Assembly (NCBI RefSeq): GCF_026278245.1
Contig: NZ_CP111079.1
Location: 3,102,501-3,166,500 of the forward strand
Direction of reading: 5' to 3'
From: Pontibacter kalidii
Lineage (GTDB): Bacteria > Bacteroidota > Bacteroidia > Cytophagales > Hymenobacteraceae
Length of the DNA: 64,000 nucleotides
The translations under genes and the position numbers were made by a program. Below the pieces are notes generated by a model. That model was given only the letters and a program-made list of their open reading frames with translations, searched no databases and was not told the DNA's origin. Shown here piece after piece: positions 1 to 64,000 of the stretch (the first letter of the stretch is position 1; each line of letters starts with the position of its first letter).

Positions 1-620
1 GTTGGGTTTGCAACCCTACTGGCTTGAAAAGCCATACTTATACTTGGGTTATACTTTGGCTATACTTTAAACTTGAGCTATACTCCGTTGTACTTGCATA
101 GCCGCTGCTTCCTTCCACTTGAGGCAAGCTATACTTTCTAGCCGCCGCCGATCCTGTAGTTCCCACAAACCTACCGTTGCATTTCATACTTTGGTGCTCT
201 CCAGCCCGAGAGGGCTCGTCCTGGGGGTAGGGGCCCTCGATAAGGGCATCGCGCTGTGTTCCCTTCCTTTGCTCCTAACGTCGCAATGCCTCACTCACGT
301 TCGGCACCGGAATCTCACAAGGCGCTCAACCCGAGGACTGGGAACAGATTCGATAGCACGGCTGATGAAGCTTCAGCCAAGTCCCCCTTCGAAGGGGGCA
401 GGGGGATGATGATCGCCTGCGGATAATTCCCCTCCTCTGGACTAGCCAAAACGTGAGTTTTGAGCTAGCGAGCGTAGCTCTCAGGGGTGGGTTTATACTT
501 TGTAGGGACAGGTCGCGACCTGTCCGCGCTACACCAGCAGCTATGCAATTTATACTTTGTAGCTGCAGCTTCACCTCCCTTCCATCAAGATTCTTAACAG
601 AATGACAAGTGGAAGAGTAG
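1..620. repeat. Long non-coding repeat block, copy 1
   Basis: No convincing gene lies in the first 728 bases. This stretch is collinear with 7811-8420: both begin with a GGGTTTGCAACC-type palindrome, then an 'actggct..agcc' hairpin followed by several TATACTT motifs, then a nearly identical block of about 70 bases (about 185-257 here and 8022-8090 there), then a 'GGCGCTCAACCC..GGACTG' block, and finally GTAGGGACAGGTCGCGACCTGT. A 20-bp perfect palindrome, GGACAGGTCGCGACCTGTCC, occupies 506-525. The end (about 583-606) resembles the 'ggatcctttcaggatgacaa' dispersed repeat also seen near 14020 and 34420. Bases 620-728 hold nothing recognisable. It could be a decayed mobile element or a mosaic of small repeats; no coding capacity is conserved between the copies. 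Confidence 0.75.
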
Positions 621-728
621 GCAGAACTCCCCTCCATAGCCAAGCCTCGGATCCCGGTCTTACTTCGGGAAAAGGGCAGTTGGACCCGGCACTGCAAAAA
701 ACAAAGTCAGCCTCCCACAACTTAAACC

Positions 729-1415
729 TTAAGACTTCGGCGATCCCTTCAGCCCCAGGTCCTTTACCCTTTCCCGTATCTTTTGCATGAAATCCTCGCC
801 CGGATCCACTTTTTTGGTTCTGTAGCCGGCATCCACCTCTTTCCAGAGCGGGTGGCCTTCAAAGTCCTGGTACTCGTAGTGCCCGATCAGGTACTCGATG
901 TCATACTTGCTTTTCAGGTAGCGCACCAGGTCCTCGTTGGCTTTTAGCTGGGCTTTGGTCATGCCTTCCTTGCCGCCTCCTACGTTCTCCACGCCGATGG
1001 CACAGTGGTTCAAGCCGATCACGTGGCGGGCAAAGGCAGTATCCGGGAGCTGGCGGTAAACGGTACCGTCCCGGTCTACCAGAAACTGGGCCGACACATT
1101 CAGATTACTTGCAGCGCCGATCTCGGTACGGGCACCCGGCAACAGCGTCGGGTTCATGGCCGCAAAAGACCTTTCCAGCGTGGGAATGGCCGTCCAGTGG
1201 AGCACGATCATTTTTGGTTGAATGTAAGGCGCGTCCTGCTTCATGTTATACCGGGCCTCCATGTACTCCAGCGAAAGCTGCTGCCGTTCCTCGTCAAAAA
1301 CGATCGGTTTCTCCTGAATCTGGAAGGCTTGCCCGGCACAGGCACTCAGCAAGCACAAGCTAACGGCGCCCGCCTTTACGGCTGTTCTTCGCCATAATCC
1401 TACAAGTAGTTTCAT
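729..1415 (-). CDS. N-acetylmuramoyl-L-alanine amidase, Amidase_2/PGRP type, lipoprotein
   Basis: This predicted zinc amidase cleaves the bond between muramic acid and the peptide stem of peptidoglycan. The N-terminus is a lipoprotein signal ending in LLSAC (Cys26), so the protein is probably anchored in a membrane facing the periplasm. Amidase_2 features are visible: VLHWT with a zinc-type His73, the stretch His131 to His137 before GVEN, and a VDPG Asp near residue 205. The length of 228 aa fits a single-domain enzyme. A TTG codon lies directly upstream at 1418, but the ATG at 1415 is the better start. It is the last of three same-strand cell-wall genes (3432 down to 729). The exact substrate, recycling or turnover, is inferred only. 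Confidence 0.85.
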   Translation of the reverse strand: MKLLVGLWRRTAVKAGAVSLCLLSACAGQAFQIQEKPIVFDEERQQLSLEYMEARYNMKQDAPYIQPKMIVLHWTAIPTLERSFAAMNPTLLPGARTEIGAASNLNVSAQFLVDRDGTVYRQLPDTAFARHVIGLNHCAIGVENVGGGKEGMTKAQLKANEDLVRYLKSKYDIEYLIGHYEYQDFEGHPLWKEVDAGYRTKKVDPGEDFMQKIRERVKDLGLKGSPKS

Positions 1416-1465
1416 CAAAGTATAGTATAGTTTATAGTACGATTGGTTAGGTATGATAACTGGAA

Positions 1466-2467
1466 TTAGTGTGCGGCTACCTGCACATAATGTTCTTGTG
1501 CCCGCAAGGCCTCCTGCTCTGCCTCTTTGACTCTGCCTAACTTCTCTAAAAGGATAGCTCTGTTTTCATGACACTGTTCCGCCACATAGGAATCAGGGAA
1601 CGAGCGGGCGGATCGGGTGAACAGCTCATAGGCCTGCTGCCAAGAGGCCGTGTCATTCCTCTTCATCAGCTCAAGCCCCTCCCGGTAATCCTGATACCAA
1701 AGCTTCGCGGTTTCGCTCATGCGCTCGGCCTCCTGAAACGCCCTGAAGGGCGGGAAGCTCACCGCTGAGTTCTTAGGCGCAATAGCTGGCGTCGGCTTTT
1801 TGAAGAACGCTTCCAGCGCTGCCACATAAGCCTGCGCCTCCCTGCGGTTATACTTTTTCTTCTTCAGCCGCTTCTCCTCCGCTGCATGGGTGAAAAACGA
1901 CGCTTCCGCAATCACTCCGGGTATGCCGTAGGTATCGCGCAGCACTTTGGTGCCGGCCCCCGCGAAAATAGTATGGTCCGACACCAGACTCACCGGTGTG
2001 TTGCCCTTATACAAGTGTGCCGAAAGCGCCTGTGCCACATCCCTCCCTAAAGCCACGCTCGCCTGGTTCTCAGAGGCGTTGCCGTGGAAATAGATGATCG
2101 GAAAGTTCGCCTCCGGGTCTGCCGTGGCGTTGTGGTGCACCGACAGGAAAACGTCTGCCTGGTTCTCCACCGCTAGCCTGGCGCGGTCTGCCAGCGGAAT
2201 GTTATCATCTGCCCTGCGCGTCATCAGCACCCTGGCTCCTTTCTCCTCCAGCATCTCTTGCAGCAGTAGCGCCACCCGCAGGTTTATCCACTCTTCCCGC
2301 TCGCCGGCAGGGCCTGCCCGGTAACTGTCTGTCGCAGCCGTTCCGCCATGCCCGGCATCCAGGCAGATAATCTTTCCCGCCAGCGGGCTTTGCTGCTTCT
2401 GGGCCAGTACAGGCGCACACAGCGCAGCACTAAGTATGAGCAGCAGGAAAGTGAAATATCTCGTCAT
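1466..2467 (-). CDS. N-acetylmuramoyl-L-alanine amidase, Amidase_3 (AmiC-like)
   Basis: This is a second, unrelated fold of peptidoglycan amidase. A signal peptide (about residues 1-22, ending in VLAQ) is followed by the Amidase_3 domain, about residues 30-215. The zinc-site sequences are CLDAGHGG, the Glu of the REEWINLRV segment, VFLSVHHNA, and the catalytic-type Glu of IAEASFFTH. About 100 further residues at the C-terminus are helical and look TPR-like (WQQAYELFTRSARSFPDSYV), which could mediate partner binding. The gene sits 43 bp downstream of the serine hydrolase at 2512-3432 and 50 bp upstream of the Amidase_2 gene, so the three are probably cotranscribed. Substrate assignment rests on family membership. 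Confidence 0.87.
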   Translation of the reverse strand: MTRYFTFLLLILSAALCAPVLAQKQQSPLAGKIICLDAGHGGTAATDSYRAGPAGEREEWINLRVALLLQEMLEEKGARVLMTRRADDNIPLADRARLAVENQADVFLSVHHNATADPEANFPIIYFHGNASENQASVALGRDVAQALSAHLYKGNTPVSLVSDHTIFAGAGTKVLRDTYGIPGVIAEASFFTHAAEEKRLKKKKYNRREAQAYVAALEAFFKKPTPAIAPKNSAVSFPPFRAFQEAERMSETAKLWYQDYREGLELMKRNDTASWQQAYELFTRSARSFPDSYVAEQCHENRAILLEKLGRVKEAEQEALRAQEHYVQVAAH

Positions 2468-2511
2468 GACAACCCAAGTATAAAGTTTAATTAAAGTATA
2501 AAGTCGGCCTC

Positions 2512-3432
2512 CTATTTAATCAGCTTCGGATCTACGTAGGTGCCGTAGCGGGTGGCATTGCCCATGCGCCAGAAATACCGGTAAAGCACCTCTGACAGCT
2601 GTTCCACCGTATCTTCCGACTGCCCCTTCACTTTATAGCTTTCCATTACCGCCACCGCATAGGGTCGCTCAGGTAGCAGCACAAGCGCCCACTCCGTAGA
2701 AACACCATTCAGCACACCCGGCTTAAAGGCTATTGGCACCGCTTCGGGAAGGCCGGCGGCCAACCTGCTCGTCTGGCGGTCTGTTCTTTTAAGTATAGAC
2801 ATGATCTCCTCGGAAGTGGCTTTGTCGATGAACTCGCCCTTGTAGAACAGCTGCAGTATCCTGGCCGCGTCGGCCGGAGTTGACAGATTCTCCTCGCCCC
2901 TGCCAGAGGCTGCCGCGTTGATCATCTTGCGCTGCACCAGCGTCTGCTTTGCCCCCAGTGATCGCAGCATGGCATTTACCTCCTTCATACTGACCAGGTC
3001 GATGAGCGAATTGGTGGCGGTGTTATCACTCAGCGTGATCATCAGCACGCCCAGGTCATAAATGCTCGTAGACGGGATTGTCTTCAGGTCTTTCAGGATT
3101 CCGGTTCCTCCCACCACATCCGCGGGGGAAACTTTCTTTATATCAGAAAGCGAGAACCTTCCCTCGTGCGCCTGCTGGTACACGTTCATCAGGATGGGAA
3201 TTTTAATCGCACTGGCCTGCGGAAACACCACGTCCGGGTTAAAGGAGAACGTATCGCCTGAGGTAAGATCTACGGCCACGAGCCCGGTAACGGCCGGTGA
3301 GCGGCTAACAATATCTTTTAATTGTTCCTCGGTTTGCTGCCGCAGCACCTTTTGGGCAGAGTTCTGTGCCATAGCATTTATACTTATACTTAGCAAAATC
3401 AGCGCGAGGCCGATGAGGGAGAATTTCTTCAT
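2512..3432 (-). CDS. Class A beta-lactamase-fold serine hydrolase
   Basis: This secreted 306-aa protein has the class A beta-lactamase/D,D-peptidase fold. After a signal peptide ending in AMAQ come SAIK (the S-x-x-K nucleophile motif, in PQASAIKIPIL) and SDN (LSDNTATNS). Two class A hallmarks are missing: the third motif reads KPG (FKPGVLNG) instead of KTG, and the omega-loop Glu of ExxLN is not found, since the equivalent stretch reads RKMINAAASGRGEENLSTP. True beta-lactamases need that Glu for deacylation, so a peptidase, esterase or penicillin-binding role is at least as likely as antibiotic resistance. It is the first gene of the cell-wall trio. Confidence 0.8.
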   Translation of the reverse strand: MKKFSLIGLALILLSISINAMAQNSAQKVLRQQTEEQLKDIVSRSPAVTGLVAVDLTSGDTFSFNPDVVFPQASAIKIPILMNVYQQAHEGRFSLSDIKKVSPADVVGGTGILKDLKTIPSTSIYDLGVLMITLSDNTATNSLIDLVSMKEVNAMLRSLGAKQTLVQRKMINAAASGRGEENLSTPADAARILQLFYKGEFIDKATSEEIMSILKRTDRQTSRLAAGLPEAVPIAFKPGVLNGVSTEWALVLLPERPYAVAVMESYKVKGQSEDTVEQLSEVLYRYFWRMGNATRYGTYVDPKLIK

Positions 3433-3445
3433 ACTCTAATATAGC

Positions 3446-3476
3446 AAAAAGAAAGTCCTCCTGTTAGGGAGGACTT
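3446..3476 (-). terminator. Intrinsic terminator after the MDR oxidoreductase
   Basis: A perfect 9-bp stem (AAGTCCTCC at 3453-3461, GGAGGACTT at 3468-3476) has a 6-base loop. On the minus strand it is followed by a T-tract (TTCTTTTTG). It lies just downstream of the leftward gene ending at 3513, so it separates that gene from the cell-wall trio. Confidence 0.85.
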
Positions 3477-3512
3477 CACTTATACTTTTAACTAAGCTGC
3501 CAGGCACGGGAT

Positions 3513-4511
3513 CTACCCCACCTGCAGCACGATCTTGCCAAACTGCTTCCCGGCCTCTATGTAACGCATGGCCTCCTCCACTTTCTCCAGCGGGTACACG
3601 ATGTCCACCACCGGCCGAATTTCCTTCTCCTCCACAAACTTTACCATGTCGGCAAAATCCTGGGCGGTGCCCATGGTGCTACCGAAAATAGAGAGCTGCT
3701 TCCAGAAGAGCTCCGCCGGGTTTAGCTGCCCGATCAGGCCGGTGGTGCCGCCATAGATACCGATGCGCCCGCCCGGCCTGGCCAGCTTCACCAGCTGCAC
3801 AAAACCCTCGCCGGCCGCACTGTCGATCAGCACATCAAAGCCGCCGGTTTGCTCCTTCAGCAGCTTGCCCCAGTTCTCGGTTTTGTAGTTTATACCTCCG
3901 GCTGCGCCCAGGTCTTTGGCCAGGCCGATTTTCTCCTCCGCCCCTGACGTAACCCATACTTGGGCGCCGGCGGCCAGGGCAAACTGTATGGCCAGCAAGG
4001 CCACGCCCCCTCCTGCCCCCGTTACCAGCACCCGTTCGCCGGGCTGCAGCTGGCACTTGGTGAACAGCGCGCGGTACGCCGTTACGCCGGCCAGCGGCAG
4101 GGCGGCAGCTTCCTCGAAGCTCAGGTGCAGCGGCTTCTGGTACAGGTTGGCAGCCGGCACCTTTACATACTCGGCAAAGGCTCCGTTCTCCGGCATGCCC
4201 AGTATCCTGAACTTCTCCGAGTGTGCCCGTGGGTTATCACCCCAATCGGTGGCTGGGTCTACGAACACCTCCTGTCCCTGCCACATCTTATCCACGCCCT
4301 CGCCCAGTTCTGCCACCACCCCGGCGCAATCGGAGCCAAGTATGGCGGGGTATTTCTTGATGAAGTAGCGCCCTTTCTGTATCCATACATCGCGGCGGTT
4401 CAGGGCGGCAGCCTTCACCTGCACCACCACCTCGCCGGGCCCGGCCGTGGGTTTGGCTGTGTCTATTATCGTAAATGGCTTGTTGATATCCTCTAAGTAT
4501 ACTGCTCTCAT
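3513..4511 (-). CDS. Zinc-type/quinone oxidoreductase of the MDR superfamily
   Basis: This medium-chain dehydrogenase/reductase of 332 aa probably reduces a quinone or an enone with NAD(P)H. The N-terminal GroES-like domain contains AGPGEVVVQVKAAALNRRDVW and LGSDCAGVVAELGEGV. The Rossmann half carries VLVTGAGGGVALLAIQ (GxGxxG-type), and the C-terminus QFGKIVLQVG is typical. The catalytic zinc cysteine/histidine set of alcohol dehydrogenases is not evident, pointing to the zinc-free quinone-reductase branch. The open frame extends to 4742, but the first 77 codons resemble no domain; the ATG at 4511 gives the standard MRAVYLED start and follows a good -7 box. It diverges from the GNAT gene. Confidence 0.87.
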   Translation of the reverse strand: MRAVYLEDINKPFTIIDTAKPTAGPGEVVVQVKAAALNRRDVWIQKGRYFIKKYPAILGSDCAGVVAELGEGVDKMWQGQEVFVDPATDWGDNPRAHSEKFRILGMPENGAFAEYVKVPAANLYQKPLHLSFEEAAALPLAGVTAYRALFTKCQLQPGERVLVTGAGGGVALLAIQFALAAGAQVWVTSGAEEKIGLAKDLGAAGGINYKTENWGKLLKEQTGGFDVLIDSAAGEGFVQLVKLARPGGRIGIYGGTTGLIGQLNPAELFWKQLSIFGSTMGTAQDFADMVKFVEEKEIRPVVDIVYPLEKVEEAMRYIEAGKQFGKIVLQVG

Positions 4512-4548
4512 ACTTTCTGCTTTTTGTGTTGATACGCGCTTGCCCTGA

Positions 4549-4556
4549 CAAAGATA
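4549..4556 (-). promoter_or_regulatory. Bacteroidota -7 promoter box for the MDR oxidoreductase
   Basis: The minus strand reads TATCTTTG, an exact match to the TAnnTTTG consensus of Bacteroidota primary sigma factors. Transcription would begin about 30 bases before the ATG at 4511. This is the main reason for choosing that start over the upstream one. No clear -33 TTG is visible. Confidence 0.6.
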
Positions 4557-4613
4557 AGGTTTCGGGGTGGAGTTGAAAGTCTCGGGCGCGTTGGCATTTA
4601 TACCTGCAGCCCT

Positions 4614-4620
4614 TATCTTG
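4614..4620 (+). promoter_or_regulatory. Probable -7 box for the GNAT gene
   Basis: TATCTTG, one T short of TAnnTTTG, ends 25 bases before the ATG at 4645. A TTG at 4591-4593 lies 20 bases upstream, a suitable distance for a -33 element. Confidence 0.4.
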
Positions 4621-4644
4621 CACACAGCGTTTACATGTATTCTT

Positions 4645-5145
4645 ATGAGCAGAAGCCCCCTTATCCGCCAGGCCACCGCCAACGATCTCCCGTTACTGAT
4701 GCAACTGGCTGCGGCCACCTGGGAGCCAACGTACGGCAGCATCCTTGCTAAGGAGCAAATTGACTATATGTTTGAGGTGATCTACTCCCGGGAAGCACTG
4801 GAGAGACAGATGCAGGAGGGGCAGACGTTTCTAATTCTGGAGGAATCCGGAAAGCCTGTTGGTTTTGCTGCTTTCTCGGTTAAAGACGAGGCTGCCAAGG
4901 CATACAAACTGAACAAGATCTACCTGCTGCCCCAAACGCAGGGCAAAGGCTACGGAAAGGCGTTGCTGCAGGCCGTGGAGCAAGAGGTAAAGCTATCGGG
5001 AGCTACCCTGCTTGACCTGAACGTGAACCGCCACAATCCGGCCAAGGGCTTTTATGAGCGCTGCGGCTACCAGGTGCATCAGCAGGAGGACATCCCGATC
5101 GGCCCTTACTGGATGAACGATTACGTCATGCGCAAGAAGCTGTAA
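4645..5145 (+). CDS. GNAT family N-acetyltransferase
   Basis: This 166-aa protein has a single GNAT fold that transfers an acetyl group from acetyl-CoA to an amine. The beta4/alpha3 acetyl-CoA motif is KIYLLPQTQGKGYGKALL (a QxxGxG/A variant), followed by LDLNVNRHNPAKGFYERCGY, the usual C-terminal half seen in RimI-like and PhnO-like enzymes. An open frame continues upstream to a GTG at 4567, but the ATG at 4645 gives SPLIRQATANDL, the normal first strand of the fold. It diverges from the oxidoreductase across 133 bp and ends in a strong hairpin. The acetyl acceptor cannot be deduced; protein or small-molecule amines are both possible. Confidence 0.85.
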   Translation: MSRSPLIRQATANDLPLLMQLAAATWEPTYGSILAKEQIDYMFEVIYSREALERQMQEGQTFLILEESGKPVGFAAFSVKDEAAKAYKLNKIYLLPQTQGKGYGKALLQAVEQEVKLSGATLLDLNVNRHNPAKGFYERCGYQVHQQEDIPIGPYWMNDYVMRKKL

Positions 5146-5151
5146 ACAAGA

Positions 5152-5176
5152 AAAGGGCGGCCTGAGGCCGCCCTTT
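5152..5176. terminator. Bidirectional terminator between convergent genes
   Basis: A perfect 11-bp stem (AAAGGGCGGCC at 5152-5162, GGCCGCCCTTT at 5166-5176) closes a 3-base TGA loop, with A's on one side and T's on the other. It lies between the GNAT gene (stop 5145) and the leftward subtilase (stop 5205) and can serve both. Confidence 0.85.
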
Positions 5177-5204
5177 CAAAAGCTCACTTTAAACTTATAC
5201 GTAC

Positions 5205-6428
5205 CTAGCGGTGCGCAATCGGATCTGCGTTACCATCCGGATCGCCGTTAACATACCCATCCGTGGCGATGTTGCCCAGCAACAGCAGGCCAGCCACGTG
5301 CGGAGACGCCATAGACGTGCCGCTGATGGTGTTGTAGCCTCCGCTTTTCCAGGTAGAGTTGATGCTCACTCCTGGAGCGCAGTAGTCTACCGGCGGGTTG
5401 CCATAGTTAGAGAACGAAGCAAAACGATCGTTGGCGTCCATCGCTGACACCGTGTAAATGTTGGCATGGTTGGCACGGGCCGGGGATGAGTTGTTGGCAT
5501 GCGTGCTCTCGTTTCCGGCAGCCAGGGCAAACTTAATGCCTTTAGAGGCAGCCGCTACCACAGCGTCGTCCAGGGCCTGCGAAACAGGTCCGCCAAGGCT
5601 CATGTTGGCCACATCGCCAGACTTACCGTTGGCAGCCACATAATCCACACCGGCGATCACACCCGAGTAGGAACCGCTACCGCGCGAGTCGAGCACTTTA
5701 ACGGCTACCACAGTAGCGTCATAGGCCACACCCAGCACCCCTACCGTGTTGTTTTTAGCACCGATAGTACCGGCTACGTGCGTGCCGTGGCCATTTCCGT
5801 CATCAGCCGAGCCGGCATCTCTGCCAGAGGTGAATACAGTTATACTTCTAGCCACGTCTACGTTGAGGTCTGGGTGGTCCAGGTCGATGCCGGAGTCGAT
5901 CACCCAGGCAGTTTTACCGGCTCCGCTTCCGCTGCCAACACGCGTAACACCGTAAGGCACTGTCTGGCCGGCAGAACCGCCGCCACCACCTGTGCCTGGC
6001 TTAGCCAGCATCACGATTCTGTCTGGCTCCACGTAATCCACGCGCGGGTCCTGGCGAAGCTTCGAAGCCTCCTCAGCAGACATCTCCACAGCCACACCTT
6101 TTATAGCCTGGCCGTAAGCCTGCTCCACTTTAAAGTTGCTGATGCCGTTCTCAGCCATGATGTTTTTGCTGAAGTCACGCACCATCTCCACACGTTGCTC
6201 GTAAGAGGCAGCCTCACTTGCGCGGAGGCTGGCACCATCCTTATATACAACAATGTACTTGCCAGCGATAATTGCACCATTCTGACTTTCGGCCTGGAAT
6301 TCTGCCACTGGTTCTGCCACGTCGCCCGACTCATTATCGCAGGCGGTGAAGGTACAGGAAAAGGTTACTGCCGCCGCTCCCAACATAACGGAGCGCATCA
6401 CACTTTTAAAATGTAATCTGTTTTTCAT
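5205..6428 (-). CDS. Subtilisin-like serine protease (S8, proteinase K/aqualysin type) with I9 propeptide
   Basis: This secreted protease of 407 aa carries all three catalytic residues: Asp in WVIDSGIDLDHPDL, His in GHGTHVAGTIG and Ser in GTSMASPHVAG. Before them lies an I9 inhibitor propeptide (GKYIVVYKDGA to VDYVEPDRIV, about residues 50-145) that should chaperone folding and be cleaved off. A glycine-rich linker joins the two. The N-terminus ends in FTACDN, a plausible lipobox, so the precursor may be a lipoprotein. There is no C-terminal sorting domain. The role is most likely extracellular protein degradation. A 381-bp AT-rich gap separates it from the divergent cyclophilin gene. Confidence 0.92.
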   Translation of the reverse strand: MKNRLHFKSVMRSVMLGAAAVTFSCTFTACDNESGDVAEPVAEFQAESQNGAIIAGKYIVVYKDGASLRASEAASYEQRVEMVRDFSKNIMAENGISNFKVEQAYGQAIKGVAVEMSAEEASKLRQDPRVDYVEPDRIVMLAKPGTGGGGGSAGQTVPYGVTRVGSGSGAGKTAWVIDSGIDLDHPDLNVDVARSITVFTSGRDAGSADDGNGHGTHVAGTIGAKNNTVGVLGVAYDATVVAVKVLDSRGSGSYSGVIAGVDYVAANGKSGDVANMSLGGPVSQALDDAVVAAASKGIKFALAAGNESTHANNSSPARANHANIYTVSAMDANDRFASFSNYGNPPVDYCAPGVSINSTWKSGGYNTISGTSMASPHVAGLLLLGNIATDGYVNGDPDGNADPIAHR

Positions 6429-6809
6429 GTGAGAAAAATTAAGGTGAGATAAAAATTATTTAATAGAACATAGTCTGTAATGTATTGATATTGGATAGTA
6501 TACCCAAATAATTTTATAAAAATATTTATCCACACTATATAGAATTTGCCCTATAAGGCAGCCAGCGCATATTTTAGTTTATCCTTGTTTGCACAAATTC
6601 CCCGTGGCACTTTACCTGCTGCTGCGCATCCTATACCCCCTGTTACCGCTCCTGCAACCACCTCTATACGGGTTTGTATTTAAGCGGGACAACATCGATT
6701 TAAACTTATCAGAATACTACAATAAAATACAAACCAACCTCGATAAAATCTGAAGATTACGTAACACTATATAGTTAAAAACGATTACCTTTAAGTAAAC
6801 AAGAAAAGT
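6429..6809. other. Divergent intergenic region, no gene seen
   Basis: This AT-rich 381-bp gap between the leftward subtilase and the rightward cyclophilin should hold both promoters. I find no exact TAnnTTTG box. TTACCTTTA at about 6785-6793 is a near match shortly before the cyclophilin start. No hairpins or repeats stand out. Confidence 0.5.
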
Positions 6810-7586
6810 ATGAGCACTATGAGAAAGAAGTTCTTATCCTACTTTGGCCGCCCACTGCTGCTGGCCGCCTGCCTGCTGCCCCTGTTTAGCTGCAACAAAG
6901 CGCCCGACGAGACCAACGGCGAGACTACGGAAGCCACAACCGATGCGGAGCAGACGCTGGAACCGCTAACCTCCGAGAACGTAGTGGCCAAACTGGAGGA
7001 GTTTGGCCGCAACAACCCCGATAGCCTGGCCGTGATCACCACCCGCCACGGAAGTATAAAAGTGCGCCTTTACAAGGAAACACCGCTGCACCGCGCCAAC
7101 TTCGTGCGCCTCACCAAAGCCGGCTTCTACGACCAGGGCGAGTTTTACCGGGTGGTGAAAGGCTTTGCCGTACAGGGCGGCGACTCTGACGAGCGCGAAA
7201 TGAAACAGGGGGCCTACAAAATCCCACAAGAGTTTAATCCCAAATACATACACAAGCGCGGCGCCCTGGCCATGGCCCGCTACGGCGACGAGCGCAACCC
7301 GGACAAGGAGTCATCCTCCCACAACTTCTACATCGTAACCGGTAAGCCCGTAAGCAAAGAGGAGCTGCTGGCCTTCGAGCAGAAGCACGGCATAGATTAC
7401 ACCCCGGAGCAGGAGAAAACTTACCTCTCCGTAGGCGGCGAGCCGGGACTTGACACCGAGTACACCGTGTTTGGCGAAGTGGTGGAAGGCATGGATGTGG
7501 TGGAGAAAATTGAGCAGGAGCCAGTGGATGCCTCCGACTGGCCGCGCCAGATCGTGCCGCATACCATCAAGATCGTGAAGGAGTAG
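6810..7586 (+). CDS. Peptidyl-prolyl cis-trans isomerase (cyclophilin), lipoprotein
   Basis: This predicted periplasmic prolyl isomerase has 258 aa. The signal sequence ends in the lipobox LFSC, followed by an acidic Thr/Glu-rich linker (about residues 30-55). The cyclophilin domain starts at VITTRHGSIKVRLYKETPLH and contains FYRVVKGFAVQGGD, the FxR and QGGD signature of the active site, and later GLDTEYTVFGEVVEGMDVVEKI. An insertion of about 30 residues (KEELLAFEQKHGIDYTPEQEKTY) is common in Bacteroidota members. Two in-frame ATGs, at 6810 and 6819, are both usable. It is probably a single-gene unit, ended by the hairpin at 7610-7639, and probably assists folding of exported proteins. Confidence 0.88.
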   Translation: MSTMRKKFLSYFGRPLLLAACLLPLFSCNKAPDETNGETTEATTDAEQTLEPLTSENVVAKLEEFGRNNPDSLAVITTRHGSIKVRLYKETPLHRANFVRLTKAGFYDQGEFYRVVKGFAVQGGDSDEREMKQGAYKIPQEFNPKYIHKRGALAMARYGDERNPDKESSSHNFYIVTGKPVSKEELLAFEQKHGIDYTPEQEKTYLSVGGEPGLDTEYTVFGEVVEGMDVVEKIEQEPVDASDWPRQIVPHTIKIVKE

Positions 7587-7609
7587 ATTTTATACTTCTG
7601 ATGATAGGG

Positions 7610-7639
7610 AAAAAGCGCTGCAGTTCTGCAGCGCTTTTT
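7610..7639 (+). terminator. Intrinsic terminator after the cyclophilin gene
   Basis: A perfect 14-bp stem (AAAAAGCGCTGCAG and CTGCAGCGCTTTTT) with a 2-base loop ends in a T-run, 23 bases after the stop codon. Confidence 0.9.
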
Positions 7640-8560
7640 GTTTATCCTAGTGATGCACTTATACTTTGTGGTACAGGACGATACTTTATACGTGTCTGCA
7701 TCAGGATCTTCAGGATGAATGGATGGACAGGATTTTATACCTTAGCTATACTTCCATCCTTCATTCGTACCTCTCGCTGGCGCGGGTTTGCAACCCGTGC
7801 CTTCTATGATGTCGGGTTTGCAACCTGACTGGCTCGCAGAGCCATGCTTATACTTGGGCTATACTTTTATACTTCAGTTTATACTTGCTGTTATACTGTA
7901 TTCTTTGCTGGCGCAAGCGTCCGCTTGTGCCTCTCTTAGCCCCTGCTTCCTATAACTGGAAGCAAGCTGTTCTTGCTAGCTGCCTTTCCTCCACGGCCTT
8001 AATGCCTACTCGTTTCACTTCATACCTTGGTACTCTCCAGCCCGAGAGGGCTCGTCCTGGGGGTAGGGGCCCTCGATAAGGGCATCGCGCTGGGAGCTTT
8101 TCCTGCCCTCGTACCTCGGACTGCCCTTAACGGGCACCGGAAAAACTCGCATAGGCGCTCAACCCAAGGACTGAGATCAGAATCGATAGCCACAGCTATT
8201 TGTCATCTCGACCTTTGGGAGAGATCTCTTTAGAATTCCGGATAGCCCTCTCGCCCTGCTCGAGAGGACAGGGAGAGGAGCAAGTATAGTTCCCCTCCTT
8301 GGAGGGGCTGGGGGGTGGGTTTATACTTGTGTAGGGACAGGTCGCGACCTGTTCGTGCAATACCAGCTGCCATGAAACTTATACTTTAGCAGCAGCAATG
8401 ACAGGCTCACTCCTTGGTTAAGGAGGGGCAGGGGTGGTTGGACCTGATACCACAGAGCTCCCTCCCGTTTCCAGGAATGAGCCAGAAGGTTATGTATACT
8501 TCTATAGCCGCTACCTTGTGCCCGAGCAAGCTGTTGCTACCCGCAGCAGTTTATCAAACA
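7640..8560. repeat. Long non-coding repeat block, copy 2, with flanking repeats
   Basis: About 0.9 kb without a credible gene. Bases 7785-7806 form a REP-like palindrome around GGGTTTGCAACCC. From 7811 to about 8420 the sequence is the diverged second copy of the block at 1-620, with the same order of pieces, including ACAGGTCGCGACCTGT at 8337-8352. Around 8199-8225 'tcatctcgacctttgggagagatctc' is a form of a dispersed repeat common in Bacteroidota genomes, and 8288-8320 (cccctccttggagggg and following) is another, which recurs inverted at 41755-41790. About eleven TATACTT/AAGTATA motifs lie here. The piecewise conservation suggests nested small repeats rather than one protein-coding element. 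Confidence 0.75.
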
Positions 8561-8600
8561 AAAAACCGCCCCGGCTAAAAATTTAACCGGGGCGGTTTTT
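8561..8600 (-). terminator. Intrinsic terminator after the S9 peptidase
   Basis: A 19-bp stem with one mismatch (8561-8579 against 8582-8600, core AACCGCCCCGG/CCGGGGCGGTT) is followed on the minus strand by TTTTTTG. It lies 18 bases downstream of the peptidase stop codon. Confidence 0.9.
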
Positions 8601-8618
8601 AAAGTATAAACCTGATGC

Positions 8619-11078
8619 CTACTGCACCTGGCGGTTCTTCACGTACTTCTCCAGCCACTGGTCCATCTCCCAGAGCATGTGCAGCACAGACTCCTTGGCG
8701 CGGTAGCCGTGGCTTTCAGCTGGCAGGAAAACCAGGCGGGCCGTGGCTCCATGGCCTTTCAGGGCGTTGTAGAAGCGCTCGCTCTGTACCGGGAATGTGC
8801 CTGAGTTATTGTCGGCCTCGCCATGAATGAGCAGGATCGGCTCATTTACCTTGTTGGCGAATGAGAACGGCGACATCTGGAAGTATACTTCCGGGGCATC
8901 CCAGTACGTACGCTCCTCCGCCTGGAAACCAAACGGTGTCAGGGTGCGGTTATAGGCCCCGCTACGCGCAATACCGGCGGCAAACAGATCGGAGTGCGCC
9001 AGCAGGTTTCCGGTCATAAACGCGCCGTACGAGTGGCCTCCCACGGCAATGCGCTTCGGATCGGCCACGCCCATTTTCACTACCTCGTCGATAGCGGCCT
9101 TGGCACTGGACACCAGCTGCTGCACGTAGGTATCGTTTGGCTGTGCGTCTCCCTCCCCTACTATCGGAATATCGGTCCTGTCGAGGATGGCGTAGCCCTG
9201 CGTTACCCAGAACAGCGGAGAGCCCCAGCTGATGCGCGTAAACTCGTATGGAGAGCTTTTCACCTGACCGGCGGCAGCAGCATCCTTAAACTCGCGCGGG
9301 TAAGCCCACAGCAGCATTGGCAGCGGTGTATCGCCTTTCTTGTAGTCCTTTGGCAAGTATAAAACAGCCGTCAGGTTCACGCCATCCTCGCGCTTGTATT
9401 GTAGCATCTGCTTCTGTACCCCCTCCAGCTGTGGTGTTGGGTGCGGGAATTTGGTTACCTGCGTCAGTTGCTTCTTCTTCAGGTCGCGCACGAAATAGTT
9501 CGGCGGGTCGTTTTCAGACTCTCTTCGGGTGATGATCTTCTTGTCGTTCAGGTCGATGATGTCCACCGGGCGCTCATAGTAAGGGGCCTCCGATCTCCAA
9601 AGTATAGCTGCCTTCCTTGACTTTAGGTTGAATTCGCTTACAAACGGACGATTCCCTTCCGGCGAGCCGCCCTCTGAGATCATGTAGATGTTTTGCTTTT
9701 TCTTATCCGTCAGCAGCACGCTGCGGCCATACTTGTTCTTGGTGAACACCGGCGAGCCCGGGTCGTTGTAGTTATCCTCGTAAGAGCGCTCGATGAGCAC
9801 AGTGGCTTTGGCAGATGCTTTGGAAGGGTTTACCAGGGTGCTGCGCTCCTGGCGGGTTTTCCACCAGCGCTCGTTCACGATGGCCATGTTCTCGCCCCAC
9901 ATCACGCCACGGTAACGGTACTTGGTCGAGGCCAGTTGGGAAGGCTTCCCGTTGAAGGGTGCATCCAACATGTATACGTGGTCGCGCACGGCTGCCTCTT
10001 TGTTTGCATCGCCGCCGTCCTGTGCCTCGGCCCAGTACAGCGTGGCTGGTTTATCAGAGCGCCAGTTATAACTACGCGGGCCTTTGGCCACGGCATCGAA
10101 GGCAATCGGGATATCCTCGGCCAAGGGTAGCTGCGCCAGCTCCTTTACGACCTGGCCGTTGCGATTCCATACTTCTACCTTGTAAGGGAAGTAATAATGC
10201 GGCACCAGGTATGAATAGGGTTTCTGGATGGTCTGCACTAGCAGGTACTGCCCATCCGGAGAGGCGTCTATACTTTTGATGATGCCGGCTTGCCCTATGG
10301 ACTCCTGCTTACCGTCCACAGAAATCAGCTTCAGCTGCGTCTGCATGTAGTAATCGAACAGCTGCTCGTCGTTGCGGTTCTTCAGCAAATCCTGGTAGGT
10401 GCGCGAGGGCTTGGCCTTGCCGATATTTTCCTGGATAGTAGGGCCGGTTGGCACATGCGTTGCCTTCGGCATGTCGCCACGCTTCTCATCCACAAACTTT
10501 ACTACCAGCGTCCTGCTGTCCGACAGCCACTCAAACGGGCGGCCGCTGTAGGCATCGTTTACCACAGCCTCTGTCAGCTTTTTAGCCTCTCTAGCTCCCA
10601 GGTCGGCAATCCACAGCTCTATGCCATTGACTTTGGTGTTGGTAAAGGCAATATACTTCTCGTCTGGCGACCAGGTAACGTTAGAGAGCTGCGCGTTCTG
10701 CGGCAGCCCTTTGATCGCGAACTCATCGGCGTTGCTCACCTTTTTAAGCTTCAGGCCATTGTAGTAGTAGCCACGGCTGGGGCCGTTGGTAGCAGGGTTG
10801 ATGCGAATACCGGCCAGGCGGCTCTCCGGCGCCGACACCTCCTCTATACTTGGGTAGCCCGGGCTCTCGAGCAGCAGCATCCAGTCGCCCTTGGCGCTTA
10901 TACTTACCGACGGCGTGTTTGGGGCCTCGATAATGGCTGCGATGGTTTCGGGTGGGCGCTGGTAGCCGGTGTTGGCATCCTGGGCCAGTGCAGCAGGTGC
11001 AGCTGTGCCTCCCAGCAGCAGTGCGCACAGCAGGTGTGCGGCCAGGCGCCGGGCGGCTTTGGTTTTCGTAAAGTTCAT
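8619..11078 (-). CDS. S9 (prolyl oligopeptidase family) serine peptidase, exported
   Basis: This 819-aa exported peptidase has a signal peptide ending near LAQDAN, an N-terminal beta-propeller-like half (about residues 60-530, with NVTWSPDEKYIAFTN as a typical WD-like blade), and a C-terminal alpha/beta-hydrolase domain. The catalytic triad is visible: Ser in GGHSYGAFM, Asp in HGEADNNSG and His in ESHGYR. The arrangement matches the glutamyl endopeptidase-like branch of S9, which cleaves peptides in the periplasm or outside the cell. The start ATG at 11078 gives a good signal peptide. It is a single-gene unit with its own terminator. The cleavage preference cannot be read with confidence. Confidence 0.88.
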   Translation of the reverse strand: MNFTKTKAARRLAAHLLCALLLGGTAAPAALAQDANTGYQRPPETIAAIIEAPNTPSVSISAKGDWMLLLESPGYPSIEEVSAPESRLAGIRINPATNGPSRGYYYNGLKLKKVSNADEFAIKGLPQNAQLSNVTWSPDEKYIAFTNTKVNGIELWIADLGAREAKKLTEAVVNDAYSGRPFEWLSDSRTLVVKFVDEKRGDMPKATHVPTGPTIQENIGKAKPSRTYQDLLKNRNDEQLFDYYMQTQLKLISVDGKQESIGQAGIIKSIDASPDGQYLLVQTIQKPYSYLVPHYYFPYKVEVWNRNGQVVKELAQLPLAEDIPIAFDAVAKGPRSYNWRSDKPATLYWAEAQDGGDANKEAAVRDHVYMLDAPFNGKPSQLASTKYRYRGVMWGENMAIVNERWWKTRQERSTLVNPSKASAKATVLIERSYEDNYNDPGSPVFTKNKYGRSVLLTDKKKQNIYMISEGGSPEGNRPFVSEFNLKSRKAAILWRSEAPYYERPVDIIDLNDKKIITRRESENDPPNYFVRDLKKKQLTQVTKFPHPTPQLEGVQKQMLQYKREDGVNLTAVLYLPKDYKKGDTPLPMLLWAYPREFKDAAAAGQVKSSPYEFTRISWGSPLFWVTQGYAILDRTDIPIVGEGDAQPNDTYVQQLVSSAKAAIDEVVKMGVADPKRIAVGGHSYGAFMTGNLLAHSDLFAAGIARSGAYNRTLTPFGFQAEERTYWDAPEVYFQMSPFSFANKVNEPILLIHGEADNNSGTFPVQSERFYNALKGHGATARLVFLPAESHGYRAKESVLHMLWEMDQWLEKYVKNRQVQ

Positions 11079-11312
11079 GTCAGGTATGATAAGATTAGTG
11101 TAGTATGCATCAATAGACTCGTGGGCTAAGGCAAGGTTTAACAGGTGGTACTATATACTCATACTAAATATAGGGGATTCCTATAACTTTTCCTTTTCCA
11201 CAGGCAGCGATAGGATTAATCAGCTCAATTCATATCCTCGCACTGCTGAGCGACACCTTCGGCACTAATACAGAACCGCTCCTGGCTTCCGGCACATGTC
11301 TTATACTTTATG

Positions 11313-11320
11313 TATCTTTG
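11313..11320 (+). promoter_or_regulatory. -7 promoter box for the gene at 11344
   Basis: TATCTTTG matches the TAnnTTTG consensus exactly and ends 23 bases before the ATG. A TATACTT motif directly precedes it (11302-11308). Confidence 0.6.
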
Positions 11321-11343
11321 CATAGGCGTAAACGCGCAAACAT

Positions 11344-11769
11344 ATGACTAAAGTCGCAGAACTTACATCCACCACCGGAAAAGTGTTTCTTACCGTTGCA
11401 TATGATGCAGCCAACAACTGGATCTACAACAACTGGGTGGGATACGTAAGCCCGGAGAATGTAAAACAGGGTTCCCTAGCGGTGCTCGAGGCGTTCCAGA
11501 CGTACAATTCTCCTTACGGCCTGAACGATAACCGGGAGCTAGTAGGCCGCTGGGACGAAGCCGTGGACTGGATAGAAAAAGAATGGATGCCCAAAGCGAT
11601 TGCAGCCGGGCTGCGTTATTATGCCCATATCGCTAACCAAGAGTCCTTTGCGGCAGCCTCTGCCGCTGATATGCTCAGCCGCACCCACGGCCGTTTCGAG
11701 ATGCGCATCTTCGAGGACCCGGGCAGCGCCAAAGTATGGCTGCAGGAATGCCAGAAGTTGGAAAACTAG
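11344..11769 (+). CDS. Conserved hypothetical protein, possibly STAS/SpoIIAA-like
   Basis: This 141-aa cytosolic protein has no signal peptide or membrane segment. I do not recognise it firmly. The alternation of strands and helices and the ending FEMRIFEDPGSAKVWLQECQ resemble small STAS/SEC14 (SpoIIAA-like) proteins that are frequent in Hymenobacteraceae, which is an inference from pattern only. Trp and Tyr residues are abundant in YDAANNWIYNNWVGY. A clean -7 box 23 bases upstream supports it as a real, separately transcribed gene. The ferredoxin-like gene begins 120 bp downstream on the same strand. Confidence 0.7.
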   Translation: MTKVAELTSTTGKVFLTVAYDAANNWIYNNWVGYVSPENVKQGSLAVLEAFQTYNSPYGLNDNRELVGRWDEAVDWIEKEWMPKAIAAGLRYYAHIANQESFAAASAADMLSRTHGRFEMRIFEDPGSAKVWLQECQKLEN

Positions 11770-11889
11770 ACAGCTTGGGCGTTAGAGGATTGGAAAACCT
11801 ACTCAAGAACGACTGTTAACAAACAACGCGTAACGAAACTTATCTCCCTAAATTAAGCTTTAACAGGTAATACTACCGTATTCTTACCC

Positions 11890-12183
11890 ATGAGCAAAAG
11901 TTTTGATACACCCGATAAAGTGATTTATGTATGCACGGGCAGCAAGTGCAAAAAGAAAGGCGGCAAAGACCTGAGCAAGCTTTTCAGGGGCATGATAAAG
12001 GAGATGGGCCTGAAAGGGCAGGTAGAAGTGGTAAAAACCGACTGCACGGACCGTTGCGACTACGCCCCCGTTACCTGCATGCAACCCGCCAACGCCTGGA
12101 CACCCTATACCGACGAGCGAAAGGCGAAAGAAGCCTTTGAGCAGCACATCCTTAAATCTGCGCCGCAACAGGAAACCCCATAA
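11890..12183 (+). CDS. Thioredoxin-like [2Fe-2S] ferredoxin domain protein
   Basis: This small 97-aa cytosolic protein has the four cysteines of the thioredoxin-like [2Fe-2S] family: CTGSKC near the N-terminus and TDCTDRCDYAPVTC in the second half. In NuoE-like proteins such a pattern binds one [2Fe-2S] cluster and shuttles electrons. KKKGGK between the pairs is basic. It lies upstream of a strong hairpin and faces the convergent ferritin gene, a setting that suits iron metabolism but does not prove a link. It stands alone, with no other NADH dehydrogenase subunits nearby. Confidence 0.82.
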   Translation: MSKSFDTPDKVIYVCTGSKCKKKGGKDLSKLFRGMIKEMGLKGQVEVVKTDCTDRCDYAPVTCMQPANAWTPYTDERKAKEAFEQHILKSAPQQETP

Positions 12184-12225
12184 TAGCAGTGCGGCCCCGG
12201 AAATGCTCCGGGGCCGCACTGCTAT
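12183..12225. terminator. Bidirectional terminator between ferredoxin and ferritin genes
   Basis: A perfect 19-bp stem (12183-12201 against 12207-12225; core GCAGTGCGGCCCCGGA) closes a 5-base loop and is followed by ATTTTA. It starts within the TAA stop of the ferredoxin gene and lies 22 bp from the ferritin stop. Confidence 0.9.
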
Positions 12226-12247
12226 TTTACCTTATGCAAGAGGATGA

Positions 12248-12784
12248 CTAATCCTCGTACGTGTCTTCATACGTGATCTTCGGCACGCGCTTGTCGATCT
12301 CGTAGAGACCGGTTCCTTCCTCGCCGATAACCTCGAAAAGCTCCAGCGCGCGGCGGGCCACATACTCCTCCTCTATCTGCTCTTTCAGGAACCACTGCAG
12401 GAATGTGAACGTCACATAGTCCTTCTCCTTCTGGCACTTATCAGCCATGCGGTTAAACGACTGCGTTACAGCAATCTCCTGCTGCAGCGCCTGCTCAAAT
12501 ACGCTTCTGAATGATTCGAATTCCATTTGGGTACCGGAGACGCTCGGCGACACGGCGCGTCCGCCCATATCGGATACGAACTTGAACAGGCGCAGCATGT
12601 GCTCGCGCTCCTCATCCGACTGCTTCTTAAAATAGCCGGCGCTATAATCAAAGCCGTTGCGGTCGCACCAACTGCTCATGGCCAGATACATGGCCGAGGC
12701 CTCCGCCTCCATTTTTATCTGATCGTTGAGTATTTGCTCTATTGTCTCGCTCAGCGAGGTTCTCAGTCTTAGTAAGTCTTTCAT
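12248..12784 (-). CDS. ftnA: Ferritin (bacterial non-haem, FtnA type)
   Basis: This iron-storage protein of 178 aa should form 24-subunit cages that oxidise and store iron. The four-helix ferritin fold is clear: QIKMEAEASAMYLAM (helix A with its ferroxidase Glu), SDEEREHMLRLFKF (Glu and His of helix B), QQEIAVTQSFNRM (helix C) and FLQWFLKEQIEEEYVARR (helix D with Gln and Glu ligands). There is no haem-binding Met signature of bacterioferritin. The C-terminal tail (YEIDKRVPKITYEDTYED) is acidic and slightly longer than in E. coli FtnA. A 12-bp palindrome, TACCTTAAGGTA, lies 61 bp upstream of the start and may be an operator. Confidence 0.92.
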   Translation of the reverse strand: MKDLLRLRTSLSETIEQILNDQIKMEAEASAMYLAMSSWCDRNGFDYSAGYFKKQSDEEREHMLRLFKFVSDMGGRAVSPSVSGTQMEFESFRSVFEQALQQEIAVTQSFNRMADKCQKEKDYVTFTFLQWFLKEQIEEEYVARRALELFEVIGEEGTGLYEIDKRVPKITYEDTYED

Positions 12785-12845
12785 AATTTCCGGGTGTTTG
12801 GGTAGTGATTAGACAATGCGGTGATGGTTGACACCTCCTCATTAA

Positions 12846-12857
12846 TACCTTAAGGTA
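12846..12857. promoter_or_regulatory. Palindrome upstream of ferritin (candidate operator)
   Basis: TACCTTAAGGTA is a perfect 12-bp palindrome between the ferritin start (12784) and the next gene. Its position fits a repressor or activator site, but no specific regulator can be named. Confidence 0.3.
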
Positions 12858-12916
12858 AGCCCTTTTGTTGTGCATGCGCAACAAACCCCTGAAATTCGGA
12901 AGAAGTCTAAATAAAA

Positions 12917-12943
12917 AGAGCACGGCCTCGGGGGCCGTGCTCT
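12917..12943 (-). terminator. Intrinsic terminator after the 117-aa gene
   Basis: A perfect 11-bp stem (AGAGCACGGCC/GGCCGTGCTCT) with a 5-base loop is followed on the minus strand by TTTTTAT. It lies 28 bases beyond the stop at 12972. Confidence 0.88.
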
Positions 12944-12971
12944 GTGTTTCAAACTATAAATACTCTAAGTT

Positions 12972-13325
12972 TTATACGATGGATGGTGCCAGGCACTCGT
13001 GCAGCATTCGGTTCAGTTCCAGCACAAACTTGGCTCCGGCCAACAGTTCCTTCAGGGTATGCAGTTCGGTCAGCGTCAGCACGAAGCAGCGGTCGCAACC
13101 ACAAAGGGTAATGATGCTGAAGTCGGAGGAGCGGTCCGGGTTGCTCGCCATCGCCGCCAGGTCTATACTATCCACCGCGTGCTTCAGGCGCAGAAAAGCG
13201 TCTAGCTTCAGCATGGTTAACTCGCCTGCAAAACTCAGCATTAAACGGTTGTGGCGATCGCACTGGTAAACGGCTCCTGCCTCAGAAGTATAAATCTCGG
13301 GTAATTGCGTGGCTGTATGCATCAT
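12972..13325 (-). CDS. Conserved hypothetical protein with CxCxxC motif
   Basis: This 117-aa protein lacks signal or membrane segments. It has a CDRH near residue 22 and a CGCDRC (C-x-C-x-x-C) near residue 76, suggesting metal binding, and a Leu-rich C-terminal helix (LTLTELHTLKELLAGAKFVLELNRML). Similar short proteins are annotated as domains of unknown function in Bacteroidota (I recall DUF6686, unverified). It diverges from the cupin gene. The 117-bp gap between them contains palindromic TTTAGA/TCTAAA-type sites resembling metal-regulator operators, and ferritin lies next door, so a role in metal handling is plausible but inferred. Two ATGs (13325 and 13322) are possible starts. Confidence 0.72.
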   Translation of the reverse strand: MMHTATQLPEIYTSEAGAVYQCDRHNRLMLSFAGELTMLKLDAFLRLKHAVDSIDLAAMASNPDRSSDFSIITLCGCDRCFVLTLTELHTLKELLAGAKFVLELNRMLHECLAPSIV

Positions 13326-13367
13326 GTGGTGTAACTTAGCTAACCGGCTCTGCGATTGTAGTGCAAA

Positions 13368-13439
13368 TCTAAATACTATTTAGAACCAGTCCAAATAAAA
13401 ACGCATTGTTATTTAGAATTAGTTTGAATAAAGTATAGA
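13368..13439. promoter_or_regulatory. Cluster of TTTAGA/TCTAAA-type palindromes (candidate metal-regulator operator)
   Basis: TCTAAAT-ACT-ATTTAGA at 13368-13384 is a perfect inverted repeat. It overlaps TTTAGAACCAGTCCAAA (13379-13395), and a further TTTAGAATTAGTTTGAA follows at about 13412-13428. These resemble DtxR/MntR-type half-sites. They lie between the divergent CxCxxC protein and the cupin gene and could control both. Confidence 0.4.
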
Positions 13440-13442
13440 AGC

Positions 13443-13817
13443 ATGGAAAAGTACATAGATAAAGTAAACCTTGCCGACAAGTTCAGCCAGTTCTCCGACC
13501 ACTGGAACCCGCGCGTTGTGGGCGAGCTGAATGGCCAGCAGGTGAAACTGGCCAAGTTCCTGGGGCCGTTCGAATGGCACCACCACGCGCACGAGGATGA
13601 GTTCTTCCTGGTGATAAAAGGCGCGTTTGAGATGCACCTGCGGGATAAGGTAGTTACCCTAAAGCCGGGAGAGTTCATGATCGTGCCCCGGGGCGTAGAG
13701 CACAAACCTGTGGCCAACCAGGAGGCGGAGGTGCTGCTGTTTGAGCCAGCCAGCACCGTAAACACCGGCAACCTGGAGGATAGCGAGCGGACGCGGAAGG
13801 ACCTAGAGAGGATGTAG
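13443..13817 (+). CDS. Cupin domain protein
   Basis: This 124-aa single-domain cupin has the metal-binding motif HHHAHEDEFFLVIKGAFEMHL (the G(X)5HXH(X)3,4E(X)6G type) at about residues 56-76, and the second motif PGEFMIVPRGVEHKPVA. The His/Glu set should bind one divalent metal. Small cupins like this act as sugar isomerases, dioxygenases or ligand sensors; nothing here selects between them. The start ATG at 13443 is 3 bp after an AAGTATA-containing leader. It faces a region of intergenic repeats downstream. Confidence 0.85.
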   Translation: MEKYIDKVNLADKFSQFSDHWNPRVVGELNGQQVKLAKFLGPFEWHHHAHEDEFFLVIKGAFEMHLRDKVVTLKPGEFMIVPRGVEHKPVANQEAEVLLFEPASTVNTGNLEDSERTRKDLERM

Positions 13818-14240
13818 TTTCATTGTCCGTTGTCCGTTGTTCGGTTTGGGTTGCTGGTTTATACTTTGCTAGTACCAACTACCCTTACCTCTCCCCTGAA
13901 ACAAGTTCGGGATCTGAGACTTGTCCTTTTCGAGGGCCCCTACCCCCAGGAGGTGAGCCTGTAACTACTGATGCTAAAGTATAAGCTTTGTAGCTGCCGC
14001 TCCACCTCCCTTCCACCAGGATCCTTCCAGGATGACAAGAGAAGGGCCGCTGCTACAACGATTAAGCAGAAGTAGTAGACACAACTCTCCGCTCTTTCGG
14101 ATTTGCAATCCCGAAGAGCAAAGGGAATCCCGAAGAGCAAAGGGAAAGTCATTTTATACTTGTGGCCTTACAGTAACTACCCCAGATGGAGTAAGGATGG
14201 TTGGATGGTCCTCTATTAACGAACAACCAGGCACCAATAA
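13818..14240. repeat. Intergenic region of dispersed repeats
   Basis: No gene is evident in 423 bp. At 13931-13959 an inverted partial copy of the conserved piece of the 1-620 block appears (CGAGGGCCCCTACCCCCAGG). At 13978-14042 the sequence matches the end of that block (AGTATA..TTTGTAGCTGC, then CACCTCCCTTCCA..GATCCTT..GGATGACAAG). A 19-bp unit beginning AATCCCGAAGAG is duplicated in tandem at 14107-14144. Four AAGTATA/TATACTT motifs are present. Confidence 0.65.
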
Positions 14241-15281
14241 CTAAAACCCCATCACCTTATGCGCCCTGGCAAGTATAAATTTCAGGTTGAGCCGCACCAG
14301 ATCGCCCATACACTGGCACTTGAGAAACTCCTTGGCGTTGTGGTGCTGCGCCAGCTCCTGCCGTAGCTGCTCTATTTTTTCGGGCGTAGATATGGTATCG
14401 CGGCGCATGCAGTCGATGAGGTCCTTGAGGCGGTAGCGGGCCGATTTAAGGCGCCGGAACATGAGCGTGCGCTCCTCGTTCTGATACTGCCTCACCACAT
14501 CCGGCTTCAGCAGTTTCAGCACCAGGTCTACGACCACGTTATTGTCTTTGAAAAACTGCGGCAGGTACATGGTCTTTTTGCCCTCGTAAGACTGCTGATC
14601 AAAGTCGATGGGGCGCACGCGGTACTGCTCATCCTCGAAATCCGGGGTAACATCCACCACATAATTGTAGGAGCGCATATCGCCCAGCAGGCGCACAAAG
14701 CACCGCTCGTTAAACTTCACGAACTCCTTGGCAATACGCACTTTGTTGGTGTTGGGCCGCTTGACATACTCCTTAATGAATACATCGCCCGGGATACCTG
14801 CAATGTGCTCCTCTATCAGGGTGTTGCCATCCACCAGGTAGTTAATGCGGCTCGGCGAGAGGATGTGCTCCAACTCCAGCCCGTAAACGCGCGAGGCGTC
14901 GGCGCGCTTCACGTAAAAGTAGTCGTAGTTATCGTTGAGCTGGTTCATGATCTGCACCCGGAACGGGTTGGAGTTACCGAAAGTACAGTAGTCGATCCGC
15001 GACACATACAGGTGCTCCATCACCGACGTGTCCCCGTCAGTTTTCAGCAGCGCATAGATCATCGTCAGGCCCTGGTTTAGCTCCTGCTGCGTCTGCTGAT
15101 CATACATGACCGACTCCCACAGCGTGTCGTGTCCCTGTTTGTCGTAGTACGGGAAAGAGTCGGCGTAATGGAGCAGGCCCTCGTAGAGTACCGGCAGCTT
15201 CGTTTCGCGGTCGTAGGTGCGCAGGTACCTGCGCAGGCCTTTGCTGATCGGGTAAAACAGCTTCTTCTTGGAGATATACAC
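14241..15281 (-). CDS. Conserved hypothetical protein, 346 aa
   Basis: I do not recognise this family. The protein is cytosolic in appearance, rich in Arg, Tyr and Asp, with no signal or membrane segments. It contains RPIDFDQQSYEGKK near residue 215, and an I-D-F-D motif of this kind also occurs near the metal site of protein-kinase-like phosphotransferases. CQCMGD near the C-terminus has two cysteines. The start is a GTG at 15281, since no upstream ATG is in frame. It is the next gene after the LytTR regulator on the same strand, 220 bp away across an array of short repeats. A phosphotransferase role is a guess. Confidence 0.6.
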   Translation of the reverse strand: MYISKKKLFYPISKGLRRYLRTYDRETKLPVLYEGLLHYADSFPYYDKQGHDTLWESVMYDQQTQQELNQGLTMIYALLKTDGDTSVMEHLYVSRIDYCTFGNSNPFRVQIMNQLNDNYDYFYVKRADASRVYGLELEHILSPSRINYLVDGNTLIEEHIAGIPGDVFIKEYVKRPNTNKVRIAKEFVKFNERCFVRLLGDMRSYNYVVDVTPDFEDEQYRVRPIDFDQQSYEGKKTMYLPQFFKDNNVVVDLVLKLLKPDVVRQYQNEERTLMFRRLKSARYRLKDLIDCMRRDTISTPEKIEQLRQELAQHHNAKEFLKCQCMGDLVRLNLKFILARAHKVMGF

Positions 15282-15287
15282 TTTGGA

Positions 15288-15512
15288 GTTAGAGAGTTTA
15301 GGAGTTTGAGAGTTTTGGAGTTAAAGAATTTGGGAGGTATGAGAGCAGGAACAGCCATACTTCACCTCTTTTGTAATCTGAAGATAAATTACGAGTAAAT
15401 ACAGTTAATTGCTATTCCGCTCAACAGAATCACATGTTGAACTCTCTAACCACTAAATTCTCTAACTCTTAAACTCTCTAACTCCCCAACTCTCTAACTC
15501 TCTAACTTTCCA
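15288..15512. repeat. CTCTAACT-type short tandem repeats
   Basis: Two arrays of degenerate 6-9 bp units face each other: 'gagagtttaggagtttgagagttttggag' type units at 15288-15335, and 'ctctaactctTaaactctctaactcc' type units at 15430-15512. They are roughly inverted with respect to each other. The second array runs into the 3' end of the LytTR regulator and supplies its last codons, so the array or a slippage event may have reshaped the C-terminus. Confidence 0.7.
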
Positions 15513-16254
15513 ACAGGTTATTCTGGTTGAGCACCTGCAGCACTTCATTTTTGTAGAAGCGGCCGATCGGTATCTCGGTTTGGCCAATGTCTACGGCAGC
15601 GGCAGAGAACGCTTGAATCTTGTCGAGAGCCACGATAAAGGAGCGGTGAATGCGCAGGAACTTATCTGTTGGCAGTTTTTCCTCCAGGAAGGATATTTTC
15701 TGGTACGAGATGATCTCCTTTGTCTCCGTTTTTACCCGGATGTAGTCTTTCAAACTCTCGATGTAGAGAATGTCCGAGAGCATCACCTTCACCATCTTTT
15801 TATCGGCCTTCAGGTAAATGAAGGCTTCTTTGTAGTCCTGCCCTGCAGGGGCGGTTTGTACAGGCATGGGAGTGGGGGCTGCCTGTATTGCCTGCGGCTC
15901 CGGAGCCGACACCCTGGAAACAGCCTTCAGGAAACGCTCGAAGGCAATGGGCTTGAGCAGGTAGTCCACCACATTTAGCTCAAACCCTTCCACGGCATAA
16001 TCGCGGTAGGCGGTGGTAAAGATCACCTTGGGCGGGCTTGCCAGCGACTTCAGGAAATCTATACCTGTGAGCTTCGGCATCTGGATATCGAGGAACAACA
16101 GGTCGATGGCCTCGCTTTGCAGGCAGTTATAGGCCTCCACGGCGTTGTTGCAGCGGCACACCAGCTCCAGGTTATCCAACCTCTGAATGAAGGTCTCCAG
16201 CACATCCAGCGCCAGTGGTTCATCATCCACGATCATGCAGCGTAGTTTATTCAT
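15502..16254 (-). CDS. LytTR-family response regulator
   Basis: This 250-aa response regulator has an N-terminal receiver domain (about residues 1-120: acidic pocket VDDE, phospho-acceptor Asp in LLFLDIQMP, Thr in FTTAYRDYAVEGFE, Lys in LLKPI) and a C-terminal LytTR DNA-binding domain (ILYIESLKDYIRVKT to FLRIHRSFIVALDKIQ and IPIGRFYKNEV). A Pro/Ala/Gln linker joins them. The partner kinase lies upstream on the same strand, across a 238-bp gap. In this family the pair usually controls nearby membrane or efflux genes, but the target here is unknown. The last residues fall in a repeat array. Confidence 0.93.
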   Translation of the reverse strand: MNKLRCMIVDDEPLALDVLETFIQRLDNLELVCRCNNAVEAYNCLQSEAIDLLFLDIQMPKLTGIDFLKSLASPPKVIFTTAYRDYAVEGFELNVVDYLLKPIAFERFLKAVSRVSAPEPQAIQAAPTPMPVQTAPAGQDYKEAFIYLKADKKMVKVMLSDILYIESLKDYIRVKTETKEIISYQKISFLEEKLPTDKFLRIHRSFIVALDKIQAFSAAAVDIGQTEIPIGRFYKNEVLQVLNQNNLLES

Positions 16255-16329
16255 AGTTTAGATATCTTCAACAAAGGAACGTTTGGTACATTAACTCTCT
16301 CATTGAGGGCTATAGTAAGGAGACAAACT

Positions 16330-16492
16330 CCAAGACCAGCTAGCCTACCGCGAGTTTTCAACTCGTGGTTTCCCATGACAGCAAGCTTTCAGCTTGCACT
16401 GGCCGTCAGAGAGCACGTTTATACTTACGCAAGCTGAAAGGTTGCCCCATCAAAAGCCACAAGATGAAATCTTGCGGCAGGCTTCAATTTTA
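16330..16492. repeat. Palindromic repeats between regulator and kinase
   Basis: Several small inverted repeats are packed together: CGAGTTTTCAACTCG at about 16351-16365, GCAAGCTTTCAGCTTGC at about 16382-16398, and a second CGCAAGCTGAAAGG at about 16428-16441. They are REP-like and unlikely to encode protein. They separate the LytTR gene from its kinase and may reduce read-through. Confidence 0.5.
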
Positions 16493-17596
16493 TTAAAACA
16501 AAATCTCCAACCGGGCCGAGTAGCTATCGTCCTCCTCCTCCACCTCCAGCTCATAGCGACCTTCGTAGAGCAGTTCCAGGCGGCGCTGCAGGTTTTTAAG
16601 GCCGATACCCGAGGCCATATCGCGGGAGCTACTGCTTGCTTTGTCGATGCATTTGCAGTTCTCTACCAGCAGCACCAGCTTCTCGTCCGTCACCTTCACA
16701 TCTATCCTGATCCAGGCATCTTTGGTTTCGGTGCTAACGCCATGTTTAAAGGCATTCTCCACGAAGGGCAAGAGCAGCATGGGCGCAATCTGCTTGCCGG
16801 CTATACTTCCGGTGGCGGAGAACTGCACCTCCACCCGCTCCCCATAGCGCACCTGCTCCAGGGCGATGTAGTTTTTGATGTACTCCAGCTCCTTTTCCAG
16901 CGGCATGGTGGCCGCGTTGGCATCGTGCAGCATGTAGTCCATCAACCCGGAAAGCTTGAGCACCACCTCCGGCGCGTTGTCCGATTTCTTGAGCGTGAGC
17001 GCGTACAGACTGTTGAGCGTGTTGAACAGGAAGTGCGGGTGGATCTGCCCTTTCAGGAATTTGAGCTCCGCCTCCAGTTTATCCTGCGTCAGGTCACGGG
17101 CCGCCCGCTGGTGGCTGTACCAGTTCTTGAGCAGCGCGATCACGGCCGTAATGGCCACCACATAGTTAATGTTCACAATGTTCTTGACGAAGCGGTAGAA
17201 GGTCAGGGTGTCTTGGGTGCAGGTGGTGGGGCAGAAAATCGGGTGGATAAGGAAAGGCAGCAGCACGAACTGCATCAGCGCGCCAATGGCCCCCATCAGC
17301 AGCAGCAGGTACACGACAAACTCCAGGTAGCGCTTCTGCAGCAGGTAGCGCGGCAGCAGGTAGTACATGTTAAAGTATACCAGCCCCATTTTAAACGGCA
17401 GCTCCACCAGCTCCACCATAAAGGCGTTGTAGTAATCATCGATGTAACTACCGTATAGCAGCCCAAAGAAAACCACATACACCGTCCAGAAGGCCAGGTG
17501 CAGCAGCAGGCGGTTCTGCGTGACGTTGCGCACCTCGGGCAGGCTCCAGGTGGCGCCGGTTTCTAGGGTATTGGCCGTGCTCAACTTTATCTCCAT
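16493..17596 (-). CDS. LytS/YehU-type sensor histidine kinase
   Basis: This membrane sensor kinase of 367 aa has four predicted transmembrane segments in the first ~150 residues (for example LLHLAFWTVYVVFFGLLYG, FVVYLLLLMGAIGALMQFV and NINYVVAITAVIALL). A His_kinase domain follows with the phospho-acceptor His in QIHPHFLFNTLNSL, then an HATPase segment with PFVENAFKHGV (N-box) and GIGLKNLQRRLELLY. It should phosphorylate the LytTR regulator encoded next. There is no extracellular sensor domain, so signals are likely sensed in the membrane. An in-frame TTG at 17623 exists, but the -7 box at 17601-17608 sits between it and the ATG at 17596, favouring the ATG. Confidence 0.9.
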   Translation of the reverse strand: MEIKLSTANTLETGATWSLPEVRNVTQNRLLLHLAFWTVYVVFFGLLYGSYIDDYYNAFMVELVELPFKMGLVYFNMYYLLPRYLLQKRYLEFVVYLLLLMGAIGALMQFVLLPFLIHPIFCPTTCTQDTLTFYRFVKNIVNINYVVAITAVIALLKNWYSHQRAARDLTQDKLEAELKFLKGQIHPHFLFNTLNSLYALTLKKSDNAPEVVLKLSGLMDYMLHDANAATMPLEKELEYIKNYIALEQVRYGERVEVQFSATGSIAGKQIAPMLLLPFVENAFKHGVSTETKDAWIRIDVKVTDEKLVLLVENCKCIDKASSSSRDMASGIGLKNLQRRLELLYEGRYELEVEEEDDSYSARLEILF

Positions 17597-17600
17597 ACTA

Positions 17601-17608
17601 CAAAGGTA
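17601..17608 (-). promoter_or_regulatory. -7-like box immediately before the kinase ATG
   Basis: The minus strand reads TACCTTTG (TAnnTTTG), ending only 4 bases before the ATG at 17596. If used, the transcript would be nearly leaderless. No good -33 element is visible. Confidence 0.35.
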
Positions 17609-17811
17609 TATTTTCTGGTACAAGCCGCTACCGTTATCTGCACAGTTTTAGACCGATAGCCAGCCCTGTGCCGTTAGTGGCGGCTTCCGCTTGACCAACA
17701 GCGTTTGGGGCGGTAAAGGTTTATTTTTCCGGATCCCGGGGCCTTACCTTATCTTGTATTCCTACTTTTTCCGAAGGAATTTATACTTTTAGCTTGAGTT
17801 TACCCGCACAT

Positions 17812-18357
17812 ATGCCAAACCAATCAGAAAAGCTCCTTCAATTTGAGGCCCTGTTCCGGCGCAATTACGGGCACCTGTGCCAGCGGATGCAGCGCATCAC
17901 GTCCGATGCTGCTGTAGCCGAGGACCTGGTGCAGGAGGTCTTCATTAGTTTTTGGAACAACGAGCAGTGGCAGGCGGTGGAGAATCCAGAAGCCTACTTA
18001 TATCGTGCCTGTCTCAATAAAGCCCTGAACCATACCACCAGCCAGAAACGCCGCACCGAGTTGGCACAGCAGTACCAACAGGGGCAAGACCACGCTACAA
18101 CGGCAGACCAAGACCTGGCCCTGCAGGAGCTACAGCAGCAGGTGCAGCAGGCCATAGATGCTCTGCCGGCTGTGTGCCGCAAGGTGTTTTTGCTGAGCCG
18201 CCACGAGGAGATGACGCATAAAGAGATCGCCGATTTCCTCAACATCTCTCCCAACACCGTGGACAACCACATTAAAAAAGCCCTGGCCGTACTTCGGAGG
18301 CTGCTCCTGGGCCTGCTTTTGGGGTGCCTCCATCTACTTTTTAGTTTTTTTTCGTGA
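17812..18357 (+). CDS. ECF sigma factor (FecI-like)
   Basis: This 181-aa extracytoplasmic-function sigma factor has region 2 (FEALFRRNYGHLCQRM to AEDLVQEVFISFW) for core and -10 binding, and region 4 (LPAVCRKVFLLSRHEEMTHKEIADFLNISPNTVDNHIKKALAVLRR) with its helix-turn-helix. The C-terminus, LLLGLLLGCLHLLFSFFS, is strikingly hydrophobic for a sigma factor, a feature seen in some Bacteroidota members. It heads a unit with the FecR anti-sigma factor, an STN-type receptor and a DUF4249 lipoprotein, so it should be released when the receptor binds its ligand. A TTG at 17794 is the alternative start; the ATG at 17812 is preferred. Confidence 0.92.
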   Translation: MPNQSEKLLQFEALFRRNYGHLCQRMQRITSDAAVAEDLVQEVFISFWNNEQWQAVENPEAYLYRACLNKALNHTTSQKRRTELAQQYQQGQDHATTADQDLALQELQQQVQQAIDALPAVCRKVFLLSRHEEMTHKEIADFLNISPNTVDNHIKKALAVLRRLLLGLLLGCLHLLFSFFS

Positions 18358-18461
18358 GCGGGTAGCGGTACCTGCGCTTTCAACTGTCATACTTCTGAAC
18401 ACCGATAAAAACTGCCGCCAGGTTATGCACAGACTTAAAACCTTAACCTCAGCCCAAAACC

Positions 18462-19442
18462 ATGGATAGCCGCTACTGGGACATCGCTGCCAAGAGCTTT
18501 AAAGGCAAGGCCACACCCGCCGAGGAGGAGGCGCTGCGCCAGTGGCTGAACCAAAGTCCGGAGCACCGGGAGCAGTACCAGGCCCAACAGCAGCTCTGGA
18601 GGCTCACGGCACCCGCCCCTGCCACAGCAGTAGATACGGATTCCGCCTGGAGAAAAGTGCGTGCGCAACTGCAGCCGCAGCAGGCAAAGGTTATCCCGCT
18701 ACACCGGCAGCTGTGGCGCGTGGCCGCTGCCGTGGTGGTGCTTGTCGGCATCGCCTGGCTGGCTAAGCTATACTTCCTGCCTTACTATGGGCTAGAGGTA
18801 GTAAGGTCGGGTAGTGGGCAAATGGCAGTTATACTTCCGGACAGCAGCCAGGTGTGGCTCAATAAAGGAACTACACTTGCTTATAATCCGGATTTTAACG
18901 GACCGCAGCGGGAAGTACACCTGGAGGGCGAGGCCTTTTTCGAAGTAAAGCGCAATCCGCAGCAGCCTTTTGTCATTGAGGCAGAGAACAGTAAAACACA
19001 AGTACTAGGAACCTCCTTTAACCTGCGCGCCTATCCACATGAACAGACGGTGGAGTTGACGGTGGCCACGGGCAAGGTTGCCTTTACATCATCTAAAAGT
19101 TCAGCACAGGCTATTGTTACCCCTGGCTATGGTGCCATACTTCAGAAACAGGAAAACAGCGTTGAAAAGTATGAATTGGCCGGTGAAAACGCCTGGGCCT
19201 GGAAAAGCGGCAAGCTGCACTTCGGCGGCAAACCGCTAAAGGAGGTACTGGCGGCGCTGGAGCGCTACTACGGGGTGACACTGCAGCTAGCGCACCCAGG
19301 GCTGGAAAACTGCCGGTTTACGGGCACCTTCCAGAACTCAGAGCTGCAGGAGGTGCTGCAGGTGCTGGAGGCATCGCTGCAACTCGAGATCATAAAGCAG
19401 GACGAGCATACTTATACGTTGGCGGGCAACGGCTGCCACTAA
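18462..19442 (+). CDS. FecR-family anti-sigma factor
   Basis: This inner-membrane anti-sigma factor of 326 aa has a cytoplasmic N-terminus that should hold the sigma factor (YWDIAAKSFKGKATPAEEEALRQW), one transmembrane segment near residues 85-105 (VAAAVVVLVGIAWLAKLYFL), a periplasmic FecR domain (PDSSQVWLNKGTTLAYNPDF, then VHLEGEAFFEV) and a C-terminal DUF4974-like segment (GGKPLKEVLAALERYYGVTLQL). It relays the signal from the STN domain of the next protein. The gaps are 104 bp to the sigma gene and 19 bp to the receptor gene, in keeping with one transcript. Confidence 0.93.
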   Translation: MDSRYWDIAAKSFKGKATPAEEEALRQWLNQSPEHREQYQAQQQLWRLTAPAPATAVDTDSAWRKVRAQLQPQQAKVIPLHRQLWRVAAAVVVLVGIAWLAKLYFLPYYGLEVVRSGSGQMAVILPDSSQVWLNKGTTLAYNPDFNGPQREVHLEGEAFFEVKRNPQQPFVIEAENSKTQVLGTSFNLRAYPHEQTVELTVATGKVAFTSSKSSAQAIVTPGYGAILQKQENSVEKYELAGENAWAWKSGKLHFGGKPLKEVLAALERYYGVTLQLAHPGLENCRFTGTFQNSELQEVLQVLEASLQLEIIKQDEHTYTLAGNGCH

Positions 19443-19461
19443 TACCTTAACCACCTCACCT

Positions 19462-22095
19462 ATGAACAAACGTGTACTATGCCTGGGCGTAGCCTGGCTA
19501 ACCATTGCCCTCGCTGCGCTGGCGCAGGCAGGCCTGCTGGAGCAGAAAGTCTCCCTCAATCAACCCAACGCCACCATACAACAGGTACTCGAGGAGCTGT
19601 CTGAAAAGTATAATCTCACCTTCTCCTACGGCAACGACCTGGTGCCGCTGCAGCAACAAGTAAGCATCCATGCCGAAAACCAGCCGCTGCGTCAGGTGCT
19701 GGATGAATTGCTAAAAAATAGCGGCACAAGTTATACCTTGATTGGGAGCCAGATTATACTGCGGCCTGTGAAAAGGCAGGAACAGCAGCGGGTAACGGTT
19801 AGTGGGCACGTTAGAGATGCAACTTCCGGGGAGAGTTTGGCAGGGGCCACGGTAACCAATGGAACAGCCGGAGCGGCAGCCAATACCTATGGCTTTTATA
19901 GTATAACCTTACCCGCCGGGCTAGTGCAGTTGCAGGTGCGCTACCTAGGATATGAACCGCTTATTCTTAGCATAGCTCATGTTACTGCTGACACAACCCT
20001 GCAACTGCAGCTACAGCCGCTTTCCAACCAGATCCAGGAGGTAAACATCACCGCCGAAAAGGGTATGGACTTGCAGCAGGCTAACCAGATAACCATGCGC
20101 GGAGCCGAGTTAAAGCAGTTGCCGCGCCTGATGGGAGAGGCCGATGCGGTTAAAGCCATGCAACTGATGCCCGGTATACTTGGTGGCCGCGAAGGCTCCT
20201 CTGACCTGATCGTGCGCGGCGGCAGCCCCGACCAGAACCTGATCCTGCAGGACGGGGTGCCGGTGTATAACGTATCGCACCTGCTGGGCATGTTTTCGGT
20301 CTTTAATCCGGATGCCATTAAATCGGTGGAGCTGCTAAAAGGAGGCTTTCCGGCCCCTTACGGCGGCAGGCTCTCCTCGGTGGTGGATGTGCAGTTGAAG
20401 GAGGGCAATAACCAGCAGTTCGCCGGCGAGGGCGCCGTAGGATTGATTTCTTCCAAGCTGATGCTGGAGGGGCCGATCAAAGATGAGAAAACCTCTTTCC
20501 TGCTAGCGGCCCGACGCACTTACCTAGACGTGCTGGCCGCCGCCGCAGCGGCCATGAGCGGGGAAGACATCAGCAACTACAATTTTCTCGACCTCAACGC
20601 TAAAGTAAACCATACCTTCTCCCCTGCCAACAGGTTGTACCTGAGCCTGTACAGCGGCCAGGATAGGTTCTCAGATAAGCAGGAGTTTTACAACTATGCC
20701 AGCACCGAGCAGCAAAAGTATAACATGCGCTGGGGCAACATCACCAGTGCCCTCCGCTGGAACCATGCATTCGGCCCGAAGCTCTTCAGCAACACTACCC
20801 TCACTTATAGCCGCTACCGCTTTGCGCAGCAGTCGGAGGTAAAAAGCCCACAGCTCAACCGCTCCGTAGACTACAGCTCCGGCATCACAGACTGGGGCGC
20901 AAAAGCAGACTTCGATTACCTGCCCCACACCCGGCACAGCGTGCGGTTCGGCGGCAGCTATACTTTCCACACGTTCCGGCCAGAGGTTACCTCGCTCCGG
21001 ACAGACAGCCTCACCCTCACCACCGACTCCTTCTCTACCATCCGGGCGCACGAGTTTTATACTTATGCCGATGACCGTCTACAGCTGAGCGAGCGCCTGC
21101 AGGTAAATATTGGATTGCACTTCTCGGGATTCGAAGTGAATGGTGAGTTTTATACCTCACTGCAGCCGCGCCTGGCGCTGGGCTATACTTCGGCTACAGG
21201 CATCAGTATACGCGCCTCCTATGCCACCATGGCCCAGTACCTGCATCTGCTCAGCAACACCTCCACCGGGACCCCTACCGATATCTGGGTACCCGCCACC
21301 GAGAAAGTGAGACCGCAGCGCTCCTGGCAGGCCACATTCGGTGCAGCCACTGTATTGGGGCAGCAGTGGGAACTGACGTCGGATTTATACTATAAGGCAA
21401 TGCAGGACGTGGCTGAGTTTAAGGATGGAGCTGACTTTATTGGTGAGTTCTTCCGCAGCGGCCCCGAAACCAACTTCGCCAACTTCGTGTCGCCCCCTTA
21501 CGAAACGCGCGTGGTGAGCGGCAGGGGATGGAGCTATGGCTCGGAGTGGCTGCTGCGCAAGCGGCAGGGCAAAACCACTGGTTGGCTCGGTTATACTTTA
21601 TCCTGGTCGTGGCGGCAGATGGATAGCATCAACTTTAATCAGAAGTACCCTTACACCTACGACAGCCGCCACAGCATCTCGCTGGTTGCCAACCATCAGC
21701 TTACCGAAAGGCTACGCGTGGGCGGGAGCTGGGTTTACCGCACCGGCTACGCCACTACATTGCCAGCAGCCAGCTACAAGGCCTACAACGAGCCTGTAAA
21801 TAACCCCTACGGCTGGAGCCCCTCGGTGGAGACGGTCGATTACGTGGGTGAGCGCAACAACTACCGCATGCCCGCTTACCACCGCCTGGACCTGAGCCTG
21901 ACGCACTCCAAGAAGAAAAAATGGGGCGAGCGCAGCTGGAACATTTCTGTTTACAACGCCTATAACCATAAAAACCCATACTTCATGCACCTCAGCCAAC
22001 CAAGTATAAGCGCCGAAAACAATTCTTCACGTCGTCTTTATAAGGTCTCGCTGTTTCCGGTGCTGCCGTCCATTAGCTATGCGTTTAAGTTTTAA
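19462..22095 (+). CDS. TonB-dependent receptor with STN signalling domain
   Basis: This outer-membrane receptor of 877 aa takes up a ligand and signals its presence. Domains in order: signal peptide ending in ALAQA; an STN domain (about 25-105: ATIQQVLEELSEKYNLTFSY and PLRQVLDELLKNSG); a CarboxypepD_reg-like domain (VSGHVRDATSGESLAGATV); a plug (MPGILGGREGSSDLIVRGGSPDQNLILQDGVPVY); and a long beta-barrel ending in aromatic Phe (SYAFKF). The STN domain contacts the FecR protein encoded just upstream. The downstream partner is DUF4249, not SusD, so the substrate is not obviously a glycan. Iron chelates or small molecules are possible. Confidence 0.93.
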   Translation: MNKRVLCLGVAWLTIALAALAQAGLLEQKVSLNQPNATIQQVLEELSEKYNLTFSYGNDLVPLQQQVSIHAENQPLRQVLDELLKNSGTSYTLIGSQIILRPVKRQEQQRVTVSGHVRDATSGESLAGATVTNGTAGAAANTYGFYSITLPAGLVQLQVRYLGYEPLILSIAHVTADTTLQLQLQPLSNQIQEVNITAEKGMDLQQANQITMRGAELKQLPRLMGEADAVKAMQLMPGILGGREGSSDLIVRGGSPDQNLILQDGVPVYNVSHLLGMFSVFNPDAIKSVELLKGGFPAPYGGRLSSVVDVQLKEGNNQQFAGEGAVGLISSKLMLEGPIKDEKTSFLLAARRTYLDVLAAAAAAMSGEDISNYNFLDLNAKVNHTFSPANRLYLSLYSGQDRFSDKQEFYNYASTEQQKYNMRWGNITSALRWNHAFGPKLFSNTTLTYSRYRFAQQSEVKSPQLNRSVDYSSGITDWGAKADFDYLPHTRHSVRFGGSYTFHTFRPEVTSLRTDSLTLTTDSFSTIRAHEFYTYADDRLQLSERLQVNIGLHFSGFEVNGEFYTSLQPRLALGYTSATGISIRASYATMAQYLHLLSNTSTGTPTDIWVPATEKVRPQRSWQATFGAATVLGQQWELTSDLYYKAMQDVAEFKDGADFIGEFFRSGPETNFANFVSPPYETRVVSGRGWSYGSEWLLRKRQGKTTGWLGYTLSWSWRQMDSINFNQKYPYTYDSRHSISLVANHQLTERLRVGGSWVYRTGYATTLPAASYKAYNEPVNNPYGWSPSVETVDYVGERNNYRMPAYHRLDLSLTHSKKKKWGERSWNISVYNAYNHKNPYFMHLSQPSISAENNSSRRLYKVSLFPVLPSISYAFKF

Positions 22096-22098
22096 GAA

Positions 22099-22959
22099 AT
22101 GATGAAAATGCGAAAGATAAAGTTCACGTTGCCGCTGATGTGCCTGATGCTGCTACTAAGCAGCTGCGAAACGGTAGTGGAAATGGAGCTTCCGGCCCAC
22201 GAACCGAAGTTGGTTGTAAACGCCGTCATCAACCCCGACAGCCTTTTTACGGTGGAGGTAAGCCCCAGCCAAAATCCCTTATCCAACAAAGCGCACGAGC
22301 CGGTAAGCAACGCCACCGTGCAGGTATACCAGGCCGACCAGCACCTATACACGCTACAGCACAAAGGAAACGGCACTTACAGCACAGACCAAAAACCGCA
22401 GGCGCTACAGCACTATGAACTGAAGGTAGAGGCGCCGGGCTTACCAACTGCCAGCGCAACAACATACATCCCCGCCGCACCAGCTATCAGCAACCTGAAT
22501 GCCACGCCTGTAGCCGCCACAGCGTCGGATGGTCCTACCGTTAGCGCCACTTTCACCTTGGCTGACACGCCCGGCCAGGAAAACTTCTACTACATTCAAG
22601 CTTTTACCCCCGACACAAGCTATCTTGACGGACAGCCCTACAGAAGATCTGTGGGGGTGAGACTAGTGGAGCCATTTGAAGACGAGTTCACGATGGAGGA
22701 CCATTACTTTTTCAGCGATAAGCTATTTGATGGAAAAGTTGTAACGCTGCGCCTGGACCTGGAAAACCCGCCTCAATATACTACCTACGTGCGCATCGCA
22801 CACATTACGCGCGAGTTCTATGACTACGTCCGAACACTTAACAAACAGTCGTACCGCGATAATTTTGCCACACCGCCCGGCCCTGTAGCCAACAACATAC
22901 AGAGCGGCATAGGGGTATTTGCAGGATATCATGCGGTGACATTGGTGATGGAGCCCTAG
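22099..22959 (+). CDS. DUF4249 lipoprotein, partner of the STN receptor
   Basis: This 286-aa surface or periplasmic lipoprotein has a signal ending in LLSSC, then ETVVEMELPAHEPKLVVNAVINPD, the characteristic start of DUF4249, with a mainly beta-strand composition. DUF4249 proteins are repeatedly encoded after TonB receptors in Bacteroidota and are thought to take the place of SusD as the lid or ligand-binding partner, though their biochemistry is poorly known. It starts 3 bp after the receptor stop codon, so translation is likely coupled. Several in-frame ATGs occur within the first four codons. Confidence 0.87.
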   Translation: MMKMRKIKFTLPLMCLMLLLSSCETVVEMELPAHEPKLVVNAVINPDSLFTVEVSPSQNPLSNKAHEPVSNATVQVYQADQHLYTLQHKGNGTYSTDQKPQALQHYELKVEAPGLPTASATTYIPAAPAISNLNATPVAATASDGPTVSATFTLADTPGQENFYYIQAFTPDTSYLDGQPYRRSVGVRLVEPFEDEFTMEDHYFFSDKLFDGKVVTLRLDLENPPQYTTYVRIAHITREFYDYVRTLNKQSYRDNFATPPGPVANNIQSGIGVFAGYHAVTLVMEP

Positions 22960-23187
22960 CTTTGTTTTTTCCCCAATTCCATCACGTTCCTGACTCAGTT
23001 CATCGGTACTTTTACCCACACATGGCTAACTGACACAAAGAAAAAAGGCCTAAGTATAGCCCTTTCAGGAGTTTGTCTAAAAGCCAGGCAACTATCCTGT
23101 CTTCTAGCTTATCTTTATAGTGTTGCTCAGCTACTTACATACACCTGATCAACCACGCGACCCGACACTAAATATAAAGATAAAGCT

Positions 23188-23763
23188 ATGAAAAAAGTAA
23201 TTCTTACCCTGTTGGCGGCGGTGCTGCTGGCAGCGGCCGCCCCAGTAGTTCAGGCACAGGAACAGACAAGTGTACCATTAACCTCCGAGGAAGCCCACAA
23301 ACTGCTCCGCCGGCTGTCGGGTAATTGGCAGGTGAGTCACTATTCGTGGCAGCCGGACCGCAATGCCTACTACCAGTCGTCGGGAAAGGCAAACGTAAGC
23401 CCAGCCCACCAGGGTAGCTACCTGCACGAAAAGACCTATGTAAGGCAGCCGGACGGCAGCCAAAAACGGCAGGAGTGCTTCTTCGGGTATTCAGCCTCGA
23501 AGGAGCGGTTTGAGTTGATACAGGCAGACAAGCAGAACGGAAACACCACGCTCCTGGTGGGCCAATGGCACCCGGAGTTTCATTCCATCACCTTAACACA
23601 CCCGGAGGGGCTGAAGCGGGGCGGTCCCAACAACGTGGAGTATGTTTACGTGTTCTTGCCCGAGGGCATGTTGCTGAAAATAGTCCGCACCCTCGATGAA
23701 GAGGGCAACTACCGCATCCAATCCCAGGACTATTACTCCCCGCAGCATACTGCTAGCTTCTAA
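23188..23763 (+). CDS. Exported hypothetical protein, DUF1579-like
   Basis: This 191-aa protein has a clear Sec signal peptide (MKKVILTLLAAVLL to QAQEQ). The mature part begins with RRLSGNWQVSHYSWQPDRNAYYQSSGKANVS, resembling the lipocalin-like DUF1579 family, in which a beta-barrel starts with G-x-W. I am moderately sure of that assignment. It may bind a small hydrophobic ligand in the periplasm. It is separated from the DUF4249 gene by 228 bp and is probably transcribed alone. Confidence 0.72.
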   Translation: MKKVILTLLAAVLLAAAAPVVQAQEQTSVPLTSEEAHKLLRRLSGNWQVSHYSWQPDRNAYYQSSGKANVSPAHQGSYLHEKTYVRQPDGSQKRQECFFGYSASKERFELIQADKQNGNTTLLVGQWHPEFHSITLTHPEGLKRGGPNNVEYVYVFLPEGMLLKIVRTLDEEGNYRIQSQDYYSPQHTASF

Positions 23764-23843
23764 GGGATAAGGGCCTGTCACGCCTATTCATATTTACTTT
23801 ATAGTATAGGCGTGGCTGGCCTTGCTTCATACCCGGTCTTACG

Positions 23844-23884
23844 CTTGCATGCGTAGGGGCGCGTAACGCCCCTACGCATGCAAG
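23844..23884. repeat. Perfect 18-bp inverted repeat (REP-like)
   Basis: The left arm CTTGCATGCGTAGGGGCG (23844-23861) and its exact complement (23867-23884) enclose a 5-base CGTAA loop. The GTAGGGGCG..CGCCCCTAC core is of the kind found as dispersed repeats in many genomes. It lies between convergent genes and could also stop transcription, but there is no T-run. Confidence 0.85.
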
Positions 23885-23924
23885 CCAGGTTATCCTGCCG
23901 CGCCCCCGGCACAGCAGGGTAGCC

Positions 23925-24647
23925 TCACCTCCTGTATTTGCGCTTCAGTTTCACCACTTTATACTTCAGGCTATCATACACCAGGCCGGCTAGCAGGATG
24001 GCGGCAGCCAGCAGCAGCGCTTTCATGGCGAAGGCAGAAAAAACAAAGCCGCCCACAATACAACCCAGAAAGAAGAAACTGATGATGGTGAGGCGCAGCT
24101 TGATGGAGGCCCGCAGCTTTTCCTGCTGCTCCTGCTTCCGGTAAAAGTACAGCTGTGAGATCTCAATGCCCAGGTCGGTGAATAGGCCGGTGAGGTGGGT
24201 GGTGCGCACCACGGCGTTGGAGATGCGGGTTACCAGCGCATTCTGCAGGCCCATGGCAAAGAGCAGGCAGCAGGCCACGGCAATGCGGTGCTGCAGGATA
24301 AACTCCAGGCTCAGCAGCGCCACCGATACCAGCACCAACAGCTCCAGGCCCACCGGCGGGAGGTATACAAACTGCTTGTTTCGTCGCAGCATTGCCTCCA
24401 GCAGGATGCCTGACACGATGGCCCCGGATAAAAAAGCAAGTATGAACAGCAGGTAGCCCCAGGCGTTGGAAAAGTTCTGGCGCCCCACCTCATCGGCAAA
24501 GAAGGCGAAGTGGCCCGTCACGTTAGTGGTGAGCTGCTGCAGCGCAAATACACCCGCCACGTTCACAATACCCGCCACCAGCGAGAGCAGCGAGGCCAGC
24601 TTCAGGTTATGCTTCAGGGTGCGGTTTTTCCCTCGGTGTCGGAACAT
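23925..24647 (-). CDS. YoaK/DUF1275 family membrane protein
   Basis: This 240-aa inner-membrane protein has about six transmembrane segments. The diagnostic stretches are LLSLVAGIVNVAGVFALQQLTTNVTGH and LLFAMGLQNALVTRISNAVVRTTHLTG, both conserved in DUF1275 (YoaK). The family's function is unsettled; a transport or membrane-stress role has been suggested. The C-terminus is strongly basic (KYKVVKLKRKYRR). It lies 60 bp downstream of the alkyltransferase-like gene on the same strand and could be cotranscribed with it. Confidence 0.85.
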   Translation of the reverse strand: MFRHRGKNRTLKHNLKLASLLSLVAGIVNVAGVFALQQLTTNVTGHFAFFADEVGRQNFSNAWGYLLFILAFLSGAIVSGILLEAMLRRNKQFVYLPPVGLELLVLVSVALLSLEFILQHRIAVACCLLFAMGLQNALVTRISNAVVRTTHLTGLFTDLGIEISQLYFYRKQEQQEKLRASIKLRLTIISFFFLGCIVGGFVFSAFAMKALLLAAAILLAGLVYDSLKYKVVKLKRKYRR

Positions 24648-24707
24648 GCTGGGTAGTGGGCGTAGAACTTCTGCTAAAGTATAAATCCGGGGCCGGATAG
24701 GCTACTG

Positions 24708-25049
24708 TTACAGCAACTCTTTCGCCGGGTCCCAGAACAGTTCCCTAAAATCCGCCACCTGGCCGTTCTCTACGCGCACCCCCTCCTGTTCCAGCCGCTC
24801 CTGCATGGCGTGGGGCGTGTCAAAGTGCTGGCTACCGGTAAGCATGCCGATACGGTTTACGACCCGGTGGGCCGGAATCTTAGTCATGGGGTGGGAGGCG
24901 ATCAGGGCCCAGCCCACCATTCTGGCCGAGCCTTTTGCCCCCAAATAGCTGGCTATGGCCCCATATGAGGTTACCCGGCCACGCGGGATGAGCTGCACTA
25001 CCTCGTATACATTCTGGAAAAAATTCTCCTTGCTATCTTTTTTTGCCAT
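24708..25049 (-). CDS. Alkyltransferase-like (ATL) DNA-repair protein
   Basis: This 113-aa member of the MGMT/Ogt fold keeps the DNA-binding and base-flipping features (IPRGRVTSYGAIASYLG, and the arginine finger in SARMVGWAL) but has PAHRV at residues 59-63, where true methyltransferases have PCHRV. The acceptor Cys is thus Ala60, which makes this an ATL protein: it binds O6-alkylguanine without repairing it and hands the lesion to nucleotide excision repair. A TTG at 25055 could start two codons earlier, but the ATG at 25049 is preferred. The length is normal for ATL. Confidence 0.9.
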   Translation of the reverse strand: MAKKDSKENFFQNVYEVVQLIPRGRVTSYGAIASYLGAKGSARMVGWALIASHPMTKIPAHRVVNRIGMLTGSQHFDTPHAMQERLEQEGVRVENGQVADFRELFWDPAKELL

Positions 25050-25249
25050 TTTCAATCACTGCTGTTTAAACCTTCGGTACCGTTTTATGTCTTTAAGATG
25101 TGCCGGTTTGTAGAGTTTAAGTTACGTCAACTTTTATTGTTCGCAACGTTGTCTGTATATTTAACCTGGATAATACCACCAAACCGGGTAACCCTGCCTT
25201 ATGAATGCATAACGGGCACTCTCCTAACTAAACCTGTGTTAAAACACAA

Positions 25250-26383
25250 ATGAACAAAACCTTAAAAACTATCCTGATTCTTGTAGCCGTTACGGCTGTT
25301 GGTTACTTAGCTTACAGGCAGCTTTCGGCCGAGCCGGAGATGCAGGCAACTGCAGGCGGCGGCGGTGGCGGCGGTGGCGGCCCCATGGCGCGTAAAGTAA
25401 CCGTGGATGTATACGTTGTTTCACCGGGAGCTTTTCAGAACAGGATCTCCACCACAGGCACGGTGCTGCCTAACGAGGAGGTGGAACTGCGCAGCGAGAT
25501 TGCCGGGCGTATTACAAGTATCAACTTTAAGGAAGGCACCCATGTAAAGAAAGGCCAGCTACTGGTAACGGTGAACGATGCCGAGATGCGCGCGCAGCTG
25601 CAGAAGCTGGAGTCTAACCAAAAGCTCTACCGCGACATGGAAGAACGCCAGCGCACGCTGCTGGAGAAGGAATACATCAGTGCGCAGGAGTACGACCAGG
25701 TAAGCAACCAACTGGCTACCGCCACCGCCGACATTCAGGCCCTGAAGGCTACTCTGGCCAAAGCCTACGTGCGGGCCCCTTTCGATGGGGTGATCGGCCT
25801 GCGCCAGGTGAGCGAGGGCAGCTACGTATCGGCCACCACACCCATTGCCCGCATTGTTGACATCAGCCCTGTGAAAATAGATTTTGCCATTCCTGGCCGC
25901 TACAGCCAGCAGGTAGAGGCTGGCGACAAGATTACCTTCACGGTGGAGGGAATGCCGAAAGTATACGAGGCATCTGTTTACGCCGTGCAGCCAGGCATAG
26001 ACCCCGGCACCCGCACCCTGCAGGTGCGCGCCCTTTTCGATAACAAGAACGAGGAAGTAAAGCCGGGCGCCTTCGTAAGTGTGAGCCTGTCGTTGCAGGA
26101 TTCGGATGATGCCATCCTTATCCCGACAGAAGCCATTATACCGGAAGCTACCGGGCACAAGGTTTTCCTGTCTAAAAACGGGAAGGCTGTCCCGAAGATG
26201 GTGAAGATTGGCCAGCGTTCTGAAACGATGATCCAGATTACGGAAGGCGTGGCCCCCGGCGATACGATCATCCGCTCCGGTATTCTGCAGGTGCGCGATG
26301 GCTCTAACCTGAACATACGCAAAGTACTGACAGCTGATGAAGCATTAGAGGCTCCCGCGCCGGATACAACTGTGGCTGAATAA
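25250..26383 (+). CDS. RND efflux periplasmic adaptor (MFP)
   Basis: This membrane-fusion protein of 377 aa links the inner-membrane pump to the outer-membrane channel. An N-terminal membrane anchor (ILILVAVTAVGYLAYRQL) is followed by an unusual run of nine glycines near residue 40. Next come the barrel-sandwich/lipoyl half (EVELRSEIAGRITSINFKEGTHVKKGQLL), a helical hairpin (residues ~110-160), the second lipoyl half (AYVRAPFDGVIGLRQVSEGSYV) and the beta-barrel and membrane-proximal domains. It is the first gene of an adaptor-pump-channel operon. The Gly run is probably a flexible tether. Confidence 0.93.
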   Translation: MNKTLKTILILVAVTAVGYLAYRQLSAEPEMQATAGGGGGGGGGPMARKVTVDVYVVSPGAFQNRISTTGTVLPNEEVELRSEIAGRITSINFKEGTHVKKGQLLVTVNDAEMRAQLQKLESNQKLYRDMEERQRTLLEKEYISAQEYDQVSNQLATATADIQALKATLAKAYVRAPFDGVIGLRQVSEGSYVSATTPIARIVDISPVKIDFAIPGRYSQQVEAGDKITFTVEGMPKVYEASVYAVQPGIDPGTRTLQVRALFDNKNEEVKPGAFVSVSLSLQDSDDAILIPTEAIIPEATGHKVFLSKNGKAVPKMVKIGQRSETMIQITEGVAPGDTIIRSGILQVRDGSNLNIRKVLTADEALEAPAPDTTVAE

Positions 26384-26670
26384 TCTGCCGTGCAGGAACG
26401 CCAATAGTATAACGAGAACCGTTTAAAGTTAGGGCCGCAGGCCAAAACCCGATCTAGCCCCTAAAGCAGCAATCGTCCTTAACTGACGCCCCTGTAGCTG
26501 TTTACACCTGCCTTTTGCAGGAAACGGCCGAAAAAGAGACAAGCAAGAAGCCAGGAAAACGAACTGAAGTACGCTAAATTAACAGGAGTAGACAAGCAGA
26601 CCGGAAGCGCACCGTTGAAAAGCCCGCTGACCGTACAGTTTATCAGCTCCAATCCCCACCACAGATTTAT

Positions 26671-29600
26671 ATGGCAAGTTTATCCAATATAAGTATAAAA
26701 CGTCCCGTGCTGGCTATCGTGATGAGCATCGCGATCATGGTGTTCGGGTTTATAGGCATCACCTACCTGGGTGTGCGAGAGTACCCCAGCGTGGACCCGC
26801 CCATTGTGAACGTAAGGACGAGTTACGTAGGCGCCAACGCTGAGACCATCGAGTCTGAGATAACCGAGCCCCTGGAGGAGTCCATCAACGGTATTGCCGG
26901 TATCCGAACGCTTACCTCCACCAGCAGCGAGGGCAGCAGCAATATTACTGTAGAATTTAACCTGGACGTGGACCTGGAAACGGCTGCCAACGACGTGCGC
27001 GACCGCGTGGCCAGGGCACAGCGACGGCTGCCCGAGGACGCCGAGCCTCCAACTGTGGCCAAGGCCGACGCTGATGCGAACCCCATCCTCTTCCTGGGTA
27101 TCCGAAGCGAGAACCGTACCCTGTTGGAGCTCTCTGATATAGGTATGAACGTGTTCAAGGAGCAGCTGCAGACCATCCCGGGCGTGAGTGAGATCATGAT
27201 CTGGGGGGATAAACGCTACTCGATGCGTCTGTGGATGGATCCGGATAAGCTTGCCGCCCTGCGCGTAACCCCGCTGGAAGTACAAAATGCCCTCGCGCGC
27301 CAGAACGTGGAGCTGCCATCGGGAAGTATAGAAGGCGCCACCACCGAGCTTTCGGTGCGGACCATGGGCCGCATTTCCACCCCGGAGGAGTTTAACAACT
27401 TAATCGTGCGCCAGGACGCCGACCGCCTGATCCGCTTCCGCGACATTGGCTATGCCCAACTCGCCCCCGAAAACGAGAAAACGGTGCTCCGCTACAACGG
27501 CATCCCGATGATCGGCGTGGTGCTGGTACCGCAGCCGGGCTCGAACCAGATCGAGATCGCCGACGAGTTTTACAGACGCCTGGAGCACATCAAAAAAGAC
27601 ATCCCGGAAGACCTGCAGCTAACCATCGGCTTCGACAACTCGCAGTACGTGCGGGCCTCCATTGCCGAGGTGCAGGAGACCATTATCGTCGCCTTTGCCC
27701 TGGTAGTGATCGTGATCTTCCTGTTCCTGCGCGACTGGCGCTCCACGCTGATTCCGGTGGTAGCCATACCGGTCTCCCTTATCGGCACCTTCTTCATCAT
27801 GTATGTAATGGACTTCTCCATCAACGTGCTCACCCTGCTGGGCATTGTGCTGGCCATTGGCCTGGTAGTGGACGACGCCATCGTGATGCTGGAGAACATC
27901 TATTCTCGCATCGAAAAAGGAGAGCGGCCAATGCAGGCCGCCAAGAACGGCGCCAAGGAGATTTACTTTGCCATTATCTCCACCACTGTTGCCCTGGCGG
28001 CCGTGTTTATGCCGGTGGCCTTCCTGGAGGATACCACCGGCCGCCTGTTCCGTGAGTTCGGTATTGTGGTGGCTGGCTCGGTGATCATCTCCTCCTTCGT
28101 CTCGCTAACGCTCACGCCGATGATGTCCTCGCGCATCCTCAAGCACAGGGAAAGACCCAACTGGTTTTACCGTAAAACCGAGCCCTTCTTTGAGACCCTC
28201 ACCGGTGGTTACCGCCGCAGCCTGGAGAGCTTTATGCGCGTGCGCTGGGTAGCTTTTATACTTATTGTGGCTTCTGCCGGTGCAATCTGGTGGCAAATGT
28301 CTACCCTGCAGTCTGAGTTGTCGCCTGAGGAAGACCGTGCCGGCCTTCGTATAAACGCCACAGGTCCGGAGGGTGCCTCTTTTGAGTTTATGGACGAGTA
28401 CATGAACGAGCTGACCGCCCTGGTGAACGACTCGGTGCAGGGCATCTCCAGTATCACCTCCATGACGCGCAACGCAAACTCGGGCTTTATCCGCCTCCGC
28501 TTGGTCCCTTCGGACGAACGCAGCCAGACACAGCAGGAGATTGTGGAAAGCATGCCTTCCCTGATCAACCAGATACCGGGCGCCAGGGCCTTTGCCTCCG
28601 GCGATAAGGGCCTGGGCGGCGGGCGCGGTGCCGGCCAACCGGTACAGTTCGTGGTGCAGTCGCAGAACATGGACAAGCTACGCGAGATCATCCCGCCGTT
28701 CCTGGAGAAGGCCCAGCAGGATCCTACCTTCAGTTTCGTGGACGTGAACCTGAAGTTTAACAAGCCGGAGCTGCGCGTGGAGATTGACCGCGAGAAAGCC
28801 CAGAGCCTGGGTGTTTCCGTGCGTGATATCGCCCAAACCATCCAGCTTGGCCTAAGTGGCACCCGCTTTGGCTACTTCGTGAAAGGCGGAAAACAGTACC
28901 AGATCCTGGGGCAGGTAGCCCGAGAGAACCGCAGCGAGCCGCTGGACCTGCGCAGCCTCTACGTCAAGAGCAGCACCGGCGAGCTGATCCAGCTCGACAA
29001 CCTGATCCAACTGAAGGAGGAAAGTGCCTCGCCGCAAGTATACCGCTTTAACCGCTTTGCGGCCGCTACCTTCAGCGCCACACTTAACAAAGGCAAGACC
29101 ATTGGCGACGGTTTGGAGGTGATGGACGCTATTGCCGACGAAGTGCTCGATGAGACCTTCCAAACTACTCTTACCGGCCAATCCAGGGATTTCTCCGAAA
29201 GCTCAGGCAGTCTACTATTTGCCTTCTCGCTGGCACTGGGTCTTATTTACCTGGCGCTTGCCGCGCAGTTCGAGAGCTTCCGCGATCCGGCCATCATCAT
29301 GTTCACCGTGCCGCTCGCCCTTTCCGGTGCCTTGCTCAGCCTCTGGTACTTCGACCAGACACTGAACATCTTCAGCCAGATCGGCATGATCATGCTGGTG
29401 GGCCTGGTAACCAAAAACGGCATCCTGCTGGTGGAGTTTGCCAACCAGCGTAAAGAAGAAGGCCTGTCGAAACTGGAGGCTGCCACGGATGCCGCCGTAT
29501 CCCGCTTCCGCCCGATCCTGATGACCTCACTCTCCACTATCCTGGGTACCCTGCCTATTGCCCTGGCACTAGGCACTGGTGCGGAAAGCCGTATGCCAAT

Positions 29601-29754
29601 GGGTATTGCCGTGGTAGGAGGCCTGATTCTGGCCACCGGCCTTACGCTCTACGTGATTCCCGCGATCTACTCCTACTTCTCCTCTGCGGAGGCAAATGTG
29701 ATTGCTGAACTGGAAGAGGAAGAGGCTGAAGCCAAGAGACCAGAGTATGTGTAA
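26671..29754 (+). CDS. RND multidrug efflux permease (AcrB/HAE1 type)
   Basis: This 1027-aa inner-membrane proton-driven exporter has the standard layout of 12 transmembrane segments and two large periplasmic loops. Recognisable pieces include the N-terminus (SIKRPVLAIVMSIAIMVFGFIG), the porter segment PGVSEIMIWGDKRYSMRLWMDP, GLVVDDAIVMLENI with the Asp-Asp pair of TM4 that carries protons, and AVFMPVAFLEDTTGRLFREFG. The second half has LTLMTS-like RPILMTSLSTILGTLPIALA. It follows the adaptor by 287 bp and precedes the channel gene by 63 bp. Its substrates are probably amphiphilic drugs or metabolites, judging by the HAE1 family. Confidence 0.95.
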   Translation: MASLSNISIKRPVLAIVMSIAIMVFGFIGITYLGVREYPSVDPPIVNVRTSYVGANAETIESEITEPLEESINGIAGIRTLTSTSSEGSSNITVEFNLDVDLETAANDVRDRVARAQRRLPEDAEPPTVAKADADANPILFLGIRSENRTLLELSDIGMNVFKEQLQTIPGVSEIMIWGDKRYSMRLWMDPDKLAALRVTPLEVQNALARQNVELPSGSIEGATTELSVRTMGRISTPEEFNNLIVRQDADRLIRFRDIGYAQLAPENEKTVLRYNGIPMIGVVLVPQPGSNQIEIADEFYRRLEHIKKDIPEDLQLTIGFDNSQYVRASIAEVQETIIVAFALVVIVIFLFLRDWRSTLIPVVAIPVSLIGTFFIMYVMDFSINVLTLLGIVLAIGLVVDDAIVMLENIYSRIEKGERPMQAAKNGAKEIYFAIISTTVALAAVFMPVAFLEDTTGRLFREFGIVVAGSVIISSFVSLTLTPMMSSRILKHRERPNWFYRKTEPFFETLTGGYRRSLESFMRVRWVAFILIVASAGAIWWQMSTLQSELSPEEDRAGLRINATGPEGASFEFMDEYMNELTALVNDSVQGISSITSMTRNANSGFIRLRLVPSDERSQTQQEIVESMPSLINQIPGARAFASGDKGLGGGRGAGQPVQFVVQSQNMDKLREIIPPFLEKAQQDPTFSFVDVNLKFNKPELRVEIDREKAQSLGVSVRDIAQTIQLGLSGTRFGYFVKGGKQYQILGQVARENRSEPLDLRSLYVKSSTGELIQLDNLIQLKEESASPQVYRFNRFAAATFSATLNKGKTIGDGLEVMDAIADEVLDETFQTTLTGQSRDFSESSGSLLFAFSLALGLIYLALAAQFESFRDPAIIMFTVPLALSGALLSLWYFDQTLNIFSQIGMIMLVGLVTKNGILLVEFANQRKEEGLSKLEAATDAAVSRFRPILMTSLSTILGTLPIALALGTGAESRMPMGIAVVGGLILATGLTLYVIPAIYSYFSSAEANVIAELEEEEAEAKRPEYV

Positions 29755-29817
29755 GCAAGCCAACCCATTATTTAAGTATTTTAGCCAAAGGATTTTAACG
29801 CGATAGATCAAGTATAA

Positions 29818-31155
29818 ATGTTTGCATACAGAGCCGCGGCGCTTTTCCTGGTCGGATTAGCACTACTACTTCCAAACCTGGCCCAGAGCCAGGAGCAGCT
29901 TTCGCTGGAGCAGGCCATCCGCATCGGACTACAAAACAACTATGACATTCGGATTGCCGGCAGGCAGGAAGCCATCTCCGAAAACAACGTGACGCTGGGT
30001 AACGCCGGCTTTCTGCCCAATGTAGACGGCAGGGCTTCCCGCACGTTCAGCGAGAACAACTCGCGGCAGGAGTTCCAGACCGGACCAGACCGCGTCCGGG
30101 ACGGGGCTAGCTCCAACAACATGAGCTATGGCGTGAACCTGAACTGGGTGATCTTTGACGGCCTGGGCATGTTTATCAACCTGGAGCGGCTGAAGGCCCT
30201 GGAGAAGTCCGGGGAGTTGCTTACAAAGCAGACGATAGAGAACACCCTCGCCGACATCACGGCTAGTTATTTCGAGGTGGCCCGCCAATCTTCTAAGATA
30301 AAGGCGATACAGGATGCCATTGCCATTTCGGAGGCACGCGTGGAGATTGCCCAGGCCCAGTATGAGGTGGGCGTGAGCGCCAAAGTGGAGATTCTGCGCG
30401 CCCAGGTAGACTACAACGCCGACCGCTCGGAGCTGCTGCTGCAGGAGGAGGCGCTGCAAAACGCCAAAATCAACCTGAACCAACTGCTGGGCCGCAACCC
30501 CGATCTCGACTTTGTTGTGACGGACAGCATTATGGTGGACCCAACGGTGAACTACAGCGTGGCCGCCAACAGCCTGAACGCCGCCAACCCGCTGCTGCAG
30601 CGCCTGCAGCTGGAGCGCCAGCTGGCACACCTCGACATCCGGTCCGTGCGGGCCAGCCGCTTTCCGACGGTGAGCGTGCTGAGCGCCTATAACTTCAGCC
30701 GCTCCGAGGCAGAGCCACTAAACGAATTTCAGGCCCGCTTTAACCAGAACCGCGGCTACAACTATGGCCTCAGCCTGAACGTGCCGATCTTTAACGGCTT
30801 TAACATTAACCGCCAGGCGCAGAACGCCCGCATCAACCTGGAGACAGCCAACCTGGAGCTGCAGCGCGAGGAGAACCGCCTGCAGGCTGACCTGGCCCGC
30901 GCTTACAGCCAGTACACCAACCGCCTGCAACTGCTGGAGCTGGAGGAAAGCAACCTGAAACTGGCCCAGGAGAACGCCGAGATCGCCCTGGAGCGCTACA
31001 GGCTGGGCATCCTGACGGCCATCGAGCTACGCGAGGCACAGCGCAACGAGCTGGTGGCCTCTAACCGCCTCATCGATATACAATACCAGGCCAAGGCGGC
31101 TGAGATTGAGCTGAAACGGCTGAGCAGCACCCTGCTGCAGGAAACCCAAATGTAA
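29818..31155 (+). CDS. TolC-family outer-membrane efflux channel
   Basis: This 445-aa outer-membrane channel component has a signal peptide ending in LAQSQ, then two repeated TolC-type halves rich in coiled-coil helices (LSLEQAIRIGLQNNYDIRIAGRQ at the start; LQREENRLQADLARAYSQYTNRLQLLELEESNLKLAQENAEIALERYRLGILTAIELREAQ is split over the last helices). It completes the tripartite pump with the adaptor and permease upstream. An AAGTATA motif immediately precedes the ATG. A 44-bp perfect palindrome lies 12 bp after its stop and separates it from the MgtC-like gene. Confidence 0.93.
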   Translation: MFAYRAAALFLVGLALLLPNLAQSQEQLSLEQAIRIGLQNNYDIRIAGRQEAISENNVTLGNAGFLPNVDGRASRTFSENNSRQEFQTGPDRVRDGASSNNMSYGVNLNWVIFDGLGMFINLERLKALEKSGELLTKQTIENTLADITASYFEVARQSSKIKAIQDAIAISEARVEIAQAQYEVGVSAKVEILRAQVDYNADRSELLLQEEALQNAKINLNQLLGRNPDLDFVVTDSIMVDPTVNYSVAANSLNAANPLLQRLQLERQLAHLDIRSVRASRFPTVSVLSAYNFSRSEAEPLNEFQARFNQNRGYNYGLSLNVPIFNGFNINRQAQNARINLETANLELQREENRLQADLARAYSQYTNRLQLLELEESNLKLAQENAEIALERYRLGILTAIELREAQRNELVASNRLIDIQYQAKAAEIELKRLSSTLLQETQM

Positions 31156-31167
31156 CCATACCGACTT

Positions 31168-31211
31168 TTAAAGTATAAAAGTATAGCCATGGCTATACTT
31201 TTATACTTTAA
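31168..31211. repeat. 44-bp perfect palindrome made of AAGTATA motifs
   Basis: Each half is 22 bases: the left half begins TTAAAGTATAAAAGTATAGC and the right half is its exact complement. The 44 bases contain four copies of the AAGTATA/TATACTT heptamer, two per arm. It could act as a terminator after the efflux channel, a cruciform or a protein-binding site. The downstream gene's true start (31243) lies outside it. Confidence 0.95.
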
Positions 31212-31242
31212 GGCTGTACCTTCCCTCTTCATATCTACCGAG

Positions 31243-32514
31243 ATGGAGCTAGAGATATTCAAGACACTTGCCATATCGCTGGGTCTGGGGCTGCTGGTGG
31301 GGCTGCAGCGGCAGCACGATCAGTCGCAGTTGGCCGGCATCCGCACCTTTCCGCTCATCACCCTGTTTGGCACTCTTTCCGGCTTTTTGGCACAGGACTT
31401 CGGCGGCTGGGTCATAGCCGCCGGCATTCTGGGCTTGGCCGCCCTTGTGGCCGTTGCCAACATCATGCGCAGCAAAACCCCTGATTTTGACATTGGCCTG
31501 ACGACAGAAGCGGCCGCCTTGCTCATGTTCGTGGTGGGTGCCTACCTGGTGCTGGGGCAAACGACTGTAGCCGTGGCCGTGGGCGCAACCGTGGCGGTGC
31601 TGCTCCACCTCAAGGAAACGCTTCACGGCATCGTCGCCAAGATCGGCCAGAGCGACCTGCGGGCGATCATGCAGTTTGTAGTCATCTCGCTGGTCATACT
31701 CCCCGTCCTACCCGACCGCACTTACGGCCCCTACAACGTGCTAAACCCGCACAACATCTGGCTCATGGTGGTGCTTATCGTAGGGCTGGGGCTGCTGGGT
31801 TACTTTGCCTACAAGATATTTGGCCAGAAATCGGGCACGGTACTAGGCGGTATCCTGGGAGGGTTGATCTCCAGCACGGCCACCACCGTGAGCTATGCCC
31901 GCCGCACCAAGGGCAACGACACCAGCAGCATGCTCGCCGCCCTTGTCATCTTCATTGCCTCGGCCGTTTCCCTCCTCCGCATTATAACCGAGGTGGCCGT
32001 CGTGGCTCCCAATACTCTCCCTACCGTTGCTCCTCCCCTTGCGGCTGTTTTCCTGCTGATGCTCGTACTTGGCGTGGTGCTGTACCTGTTCAAGGGCACT
32101 GACCACGACACGATGCCGGAGCAGGGAAATCCGGCCCAGCTTAAAACTGCCCTGGCTTTCGGGGCGGTCTATGCCGTGGTGATACTGGCCACGGCCTTTG
32201 CCAAAGACCAGCTCGGCAGCGGCGGCCTCTACATTGTGGCTATTATCTCCGGCCTTACCGATGTGGATGCCATTACCCTGTCCACCTCCCGCCTGATGCA
32301 GGTTGGCGACCTGAAACCAGCTAACGGGTGGAAACTTATCCTGGTGGCAGCCCTCTCGAACCTGGCTTTTAAGGCCGGACTGGTGGGCGTGCTGGGAAGC
32401 CGCGCGGTATTCGGCAAGGTGGCCATGCTGTTCGGGATAGTTTTAGCGGGGGGCTTGCTGGTGCTCTGGCTGTGGCCCCAGAGCTTTCAATTGCCCCTGC
32501 CTGAGTTACACTAG
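31243..32514 (+). CDS. MgtC/SapB-family membrane protein with DUF4010 domain
   Basis: This inner-membrane protein of 423 aa has about 11 transmembrane segments. The N-terminal part resembles MgtC/SapB (LGLGLLVGLQRQ, then GIRTFPLITLFGTLSG), and the C-terminal half is DUF4010 (LGGILGGLISSTATTVSYAR and GLTDVDAITLSTSR). Members of this two-domain family are poorly characterised; magnesium-linked or other ion roles are guesses from MgtC. An open frame begins at 31189 inside the palindrome, but the ATG at 31243 starts the conserved MELEIFKTLAISLG segment and is preferred. Confidence 0.85.
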   Translation: MELEIFKTLAISLGLGLLVGLQRQHDQSQLAGIRTFPLITLFGTLSGFLAQDFGGWVIAAGILGLAALVAVANIMRSKTPDFDIGLTTEAAALLMFVVGAYLVLGQTTVAVAVGATVAVLLHLKETLHGIVAKIGQSDLRAIMQFVVISLVILPVLPDRTYGPYNVLNPHNIWLMVVLIVGLGLLGYFAYKIFGQKSGTVLGGILGGLISSTATTVSYARRTKGNDTSSMLAALVIFIASAVSLLRIITEVAVVAPNTLPTVAPPLAAVFLLMLVLGVVLYLFKGTDHDTMPEQGNPAQLKTALAFGAVYAVVILATAFAKDQLGSGGLYIVAIISGLTDVDAITLSTSRLMQVGDLKPANGWKLILVAALSNLAFKAGLVGVLGSRAVFGKVAMLFGIVLAGGLLVLWLWPQSFQLPLPELH

Positions 32515-32809
32515 CCCGTGTGCCTGGGATTAATTACCTCCAGCAGCCACTTCTTCGCTTCCTGAACAATATTTTTTGCAGGGTTGCGGCAAACTGCGCC
32601 TGATTACGCGGGATAGTTTCAGAAATAAAAGTATATTGCTAATCAGAAAGGTTTGAGCGAACGGGTGCAGCAACTTGGTTAACGTATAACTGTACCCTTC
32701 CAAACACAGGGTGCTGGGGTATACTTTACCTGCCCTTCCCAAACGATTCAGAACCTTATACACCACGATAAACATTCTAACACCTTAACCAAGCAGAGTA
32801 AAAGACACT

Positions 32810-34108
32810 ATGGCAAACACCTCTACCAAATCCCAGCTGCCTACGCCGGAGCTGGGTCAGCAAGGCAGCACCGGCGCCATGATCATCATCGGCGCGCTGT
32901 TCTTCATCTTCGGCTTCGTCACCTGGCTCAACTCCCTTTTGATCCCTTACCTGGAGATCGCCTGCGAGCTCACCAAGTTCCAGTCCTTCTTCGTTACCTT
33001 CGCCTTCTACATCGCCTACCTGGTGATGACCCCGATCTCGCCACGCGTCCTGAGCATGTTTGGCTTCAAGAACGGCATGTCGGTGGCCCTGGTAGTGATG
33101 GCCGTGGGAGCGCTGCTCTTCATTCCGGCCGCCATGACGCGCATTTACCTGCTGTTCCTGATAGGCCTGTTCCTGCTTGGCTGCGGTCTGGCGATTCTGC
33201 AAACAGCCTCTAACCCTTACATCACCATCGTTGGCCCTGCTGAGAGCGCTGCCAAGCGTATCAGCATCATGGGTATCTGCAACAAGGTGGCCGGCGCCGT
33301 GGCCCCGATCATACTGGGCCTTTTCCTGAGCCTGGAGGGGGCTGATGCGCTACGCGCCGAAGTGGCGGGCATGGAAGCCGGCGCTCGCGCCGCTGCCCTG
33401 GACGAGATGGCCCTGGAGGTGATTCCACCTTATATCGGTATCATCATCGTGCTACTGGCCCTGAGCATCTGGATCTACCGCTCTTCCCTGCCTGAGATCG
33501 ACACAGACGAGGAGGACGAGGCCGTAGCCGCCGCCACAACCGGCAAAAAGAGCGTGTTCGAGTTCCCGCACGTGATGCTGGGTGTGCTAACGCTTTTCCT
33601 TTACGTAGGCGTAGAGGTGATGGCCGGCGACTCGATCATCAGCTACGGCGCGGAGCAGGGCATTCCGCTTACCACGGCTAAGTTCTTTACCAGTGGTACG
33701 ATGGCTGCCATGGTGGTGGGTTACCTGATCGGTATCGTTACCATCCCTAAGTACATTAAGCAGGAAGATGCGCTGAAGTTCTGCGCCATCCTGGGCGTGA
33801 TCTTCACCATAGGTGCTATCATGACGTCGGGCTACGTATCCGTGGCTTTCATCGCGCTGCTGGGCCTGGCTAACTCCCTGATGTGGCCGGCTATCTGGCC
33901 ACTGGCGCTGGCAGGCATAGGTCGTTTCACGAAGGCGGCTTCCTCCCTGCTGGTGATGGGTATTGCGGGTGGTGCCATTGTGCCACTAGCCTACGGCGCC
34001 CTGGCCGACTCCTGGAACGCGCAGGACGCCTATTGGGTGATGGTGCCTTGCTACCTGTTCATCCTCTTCTATGCCATCAAAGGGCATAAAATCGGCAAAA
34101 AGGTATAA
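32810..34108 (+). CDS. Sugar MFS transporter (FucP/GluP-like)
   Basis: This proton-coupled inner-membrane sugar symporter of 432 aa has 12 transmembrane segments. The signature of the FucP/GluP branch is visible: FFIFGFVTWLNSLLIPYLE in TM1, and GLFLLGCGLAILQTASNPYITIVGP around TM4. The central loop, DTDEEDEAVAAATTGKKS, is acidic. It lies next to and convergent with the leftward glycoside-oxidation cluster (34.8-45.7 kb), so it may import the monosaccharide released there. Glucose, galactose or fucose are the usual family substrates; which one applies here is unknown. A strong terminator follows. Confidence 0.9.
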   Translation: MANTSTKSQLPTPELGQQGSTGAMIIIGALFFIFGFVTWLNSLLIPYLEIACELTKFQSFFVTFAFYIAYLVMTPISPRVLSMFGFKNGMSVALVVMAVGALLFIPAAMTRIYLLFLIGLFLLGCGLAILQTASNPYITIVGPAESAAKRISIMGICNKVAGAVAPIILGLFLSLEGADALRAEVAGMEAGARAAALDEMALEVIPPYIGIIIVLLALSIWIYRSSLPEIDTDEEDEAVAAATTGKKSVFEFPHVMLGVLTLFLYVGVEVMAGDSIISYGAEQGIPLTTAKFFTSGTMAAMVVGYLIGIVTIPKYIKQEDALKFCAILGVIFTIGAIMTSGYVSVAFIALLGLANSLMWPAIWPLALAGIGRFTKAASSLLVMGIAGGAIVPLAYGALADSWNAQDAYWVMVPCYLFILFYAIKGHKIGKKV

Positions 34109-34129
34109 GTTACGCCAAACCAGACTTAC

Positions 34130-34170
34130 AGCGCCGCCCGGATTATTCTTTCCAGGCGGCGCTTTTTTTT
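34130..34170 (+). terminator. Intrinsic terminator after the sugar transporter
   Basis: A 9-bp stem, AGCGCCGCC/GGCGGCGCT (34130-34138 with 34155-34163), is followed directly by eight T's, 22 bases after the stop. Confidence 0.88.
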
Positions 34171-34713
34171 GCTGTCCGTCATCGTTGCAGGCTTTCGTAA
34201 GCGGTCCATATATCATATGGTCTGATAAAGTATAAACATCATCAAAGATGATTTTGACAAGGTTAAGGGTCGGTAAAGAAGCACTGTACCGAGGCCATAA
34301 ACGAGAAACCCTAAAGGATATAAGTATGGGGCAGTATTAGATTGAAGTATAAAAGGGGTGTCATTCTGGAAGAGACTTGACCAAAATGAGGTTAAGCTTA
34401 AGCGGTTTGCCCACAGGATCCTTTCAGGATGACAAAATAAGGTAACCTAATTTAGTCTCTCTACTCAATAAGTGCCCTGAGGAAACAGACAAGCGCCTGA
34501 ATGAATTGGACAGAGGAACGCTGCAACGTTGCCGCGCTGACTCTGACCAGTGTCTTCACGTGATCAGGTGTTAACTGGAATTTATACTTTATACTTCAGC
34601 TATACTTGCCGTACTTATACTTGTAGAGAAGAACAAAGGACTTTAGACAACGAACAAGGGGCAACTTATACTAGTAGCTGTAGAAGAACGCGCTGCATCC
34701 GTACTTCAGCTCA
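34171..34713. repeat. Intergenic region with dispersed repeats
   Basis: No credible gene occurs between the convergent transporter and isomerase genes. At about 34418-34440 CAGGATCCTTTCAGGATGACA matches the repeat type also present near 14020 and 590. About six AAGTATA/TATACTT motifs occur, four of them bunched at 34580-34625. Confidence 0.5.
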
Positions 34714-34747
34714 CTTATACTTATACTTATACTTATACTTATACTTA
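34714..34747. repeat. CTTATA tandem array
   Basis: Five complete head-to-tail copies of CTTATA plus a partial sixth contain five overlapping TATACTT heptamers. The array is the simplest tandem form of the motif that is scattered through the window. It ends directly at the terminator hairpin at 34746-34784. Confidence 0.95.
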
Positions 34748-34784
34748 AAAGCCAGGCCACACACGAAGTATAGCCTGGCTTTTA
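34746..34784 (-). terminator. Terminator after the glycoside-oxidation cluster
   Basis: A perfect 12-bp stem (TAAAAGCCAGGC at 34746-34757 and GCCTGGCTTTTA at 34773-34784) has a 15-base loop that contains an AAGTATA. It lies 23 bases after the stop of the last leftward gene. Confidence 0.8.
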
Positions 34785-34806
34785 ATTTTTACTGGGAAGT
34801 ATAAAC

Positions 34807-35679
34807 TTACAGCAGGTTATCCTTCACGTAAGTGTGGCTTTGGGCTATACTCTCAAAAGGATCTTTAGCAAAGTTCTCCTGCTCCACGATGATGTGCTTT
34901 AGGCCCGCAGTCTCGGCATTTTCAAAAATCTGCTTGTAGTTGATGGAACCGGAGCCTATCTCGGTATTGAGTTTTGGGTTTGCCTTGTCCATATCCTTCA
35001 CGTGCCACAGCTCGAAGCGGCCAGGGTGCTGCTTGAACAGCGCTACCGGGTCCAGGCCCGCGCGCACAACCCAGTACAGGTCCAGTTCGAATTTTACCAA
35101 ATCAGGATCCGTCTCGTTCAGCAGGATCTCATAGCCGGTGGTGTCACCAAACTTCTCAAACTCGAAGTCGTGGTTGTGGTAGGCCACCTGCAGACCAGCG
35201 GCCTTACATGCTTCCCCAGCCTTAGAAAGCCGCTCCGCTACGCGCTGGTAGTCAGCGGCGCTCTGGCGTAGCTGCTGGCCCAAGTATGGGGCGATGATGT
35301 ACTTCATGTCCACGGCCTTTGCCGCTTCGATATAGGATTTCAGCTCCTCCTCATTTCCCTCCCCAATGTATGAATCCAGGCCAAAGTGGCCGCTCGGGGC
35401 GGTCAGGTTATGCTGCTTGAGCAGCTCGGAAAACTCTTTTGGCTGCATCCCGAAAAAGCCGCGCTCCTTAGAGTAACCGAAGGTCTCTACCTCCCTGTAC
35501 CCAGCCTGGGCCACCTTCCCGATCACGCCCTTGGCATCTTTTGGCAACTCCTCACGCAGCGTGTACAGCTGTATGCCGATATTTTTAGTGTCTGCCTTGG
35601 CCACCATGCAGCTCGGCGCAATGAGTATACCTGCTGTCAGCAAACCTGCCTGCTGCAGAAAACTTCGTCTTGTTGTCAT
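34807..35679 (-). CDS. Exported xylose-isomerase-like TIM-barrel protein
   Basis: This 290-aa sugar phosphate isomerase/epimerase-type protein has a signal with twin arginines (MTTRRSFLQQAGLLTAG). The TIM barrel follows: IGIQLYTLREEL, VETFGYSKERGFFG, LQVAYHNHDFEFEKF (a metal-binding His/Glu segment), KFELDLYWVVRAGLDP, WHVKDMD and HIIVEQENF, giving a Glu-Asp-His-Glu metal set. Such exported isomerase-fold proteins accompany DUF1080 and Gfo/Idh proteins in glycoside 3-oxidation loci, where some act on 3-keto sugars. It is the last gene of the leftward cluster, 63 bp after the previous one. Confidence 0.85.
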   Translation of the reverse strand: MTTRRSFLQQAGLLTAGILIAPSCMVAKADTKNIGIQLYTLREELPKDAKGVIGKVAQAGYREVETFGYSKERGFFGMQPKEFSELLKQHNLTAPSGHFGLDSYIGEGNEEELKSYIEAAKAVDMKYIIAPYLGQQLRQSAADYQRVAERLSKAGEACKAAGLQVAYHNHDFEFEKFGDTTGYEILLNETDPDLVKFELDLYWVVRAGLDPVALFKQHPGRFELWHVKDMDKANPKLNTEIGSGSINYKQIFENAETAGLKHIIVEQENFAKDPFESIAQSHTYVKDNLL

Positions 35680-35742
35680 GTATAATTTTCTCGTTAGGAG
35701 TTGATCTTTCAGTAAGGTGAAATTTATACTTTTTACTGCAGC

Positions 35743-36642
35743 TTATACATCGCAGATCTCAATAGACTGCCGGAGCGAGGCAAGTTTATCGTTCCGCTTG
35801 GGCACAAACTCCTGCGCCACATAGCCCTTGAAGCCCGTCTCCACAATGGCCTTCATGATGGCCGGATAGTAGAGCTCCTGCGTCTCGTCTATCTCGTTGC
35901 GGCCCGGCACGCCGGCCGTGTGGTAATGGGCGATGTAGGGGTGATTGTTGCGGATGGTGCGGATCACGTCGCCCTCGTCTATCTGCATGTGGTAGATGTC
36001 GTAGAGCAGCTTAAAGTTTTCGGAGCCGAGCCTTTTGACCAGTTCCACGCCCCAGGCCGTCTTGTCCGCCTGGTAATCCTTGTGGTCTACCTTGCTGTTG
36101 AGCAGCTCCATCACCAGGGTAACGTTGTGCTTCTCGGCCAGCGGCAGCAGCTGCTTCAAGCCTTCCACGCAGTTGTTCCAGCCTTCTTCATCGGTTTTGC
36201 CCCGGCGGTTGCCGCTAAAGCAGATCAGGTTTTTATACCCTGCCTTCGCCACCCTCGGGATCATCTCCGAATAGCTCTTGATCAGTTTCGCGTGGAACTG
36301 CTTGTCGTTAAAGCCGTCCACCAGGTTAATCTCGGCGCCATTGCACATCGAGGACTCCAGGCCATACTTCTGCAGCATAGGCCAATCTTCCGGGCCTACC
36401 AGGTCAATGCCTTTAATGCCCATCGCCTTGGCCTCTTTGCAAAGCTCCTCCACCGAAAGGTGGCCGAAACACCAGCGGCTGACGGCGTGATTAATGTTTC
36501 CTTTCAATTTATTCGTGGTTTCAGCGGCCTTCTGCTCTTGCGCGCAAGCGGTAAGTGCGGGCAAAACGCTGGCCGCGGTGATGGTGGCTGTCCCAGCCAT
36601 GATTTTTTTAATAGAGCTTCTGCGGCTCGTATTTTGTGACAT
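35743..36642 (-). CDS. Exported hydroxypyruvate-isomerase-like TIM-barrel protein
   Basis: This 299-aa protein has an N-terminal export signal (RRSSIKKIMAGTATITAAS, then a Cys in LTACAQ that could be lipidated). The barrel resembles Hyi/hydroxypyruvate isomerase: SRWCFGHLSVEELCKEAKAMGIKGIDL, LVMELLNSKVDHKDY (metal Glu), LLYDIYHMQIDEGD, HYHTAGVPGRNEI and GYVAQEFVP. All four metal-site segments are present. The substrate in this locus is more likely a keto-sugar than hydroxypyruvate, since the protein is exported and clustered with a sugar dehydrogenase. It begins 15 bp after the MFS permease gene. Confidence 0.86.
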   Translation of the reverse strand: MSQNTSRRSSIKKIMAGTATITAASVLPALTACAQEQKAAETTNKLKGNINHAVSRWCFGHLSVEELCKEAKAMGIKGIDLVGPEDWPMLQKYGLESSMCNGAEINLVDGFNDKQFHAKLIKSYSEMIPRVAKAGYKNLICFSGNRRGKTDEEGWNNCVEGLKQLLPLAEKHNVTLVMELLNSKVDHKDYQADKTAWGVELVKRLGSENFKLLYDIYHMQIDEGDVIRTIRNNHPYIAHYHTAGVPGRNEIDETQELYYPAIMKAIVETGFKGYVAQEFVPKRNDKLASLRQSIEICDV

Positions 36643-36657
36643 GTCGTTAAGGGTGTT

Positions 36658-37941
36658 TTATGGTAAGCTTGTCAGTTCCTGTCTTTCAGTTTCGGTACCG
36701 TAAGGCTTGGTGGTTGTGTTGGCAGGCTCTTTGTCATCGCGGAAGAAGACAATGAACAGCAGGGCTACCACGGCGGCAATGCCAGCCGGCACCAGCCACA
36801 CGCTCTGCCAGAAGTTCTCCACGTCTGCCGCCCGGTAGTACTCGCTGATAAAGCCGGCCACCCAGAAACCGATCAGCATGCCCACGCCATAGGTGGCCAG
36901 CGTCACCAGCCCCTGGGCCGAGCTTTTATACTTCTCCCCTGCCCTGGCATCGGTATAGATCTGGCCGGACACAAAGAAGAAGTCGTAGCAGATACCATGC
37001 AGGGCGATGCCCAGGATCAGCATGAAGGAAAGCTCCCCGGCGTTGCCGTAGGCAAACAGCACATAACGCAGCGCCCAGGCGGCCATACCTACCAGTATGG
37101 TTTTCTTAAAGCCAAACCTGGAGAAGAAAACCGGCAGCAGCAGCAGGAACAGCACCTCCGAGATCTGCCCGATCGTCATCTTACCCGTCGGGTTCTCCAG
37201 CCCAATATCGGTCAGGAAGGGGTTGGCGTTCTGGTAGTAGAAGGCCAGCGGGATACAGATAAGGATGGAGGCGATGAAAAAGATAAGGAAGTTCCTGTTC
37301 TGCAACAGTTTGATGGCGTCCAGCCCCAGGATCTCGGAGATGGAGCTGCTCTTCTCCTGGCTCTTCACCGGCGGCGTTTTCGGGAGCATGAAGCTGTACA
37401 CGCCCAGTATAAGGGAGGCGATGCCGGCCATCATGAACGTATTTCTCAGCAGCCCCTCGCCAATTCCTGCGGCCGAGTCCCAGTGGAAGATGTAGCTGAT
37501 CGAAAGGCCTGCCGCGATCCAGCCGATGGTGCCCCACACGCGGATCACGGAGAATTCTTTTTCCGGGTTCTGCATCTGCCTGAACGAAACGGAGTTCACC
37601 AGGGCCAGCGTAGGCATATAGGCAATCATATAAGCCAGCACGTAAGGATAGAAATCCCCCACGTTGTCAGCGCTGTACATCTGGTACATGAGGAAGGCCC
37701 CTATCAGGTGTAGCACCCCTAGAATCCGCTCGGCGTTGAAATACTTGTCTGCAATAAGCCCTATAATAAAGGGGGCAATGATGGCTCCGAAGGACTGGGT
37801 GGAGAACACACTAGCGGTTTCGAGTTCTGTCGCCTTCAGGTTGTTGCCCAGGAAGGTGCCTAGTGTTACAAACCATGCGCCCCAGATAAAGAACTCCAGG
37901 AACATCATGAAAGATAGTTTAAAGCGGGTCAGCGAATTCAT
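36658..37941 (-). CDS. MFS permease, nucleoside:H+ symporter type (NupG-like)
   Basis: This 427-aa inner-membrane transporter has 12 transmembrane segments. The N-terminus, LSFMMFLEFFIWGAWFVTLGTF, and GAIIAPFIIGLIADKYF are typical of the Nuc_H_symport family, as is VIRVWGTIGWIAAGLS. Within sugar-degradation loci of Bacteroidota this family often moves sugars or sugar derivatives and not nucleosides, so the product of the periplasmic oxidation pathway is the likely cargo here (inference). It sits in the middle of the cluster, 34 bp after the DUF1080 gene. Confidence 0.87.
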   Translation of the reverse strand: MNSLTRFKLSFMMFLEFFIWGAWFVTLGTFLGNNLKATELETASVFSTQSFGAIIAPFIIGLIADKYFNAERILGVLHLIGAFLMYQMYSADNVGDFYPYVLAYMIAYMPTLALVNSVSFRQMQNPEKEFSVIRVWGTIGWIAAGLSISYIFHWDSAAGIGEGLLRNTFMMAGIASLILGVYSFMLPKTPPVKSQEKSSSISEILGLDAIKLLQNRNFLIFFIASILICIPLAFYYQNANPFLTDIGLENPTGKMTIGQISEVLFLLLLPVFFSRFGFKKTILVGMAAWALRYVLFAYGNAGELSFMLILGIALHGICYDFFFVSGQIYTDARAGEKYKSSAQGLVTLATYGVGMLIGFWVAGFISEYYRAADVENFWQSVWLVPAGIAAVVALLFIVFFRDDKEPANTTTKPYGTETERQELTSLP

Positions 37942-37975
37942 GGTTGCTGCGGTTTAAGGGTGAGGTTGGGTGAGG

Positions 37976-38725
37976 CTATAACTCTTTGATGCGGATGTTG
38001 CGGTACCACACATTATCGCCGTGGTCCTGGAGGGCAATTTTGCCGGACTTGAACGTGCCCCAGTTAGGCATGTCGGCGAACTTGCTCTTGGCTACCATCT
38101 GGCGCCAGTTGTCATCCCACAGGGTGGTCTCCAGCACTTTCTCGCCGTTCTGGAAGAACTGTAGCTGGCCATTGTCGCTGATGATCTCCACCTGGTTCCA
38201 CTCACCTGCCGGCTTTACGGTCTCCGGGCTGCTGGCGATCAAATCGTAGAGGTCGCCGGCGCGGTGCGTCTTAATTTTGGCATCGGGATGGCCGTTATTG
38301 TCGAGCACCTGCATTTCCAGGCCGGTGTTCCAGGTATACTTGTACTTGGCGGTGTCCTCGTTCACGTAGAAGATAATGCCGCTGTTGCCGTTCTCGGCTA
38401 CTTTCCACTCCAGTTGCAGGTGGAAGTTATCATATTCTTTCTCTGTTACAATGTCTCCGCCGTCGTTTGTCTGCCAGTCCTTCTTGTTGGAGGCGTCCAG
38501 GTGCAGCGCACCATCATCAATAACCCAGGCCTTGCCCACGGCGTCTTTGCCATAGGTGTGCCAACCCTTGGTGGTCTTGCCGTCAAAAAGCGAGGTCCAC
38601 TCTCCTTCGGTGTCAGCTGCGGTTGTTGGGGTTTGCTCGTTCTCGGCCATGGTGGTTTCCTGTTCGGTAGACTGGCAGCCCAGCAGCGTCAGCATCGCAA
38701 GGGCTGCAATATAGTTCTTCAGCAT
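37976..38725 (-). CDS. DUF1080 lipoprotein (3-keto-disaccharide hydrolase family)
   Basis: This 249-aa lipoprotein (lipobox LLGC) has one concanavalin-like beta-sandwich: WTSLFDGKTTKGWHTYG at the start, DFNLHLEWKV-like DNFHLQLEWKVAENGNSGIIFYV, GLEMQVLDNNGHPD, PAGEWNQVEIISDNGQLQFFQNG, and the closing GKIALQDHGDNVWYRNIRIKEL. The family is now named for cleaving the glycosidic bond of sugars oxidised at C3. It starts 6 bp after the cytochrome gene, so the two are cotranscribed. Here it should act after the GMC dehydrogenase in the periplasm. Confidence 0.88.
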   Translation of the reverse strand: MLKNYIAALAMLTLLGCQSTEQETTMAENEQTPTTAADTEGEWTSLFDGKTTKGWHTYGKDAVGKAWVIDDGALHLDASNKKDWQTNDGGDIVTEKEYDNFHLQLEWKVAENGNSGIIFYVNEDTAKYKYTWNTGLEMQVLDNNGHPDAKIKTHRAGDLYDLIASSPETVKPAGEWNQVEIISDNGQLQFFQNGEKVLETTLWDDNWRQMVAKSKFADMPNWGTFKSGKIALQDHGDNVWYRNIRIKEL

Positions 38726-38731
38726 GTGTGG

Positions 38732-39241
38732 TTATTTTTTAAGCGATAAGATGTAGCGTGCCATTTCCTGGGCGTCGGCCTTCGAAATGTTCGGGTGCGG
38801 CGTCATCGGCACCTGCCCCCATACCCCGGCGCCTCCCTCAATGATCTTACCGGCCAGGTAGTCCACGTTCTTGTCATTGAATTCGTACTTGTCGGCCACC
38901 TCTACATAAGCCGGCCCCACGAGCTTCTTCTCTTCCTGGTGGCAGGCGAGGCAGTCGGAGCCAGCAATCAGCTTGGCGCCCTTTTCGAAGTTACCTGCCA
39001 CGGCAGCCCCCTCCCCGCCCCCGGCACTGCGGTCGATGCCGATGTTCATGCGGTTGGTGTCTACTTCTGACTGCTTGGCCGAAGCGCTTACGGCTGCCCC
39101 CGCTGCAGAGTCCATCTCACCACCAGCGTCGTAACTGGTGGTACTGCCGCCCTCTTCTGTCGCATTGGAGTTATTGGAGTCGCCGCAGGCGAAGGCAAAG
39201 GCCAGGCAGCCAATGCCAAGTATAAGCAGGTTCTTTTTCAT
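38732..39241 (-). CDS. c-type cytochrome, lipoprotein
   Basis: This 169-aa monohaem cytochrome c has a lipobox FAFAC, then a Ser/Thr/Asn-rich low-complexity tether (about residues 20-75), then the haem domain with CLACH and the Met ligand in VPMTPHPNI. It probably takes electrons from the sugar dehydrogenase encoded upstream in the same cluster and passes them to the respiratory chain, the role LacC-like or other cytochromes play for glucoside 3-dehydrogenases. It starts 33 bp after the isomerase gene and ends 6 bp before DUF1080. Confidence 0.9.
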   Translation of the reverse strand: MKKNLLILGIGCLAFAFACGDSNNSNATEEGGSTTSYDAGGEMDSAAGAAVSASAKQSEVDTNRMNIGIDRSAGGGEGAAVAGNFEKGAKLIAGSDCLACHQEEKKLVGPAYVEVADKYEFNDKNVDYLAGKIIEGGAGVWGQVPMTPHPNISKADAQEMARYILSLKK

Positions 39242-39274
39242 CGTCTGGAAATATAGTTTAGTGTGTGGTCTGTA

Positions 39275-40330
39275 TTAGGATAAGCCGAGTATAGTTTTGT
39301 TCATGCTCTGGTCTACGCCGGAGGCGGCAAAATCATCAAAGGCCCGCTCGGTTACCCGGATGATGTGGTCCTGGATGAAAGGGGCTCCCTCCCGGGCTCC
39401 GTCTTCGGGGTGCTTCAGGGCACACTCCCACTCCAGCACGGCCCAACCCTTGTAATCGTACTGCGTGAGCCGGCTGAACACGCCGTTGAAGTCCACCTGC
39501 CCGTCGCCCAGGGAGCGGAAACGGCCGGCGCGCTCTACCCAGTTCTGGTAGCCGCCGTACACGCCCTGCCTTCCCGAAGGGTTGAACTCGGCGTCTTTCA
39601 CATGGAACATCCGGATGCGCTCGTGGTAGATATCGATGAACTCGAGGTAGTCGAGCGCCTGCAGTATAAAGTGCGATGGGTCGTAGAGCAGGCAGGCGCT
39701 TTGGTGGTTGTTCACCGCCCCCAGGAACATCTCGTAGGTGATGCCGTCGTGGATGTCCTCGCCGGCGTGGGTCTCGTAGCACAGGTCCACCCCGCACTCC
39801 TGGTACACATCTAGAATTGGTGTCCAGCGCTTGCCCAGTTCCTCGAAACCTGTCTCCACCAGGCCGGCGGCACGTTGCGGCCACGGGTACACGTACGGCC
39901 ACAGGAGGGCACCGCTAAAGGTGGCGCAAGCATTGAGGCCCAGGTTCTGGGAGGCTTTGGCCGCATGCTTGAGCTGTTGCACGGCCCACTCCTGCCTCGC
40001 CTTCGGATTGTTGCGGTACGCCTCCGGCGCAAAGCCGTCGAAGAGGGTGTCATAGGCCGGGTGCACCGCCACCAGCTGCCCCTGCAGGTGCGTGGACAAC
40101 TCTGTGATCTGGATGCCCGCCTCCGCTACAATGCCATTTACTTCATCGGCGTAGGTCTTGCTCTCGGCGGCTTTTTGCAGGTCTATAAAGCGCGGGTCGT
40201 GCGTGGGGATCTGGATGCCCTTGTACCCCAGGCTGGCTGCCCATTGGGCGATGTCCTTCAGGTTGTTGAACGGCGCCGTGTCCTGCACGAACTGGGCAAT
40301 AAATACTGCCGGTCCTTTGATTGTATTCAT
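39275..40330 (-). CDS. Cytosolic sugar isomerase/epimerase-like TIM-barrel protein
   Basis: This 351-aa xylose-isomerase-like barrel has no signal peptide, unlike its two relatives at 34.8-36.6 kb. Metal-site stretches are visible: CGVDLCYETHAGEDIHDG (Glu), CLLYDPSHFILQALDYLEFI (Asp/His), MFHVKDAEFNPSGRQGVYGGYQNW and AVLEWECALK (Glu). It probably converts an imported keto-sugar or its reduced form. It is followed by the cytochrome gene (33 bp) and preceded by a Gfo/Idh oxidoreductase (72 bp), with which it may form a cytosolic oxidoreduction and isomerisation pair. The precise substrate is unknown. Confidence 0.85.
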   Translation of the reverse strand: MNTIKGPAVFIAQFVQDTAPFNNLKDIAQWAASLGYKGIQIPTHDPRFIDLQKAAESKTYADEVNGIVAEAGIQITELSTHLQGQLVAVHPAYDTLFDGFAPEAYRNNPKARQEWAVQQLKHAAKASQNLGLNACATFSGALLWPYVYPWPQRAAGLVETGFEELGKRWTPILDVYQECGVDLCYETHAGEDIHDGITYEMFLGAVNNHQSACLLYDPSHFILQALDYLEFIDIYHERIRMFHVKDAEFNPSGRQGVYGGYQNWVERAGRFRSLGDGQVDFNGVFSRLTQYDYKGWAVLEWECALKHPEDGAREGAPFIQDHIIRVTERAFDDFAASGVDQSMNKTILGLS

Positions 40331-40402
40331 AGTTTATACTCTCGTTTTAGGTGTGGGAATGAGCTCGGCATACAGTGTCAAGGTATACGTTGCATCGCCC
40401 CC

Positions 40403-41566
40403 TTATACTTCTGTACTAAAGTCCATCCATTTCTGGTCTGATTTGCCGGAGGCGATCACGCCCTCGATAAAGGCCATGCCGCGCACCCCTTCCTCTATGC
40501 CCGGGTAATCGAGCCACTCGGCCTTCGGCTGCTCGCCGGCCATGTCGGCCTTGATGCATAGGGCAAAGTTGCGGTACAGGTTGGCAAAGGCCTCCAGGTA
40601 CCCCTCGGGGTGACCGGCTGGCGTGCGGGTGTTGTGCTGGGCGAAGGAACTTACGTAACCGCCGCCGGTGCGCCATACTTCGGCTGGCTTGTCCAGCCAC
40701 TTCAGCAGCATGGTGTTCTCGTCGCTTTGCTGCCACTCCACACCGCCGTGCTCGCCGTACACGCGCACTTTAACGTTGTTCTCCTCGCCGGCTGCCACCT
40801 GCGAGGCAATGAGCACGCCGCTGGCGCCGTTGTCGAACTTCAAGAGCACGGCCCCGTCGTCGTCCAGTTGGCGACCTTCCACCACGGTATTGATGTCGGC
40901 ACATATCTTAGTCACCGAAAGGCCGCTCACGTACTCGGCCAGGTTAAAGGCGTGGGTGCCGATATCGCCCATGGCACCGGCCACGCCGCTCTGGCTAGGG
41001 TCGGTGCGCCAGGAGGCCTGCTTGTTTCCGCCGCCTTCCTCAAAGCGGCTCAGCCAGCCCTGCGGGTACTCTATGTATACTTTGCGGATCTTGCCTAGCC
41101 GGCCCGAGGCCACCACCTGGCGCGCCTCCTTTACCATGGGGTAACCGGTGTAGGTATGGGTAAGCAGAAAGCGCCTGCCAGCGGCCTTGGCCACCTTTTG
41201 CAGTTCCAATGCCTCCTGCAGGCTAAAGGTCATGGGCTTGTCGAGCACCACATGGAAACCATTCTCCAGCGCCAGTTTGGCCGGCTCAAAGTGCACGTGG
41301 TTCGGCGTAACGATGCTGATCACCTGCACGCGTTGCTCCTCGGGCAGCTGCTTCTCCTTCTCAAAAAGCTCCTGAAAGGAAGTATACGCCCGCTCCGGCT
41401 GCAGGCCCAGCAACTCGCCGCTGGCCTTTGACTTTTCGGGGTTGCTGCTGACGGCGCCGCAGACAAGCTCGTACTCTCCGTCCATTCGCAGCGCAATCCG
41501 GTGCACAGCCCCGATAAAGGCGCCCTGCCCGCCGCCTATCATCCCTAAGCGTAGTTTCTTCGACAT
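40403..41566 (-). CDS. Cytosolic Gfo/Idh/MocA oxidoreductase
   Basis: This NAD(P)-dependent sugar oxidoreductase of 387 aa has no export signal. The Rossmann start is LRLGMIGGGQGAFIGAVHR (GxGxxG variant), followed by VISIVTPNHVHFEPAKLALENGFHVVLDKPMTFSLQEA, whose DKP matches the family's E/DKP catalytic-site Lys. SGVAGAMGDIGTHAFNLAEYVSGL provides the D-x3-H pair of the C-terminal domain. It should oxidise or reduce a keto position on a sugar released by the periplasmic enzymes. A 228-bp gap with repeats separates it from the upstream small-subunit gene, so it may have its own promoter. Confidence 0.9.
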   Translation of the reverse strand: MSKKLRLGMIGGGQGAFIGAVHRIALRMDGEYELVCGAVSSNPEKSKASGELLGLQPERAYTSFQELFEKEKQLPEEQRVQVISIVTPNHVHFEPAKLALENGFHVVLDKPMTFSLQEALELQKVAKAAGRRFLLTHTYTGYPMVKEARQVVASGRLGKIRKVYIEYPQGWLSRFEEGGGNKQASWRTDPSQSGVAGAMGDIGTHAFNLAEYVSGLSVTKICADINTVVEGRQLDDDGAVLLKFDNGASGVLIASQVAAGEENNVKVRVYGEHGGVEWQQSDENTMLLKWLDKPAEVWRTGGGYVSSFAQHNTRTPAGHPEGYLEAFANLYRNFALCIKADMAGEQPKAEWLDYPGIEEGVRGMAFIEGVIASGKSDQKWMDFSTEV

Positions 41567-41754
41567 AGTTTTATACTAGATTCGACTCCTGTTATGGAGC
41601 AGATTAAACACATAAACAAAGTATAAATACAAGCTTGTACGGCTGCATTTATACTTTGTCATACTTGGTTGCTGCCTTTTTGCTCCTACTTTGTGGTAAT
41701 TGCTTAGGTGCAGCGCGTTATACTTTATACTAGGGTGATGCTCATACATATAAA

Positions 41755-41790
41755 CCCACCCCTACCCCTCCGAGGAGGGGATTACTTTAC
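41755..41790 (-). repeat. Dispersed repeat within the cluster (inverted copy)
   Basis: CCCACCCCTACCCCTCCGAGGAGGGGA is the complement of the 'tcccctccttggaggggctggggggtggg' element at about 8288-8320. It lies between the small-subunit gene and the Gfo/Idh gene, with three nearby TATACTT/AAGTATA motifs. Confidence 0.6.
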
Positions 41791-41794
41791 TGGC

Positions 41795-42358
41795 TTAGGT
41801 GGCCCAGGCTCTGTCGCCTTTTTTGTACGGGACGCAACCGTCGTAGCGGCCCGGTGTTTCCACGTAGCGCAGGGCCTGCGTGGCGCCCACCTCCGAGGTG
41901 AAGAAGCCGAACAGCGTCAGCTCCCGCATCATGCGGAAGTAGTGGTTCGGGTCCTCCGGCTTCTTCTCGGCCTGGTATTTCTTAGCCTCGGCATCCAGCG
42001 CAGTCAGCAGCTCGGTGCGCTGCTGCGGCGTCAGCTCCATAAACTTGTTGCCGAACTTGTCCTCACTGGCCTCGTCAATTTTCTTGATGCCGTCCAGGAA
42101 CACCTGCTGGTCTTCCTTGGTATAGCAATCCTGTACCATTACGGCCATCAGGCCTCCCACATCAGCGGCCTTGGCGCCGGGGGTGCTGGTCTCAGGGAGG
42201 ATGGTCTCGCCTACCTCATTCAGGAAAGCTACCTGCTCCTGGTCGAACAGGTCGTTATACTTTACCGGTTTAGCGGTACAGGACACCAACAGGTCGGCGC
42301 TTATCAGGGCACCCCCTAGTATCCAGCCAACGGCTCCTAATGCTTCTCTTCTGTTCAT
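41795..42358 (-). CDS. Gluconate 2-dehydrogenase subunit 3-family protein
   Basis: This 187-aa small subunit works with a GMC-type FAD dehydrogenase. It carries the twin-arginine signal (MNRREALGAVGWILGGALISADLL) that should export the complex, since the large subunit has none. The mature part contains LNEVGETILPETSTPGAKAADVGGLMAVMV and FGFFTSEVGATQALRYVETPGRYDGCVPY, typical of this subunit family. The GMC subunit gene lies two genes upstream on the same strand, with an exported Gfo/Idh gene between. This is the LacB-like part of glucoside 3-dehydrogenases. Confidence 0.9.
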   Translation of the reverse strand: MNRREALGAVGWILGGALISADLLVSCTAKPVKYNDLFDQEQVAFLNEVGETILPETSTPGAKAADVGGLMAVMVQDCYTKEDQQVFLDGIKKIDEASEDKFGNKFMELTPQQRTELLTALDAEAKKYQAEKKPEDPNHYFRMMRELTLFGFFTSEVGATQALRYVETPGRYDGCVPYKKGDRAWAT

Positions 42359-42410
42359 TGTGTTGTTGTTACAGCGATATGGTTCTTTTTATACTTTCAG
42401 AGCTGCGGGC

Positions 42411-43877
42411 TTAGACGCTCAGCGTCCACCCCGGGCGGTACTCCCGCTTCACAAATCTGTTTACATCATCAAAATTAGTGACACGCATCTGGTCGTTGTC
42501 CCACAGCAGCTTTTTGTCGCGGCCCGGGTAGTTAAAGCCCTTGCCATCTGCTTTCGGCACACGGATATCAATGCCACGGATGGCAAGGTTAGCCATGAGC
42601 AGCGCCTCAGTCAGCGGTCCGGCAATCTCGAATGGCGAGCTCACCTCCTTGTTGCCGTAGCCGGCGATACAGGCCTCTACCCACTGGTTGTAGTGGCCGC
42701 CAGCGCTACCCGGCACGCGGGTTAGTTTATGCTTGTCCTTTACCTTAAAGCTGGCAGTGCGGCTTGTTGGCAGCAGTTGCGGGTTCTCGCCGTAGCAGCC
42801 GGCCACCATCTTGCCTTTGGTGCCGATGAACAGGATACCGTTCTCGCCATCCCCAAATACCTCCTCCGGGCCCAGTTCCTCCGGACGCGCCGGCTGAATG
42901 CCGCCGTCCATCCAATAAACGGTCACATCGCCTTTGGTCTTGTCCGATTTAGGAAACGTGAGGGTGACGTGGCTGGAGGGCGGGCAGCTTTCCGGGAAGT
43001 AGCCGCGCTTAAACTCATCCACATACACGCTGCCCACGCTGGCCTGCACGTCTTTGGCGTATTTGAGGTCAAGCACCGAGAATGCCGGCTCTACGATATG
43101 GCAGCCCATGTCGCCGAGGGCGCCCGTGCCGTACTCCCACCAGCCGCGCCAGTTAAACGGCACCAGCTTCTCGACATAGTCGGTGTAAGGGGCCGTGCCC
43201 AGCCACAGGTCCCAGTCCAGCCCTTGCGGCACCTCGGCCCTAGTGGCGGGCCACGGAATGCCCTGCGGCCACACGGGGCGGTTGGTCCAGCAATACACGG
43301 TGTGCACGTCGCCGATGGCCTTGGAGTCATACCACTCGCGCAGCTGGCGCACCCCATCTCCGGAGGAGCCCTGGTTGCCCATCTGCGTTACGACCTTGTA
43401 GCGCTTGGCAGCATCGGTCAGGACGCGGGCCTCATAAATGTCATGTGTCAGGGGTTTCTGCACATATACGTGCTTGCCCAGCTGCATGGCAGCCATGGTT
43501 ACCACGGCATGGTTGTGGTCGGGGGTGGAAACGGTGATGGCATCAAAGTTCTTGGCTTCCTTCTCAAACAGTTCGCGCCAGTCTTTGTAGTACTTGGCTT
43601 TAGCGAACTTCTCCCTTGATTTCTGCGCCCGGCGATCATCCACATCACAGAGAAAGCCGATATCGGCCTTGCCGCTGTTGAACACGCCGTTGATATCGTT
43701 GCCGCCCATCCCTCCTACGCCTATACCTGCCACTATCAGCCTGTCGCTTGGGGCGATATAGCCCTTGCCCAGCACATGCCGCGGCACTATAAAGAAACCC
43801 GCTGCGGCCAAAGCGCCGACTTTCATGAAGTTCCTTCTGGAGTTGTTTGGGGATGGCTTACTCTCTTTCTCGGACAT
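42411..43877 (-). CDS. Exported (Tat) Gfo/Idh/MocA oxidoreductase
   Basis: This 488-aa oxidoreductase carries a twin-arginine signal (NSRRNFMKVGALAAAGFF), so the folded protein with bound cofactor is exported. The Rossmann region is LIVAGIGVGGMGGNDINGVF with CDVDDRRAQKSR. Next comes ITVSTPDHNHAVVTMAAMQLGKHVYVQKPL, with QKP at the EKP catalytic position, and later GALGDMGCHIVEP for the C-terminal domain. In the periplasm it cannot draw on free NAD(P), so it may recycle a tightly held cofactor as glucose-fructose oxidoreductase and GH109-type enzymes do. It lies between the two dehydrogenase subunit genes. Confidence 0.9.
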   Translation of the reverse strand: MSEKESKPSPNNSRRNFMKVGALAAAGFFIVPRHVLGKGYIAPSDRLIVAGIGVGGMGGNDINGVFNSGKADIGFLCDVDDRRAQKSREKFAKAKYYKDWRELFEKEAKNFDAITVSTPDHNHAVVTMAAMQLGKHVYVQKPLTHDIYEARVLTDAAKRYKVVTQMGNQGSSGDGVRQLREWYDSKAIGDVHTVYCWTNRPVWPQGIPWPATRAEVPQGLDWDLWLGTAPYTDYVEKLVPFNWRGWWEYGTGALGDMGCHIVEPAFSVLDLKYAKDVQASVGSVYVDEFKRGYFPESCPPSSHVTLTFPKSDKTKGDVTVYWMDGGIQPARPEELGPEEVFGDGENGILFIGTKGKMVAGCYGENPQLLPTSRTASFKVKDKHKLTRVPGSAGGHYNQWVEACIAGYGNKEVSSPFEIAGPLTEALLMANLAIRGIDIRVPKADGKGFNYPGRDKKLLWDNDQMRVTNFDDVNRFVKREYRPGWTLSV

Positions 43878-43998
43878 AGTTTTCTAGGGTAAGATTTAAA
43901 AAAGAAAAGGATGGCAAAAAGGCTGAAGTACAGGTGGCGCAGCTGTTTGCTCTTGCCGAGGGCACGCTATACTTCAGTCTCCCGCATGCAATGGTTTC

Positions 43999-45678
43999 TT
44001 AGAGGTTCTGGCGCTTCAGCTCGCCCACCGCGTGGTCTACCGCTCTGGCCGTGAGGGCCATGTAGGTGAGCGACGGGTTCTGGCAGCCGCCGGATGTCAT
44101 GGCCGCACCGTCGGTCACATACACGTTCGGGGCGTCCCATACCTGGTTGTGCGCGTTCAGCACGGAGGTCTTAGGGTCGCGGCCCATACGTGCCGTGCCC
44201 ATCTCATGGATCCCCTGCCCCATGGCGTAGCCGGCGTCGTAGGAGTTAACGTTCTTCAGGCCCGCCGCTTCCAGCATCTCCTTGGCGTCCTCCATCATGT
44301 CCTTGCGCATCTTCATCTCGTTCTCTTTCAGCTCCGAGTCAATGGCGAGCACGGGCAGGCCCCACTTGTCTTTTTTGTTCTTGTCAAGTGTTACCTTGTT
44401 CTCGTGGTATGGCAGGATTTCGCCGAAGGCGGTGATGCCCATGGTCCAATTCCCAGGCTCGGTCAGGGCGTCCTTAAAGTCGCCACCGATCGACAGCTCG
44501 GCTATCTCGCGCCCCCAGCCCTCACGCCCGGCTCCGCCCTGGTAGCCAAAGCCACGGATGTAGTCGCGCTTCTCGCCGTTGAGGTTGCGGAAGCGCGGGA
44601 TATAAATACCGTTCGGGCGACGGCCGTATACATACTTGTCCTCGTAGCCTTCGGCCACACCGGAAGCACCAAGGCGGAAGTGGTGGTCCATCAGGTTATG
44701 ACCCAGCACGCCGCTGCTGCTGCCCAGGCCGCCATCCCACACATCGGTGGCAGAGTTCATCAGCACCCAGGTGGTGTTGAGCGTAGAGGCATTCAGGAAG
44801 ACCACCTTGGCAAAGTACTCATAGGTCTGATTCGTTTCGGCGTCCAGCACCTCCACCCCTTTGGCCCGCTTGGTGTCTTTGTCGTAGATCACCTTGGTCA
44901 CAATAGAGAAGGGGCGCAGGGTTAAGTTGCCTGTAGCCATGGCCGCCGGTAGGGTAGCCGACTGCGTGCTGAAGTAGCCGCCGAAGGGGCAGCCCAGCCA
45001 GCACTTGTTGCGGTACTGGCAGTTGGTGCGATCGTGGTGCGGCTGGGTGATGTTGGCCACCCTGCCAATGATCATGTGGCGGTTGCCTTTGTAGTGGTCT
45101 TTCAGGCGCTGGGCCACGTCTTTCTCCACGCAGTTAAGCTCCATTGGAGGCATAAACTCGCCATCTGGCAGGTGCGGGATGCCATCTCTGGAGCCGCTTA
45201 TACCTGCAAACTTCTCTACGTAGCTGTACCAGGGCGCCAGGTCTTTGTACCGGATCGGCCAGTCCACGGCAATGCCTTCCTTGGCATTTGCCTCAAAGTC
45301 GATGTCTGCTAAACGATAGCTCTGCCGGCCCCACATCAGGGAGCGCCCGCCTACGTGATAGCCACGATACCAGTCAAAGCGCTTCACTTCAGTGTAGGGG
45401 CTCTCCTGCTCGTTCACCCAGTAATCCAGGTTGGTTTCATTGAGTGGGTAGTCGCGTCTCAGCACGGGGTAATCCTCGATCATCTGCTGCGTTCTCCGCC
45501 CCCGGTGCGGAAAATCCCAAGGATCCTTTGTCGCGTTCTCATAATCCTTCACGTGCTCGATGTTTCGGCCACGCTCCAGCATTATTGTTTTCAATCCTTT
45601 TTGCGTAAGCTCCTTGGCCGCCCAGCCACCAGATATTCCTGAGCCTACTACAATTGCGTCATATACATTTTCCGCCAT
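43999..45678 (-). CDS. GMC-family FAD sugar dehydrogenase, large subunit (glucoside 3-dehydrogenase-like)
   Basis: This 559-aa FAD enzyme oxidises a sugar hydroxyl. It begins with the FAD dinucleotide motif VVGSGISGG, and the C-terminal catalytic segments are HEMGTARMG (His) and GGCQNPSLTYMAL (Asn). Cys220, Cys226 and Cys230 have C-x5-C-x3-C spacing, like the 3Fe-4S ligands in bacterial FAD glucose dehydrogenase large subunits. It has no export signal and probably rides out with the Tat-signal small subunit. It is the first gene of the leftward cluster. With DUF1080, the cytochrome and the isomerases, glucoside 3-oxidation is more likely than gluconate oxidation. Confidence 0.9.
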   Translation of the reverse strand: MAENVYDAIVVGSGISGGWAAKELTQKGLKTIMLERGRNIEHVKDYENATKDPWDFPHRGRRTQQMIEDYPVLRRDYPLNETNLDYWVNEQESPYTEVKRFDWYRGYHVGGRSLMWGRQSYRLADIDFEANAKEGIAVDWPIRYKDLAPWYSYVEKFAGISGSRDGIPHLPDGEFMPPMELNCVEKDVAQRLKDHYKGNRHMIIGRVANITQPHHDRTNCQYRNKCWLGCPFGGYFSTQSATLPAAMATGNLTLRPFSIVTKVIYDKDTKRAKGVEVLDAETNQTYEYFAKVVFLNASTLNTTWVLMNSATDVWDGGLGSSSGVLGHNLMDHHFRLGASGVAEGYEDKYVYGRRPNGIYIPRFRNLNGEKRDYIRGFGYQGGAGREGWGREIAELSIGGDFKDALTEPGNWTMGITAFGEILPYHENKVTLDKNKKDKWGLPVLAIDSELKENEMKMRKDMMEDAKEMLEAAGLKNVNSYDAGYAMGQGIHEMGTARMGRDPKTSVLNAHNQVWDAPNVYVTDGAAMTSGGCQNPSLTYMALTARAVDHAVGELKRQNL

Positions 45679-46066
45679 AAGTAAAGAGTGAGGTCTTAAA
45701 CCCGAGTGTTAAGTTAATGTAAGAATGAGACTAAAACGTATACCAGGCAGCGGGTCACCCTTAAAGCAAAACGGGCACAAGAGAATCCGGCCTAACCGCA
45801 GGTATGCATTTTAAGGAATCAATATATTCTAAAGTCTGCAAAAAACCAAGTGAGTAATCAGTATTTGCTAAAAATTCAAAGGCAAACCTTTAGTTTTTAA
45901 CATGAATTGATGGATAAACATCATCTCAAGTCCTACAAGAGCAAATCACAGCTGTGGAATAGCGCCTACCGCAGGTACTCCGGCAAGCTCCTAAGGTTCA
46001 TCAGTGGGAACCGGGCGGAAGTGCAAAGAGAAGTGAACGCTCTTTCAGTTTTAGGATCAGAGAAAG
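45679..46066. other. Divergent gap upstream of the GMC gene
   Basis: The region is AT-rich and should contain the promoter of the leftward cluster. No exact TAnnTTTG box is visible; TACGTTTT (minus strand, near 45737) is a near match. A 71-codon rightward frame (45907-46122) runs through the terminator hairpin and is probably not a gene. Confidence 0.4.
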
Positions 46067-46101
46067 AAAAAAGCCTCAAAACAACTAAGTTCCGAGGCTT
46101 T
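46067..46101 (-). terminator. Terminator after the Cys-rich Gfo/Idh gene
   Basis: A stem AAAGCCTC/GAGGCTTT (46070-46077 with 46094-46101) has a 16-base loop. On the minus strand it is followed by a T-tract (TTTTTC). It lies 23 bases beyond the stop at 46124. Confidence 0.75.
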
Positions 46102-46123
46102 CTCTACTCACTATTCACCTAAA

Positions 46124-47521
46124 CTACACATGTTTCATTTGAATAGGCATCACCTTTCCCTTCTTTCTGCTCTTTTCAGCCATAAAGCCCATAATATGGC
46201 TCTCAATGGAGTCATCTATGGTAGAAGTGAGCAGGGCTGGATTCTGCTGCGCCACTGCCTGCACAAAATCTTTGACCAGAAACCAGTCGCCGCCTCCGTG
46301 ACCACTGTTCTTATACCCTTCCACATCCTCTGCCTTAGGCTCGAACGTGGTGGACTTACCTGTCCGGAAATCAGTGATGACAAGTTCCTTCATATCCCCC
46401 ACCATATCGCCCATGGATCCCATAATACGGGTCCGGCGGCCATGGTAAGAGGTAAATGCCTCCATAGAGAAGCTCGCTGTTACGTTATCCTCGAACATGA
46501 TGCTGGTAACATAGTGGTCCGGCTGATCATTATCCATGCGGTACACGCAGCGGCCGTAGTTAGTCGTTTTTAGGCGCTCCATAATCACTTCGCTGTGCTT
46601 ACTCTTATCGCTTGGCAGGTTCAGCACGGAAGTTCTTCTTCGGTTATCATGGTAATGCCGTATAGCAGAATACGGGCACTCGCGCTCCACATTGCAGCCA
46701 TCCGTACAGCGGGCAGTGCTTCCCTCCGGGGCGTTTTCCTTGCGGAACCACTTCAGATCGCCCATCGCCACTATCTGCTTGCTCTGCTTATTGATGACCC
46801 ATTTAATGATATCAAGGTCGTGGCAGGACTTGGCAAGTATGATCGGGGTAGTTTCTTTAGAGTTGTGCCAGTTGCCGCGCACATAGGAGTGGGCCATATG
46901 CGTATGTTCAATCGGTTCAAAATGCTGCACGCTAATCACCTCGCCAATGGCTCCCTGCCCTATCAACTCCCGCATCTTCACAAAGTAGGGAGCGTAGCGC
47001 AATACGTGGCAAACAGCCACAATCCGGCCGGTCTTCTGAGCTAGCGCCAGGATGTCGCGGCATTCCTTCTCGGTTGGTGCGATCGGTTTCTCCAGCAGTA
47101 TATCATACCCCATTGCCAAGGCCTTCATACATGGCGCATAGTGCATGTAATCGGGAGTGGAGATAATTACTGCATCCGCGAATTTTGGCCGCTCAAAAAC
47201 CTTCTCCCAGGTATCAAAACGGTTTTCCTCGGGGATGGCGTGCGTGGAAGCATACCTATCGTTCCGAAGTTGGATTGGCTCAGCAACACCCACAATCTTC
47301 ATCTGCTCCGGGAAGTTGGCAGCGAAGTTCCCGTACACCGTACCACGGTTACCAGCCCCAAGTGTAATCGCAGTTACCGGTTTGGTCATGGGTTTATGCA
47401 AAGGGTTGGCTGGTATTCTGTACCCGTATCTGTTTTCCCCAAGCTTAGCGAGTGCATCGGTGCTGATAACTGCCGCACCAATACTCAATCCAAGTGATTT
47501 TATTAAGCTCCTACGATTCAT
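46124..47521 (-). CDS. Exported Gfo/Idh/MocA oxidoreductase with Cys-rich insert
   Basis: This 465-aa protein has a twin-arginine signal (MNRRSLIKSLGLSIGAAVIS). The Rossmann core is TAITLGAGNRGTVYGNF and AVIISTPDYMHYAPCMKALAMGYDILLEKPIAPTEKE, with the EKP lysine. SCHDLDIIKWVI carries the D-x-D/H catalytic region. Between residues ~270 and 290 lies RCTDGCNVERECPYSAIRH, three cysteines that could bind zinc or a cluster; this insert marks a recognised subgroup of the family. GH109 glycosidases are also exported Gfo/Idh proteins, so a glycosidase role is possible. It heads the segment near the SusC/SusD locus and is transcribed alone. Confidence 0.87.
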   Translation of the reverse strand: MNRRSLIKSLGLSIGAAVISTDALAKLGENRYGYRIPANPLHKPMTKPVTAITLGAGNRGTVYGNFAANFPEQMKIVGVAEPIQLRNDRYASTHAIPEENRFDTWEKVFERPKFADAVIISTPDYMHYAPCMKALAMGYDILLEKPIAPTEKECRDILALAQKTGRIVAVCHVLRYAPYFVKMRELIGQGAIGEVISVQHFEPIEHTHMAHSYVRGNWHNSKETTPIILAKSCHDLDIIKWVINKQSKQIVAMGDLKWFRKENAPEGSTARCTDGCNVERECPYSAIRHYHDNRRRTSVLNLPSDKSKHSEVIMERLKTTNYGRCVYRMDNDQPDHYVTSIMFEDNVTASFSMEAFTSYHGRRTRIMGSMGDMVGDMKELVITDFRTGKSTTFEPKAEDVEGYKNSGHGGGDWFLVKDFVQAVAQQNPALLTSTIDDSIESHIMGFMAEKSRKKGKVMPIQMKHV

Positions 47522-47600
47522 GGCAAAAGTTCATTTTCTAAGGTTAATCGATAGTTAGTAGTTTTATTAGTTACAATCCCTTCCTGCTAAGGCTCATGGC

Positions 47601-47757
47601 GTGCGTTGTAGCTGCTCTTGATGGCTTGGTCCTACTGGTGGTTTATCTCGATAGCAACCGTCACAGCTCCCCTTCTTGGTGCCCCAACATTTGGCTGCGT
47701 TGAGCCGTTTGCCTACCATCTACTGTGAAATAGGAGCCAAGCCTCGGAACAACGCAC
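47601..47757. ncRNA. Candidate structured RNA (rod-like fold)
   Basis: Between two leftward genes this more GC-rich segment folds into nested helices. The outer helix is GTGCGTTGT (47601-47609) with ACAACGCAC (47749-47757). The next is GGCTTGGTCCT (47623-47633) with AGGAGCCAAGCC (47732-47743; one bulge), and then TAGCAA near 47651 with TTGCCTA near 47710. A small stem, GGCT/AGCC, sits at 47693-47706. The overall rod with internal loops recalls 6S RNA architecture, but no family match was tested and the strand is unknown. An inactivated mobile element is the alternative. The rest of the 47522-47915 gap shows no gene. Confidence 0.3.
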
Positions 47758-47915
47758 CTGATCAGGCCATCGGCAGGCTGCGTGCTTAGGATTGATGAAC
47801 CAGTAGTAACAGCAACCCTGGCGCAGATGTGCTACGCATCCATTTTGAGGCACAGGAAGAGACCATCAGCAGCACCAATACCGCTCCTGCAGCTTACATC
47901 CATTAGCGGTAAATA

Positions 47916-48731
47916 CTAATAGCTCAGGGTTGCCACCACGGGTAGGTGATCTGACGCGTATCTTTCCGGAATAACCCGCTGCGAGACAACCTTGAAAGGC
48001 GACTTTTTTGAGAAAGCGATAAAATCAATAGCTCTCTTGGGGTTGATTACCGGGATAGTCGGCTCGCAGTCAGTAGTGCAGGTGCGGGTAAACGCCTTGT
48101 CCAACTCAGCAATAGAATTGCTTTCCGGCATGGCGTTAAAATCACCGGCCACAATAAAGGGTATGGTTTCCTCGGCGGCCATGTAATTTATAGCCCTTAC
48201 CTGTTGATCCCGGTTTTCAGCGCTCCTCACATCCAGGTGCGTGCTCCCGAAGCGAATGACCAAACCACCGGGCAATTCTACCTTCGCGGTGGCTATTACA
48301 CGGTCTTCTGCTCCTGGATCGGCATCCTCTGGCAGCGGCGTAACAATAGCCTCCGATAAAGGATACTTCGAAAGTATAGCGACGCCATAGTACCCTCCGT
48401 CGTAGTCGATTGCCTTTCCGAAGAAGGCCTCCATACCGAGTTTGGCTGCAATCGCCTCTGCCTGGTTCACATTTCCAGAGCGCCCCGTGTTAACATCCAC
48501 TTCCTGCAGCGCCACCAGGTCAGGGTTTTCCCTCTTTATGGCGGCCACAATGGCGTCAATGTCTATCTCCCCTGTCTCCTCTTTGCTTGGCGGGTTGGCA
48601 TGGTGGATGTTATAAGACATGACCGTTACCTGCCTGTTACCGTTGGCAGATAAGGAGAGCCTCTCAGAGCAGGACAAGAGAAAAGCTGCAGCAATAAGCA
48701 GGAAAGAAACAAATGGTATAAGTCTTTTCAT
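47916..48731 (-). CDS. Endonuclease/exonuclease/phosphatase-family lipoprotein 1
   Basis: This 271-aa lipoprotein (lipobox LLSC) has the complete DNase I-like metal-dependent phosphoesterase set: SYNIHHAN (Asn), ALQEVD (metal Glu), GSTHLDV (His), VAGDFNAMP (Asp/Asn), IDFIAF and the final ASDHLPVVA (Asp-His). It is paralogous to the protein at 51600-52442 (the same VNQAQAIA/VNQAEAIA, FGKAIDYDGGYYGVAILSKYPLSE and CxxxCxPTIP pattern). Surface EEP proteins split phosphodiesters or phosphomonoesters; here the target may be a phosphorylated glycan, lipid or nucleic acid. It stands alone between the Gfo/Idh and ROK kinase genes. Confidence 0.88.
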   Translation of the reverse strand: MKRLIPFVSFLLIAAAFLLSCSERLSLSANGNRQVTVMSYNIHHANPPSKEETGEIDIDAIVAAIKRENPDLVALQEVDVNTGRSGNVNQAEAIAAKLGMEAFFGKAIDYDGGYYGVAILSKYPLSEAIVTPLPEDADPGAEDRVIATAKVELPGGLVIRFGSTHLDVRSAENRDQQVRAINYMAAEETIPFIVAGDFNAMPESNSIAELDKAFTRTCTTDCEPTIPVINPKRAIDFIAFSKKSPFKVVSQRVIPERYASDHLPVVATLSY

Positions 48732-48867
48732 TAAATGTATCGTTTGTTAGTTCATACTTTTGTCCTGCTTTTAGCAATCGCCTCCACCTCCCGATCTTTT
48801 ACAAAAAGACCGGGGCCACGCTATGCTTAGCTTAAATTGTCTGGTATCGAAATCTCAGGGCTTCGTC

Positions 48868-49752
48868 TTATACTAAAGCTGTATGGCCCTTAAGGCTATC
48901 AGTGTGTCTCATCTTGAAAAGAGCTGCAGCCCCCAGTATAGCGGAATTACTCATCGAGGAGCACTCCACAACAAGCTGATCTGTCACAAGCTTAAAGGGG
49001 AAAGCCTCTATACTTTCCAGCATGGCATCCTTAAAGAAGGGGAAGCACCTGCAGACAGAACCGCCCAGGATAACAGCCTCCGGCGAAATGGCATAGAGAA
49101 TCACCTTAATACCATTACCCAGGTGATGGCCATACTCCTTTAAGATGCTCAGCGCTGCTTCGTCACCCTCCTGAGCAAGTTTTTGCACCCTTGCACCAGG
49201 CATGCCATACTTGTTCAGGAAGAATTTCCCGCTGCAGTAGTCCTCCAATGTCTTATCAAGGTAGGGTACTCCTCCAAATTCGCCTGCGCTTGAGAACTTA
49301 CCGGAATAGAGGTTGCTGCCAATAATAATGCCGGTACCAAAGCCGGTTCCCAGCGTCACGCCGACGAAATTTTCATAGGGCTTGCCTTTGCCATACATCT
49401 TCTCTCCCGCGGCAAAGGAGTTGGCATCGTTCGTAACAAAAACGGGCTTCTTGAAAAAATCTTCGAGGTGTGTTTTCAGGTGCACCTCCCGCCAGGAGGG
49501 AATGTTCAGCACATTGTGCACAATCCCCTGCCCCTCATCCACCAGCCCCGGTACGCCGATCCCAATACCTGCCACGCCAGGCTCTATCACCTGCTCTACT
49601 CCATCTATTATCTCCTGTAAAATGCGGGCCTGGGGGGCCTCTGCAGAAGTTGAGAGCCTTATTTCCTTTGTCACTTTACCGTCCTGCACCAACCCGATAT
49701 GGATTTTAGTGCCCCCGATATCTATGCCTATTACTTTCTGTTCCTCCGCCAT
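48868..49752 (-). CDS. ROK-family sugar kinase (glucokinase-like)
   Basis: This 294-aa cytosolic ATP-dependent sugar kinase has the phosphate-binding motifs KVIGIDIGGTKIHIGLV and GVTLGTGFGTGIIIG, the catalytic Asp in VFVTNDANSFAAGE and the adenosine segment VILGGSVC. The usual ROK zinc motif (CxCGxxGCxE) is absent: its place is taken by YLDKTLEDYCSGKFFLNKYG. It therefore belongs to the zinc-free kinase branch. It lies 184 bp downstream of a ROK regulator gene and may phosphorylate the sugar imported by the SusC/SusD system. Substrate preference is unknown. Confidence 0.88.
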   Translation of the reverse strand: MAEEQKVIGIDIGGTKIHIGLVQDGKVTKEIRLSTSAEAPQARILQEIIDGVEQVIEPGVAGIGIGVPGLVDEGQGIVHNVLNIPSWREVHLKTHLEDFFKKPVFVTNDANSFAAGEKMYGKGKPYENFVGVTLGTGFGTGIIIGSNLYSGKFSSAGEFGGVPYLDKTLEDYCSGKFFLNKYGMPGARVQKLAQEGDEAALSILKEYGHHLGNGIKVILYAISPEAVILGGSVCRCFPFFKDAMLESIEAFPFKLVTDQLVVECSSMSNSAILGAAALFKMRHTDSLKGHTALV

Positions 49753-49936
49753 GAATTACGTTTGCCTTAAAACTGCTCTTCCATGTTTTTCTGCGGCACT
49801 CCGGTAAGGCTACAGCAGAAAAATCATTCATTTATACTTCCTTACCCACCCGAGTTTAGCTATGGCAGCAAGGTTATTTTACATTACTACTCCGACGGAC
49901 AGGTGCCTCTGAAGCCCCAGTAGTCGACTGGCTGGG

Positions 49937-51187
49937 TCAGCCCTCTGACGCTAACTGATCCTGAAAAATATTCTCCATCACCACTGCCACAGAGCCCAAA
50001 ATTCCGGCATCCTTGCCCAAGTTTGTTATCGCAACCTCCGTCTTCTCCCTCAGCTGCGCCATACTATAAGTATAAATGGCCTGCTGAATGGGAGTGGTTA
50101 TATACTGTTTCGCCTCAGCCATTCTGCCTCCCAGGATGATCAACTCCGGGTTAAATAACTGTATAAGCGTGGCAATACCCTTGCCCAGGTTCATTCCAAC
50201 TTTTGCCAGGATATTGATGGCATATTGATCGCCTCTTTTGGCTGCGTCTACGACCAACTGTGGCTCTATGCTATCTATCTCATAGTCAGACAACTCATTC
50301 AACAAGGAGTGCTGGCCTGACTTTATACCTTCCTTGGCCATATTGGCAAGCGCAATACCCGATGCCACGGTTTCCAGGCACCCCCGCTTGCCACAATAAC
50401 ACAGGACGCCATCATTTTCAAACGGAATGTGACCGATCTCACCGGCAAAACCCGTGGTACCGGTACATAGCTTCCCATTCATGATAATGGCCATGCCTAC
50501 ACCCCAGTCTAAAGAGAGCACCAACACATCCTTCTTGCCTTGGGCAATACCAAATCGGTGTTCGGCAAGGGCAATGCTTTTCACGTCGTTCTGGATAAAC
50601 ACCGGCTTGCCGAGTTTGCGCGTCAGTATTTCCTGCAGCGACTCGGATTTCAAGTTCGTGCGCATGTAGGTAAAGTTGTTGCCTTCGATAGAATCGACCA
50701 GCCCTGGCATGCTTATCCCGATACCCATTAATTTTTCCGGGTCGATCCCTGCCCCGGCAACCAAGGCTGCCACATGCTCCTGCAACTGGTCTACTGCCGC
50801 CAAGTCCTCCGAAATACGAATTGGGAAGCTCTGCACCCCGGTTATGTCATTATTGTTATTATCAAAGATAGCCATCTTGGTTCTGAACTGCCCCATAGCT
50901 ATACTTAGTATAAACAGTGAGTTATCTCGAAGCCCGTAAAGATCAGGCTTCCTTCCCCCCTCAGACTTGCCTCTTCCCTGCTTTTCAACCAGACCTTCAG
51001 CCATAAGCTCGTTTAGAAATCCCACTGAGGTGGGAGAACTTATATGAAAATCATTACATAGTTCTGCGTTGGATTTCGGACCGCTTACATATAAATGCTT
51101 TACGATCCTGATTTTTTGGGTATGCTTCTTCCTTTCAATATTATTGAGCGTATCCAAGTATGAATTCTCAAGAATTAAAGTACTCAT
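49937..51187 (-). CDS. ROK-family transcriptional regulator (NagC/XylR-like)
   Basis: This 416-aa repressor-type protein has an N-terminal winged helix (KSNAELCNDFHISSPTSVGFLNELMAEGLVEKQGRGKSEGG is spread over about residues 35-78), then a ROK sugar-binding domain with MGIGISMPGLVDS, the Asp of QNDVKSIALAEHRFG, SLDWGVGMAIIMNG and the zinc motif CYCGKRGCLE. It should bind DNA until an inducing sugar or sugar phosphate binds the ROK domain. The ROK kinase lies directly downstream. The upstream gap is AT-rich and holds an inverted repeat, TTTACT-N11-AGTAAA, at 51275-51297, which may be its own operator. Confidence 0.9.
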   Translation of the reverse strand: MSTLILENSYLDTLNNIERKKHTQKIRIVKHLYVSGPKSNAELCNDFHISSPTSVGFLNELMAEGLVEKQGRGKSEGGRKPDLYGLRDNSLFILSIAMGQFRTKMAIFDNNNNDITGVQSFPIRISEDLAAVDQLQEHVAALVAGAGIDPEKLMGIGISMPGLVDSIEGNNFTYMRTNLKSESLQEILTRKLGKPVFIQNDVKSIALAEHRFGIAQGKKDVLVLSLDWGVGMAIIMNGKLCTGTTGFAGEIGHIPFENDGVLCYCGKRGCLETVASGIALANMAKEGIKSGQHSLLNELSDYEIDSIEPQLVVDAAKRGDQYAINILAKVGMNLGKGIATLIQLFNPELIILGGRMAEAKQYITTPIQQAIYTYSMAQLREKTEVAITNLGKDAGILGSVAVVMENIFQDQLASEG

Positions 51188-51274
51188 TTCATAGCTGCTA
51201 TAAACTACTTAAAGAATGGTATTTATTTAGCTAAAAGCAAATACTTTTTAAAAAAATTTAACTAAGTATAAATG

Positions 51275-51297
51275 TTTACTTAATATATTTTAGTAAA
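51275..51297. promoter_or_regulatory. Inverted repeat upstream of the ROK regulator
   Basis: TTTACT (51275-51280) and AGTAAA (51292-51297) are separated by 11 AT-rich bases, 87 bp upstream of the regulator start. Spacing and AT content fit a ROK operator, but this is inference. The 51188-51599 gap otherwise shows only AT-rich sequence and a small frame at 51419-51607 that lacks coding character. Confidence 0.3.
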
Positions 51298-51599
51298 GCT
51301 CCTGTTTTTCGAAGCCAATAATGCTTTTACTTCCTAAAAATACCCGCCATATCCCAAATCGCCTAAGTCACCTGCATGTAAGTCAAAGTCAGCGACAGGG
51401 CTAAGGCCGATATCCTCCATGATGGATTTAACCCTCTTGCCGTCGCCAGATCAACTGTTCAGTGTATCCGTAATGGTAGCAGCTCTTAGCGTTTCTATTA
51501 GCTGCGCATTTGCTGGCTCAACAAGTGCCAGTATCACCAGTGATAAGTGCAGTGCTTTTGGTACAGAAACCATCAAACTCCTTTTTATTTTTATTACTG

Positions 51600-52442
51600 C
51601 TAGTTAATACCGATGACAGCCACCACAGGCCTGTGGTCTGAGGCATACTGCTCATTCACAACTTTATGTGAAAGTGTGCTGAACTTGTCGGCGGGGTGCT
51701 TATAGGCGATAAAGTCTATGGCTTTGGTTGGGCTGGTGGCCGGAATGGTCGGAGCACAGGCCTGGCAAGTCCTTTTAAAGCGCTCGTCAAGCGTATTGAT
51801 CTCCTTAGATCCGGGCGTAGCATTAAAATCGCCGGCAATGATAAGCGGCAGGGCCTCTGCAGCCGCAATTTCATTAATCTTCTCTACCTGCAGCAGTCTG
51901 TTAGCAGGGTCAGACTGGGCATCCAGGTGGGTGCTACCAAACCGTATAAAGGTGCCGTCAGGCAGGGTAACTTTTGCTGTAGCCAACACACGGGCCTCTC
52001 CCCCGCTCCCTGCCTTTGTCGGAAGCCGGTGCACCACCGTTTCTGAGATGGGGTATTTGGAGAGAATCGCCACCCCATACTCTCCACCCTTGTAGTCTAT
52101 TGCCTTGGCAAAAAAGTAGCTCATCTGCAGTTTGCTGGCAATTGCCTGGGCCTGGTTAACAGTACCTGACCGCTCTGTATAAGCATCCACCTCCTGCAAG
52201 GCCAGCAAATCCGGCTTTTCGGTACGGATGGCAGTTACGATAGCTTCCAGGTCAATCAGGTTTGGTTTTGACGGGGGGTTGCAGTGATGAATGTTATAGG
52301 CCATCACCTTCACAGATTCTACTTTTTCTGTTCCATCAACCGGCTTATCTACTGGAGCAGGGTCTGTTGTGTCGGAGGATTTGCCGCAGGAGACTATTAG
52401 GAATGCAGCGCCTGCAATCAATCCCAGAATTGATCTTTTCAT
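51600..52442 (-). CDS. Endonuclease/exonuclease/phosphatase-family lipoprotein 2
   Basis: This 280-aa paralogue of the protein at 47916-48731 has a signal ending in FLIVSCGKSS (lipobox) and a Pro/Asp-rich tether before the domain. All EEP motifs are intact: AYNIHHCN, ALQEVDAYT, GSTHLDAQ, IAGDFNATPGS, IDFIAYKH and ASDHRPVVAV. The domain shows two cysteines in CQACAPTIP. It is the nearest downstream gene to the PKD/PQQ lipoprotein, on the same strand, and likely belongs to the SusC/SusD locus. A 200-bp gap with a long inverted repeat (52532-52607) separates the two, so the expression unit is uncertain. Confidence 0.88.
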   Translation of the reverse strand: MKRSILGLIAGAAFLIVSCGKSSDTTDPAPVDKPVDGTEKVESVKVMAYNIHHCNPPSKPNLIDLEAIVTAIRTEKPDLLALQEVDAYTERSGTVNQAQAIASKLQMSYFFAKAIDYKGGEYGVAILSKYPISETVVHRLPTKAGSGGEARVLATAKVTLPDGTFIRFGSTHLDAQSDPANRLLQVEKINEIAAAEALPLIIAGDFNATPGSKEINTLDERFKRTCQACAPTIPATSPTKAIDFIAYKHPADKFSTLSHKVVNEQYASDHRPVVAVIGIN

Positions 52443-52531
52443 ATTGGTATGCTTATTAGAAAGCTGGAAGTATGAAGCTTATACTTTGGGTGCTATACTT
52501 AAAAGATGCGCCACCAGCATGTAGGCGCCTT

Positions 52532-52607
52532 AAAAGTATAAACCATTCAGATCCATCACCATCTGGCAGGTAACGCAGGAGCAACAAGACGAATGGTTTA
52601 TACTTTT
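52532..52607. repeat. 17-bp perfect inverted repeat carrying AAGTATA
   Basis: AAAAGTATAAACCATTC (52532-52548) and its exact complement GAATGGTTTATACTTTT (52591-52607) enclose a 42-base loop. One heptamer occurs in each arm. It lies between two leftward lipoprotein genes and could form a large stem in RNA or a cruciform in DNA. It parallels the 44-bp palindrome at 31168-31211. Confidence 0.9.
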
Positions 52608-52642
52608 TCAGGGAAGTCATCTCTATAGATTGCTGTTCGTAT

Positions 52643-54127
52643 TTATCGTCCGCGTCCTGTACTTTTCACATCCTGGCCTTTCATTGGCCATGGGGAGTCG
52701 GCAGGACCGCTTTCGTTTACCGCTATCTTGAACAGTTTGATGTTGGCACCACTTGTCGCTTCTATAAAGACTGTTCCGTCTTCGGTTATCGTTGGGGAGT
52801 TTACCACACCATCGCCCAACTCTATTTCCTTAAGCAGCTGCCCCAAGGCATTCACCACCACCAGTTTTCCATCTGAAGAGCCAATGTAAACTCGGCCCTC
52901 AACATCTACTGCTGGCACACTTTCATTGGTGCTCATAGGGTAAGTCCAGTTCACTGCACCGTTCTGCGGGTTAAGGGATACCAGTCCTGCTCCGGCACCA
53001 GTGTAAAGTTCACCGGTCGGGCCGATCACCACACCAGACTGGGCAGCGCCTTTAACATCGGCAGACCATTTTACAGCGCCGGTCTCACCGTTGTCTGCGA
53101 TGGCTACCACATGCGCATTCGTGGTATAGTAAATCGTGCCGTCGGAATCCATCGACAGCGAACTGCCGTGCGTGCCACTGCCCATACCAACAGACTCCGT
53201 CCATTTACTGGTACCGTCTGCTGTATTAATGGCCCATACTTTACCCTCGCTCGTATTCAAGAAGTAAACAGTGTTGCCATCCTTACTGAGAACAGGAGCA
53301 GAATAGAAAGAACCCACGCCTATAATTTCCCAGCGCTTCTCGCCCGATGGGCTCCAGGAGTAAGCACCGCCATCGCCAGTTGTGAACCTCGAGCCATGAT
53401 AAATGTTGCCCTCGGCATCTACGGCAGGCGTTGTATTGGAAGCCCCTCTGCCGGCGCCGCTCCACATAATAGCCCCATCTGCACCGTTCAACTTGTATAC
53501 CATGTTGTCATTTGCCCAAGTATTCACATATATGCTGCCATCAGTACCAATAGAAGGTGCATTGGCAATATAGCCGGCTAATTCTGTGGCCCATCTTAAC
53601 TGTGCATTCTCTCCCTGGTCTGTTACGGCTACCACATTACCCACGGAGCCAAACCTGGATTCCAGATAATATATGGTGCCGTCATCGCCAATAACCGGGG
53701 CGCTAGAGCCTTCATTGATATGTGTTACGGCCGCATTGTTTGTGAACTCCCAAACGATATTGGCGAGAAACTCTTTCGGCGGCGGCGCTACCTCAACAGT
53801 TTTAGTCACCTCATGCTGGGCGCCGTCTGCATTCCGCACCACAAGCGTCACCTGGTAGGTGCCTGCACTGGCAAACGTAAAGTAGGGGTTTCTTTTCTTC
53901 GAGGTAGAGCCCTCCGCATCGCCAAAGCTCCAGCTCCACTCAGCTACTTCCCCAGACCCCTCTTTACGGTCGGCATAGAACAGAATCTCCTGCCCTACTA
54001 TCGGGGCTGCTGGGGTGAAGTTGAAATCAACATCGGGAGGCAAAAGATCTCCCAAGTCATCGTCTTTACATGCGAAAAACGAAAAACTCATCAAAAGACC
54101 TAGTAAGAGTATCTTTACATTTTTCAT
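52643..54127 (-). CDS. PKD-domain and PQQ-like beta-propeller lipoprotein
   Basis: This 494-aa lipoprotein (lipobox FFAC) has a PKD domain at about residues 35-112 (WSWSFGDAEGSTSKKRNPYFTF, then AGTYQVTLVVRN), followed by an eight-bladed PQQ-type propeller built from repeats such as APVIGDDGTIYYLES, APSIGTDGSIYVNTW, TPAVDAEGNIYHGS, APVLSKDGNTVYFLN, GVVIGPTGELYTGAG, VPAVDVEGRVYIGS and SPTITEDGTVFIEA. Such propellers hold or recognise ligands and are not necessarily PQQ enzymes. It follows the SusD gene across 283 bp and probably acts as an extra surface glycan-binding protein. Confidence 0.88.
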   Translation of the reverse strand: MKNVKILLLGLLMSFSFFACKDDDLGDLLPPDVDFNFTPAAPIVGQEILFYADRKEGSGEVAEWSWSFGDAEGSTSKKRNPYFTFASAGTYQVTLVVRNADGAQHEVTKTVEVAPPPKEFLANIVWEFTNNAAVTHINEGSSAPVIGDDGTIYYLESRFGSVGNVVAVTDQGENAQLRWATELAGYIANAPSIGTDGSIYVNTWANDNMVYKLNGADGAIMWSGAGRGASNTTPAVDAEGNIYHGSRFTTGDGGAYSWSPSGEKRWEIIGVGSFYSAPVLSKDGNTVYFLNTSEGKVWAINTADGTSKWTESVGMGSGTHGSSLSMDSDGTIYYTTNAHVVAIADNGETGAVKWSADVKGAAQSGVVIGPTGELYTGAGAGLVSLNPQNGAVNWTYPMSTNESVPAVDVEGRVYIGSSDGKLVVVNALGQLLKEIELGDGVVNSPTITEDGTVFIEATSGANIKLFKIAVNESGPADSPWPMKGQDVKSTGRGR

Positions 54128-54345
54128 TATAACTATTTTTTCAGTGCTTTTAATCTTTTAACAAAGGCTGGTGATAAGTGGAACTTCTCTCATATGAGGT
54201 GCTTACTCGCTAGGCTATTCACCTCCTCAAAAACCTGTACACCCCATGTTAGAGGCAACAATTCCTCCATCTTAACTTTATGGGGCAGGTTGTTCCAGCT
54301 AACTCAGCAGCAGCCAAATCGCGCCTGGTAACTGCAGTATTAGAA

Positions 54346-54390
54346 GTACTGTAGCTGAGATCGTCTATAGCGCATCTCAGACTACAGTAC
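54346..54390 (-). terminator. Hairpin between SusD and PKD/propeller genes
   Basis: GTACTGTAGCTGAGAT (54346-54361) pairs with ATCTCAGACTACAGTAC (54374-54390), one base bulged, with a 12-base loop, 20 bases after the SusD stop. There is no good T-run, so it may stabilise the upstream message or only partly terminate. Confidence 0.55.
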
Positions 54391-54410
54391 CTTTGAGCAG
54401 GCTATATTTT

Positions 54411-56063
54411 TTACCAGCCAGGGTTTTGCCCTAGGTCAGGGAAACGCTCCAACTGCGATAGCGGAATCGGCCACAAGTAGTTCCTTGACGGATCAAAGCT
54501 TCTCCCGGTATAGGCAACGATAAAACCGTTTTCGTCTTTGCGCAGGTTTGCCGCAGAAGCAGGGTTCGAGAGCCAGTTAACATTGGTACCCTTTACGTCC
54601 TGAGCGAGTAGTTCCCCCTGCTTCCAGCGCAGGATATCGAAGTAGCGCTGTCCCTCTAGAGCAAGCTCTATGCGGCGCTCACGGCGAATTTCCTCCCGCA
54701 CATCCAATCCGTTCTCGGCTAGTTCCGCCAGGTTCATGTGCTTCATCCCCACACGGTCGCGCAGCAGGTTGATCGTCATATCGATGTCTTCCTGCGTCAG
54801 CTTACCCTGCTCCAGCCTTGCCTCAGCATAAGTGAGTAAAACCTCCGCGTAGCGGAGCAGGTGTATGTCGTTTGCGTCCCGGCCTACTAAACCAACTGTA
54901 GATAACTCAGCATACTTTGTAAAATAGTATCCTGTAATGGTCACCGCCCCCCTTCTGTCGGAGCTAAACTTGGGTACCATGAAGATATCCGGATTTTCAT
55001 TTTCTGCGATCGGTCTGCCGTCATACCGGCCTCCCCACGCTGCACCTGGCTCCAGGATCGTTTGCGTCATGCGAGGGTCACGGTTCTTGAAAACATCTTC
55101 ATACGTCTGCACGCTGTATAGGGGGGATATCTCGATAGGAAGGCCATCCTCCATCAAATAATCATCTACCAATGACTTCGTCGGGTTCCAGCGCACCACC
55201 TGGTCAGGCACCTGAATCTCACGACTTAAGTTGTGCAGAACCAGATCCTCCAAATGTGGCCGGGCAATAATAGTTTCCCGGTTGTTATTCCTAGACAGCT
55301 TGCCTTTATAAGTAAATAGGTCGTAGTAGTTTCTGCTCGGGTCCCCGGAAGTAAACAACTGGTAAACACCGAGGTCCATCACCTCCTTAGCAGCCTTTTC
55401 TGCCACATCCCAGCGCCCGTTATAGAGGGCAACCCTTGCTTTCAGGGCTAAGGCTGCCCCTTTGCTCATTCTCCCCAAGTTTGCTCCCGTCGGGATCTCT
55501 GCAGGTAAGTGCTGAGCAGCTTCCTCCAGGTCCTGAAGTATAAAGTTCACTACTTCTTCCTTCGGGTTTCGTGGCACATACACCTCATCAATGGAGAGGG
55601 TATTCTTAACCAAAGGCACATCACCCCAGAAGCTGGTCAGGTAGCTGTACATCAGTGCTCTGATAACACGCACCTCTGCTGCCAGTGCTTCCCTTCTGGC
55701 CGGATCAACATCTGCTTTCTGGTAGTTCTCAAGGAAAGCATTTGCCTGGCGCACACCTCTGTATTGAGTGGTCCATTCGGTATTAAGCGTACTTAAGTCA
55801 TTTCCGAAGTTACCGCTTCCTATGAGCTGATACTGCGTAGAGGAAGGCCATAGGGTGTTATCCCCCATGTTCTCCATGTCTACTGTATTTTTCGCCTTTA
55901 CATTGGCGTATAGCGCATTTACCGCCAGCACGAGCTGATCCTCATCCTCCCAAAATGTTTCGTTTGAAATTTCATCCAGAGGGGCTCTTTCCAGGAAGTC
56001 ATCGTCGCAGGAACCTAACAGGAAAGCGCTAAGTACTAAGCTGTATAATATTCTCTTTTTCAT
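54411..56063 (-). CDS. SusD/RagB-family outer-membrane lipoprotein
   Basis: This 550-aa surface lipoprotein (lipobox LLGSC) forms the lid of the SusC channel and binds the substrate. The family begins DDDFLERAPLDEISNETFWEDEDQLVLAVNALYANV, exactly the SusD N-terminal pattern; the TPR-like helices include AEVRVIRALMYSYLTSFWGDVPLV, and the C-terminus has RRERRIELALEGQRYFDILRWKQGE followed by NYLWPIPLSQLERFP. Full length is normal. It starts 8 bp after the SusC stop, so the pair is cotranscribed. The glycan bound is unknown. Confidence 0.94.
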   Translation of the reverse strand: MKKRILYSLVLSAFLLGSCDDDFLERAPLDEISNETFWEDEDQLVLAVNALYANVKAKNTVDMENMGDNTLWPSSTQYQLIGSGNFGNDLSTLNTEWTTQYRGVRQANAFLENYQKADVDPARREALAAEVRVIRALMYSYLTSFWGDVPLVKNTLSIDEVYVPRNPKEEVVNFILQDLEEAAQHLPAEIPTGANLGRMSKGAALALKARVALYNGRWDVAEKAAKEVMDLGVYQLFTSGDPSRNYYDLFTYKGKLSRNNNRETIIARPHLEDLVLHNLSREIQVPDQVVRWNPTKSLVDDYLMEDGLPIEISPLYSVQTYEDVFKNRDPRMTQTILEPGAAWGGRYDGRPIAENENPDIFMVPKFSSDRRGAVTITGYYFTKYAELSTVGLVGRDANDIHLLRYAEVLLTYAEARLEQGKLTQEDIDMTINLLRDRVGMKHMNLAELAENGLDVREEIRRERRIELALEGQRYFDILRWKQGELLAQDVKGTNVNWLSNPASAANLRKDENGFIVAYTGRSFDPSRNYLWPIPLSQLERFPDLGQNPGW

Positions 56064-56071
56064 GGTACTGC

Positions 56072-59000
56072 TTACTTGAGGTTAATATTGAGGCCAACTA
56101 CATACGTCTTCACTTGCGGGTAAAAGTTTCCGTCACTTACCGGAGACTCCGGGTCGAAACCATAGAAGAAATCAGTCTTTGTCAGCAGGTTGTCTGCAGA
56201 GGCATAAATACGTAGACGACTTACCCTGAACTTCTCTGTGAGACTGACAGGCAAAGTATAACCTACCTGCACATTCTTAAGTCGAAGATAGGAGGCGTCT
56301 TCGAGCCAGAAAGTAGAAAGCCTTTGGTTATGACCTAACTGGTATGCTAAGCGCGGATAGCTCGCATCGGTGTTCTCAGGAGTCCAACGATCCTGGTGTA
56401 TTTTCTGAGGCATGTTACTCTCTGTGGCAAAGGCATGCCGGGCAGATCCATACAGGTAACCGTCCACTTCTCCTACTCCCTGCAGGAAGAAACTAAAGTC
56501 CACGCCTTTCCAGGCCATGTTGCCACGGAAACCATAGGTATACCTTGGAATATGGCTGCCAATTACCTTTCTGTCCTCTTCCAAGGTCAACTCTCCATCC
56601 CCGTTCAGGTCTTTATAGATAATGTCGCCAGGGGCAATCTTATCTCCCTTTATATAAGGAAAGTCCGGTACAAAGCTACCAGTCTCTGGATCATACCTGA
56701 AGTCAGATTCCTGGGCAAGGCGATCAGCTACCAATCCATAAAATGCATCAATTGGCTCGCCAATCAAGCGAACTCTATCCCCATACGTAGCTAAGGTACC
56801 ACCCAATCCCACAACCTTATTTCTTACATCAGAGATGTTGAAGTTAGCGCCGTACTGGAAATCATTTTTCTTTTCGTTCCAGCCTAATTGGAGCTCCCAT
56901 CCTTTATTCTCTACCTTTCCGGCATTCTGAGGAGGCTCTGGAGCACCAAACACGCCAGGCTGCGGGATCACAAGCAGAATATCATCCGTCTCGTTTATGA
57001 AGTAGTCACCTGATATGTTTAGGCGGTTCCCCAGGAAGGCAAGATCAATACCTGCGTTTTTCTTTGTTGCTGACTCCCAGGTTAGCAATTGGTTAGCAAC
57101 CACAGTTTGCCTAACACCAAAGGTGATTTCATTGCCAATGGGCATGGTCTCAAACGGGCCCAGAATGTCCATGTAGGCAAAGTCACCGACCCGGTCATTC
57201 CCCTGTGTTCCGTAGGAGAGGCGGATTTTACCAAACTCTACAACATCCCTCAGGCCTTCAAAGAAGCTTTCTTCGGTGAACACCCAGCCAACCGACGCTG
57301 CAGCAAACAGATCCCACCGCACGGCTTTTGCAAACCTGGTAGAACCGTCGTACCGGAAGTTAACCTCTGCCAGGTATTTGTCCTTGAAACCGTAATTCAC
57401 CCTTCCGAAGGCAGACCGTAGCGCATTTTGGGAAGAGCTTCCGCTGTTGAGTTGATTCTCGGTACCCAAGTTGATGTGGCCAAGAGACTGAGAGGCCAGG
57501 TTAGTTCTGGTCGCAGCAAAGTTGTTGCCTATGGTTTCTTCCTGCGATGCCCCCAACAATAGCTTTACATCATGCTGATCACTGAAGCGCTTCTCATACT
57601 CCGCCGTACCTATAAAAGTCTGGTACAAGTTTCTGTAATCGCGGGTATCAATCTTGTTAGGATAGCCGGTTCTGTAAATCCTTTGCCCCGTATCCGGGCT
57701 GTAGTAATTTATTGTCTTAGTAAAGATGGTCCTGTTTGAATTTGAACTGATAAGGCCATACTGCCCCCTCAGCTTAAAGCCATCGAACAGACTAATGGAG
57801 GCATTCAGGTTTCCTGTAAACTCCTGGGACCCAAAATCATTGGTTCCACCATCGGTGGCTACAGCCACCGGATTGCTCTGCCCGCCCAAGTAACCCCAAC
57901 CACCGGTTGTAAAACGAACTGGAACCAGCGGAACAATCGATAGAGCAGAATAAATAGGTCCCGTCCCGGTGGCAGGCCCGGAGTAAGCCCGGTCTATATA
58001 GCCTATGTTGGCGGTAACATCCAGACGATCCATCAGGGTTGTGCTGATCTTGGCTCGCAGATTATGCCTATTAGCCTTGAAGCCATCCCCTACTACCAGG
58101 CCGCCCTCTTTCAGGTAGCCATAAGACATGAAATAGTTGATGTTTTTAGCACCACCGTTAATGCTCAGATTATGGTTTTGCTGTGGTGCGCTTTTCCTAA
58201 CCACCTCCTTAATCCAATTTGTATTGGCAAAGTAATTCGGGTCTGAGCCGTTACGTGCAGTTTCTATTTCTTCAGGAGAGTAGGTAGGATTTCTGCCAGC
58301 ATTCACCTGCGACTCATTCAGCAACTCCATATACTCTGGTGAACCCAGGAATTCTGGCAATGCTGTTGGTGTCTGCAACCCATAATAAGTGTTATAGGAG
58401 ATGTTTGGCTTATCGCCTGTGCCTTTTTTAGTTGTCACCACAATAACGCCGTTGGCGCCGCGCACACCATATATAGAGGAGGAGGCTGCGTCTTTTAGCA
58501 CAGACACACTCTCTATATCGTTGGGGTTTAGCAGGTCAAGTGTACCTCCGGGTATTCCATCTATCACCACAAGCGGCGTAGCGTTACCCAAGGTACCAAT
58601 CCCCCTAATGCGAATATCACCTCCGTTGTTCCCTGGTGCTCCGGTGGCCCCTGTAATGGTTACACCCGGCATCAACCCCTGTAGACCGGAAGTCACATTT
58701 GTAATGGGTCTGTCCTCCAGCGCCTCTGCCTCTACCTGATGCACTGCACCTGTAAGGTTAGCTTTTTTCTGAGTACCATAGCCAACAACAACAACCTCCT
58801 CAAGCGCTTTTGCATCTTCCTTAAGCGAGATTGTTAATGTAGTTTGATTTCCTACAGCTACCTCTTTTCTCTCAAAACCTATGTATGAGAAAACAAGCAC
58901 TGGCTGCGTAATACCGTCCGCATTAATTGAGAAACGGCCATCAGCACTTGTGATCGTACCTGTATTGGTTCCCTTCAAGGAAACAGATACCCCTGGCAAC

Positions 59001-59212
59001 GGCACCCCATTCTCATCTCTCACAACCCCCGACACAGGCCCATCCTGCATGTCGCGAATGGAGGAGTTAAGAGCAACTACCGGGACGGAGGCAGTGGCAT
59101 TCGCCCCAATGACAATTCCCTCAAAAGGGGCAATCCCCAGCAATGCCAGCAGTAGCAGCGAGCATTTCCGACGGGAGCCTCTATTGTTTTTTCCTTGTAA
59201 ATTTTGATTCAT
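56072..59212 (-). CDS. SusC/RagA-family TonB-linked outer-membrane transporter
   Basis: This 1046-aa TonB-dependent channel pulls the ligand held by SusD into the periplasm. A signal peptide is followed by a CarboxypepD_reg-like domain (VSGVVRDENGVPLPGVSVSL), the TonB-box-type segment EEVVVVGYGTQKKANLTG, the plug with GDIRIRGIGTLGNATPLVVIDG and SVLKDAASSSIYGVRGANGVI, and the 22-strand barrel ending in VVGLNINLK. There is no STN domain, so induction probably does not go through an anti-sigma factor, in contrast to the receptor at 19462. It is preceded by a 945-bp gap with clustered AATCAC half-sites. Confidence 0.95.
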   Translation of the reverse strand: MNQNLQGKNNRGSRRKCSLLLLALLGIAPFEGIVIGANATASVPVVALNSSIRDMQDGPVSGVVRDENGVPLPGVSVSLKGTNTGTITSADGRFSINADGITQPVLVFSYIGFERKEVAVGNQTTLTISLKEDAKALEEVVVVGYGTQKKANLTGAVHQVEAEALEDRPITNVTSGLQGLMPGVTITGATGAPGNNGGDIRIRGIGTLGNATPLVVIDGIPGGTLDLLNPNDIESVSVLKDAASSSIYGVRGANGVIVVTTKKGTGDKPNISYNTYYGLQTPTALPEFLGSPEYMELLNESQVNAGRNPTYSPEEIETARNGSDPNYFANTNWIKEVVRKSAPQQNHNLSINGGAKNINYFMSYGYLKEGGLVVGDGFKANRHNLRAKISTTLMDRLDVTANIGYIDRAYSGPATGTGPIYSALSIVPLVPVRFTTGGWGYLGGQSNPVAVATDGGTNDFGSQEFTGNLNASISLFDGFKLRGQYGLISSNSNRTIFTKTINYYSPDTGQRIYRTGYPNKIDTRDYRNLYQTFIGTAEYEKRFSDQHDVKLLLGASQEETIGNNFAATRTNLASQSLGHINLGTENQLNSGSSSQNALRSAFGRVNYGFKDKYLAEVNFRYDGSTRFAKAVRWDLFAAASVGWVFTEESFFEGLRDVVEFGKIRLSYGTQGNDRVGDFAYMDILGPFETMPIGNEITFGVRQTVVANQLLTWESATKKNAGIDLAFLGNRLNISGDYFINETDDILLVIPQPGVFGAPEPPQNAGKVENKGWELQLGWNEKKNDFQYGANFNISDVRNKVVGLGGTLATYGDRVRLIGEPIDAFYGLVADRLAQESDFRYDPETGSFVPDFPYIKGDKIAPGDIIYKDLNGDGELTLEEDRKVIGSHIPRYTYGFRGNMAWKGVDFSFFLQGVGEVDGYLYGSARHAFATESNMPQKIHQDRWTPENTDASYPRLAYQLGHNQRLSTFWLEDASYLRLKNVQVGYTLPVSLTEKFRVSRLRIYASADNLLTKTDFFYGFDPESPVSDGNFYPQVKTYVVGLNINLK

Positions 59213-60158
59213 AACAACATCAGAGTTTAGTAGTGATTCTGTTCCTGTTTAAAGTTGCTGATCGTATGCGTGTACTATAGCCAATAGCGTTGAGGCGTGA
59301 TATCCATTTTTTGTCCTACAAATAAGATCTCTTCTTAAGTTTATCTCAGCCGACGTTGATCAAATTCCAGACTAGATTATACTTATTCAGGCTACACTTT
59401 AGTGATTTATGACTCAATCACCGTATAAAGGAGTGATTTTTTTACCTTATTAACAAAACTTCTTTAACTTTTTTTCATAAGTCTTGTTTAACTCGTTACT
59501 TATTTACTAATCACTAAAGAGGTTTGCTAACAAATCTTTAAAAAACAGGCCACTACCTTGAAAATATGGCCATAATAATAAAGTTCTATTGCAGATTATA
59601 TTTACATTAACAAATTGTTATTAGTAAGTGCTTAATTACCTACATCTAAAAGTATCATGAGATATAAGATCAACCATAAACCATAGAGTAAAATTGGGTT
59701 TCCTAAAGACAGAAAGTTGGAGCAGGAATTTTAAGCAGCCATTTTAAGTTAGTAGGCTCCTCAAAAGGTTTAGATATAGAGTAGAGATGGATAGGTATCT
59801 CCCCCTAAGAGATGGGCTATTAAGCTCTGAGATGGGTAAAGGTTATGGGTCTTTCTGCCGCAAAGTGAGCATAGCCATGCCAGGCGGGGAAGCCGAAATA
59901 AGAGCTAACTGGATTTGCAACAACCTACATTATAGCTGGGGATTTACACGACGGTAAATCCCCAGCTAAAGTAAGCGGATACCTGGAGTATCATATTTTT
60001 TTAAGCGACACCGTTCAAAGAAAACAAAAAGCAATATACAGATGCTGTACTGCCTGCTTATGCTATTAACAGGAAGTGGCCTTCTAAGCCTCCTCAGCTA
60101 ATGCCAGTTTCGCACAGTACTTTTACTAAAACGTAGACTGTCCTATAACTGCAGCCTA
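59213..60158. promoter_or_regulatory. SusC upstream region with four AATCAC/GTGATT half-sites
   Basis: This 946-bp AT-rich gap has no gene. The hexamer occurs at 59402-59407 (GTGATT), 59416-59421 (AATCAC), 59433-59438 (GTGATT) and 59509-59514 (AATCAC); the middle two form an inverted repeat with an 11-base spacer. The longer TTTAGTGATT (59398-59407) repeats inverted at 59509-59518. These lie 190-300 bp upstream of the SusC start and could be regulator sites. A perfect 15-bp inverted repeat, TAGCTGGGGATTTAC with its complement (59933-59947 and 59954-59968), lies farther up. The remainder holds nothing I recognise. Confidence 0.4.
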
Positions 60159-60938
60159 TTATAATTGGAACAGCACGTTCAGTTGCAGCACAGACTCGTT
60201 AATCCCTTCCAGGCCTACCACATTGTGCCAGTAACGCCACTCGGTGCCGGCATATACTTTGCCTGGTTTGCCGCGCAGGTTGCCTAGGTCCAGCAGCAAC
60301 TGCGGCTGCGCAAGGAATTGGGTAGTGCCCGGCCCCCGGTCGCCGATGAAGTCCATGAAGCCGCGGAAGCGTAAGTGCACTTTCTCGGAGGCTGGCAAAG
60401 GTATATCCCAGCTCGGGGTAAACTGGTACGTACCGCTGTACGCGGAGCCGTGCTGCTTGTAGTAGAACGTTTCGAGCTGCAGCAATCCTTGCCCGGGCAG
60501 CCGGAACTTAAAGGCTGGCCCCAGCAGGTACACAAAGAAATCCTCATCGCCACCAAAGAGTACATTCACTCCGCCGCCCAACAACACATCGCTAATTGGT
60601 CCCAGCGCTACCTCCCGTTTCGTGGCACGGCTAAGGCTTAGCTTTGGGTACCACTCCGAATACAGCGATGGTCCGGCCAAGGTCACATCATTGGAGAGGT
60701 CCGCAAAGCCAAAATGCTCCCATGCGCCCACCATGCCAAAGTGCTCAAAGGTGATGGTGGCCAGGTCGCCGGACTGGTTCAGGTGCCTTCCGTAAAGCAA
60801 CTGCACGTTAGAGCCGCCCTCATACATAACCTGTGCTGCCGCCTGCTTCTGCGACAGCAGCAGCGTGAGCAGGAAGAGCGGTAGCAGCAAATACTTTTGG
60901 AAGGGAGGTATACCTGGCTTGGTAGAGGGTGTTTGCAT
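60159..60938 (-). CDS. Tsx-like/DUF5020 outer-membrane beta-barrel protein
   Basis: This 259-aa outer-membrane barrel has a signal peptide (FQKYLLLPLFLLTLLLS, then AAAQ) and alternating aromatic strands (YEGGSNVQLLYGRHLNQSGDLATITFEHFG, WEHFGFADLSND, WYPKLSLSRAT, FRLPGQGLLQLETFYYKQHG, KVYAGTEWRYWHNVVGLEG). The pattern fits the Tsx/OmpK nucleoside-channel relatives grouped as DUF5020. The C-terminus NVLFQL is a typical barrel end. An open frame extends to 61004, but the -7 box at 60972-60979 lies inside that extension, so the ATG at 60938 is the start. It is a single gene between SusC and CstA. Confidence 0.82.
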   Translation of the reverse strand: MQTPSTKPGIPPFQKYLLLPLFLLTLLLSQKQAAAQVMYEGGSNVQLLYGRHLNQSGDLATITFEHFGMVGAWEHFGFADLSNDVTLAGPSLYSEWYPKLSLSRATKREVALGPISDVLLGGGVNVLFGGDEDFFVYLLGPAFKFRLPGQGLLQLETFYYKQHGSAYSGTYQFTPSWDIPLPASEKVHLRFRGFMDFIGDRGPGTTQFLAQPQLLLDLGNLRGKPGKVYAGTEWRYWHNVVGLEGINESVLQLNVLFQL

Positions 60939-60971
60939 GAGAACTGGGTTTGGTGAAAATCTAACAGGTCG

Positions 60972-60979
60972 CAAATTTA
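60972..60979 (-). promoter_or_regulatory. -7 promoter box for the Tsx-like gene
   Basis: The minus strand reads TAAATTTG, an exact TAnnTTTG match. It gives a leader of roughly 28 bases to the ATG at 60938, and so it decides the start codon. Confidence 0.6.
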
Positions 60980-61190
60980 GAAGCTTCACCGAAATAAACC
61001 GCACTTCTGAAAGATCTCTTACTGCCAGCAGATAAACTCATACTTTACCGGAGGTAACAATTGCGCCTGCAACTATAAAATGGCAGGCGCTGCCAGTTCC
61101 GTATACTTTGCCAAGATACCATAACCAGAAAATTATCGCCCCTATCCTTGAGGTGGGGCTCTGAGGATAATTTCAACAAGCGTTCCTTCT

Positions 61191-62639
61191 TTACTCGGCC
61201 AGTTCTACCTCTAATTTGGTTTTTCGGCGGTACACCCTCAACAGAGTCGTCAAAAGCAGGAGACCCGCAACACCTGTACCCACGACGTAGGCAATTTCAT
61301 TGGGTAGTTGAAAGCCCTCGGGGGCAAGCAGAATGTAGGAGACTACCACTGCGCTCATAAATACAGCCGGCACCAGGCTTATCCAAAAGTTCTTCCCCTC
61401 CTTTATCAGGAACACCGTCACGACCCAAAGCGTTACGGTTGCCAGCGTTTGGTTTGTCCAGGCGAAGTACCGCCATACGATTCCAAAGTCAATTAAAGTT
61501 AGGCCATACCCTACCGCAAAGAGCGGCAGGCTGATCAGGAGCCTGTTTTTCAGGGAGCTTTGCCTGGAGCGTAGAAAGTCTGCAATGATCAGGCGGGCAC
61601 TGCGGAAGGCGGTGTCGCCCGAGGTAATGGGCGCGGCCACTACCCCAAGAAGGGCCAAGGCTCCCCCTATTTTCCCGAGGAGGGTATTGGATATATCACT
61701 GACGACGGAGGCCGCATTCCCCTGCTGCACTGCCATCACCTCGTTCAGTTCCTTAACTCCGCCAAAGAAGCTCATGCTGATGGCTGCCCATATCAGGGCA
61801 ACCACTCCCTCTGTTACCATCGTACCGTAGAAGATGCTTCTGCCCTGCCGTTCGCTGGTCATGCAGCGTGCCATGAGGGGAGATTGTGAAGCGTGAAACC
61901 CGGATATGGCGCCACAGGCAATGGTGACAAAGAGCATGGGGAACAGGGGGAACCCCTCCGGGTCCTGGTGCTGGTTAGCAAGGTTCGTAAGCGTCAGTTC
62001 AGGAACCTGAATGCCCTGCGTCACCATCATCACCACTATTCCCGCAGCCATGAAAAGAAGCGCAATCCCGAACACCGGGTAAATGCGGCCGATCAACTTA
62101 TCGATCGGCAGGACGGTAGACAGGACATAATAAATAAAGATAGCCCATACCCACAGGCTCATGCCCCCAAAACCGCCCGTCATGCCGTGCAGTATCTTAG
62201 CGGGCCCTATGACGAAGACAGCTCCGACCATCACCATAAGCAGCACCGTGAAAACCCGCATAAACTGTTTCATGCCACCTCCCAGGTAGTAACCGGTGAT
62301 CTCTGTTATACTTTCCCCTTTGTGCCGGAGAGAAAGCATTCCGGAAAGGTAGTCGTGTACCCCTCCGGCAAAGATCGTTCCCAGTACAATCCAAAGAAAA
62401 GCGGAAGGCCCCCACATAGCCCCTGCCACAGCACCGAAAATGGGACCCAGGCCGGCAATGTTCAGAAACTGTATAAGGAAAATCCTCCATCCAGGCATGG
62501 GAACAAAATCAACGTTATCCCGCAGGGTGATGGCCGGGGTCTTCCTGTCCGGCTCAACCCCGAATACTCGTTCAACAAACTTAGAGTACAATACATAGCC
62601 GAGCAAAAGTGCGGCAACGGAGGCAAAGAGAGAGATCAT
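61191..62639 (-). CDS. cstA: Carbon starvation protein A (pyruvate/peptide transporter)
   Basis: This 482-aa inner-membrane transporter has about 13 transmembrane segments. Diagnostic CstA stretches are DFVPMPGWRIFLIQFLNIAGLGPIFGAVAGAMWGP (split over residues ~45-80), GGVHDYLSGMLSLRHKGESI, and ISGFHASQSPLMARCM. It is shorter than E. coli CstA (about 700 aa), lacking the extra C-terminal part, as in the shorter forms. Family members take up pyruvate or peptides during carbon limitation. It diverges from a ROK regulator across 353 bp, suggesting sugar-dependent control. It is probably a monocistronic gene. Confidence 0.92.
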   Translation of the reverse strand: MISLFASVAALLLGYVLYSKFVERVFGVEPDRKTPAITLRDNVDFVPMPGWRIFLIQFLNIAGLGPIFGAVAGAMWGPSAFLWIVLGTIFAGGVHDYLSGMLSLRHKGESITEITGYYLGGGMKQFMRVFTVLLMVMVGAVFVIGPAKILHGMTGGFGGMSLWVWAIFIYYVLSTVLPIDKLIGRIYPVFGIALLFMAAGIVVMMVTQGIQVPELTLTNLANQHQDPEGFPLFPMLFVTIACGAISGFHASQSPLMARCMTSERQGRSIFYGTMVTEGVVALIWAAISMSFFGGVKELNEVMAVQQGNAASVVSDISNTLLGKIGGALALLGVVAAPITSGDTAFRSARLIIADFLRSRQSSLKNRLLISLPLFAVGYGLTLIDFGIVWRYFAWTNQTLATVTLWVVTVFLIKEGKNFWISLVPAVFMSAVVVSYILLAPEGFQLPNEIAYVVGTGVAGLLLLTTLLRVYRRKTKLEVELAE

Positions 62640-62992
62640 ATGCTATAGTTTTAGACGAAAGCGAGGCTCTAATGATTTTATAGTGGCGGTATTTCCTCTA
62701 CACTACCTGCCCCTTACTGACCTTTGATTTATATTCTCCGATTTAACTAGCTGACGCTGCTGCAGAGAAGATGGGCACCCCCCTACCGGAACCCTATGCA
62801 TTGAATTCCTCTGATTATTTTCGTGTTATTTATTTCATACAAAATATATCTTTTTTAAACAAAATCACTATCTTAATAAAAAAAATATTTAAGTACCTAC
62901 CCAGATTTAAATTATGATAATAACATGGGGAGCATATTTAAAACATGTGGCTAAACATCAGATCATAGGCTTTTAGACATCACAGGCAAATA
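62640..62992. other. Divergent gap between cstA and ROK regulator
   Basis: This AT-rich region carries a single AATCAC at 62862-62867, the same hexamer as in the SusC upstream region, followed by long A/T runs. The promoters of both divergent genes should be here; I see no exact TAnnTTTG box. Confidence 0.4.
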
Positions 62993-64000
62993 ATGAGCAA
63001 CATACGAAAGTCTTTCCTGGAAGAATTAGGGGGAGAACACATAACAGGCGTAGCGTATAAGAACGTCTACCAGAAGAAGAGCATCATTTCCTATTTTGCC
63101 AATGTTGGCAACGCGACCATTGCCGAGCTGTGCAAGGAGTTTAATCTGAGCGCTCCCAAGGTTACCAACCTGGTGAATGAATTGATCATCGATGGCTTGG
63201 TGCAGGACTATGGCAAGATAGACTCCACTGGCGGCAGAAAGCCCAACCTGTATGGCCTTGCCCCCGACTCGGGCTTCTTCTTAGGGATCGACGTCAAAAC
63301 CCATTCCATCAACATTGGCCTGACGGACCTTCAGAAGAATATTGTTAAGATCGAGGAGCATTACCCTTACAGGCTTAACAATAGTGAAGAGTCTTTAATG
63401 GAATTGTGCCGCATCATCAACACGTTTATCAAGGATCTGCCTATCCCAAAGTCTAAGATCCTGGGCATCGGCATCAACCTTTCGGGCAGAATTAACTATA
63501 CCACCGGGTACAGCTACAGCTTCTTCCATTTTTATGAAGATCCTCTGAGCAAGATCATTGAGTCGCAGGTGGGCATCCGCGTGTTCCTGGAGAATGACTC
63601 CAGGGCGATGGCCTACGGGGAGTTCTGCGCAGGGGTGGACGGCGGCTTAAAGCATGTCTTGTTCCTCAACCTCGACCACGGATTGGGCTCAGGCATCATC
63701 ATGAACGGACAGTTATACTATGGAAAGTCCGGGTACTCCGGGGAGTTTGGCCACATGCCTGTCTATGATAACGAGATTCTCTGCCACTGCGGTAAAAAAG
63801 GCTGCCTCGAAACGGAAGCATCCGGCAGGGCGCTTGTGCGGATGTTTAAAGAGAAAGTAGCCGAAGGCTCCTCTACCCTGGTGATGCGGGATAAGCAACA
63901 TATAGACGAGATTACGTTAGAGGATATCATTGAGGCGGCACACAACGACGACGTACTGGCCATTGAACTCATTGCCCAGGTAGGGGAGAAAATAGGTCGG
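62993..64000 (+). CDS. ROK-family transcriptional regulator, cut by window end
   Basis: An ATG at 62993 opens a frame of 336 codons without a stop to the window edge. The N-terminal winged helix is ATIAELCKEFNLSAPKVTNLVNEL, followed by IDGLVQDYGKIDSTGGRKPNLYG, and the ROK domain has LGIGINLSGRINYT, LENDSRAMAYGEF, FLNLDHGLGSGIIMNG and the zinc motif CHCGKKGCLE. It resembles the ROK regulator at 49937-51187 but is clearly a separate protein. About 60-70 residues are likely missing, judging by that relative. It diverges from cstA and is a candidate regulator of it or of the SusC/SusD locus. Confidence 0.9.
   Translation, partial: MSNIRKSFLEELGGEHITGVAYKNVYQKKSIISYFANVGNATIAELCKEFNLSAPKVTNLVNELIIDGLVQDYGKIDSTGGRKPNLYGLAPDSGFFLGIDVKTHSINIGLTDLQKNIVKIEEHYPYRLNNSEESLMELCRIINTFIKDLPIPKSKILGIGINLSGRINYTTGYSYSFFHFYEDPLSKIIESQVGIRVFLENDSRAMAYGEFCAGVDGGLKHVLFLNLDHGLGSGIIMNGQLYYGKSGYSGEFGHMPVYDNEILCHCGKKGCLETEASGRALVRMFKEKVAEGSSTLVMRDKQHIDEITLEDIIEAAHNDDVLAIELIAQVGEKIGR

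Follow-up and report, generated by a model that had tools for sequence, protein, structure and literature searches.

Short words with clade-specific dialects in Pontibacter genomes: a candidate DNA uptake sequence outside the Proteobacteria

The window (a 64-kb stretch of the chromosome of a Pontibacter, genome G000) is crowded with the heptamer AAGTATA, or TATACTT on the opposite strand, which raises the question of what creates and maintains a single short word at such density. A sequence-only reading of the window had put the tally at about 115 copies by eye on both strands, compared to about six expected at random. Exact counting gave the same total, with expectations of 5.6 and 8.2 copies under order-0 and order-2 Markov models, respectively, and AAGTATA was the top 7-mer of the window for over-representation (order-2 z-score). 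An order-5 model predicts 96.3 copies but is uninformative for this 7-mer, since the abundance of the word inflates the counts of the 6-mers it contains. The base on the 3' side of AAGTATA is most commonly A (73 copies) or G (26) rather than C (13) or T (3), as had been proposed, and the window consensus is AAGTATA followed by A more often than G and then by A. The coding copies cited in that reading by position exist (Table 1). Fifty-one of the 115 copies lie fully inside the open reading frames (ORFs) used and 64 do not; among the 952 Ile codons in the 40 window ORFs used, 204 are ATA, of which 24 lie wholly within motif copies. Copies occur within and between genes and in all frames, just as first described. 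Codon usage does not explain their presence in all six frames together with a density of 4.47 per kb outside called ORFs.

Table 1. Motif copies and related features in the window, with their state in aligned relatives
Feature	Position	Strand	Remarks
All AAGTATA copies (115)	1..64000	42 on +, 73 on -	Exact count
Three TATACTT, 11-bp steps, outside ORFs used	39..67	-	
Overlapping inverted pair AAGTATACTT within S9 peptidase gene	8881..8890	.	The 444-kb sample has 19 overlapping pairs of this kind
Coding copy (TATACTT on +)	18830..18836	-	Retained in G044; substitutions in G016; other three relatives unaligned there
Coding copy, RND (AcrB-family) permease gene (26671-29754)	26691..26697	+	Identical word in G016, G011, G022, and G044; CAGTATA in G024
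Second coding copy, same permease gene (26671-29754)	27324..27330	+	Retained in G016, G011, G024, and G044; single substitution in G022
Long palindrome of four copies as inverted pairs, OEP / MgtC-DUF4010 gene junction	31171..31208	.	All four copies unchanged in 4 of 5 aligned relatives; paired changes in G024
Intergenic tandem array, five TATACTT, 6-bp steps	34716..34746	-	
Motif-poor stretch with PKD, SusD, and TonB-dependent receptor genes	52643..64000	.	6 copies in 11.4 kb versus 109 in the first 52.6 kb

The word is spread over the whole chromosome. In the complete genome (5.05 Mb), AAGTATAA occurs 5,271 times (2,681 and 2,590 on the two strands), a 47-fold excess over the reversed word (112 occurrences; 51 and 61). 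A 444-kb sample of 20 chromosome pieces, including the window, contained 798 copies of AAGTATA versus an order-2 expectation of 55.7, and all 20 pieces carried the word at 0.80 to 2.65 copies per kb. The observation made in the window is thus confirmed, with genome counts above the Markov level, and the family to which the sequence-only reading pointed, Hymenobacteraceae, is also right. On the 74-kb second contig, the word is sparse (0.30 per kb in the 20 kb sampled). Intergenic density varied with the orientation of the flanking genes, being 7.22 per kb between convergent, 5.10 between codirectional, and 2.53 between divergent genes, and copies within genes showed a weak 5' preference (115, 98, 79, 94, and 82 per successive fifth of the gene).

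Comparisons with five relatives indicated how coding copies arise. Unshared coding copies differed by substitution in 61 cases and by an indel in 2, which rules out a mobile-element or insertion origin for coding copies and refutes, for these copies, the earlier suggestion of a mutational insertion product. Outside coding sequence, some unshared copies differ by indels, and the origin there is less clear. Pooled over the five relatives, 112 of 177 coding copies were conserved versus 348 of 1,243 permuted words (a retention 2.3-fold that of the controls), and the corresponding figures outside coding sequence were 60 of 107 and 272 of 765. At changed codons, the amino acid was altered at frequencies of 0.32 to 0.44 at motif sites versus 0.24 to 0.31 elsewhere.

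The strongest finding, which is invisible from the window alone, is that sister species use dialects of the word. Dialects were called by a whole-genome tally with a threshold of 8 times the reversed word and are referred to here as A (AAGTATA), G (AGGTATA), and C (AACTATA); the latter two each differ from AAGTATA by one substitution. Thousands of copies of a dominant word were present in 39 of 50 Pontibacter genomes: AAGTATAA in 20, AGGTATAG in 12, CAACTATA in 4, and both AAGTATAA and CAACTATA in 3 (G013, G015, and G045), the remaining 11 having none. The environmental species P. litorisediminis carries the A dialect. The observed/expected ratios were 14.4 for AAGTATA (G000), 13.6 for AACTATA (G028 and G009), and 12.6 for AGGTATA (G019, G003, and G012). 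In an rpoB tree, a single supported clade unites the 12 G genomes and a second unites the 7 genomes of type C or A+C, with A genomes on either side of the midpoint root; label shuffling on this tree, restricted to the HIGH versus mid rows, was uninformative (a value as low in 104 of 500 shuffles). The A word is widespread and is probably the ancestral state of the genus.

Dialect words replace one another at the same site. At rpoB column 1824, every one of the 12 G genomes has AGGTATA, as do 5 others, and the 18 genomes with AAGTATA include no G genome. In pairwise comparisons of the rpoB region, the counterpart of an AAGTATA site was AGGTATA in 33 of 265 comparisons with G genomes, 1 of 272 with other A genomes, 14 of 407 with C genomes, and 15 of 338 with word-less genomes. 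Most C-dialect sites do not derive from A sites, as A genomes had AAGTATA there in 7 of 617 comparisons, and AACTATA at rpoB site 3048 is shared by 27 genomes of several dialects; both observations count against the uptake explanation given below.

No comparable excess was found in 150 other Hymenobacteraceae, for which only AAGTATAA was counted, or in the other 394 genomes sampled from the Bacteroidota. A search for alternative words in the word-less Pontibacter genomes (mostly 40 to 60 kb per genome, with G008/G029/G033 pooled, as were G036/G037/G017) and in 16 further Bacteroidota (20 kb per genome) revealed no word with a signal like those of the three dialects; weak words could have been missed because little DNA was used per genome. 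The strongest of the weak signs were GGTATA in G041 (AGGTATA, 4.5-fold), AACTATA in pooled G036/G037/G017 (3.3-fold), CTATATA in G035 (4.8-fold), and CTCTACC in pooled G008/G029/G033 (4.9-fold; the pooled loci are partly orthologous). The literature covered, which leaves out most subscription journals and preprints, yielded no report of these words or of any uptake word in the Pontibacter lineage and nothing joining Pontibacter with competence and DNA uptake.

We consider it probable (roughly 0.6) that AAGTATA(A) serves a biased DNA uptake system as its self-recognition word, i.e., a putative Pontibacter DNA uptake sequence. The sequence-only reading had likened the word to HIP1 and to DNA uptake sequences and had suggested uptake as one of several roles, beside nucleoid protein binding, a modification target, and an insertion product; uptake is now the most supported of them, given the dialects, the conservation of copies, the poor second contig, and the joint breakage of comEC and dprA described below, and it stops short of being proven. 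A cell-surface or periplasmic factor would bind the word on extracellular DNA, and word-bearing DNA would be imported preferentially via ComEC and recombined with DprA/RecA, so that word-bearing alleles would spread and be restored when lost. A change in the specificity of this factor (A2 to G2, or G3 to C3) would let a new dialect overwrite the old one, and the factor would be expected to have changed on the two switch branches and to be lost or altered in the word-less lineages.

This profile is that of the DNA uptake sequences with dialects of the Neisseriaceae and Pasteurellaceae. Neisseriaceae have DNA uptake sequence (DUS) dialects, including two within one genome (Frye et al. 2013, PMC3630211). 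The Pontibacter words resemble these in their thousands of copies, their short non-palindromic form, their clade dialects with a shared core, and the lack of an obvious word in some genomes of the group; two one-letter dialects coexist in Simonsiella muelleri as they do in the three mixed Pontibacter genomes (PMC3630211). The Pontibacter case differs in phylum, in the word, and in that no type IV pilus motor was found. In Pasteurellaceae, the uptake words arise from mutation, have two subclade-specific consensuses, and accompany recent competence-gene defects (PMC1626085). Mutational origin, subclade words, competence-gene defects, and inverted intergenic pairs are common to the uptake signal sequences (USS) of that family (PMC1626085, PMC2346458) and to Pontibacter, whereas the word sequence and the weak preference of Pontibacter for the 5' fifth of genes are not. 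The predicted USS receptor is a type IV minor pilin (PMC12616744).

The main rival to the uptake explanation, which we regard as unlikely, is a drive like that of cyanobacterial HIP1, in which a DNA methyltransferase and mark-guided repair would create and maintain the word and dialects would follow the specificity of the methyltransferase. The genome-wide count is close to the HIP1 density of about one copy per 1,000 nucleotides, and alternate words occur in some genomes in both cases, with alternate HIPs accompanying matching methyltransferases (Elhai 2015, PMC4390886). Substitution origin and conservation fit this drive equally well, as does the loss of the word without loss of ComEC or DprA. 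However, HIPs are palindromic, GC-rich, and methyltransferase-linked, and their alternates are sporadic (PMC4390886), whereas AAGTATA is not GC-rich, none of AAGTATA, AACTATA, and AGGTATA is palindromic, and the Pontibacter dialects are clade-wide. Also against it, words one letter off AAGTATA occur at only 0.7- to 2.6-fold, apart from AAGTATG at 5.1-fold.

Less probable still is copy-by-copy selection of the word as a site bound by an abundant protein of chromosome structure or recombination (a nucleoid protein or a Chi-like site). Such a site would account for the conserved copies, the enrichment outside genes, and the slight excess on the G-rich strand (377 versus 306 copies over 17 of 20 segments, omitting three with a skew near 0; 432 versus 366 over all 20). 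The polarity by GC-skew sign is only 55%, however, and the strong replication orientation of Chi- or KOPS-like sites was not seen. Each of thousands of coding copies would also have to be under selection intense enough to change the encoded amino acid, and clade-wide one-letter replacement would be hard to achieve for sites held singly. A functionless mutational or mobile-element process that inserts or spreads the word is very improbable: the tandem arrays at 6- to 11-bp steps, which may grow by slippage, the clustering of copies (103 gaps of <20 bp versus 28.6 expected), and the indels among noncoding copies speak for it, but it is largely refuted in coding sequence by the substitution origin and above-control conservation of copies. 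Chance, base composition, or codon usage is refuted by the 47-fold excess, the occurrence in all frames, and the different word in sister genomes, the near agreement of the order-5 expectation with the count being circular.

If the uptake explanation is true, Pontibacter would add a third case, from another phylum and with no pilus motor found, to the two proteobacterial families (Pasteurellaceae and Neisseriaceae) for which uptake words appear in the literature covered, and DNA self-recognition would have evolved more than once, via another receptor. A single genus that includes widespread, two switched, mixed, and word-less states would make the start, change, and loss of uptake specificity testable by comparison, and its dialect switches and repeated losses would allow the emergence, spread, and disappearance of uptake words to be traced directly. 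Should the word instead be driven by modification or repair, it would represent a HIP1-type word that is not palindromic, which is also new as far as the literature found extends.

The sequence-only reading had further called for a search for competence genes, and ComEC and DprA were each identified in all 50 Pontibacter genomes. Control genomes, including E. coli, have both as well, and finding them is therefore no proof of competence. The comEC gene is frameshifted in G020, G040, and G038, and dprA is frameshifted in G020 and G040. These frameshifts may be assembly errors; at the G020 and G040 loci, each neighboring protein with a match was matched as a single uninterrupted piece, and G040 has full word numbers despite its broken comEC and dprA. 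The 11 word-less genomes still carry ComEC and DprA, with no stop in the matched portion, so absence of the word is not accompanied by absence of these genes, which speaks against the uptake explanation.

The receptors of known uptake words are, to our knowledge, pilins. The type IV pilus motor ATPase (PF00437) had no full-length match in the 50 genomes, giving only fragments of 38 to 66 of 370 positions, just over the cutoff in 3 genomes. With no full-length type IV pilus/type II secretion motor found in any of the 50 genomes, a receptor and an outer-membrane step unlike those of ComP-type pilus systems are to be expected. We judge it slightly better than an even proposition, from these genomic comparisons, that self-DNA recognition with at least three uptake-word dialects evolved in Pontibacter independently of type IV pili, through an outer-membrane receptor. 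Within Bacteroidota, natural transformation of Riemerella anatipestifer depends on ComEC, DprA, ComF, and RecA, the first two of which Pontibacter shares, and on a DUF5689 protein; the term "uptake sequence" does not appear in that text (PMC8459023). As a receptor candidate, the DUF5689 family was rejected, since it occurs in 22 of 50 genomes and has no counterpart in G000.

We also compared the comEC neighborhoods of 20 genomes (11 word-bearing and 9 word-less), considering clusters found in at least 4 genomes, and none of the widely shared genes was specific to the word-bearing genomes across the dialects. A cluster adjacent to comEC in 9 of 9 word-less but only 3 of 11 word-bearing genomes is AIR-synthase-related and looks like a housekeeping gene with a clade-dependent location; it was set aside. 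Two weaker neighbor clusters correspond to a tRNA methyltransferase-like protein and a protein of no assigned function.

The sequence-only reading had counted by eye about 115 copies of AAGTATA (TATACTT on the other strand) in the window against about six expected. Both figures were confirmed: the exact count is 115 (42 AAGTATA and 73 TATACTT), with expectations of 5.6 under an order 0 model and 8.2 under an order 2 model, and AAGTATA has the highest order-2 z-score among the 7-mers of the window. The word is sharply defined, its one-substitution variants there lying within about 3-fold of expectation except for AAGTATG (32 observed, 8.7 expected). The purine noticed on the 3' side also holds (A in 73 and G in 26 of the 115 copies); the second 3' position is A in 50 of 115, and the 5' neighbor shows a weak preference for A. 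The suggested whole-genome check gave 5,271 copies of AAGTATAA (i.e., the genome-wide form of this word) versus 112 of the reversed word in the 5.05-Mb, two-contig genome of Pontibacter kalidii. In a chromosome sample of 20 pieces (the window together with 380 kb taken at even spacing), we identified 798 copies against 55.7 expected. All 20 pieces contained the word, at 0.80 to 2.65 copies per kb, and the pieces of lowest density (0.90 and 0.80 per kb) were also poor in G+C (0.49 and 0.50). From the 74-kb second contig, which may be a plasmid, 20 kb were sampled and contained 6 copies (0.30 per kb).

Simple ORF calls placed 468 of the 798 copies inside ORFs (1.26 per kb), where they occupy all frames and both orientations as first noted, and 330 outside ORFs or at their edges (4.47 per kb). 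Density was highest in convergent intergenic gaps (7.22 per kb; 103 copies), followed by co-directional (5.10 per kb; 153 copies) and divergent gaps (2.53 per kb; 41 copies). The sample also included 19 AAGTATACTT pairs that overlap, as well as short tandem arrays; inverted intergenic pairs and within-gene bias are treated in PMC2346458. The word leaned slightly toward the G-rich strand, by 377 to 306 over 17 segments and 432 to 366 over the full 20.

We aligned the window to syntenic DNA of five relatives with the same word (79 to 87% identical), in which 33 to 84 of the 115 copies, depending on the relative, were unalignable. Coding copies were identical in 112 of 177 comparisons versus 348 of 1,243 for permuted words, and noncoding copies in 60 of 107 versus 272 of 765, the five comparisons not being independent because the window sequence is common to all. 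Coding copies were retained at 28 of 33 sites in G011 (controls, 58 of 211) and at just 8 of 22 in G024 (controls, 35 of 162). For coding copies the proposed origin by insertion did not stand: of those unshared, 61 differ by substitution and 2 by indel. Changed codons altered the amino acid in 48 of 125 pooled cases at motif sites versus 5,997 of 22,858 elsewhere.

Judged by one gene, the closest named record is Pontibacter litorisediminis (97% protein identity), also of the Hymenobacteraceae. Across 50 Pontibacter genomes, AAGTATAA occurs 204 to 7,030 times per genome, and de novo counts in genomes with low values revealed two further words, AACTATA and AGGTATA (genome-wide forms CAACTATA and AGGTATAG). 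CAACTATA was found in the rpoB regions of G009, G028, G038, G018, G015, and G013, and AGGTATAG in 9 of 10 samples of a second clade; it is missing from the 20-kb piece of G003, yet the whole genome of G003 has 4,748 copies. Whole-genome counts were 1,985 to 4,335 for CAACTATA in seven genomes (G049 follows with 1,066) and 2,823 to 5,222 for AGGTATAG in twelve (then G013 with 833 and G041 with 751), the forward count in G001 being inflated by a local recurrence (see the table). With the threshold for a dominant word at 8 times the reversed word, the genomes comprised 20 with AAGTATA (A), 12 with AGGTATA (G), 4 with AACTATA (C), 3 with both A and C, and 11 with none. Over-representation in samples was similar for the three words, i.e., 14.4-fold for A (1.80 per kb; P. 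kalidii, 380 kb), 12.6-fold for G (2.02 per kb; G019, G003, and G012, 100 kb), and 13.6-fold for C (2.26 per kb; G028 and G009, 80 kb). Their common core is A-N-N-TATA followed mostly by a purine. An rpoB tree groups the 12 G genomes in one supported clade and the 7 C or A+C genomes in another, with A genomes to either side of its midpoint root; by inspection, the simplest history would start from A at the root of the genus and involve two switches and about four losses. The word-less genomes are larger (mean, 5.7 versus 4.6 Mb; p about 4e-6, ignoring relatedness).

In-place exchange between dialects was seen at three rpoB sites, and a fourth counts against a simple replacement rule (see the table). 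When rpoB regions were compared in pairs, an AAGTATA site corresponded to AGGTATA in 33 of 265 cases with a G genome, against 1 of 272 for two A genomes, 14 of 407 with a C genome, and 15 of 338 with a word-less genome; C-dialect sites are mostly at new locations.

No comparable excess of AAGTATAA, the one word of the three counted there, was found in 150 genomes of five other Hymenobacteraceae genera, where it stayed near the reversed control (at most ~2.4-fold, genus g3). The pooled pattern ARSTATAR was counted in 395 Bacteroidota genomes, including 3 further members of the family and 11 more of the order. P. kalidii had 8,792 versus 1,008, and none of the other 394 showed a like excess (top ratio, 2,455 versus 2,059 in G532). 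A search of the accessible literature listed no report of the words or of uptake words in this lineage.

We suggest, with a probability of about 0.6, that AAGTATA and its dialects are DNA uptake sequences, a reading drawn from genome comparison. It is favored because copies arise by substitution, are conserved, and are sparse where G+C is low and on the second contig, and because the one-letter dialects follow clades, some genomes have two, and comEC and dprA are broken jointly in two genomes. Of the initial comparison with HIP1 or uptake sequences, the uptake half is the better supported; the palindromy and GC-richness of HIP are absent. According to PMC1626085, Pasteurellaceae uptake words likewise show mutational origin, subclade-specific words, and recent competence defects, and Neisseriaceae DUS (PMC3630211) show dialects, including a genome with two, as here. 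The Pontibacter words resemble DUS dialects but differ in phylum and word, and the machine behind them probably differs.

Against uptake stand the lack of a receptor candidate in the comEC neighborhood, the lack of a pilus motor (only fragments of the type IV pilus/type II secretion ATPase, 38 to 66 of 370 positions, in the 50 genomes), and the retention of ComEC and DprA in word-less genomes, which might be competent without specificity. Because the pilus feature of known cases was not found, we do not claim DUS membership, and preferential uptake is putative. ComEC and DprA occur in 50/50 Pontibacter genomes, and their families in most control genomes. Frameshifts interrupt comEC in G020, G040, and G038, and dprA in the first two (loci L285 and L286 of G020, L287 and L288 of G040, and L226 of G038). 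In the G020 and G040 loci, those neighbors that a P. kalidii protein matched were in one piece (comEC, 6 in G020 and 4 in G040; dprA, 5 and 2). These frameshifts may reflect recent competence loss or assembly error. A DUF5689 protein, among Riemerella's further transformation genes (PMC8459023), is present in 22/50 genomes and absent from P. kalidii.

A modification- or repair-linked drive of the HIP type, which can likewise yield dense, replaceable words (PMC4390886), seems unlikely, as the Pontibacter words are not palindromes, are not rich in G+C, and have dialects that span whole clades. It is improbable that the word serves as a protein-binding or Chi-like site.

Positions of individual features (window, C1:3102501-3166500 of P. 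kalidii)
Sequence	Position	Observation	Reading
rpoB	column 1824	AGGTATA in 12/12 G genomes and 5 others; AAGTATA in 18	
rpoB	column 3151	AGGTATA in 9/12 G genomes and 2 others; AAGTATA in 28, 2 G among them	
rpoB	column 839	AAGTATA in 10 genomes; AACTATA in three with the C or A+C state	
rpoB	column 3048	AACTATA in 27 genomes, spread over several dialects	
Window	52643-64000	Motif-poor, 6 copies in 11.4 kb; PKD, SusD, and TonB-receptor genes	Possibly a more recent acquisition
Window	31168-31216	Long palindrome of four motif copies at an OEP / MgtC-DUF4010 gene junction; relatives keep the palindrome, G024 through paired changes	Possible operator or terminator
G011	C17:200455-200503	Similar palindrome at another place	
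G001	C1:1944098-1946633	AGGTATAG every ~66 bp, at least 39 times, like a CRISPR array repeat	
G041	L130, L176, L283	Weak GGTATA-centered excess (AGGTATA 4.5x, GGGTATA 3.6x)	Possibly a fourth dialect or one in decay
G035	L173, L278, L101	TATATAA / CTATATA 4-5 fold over-represented in 47 kb
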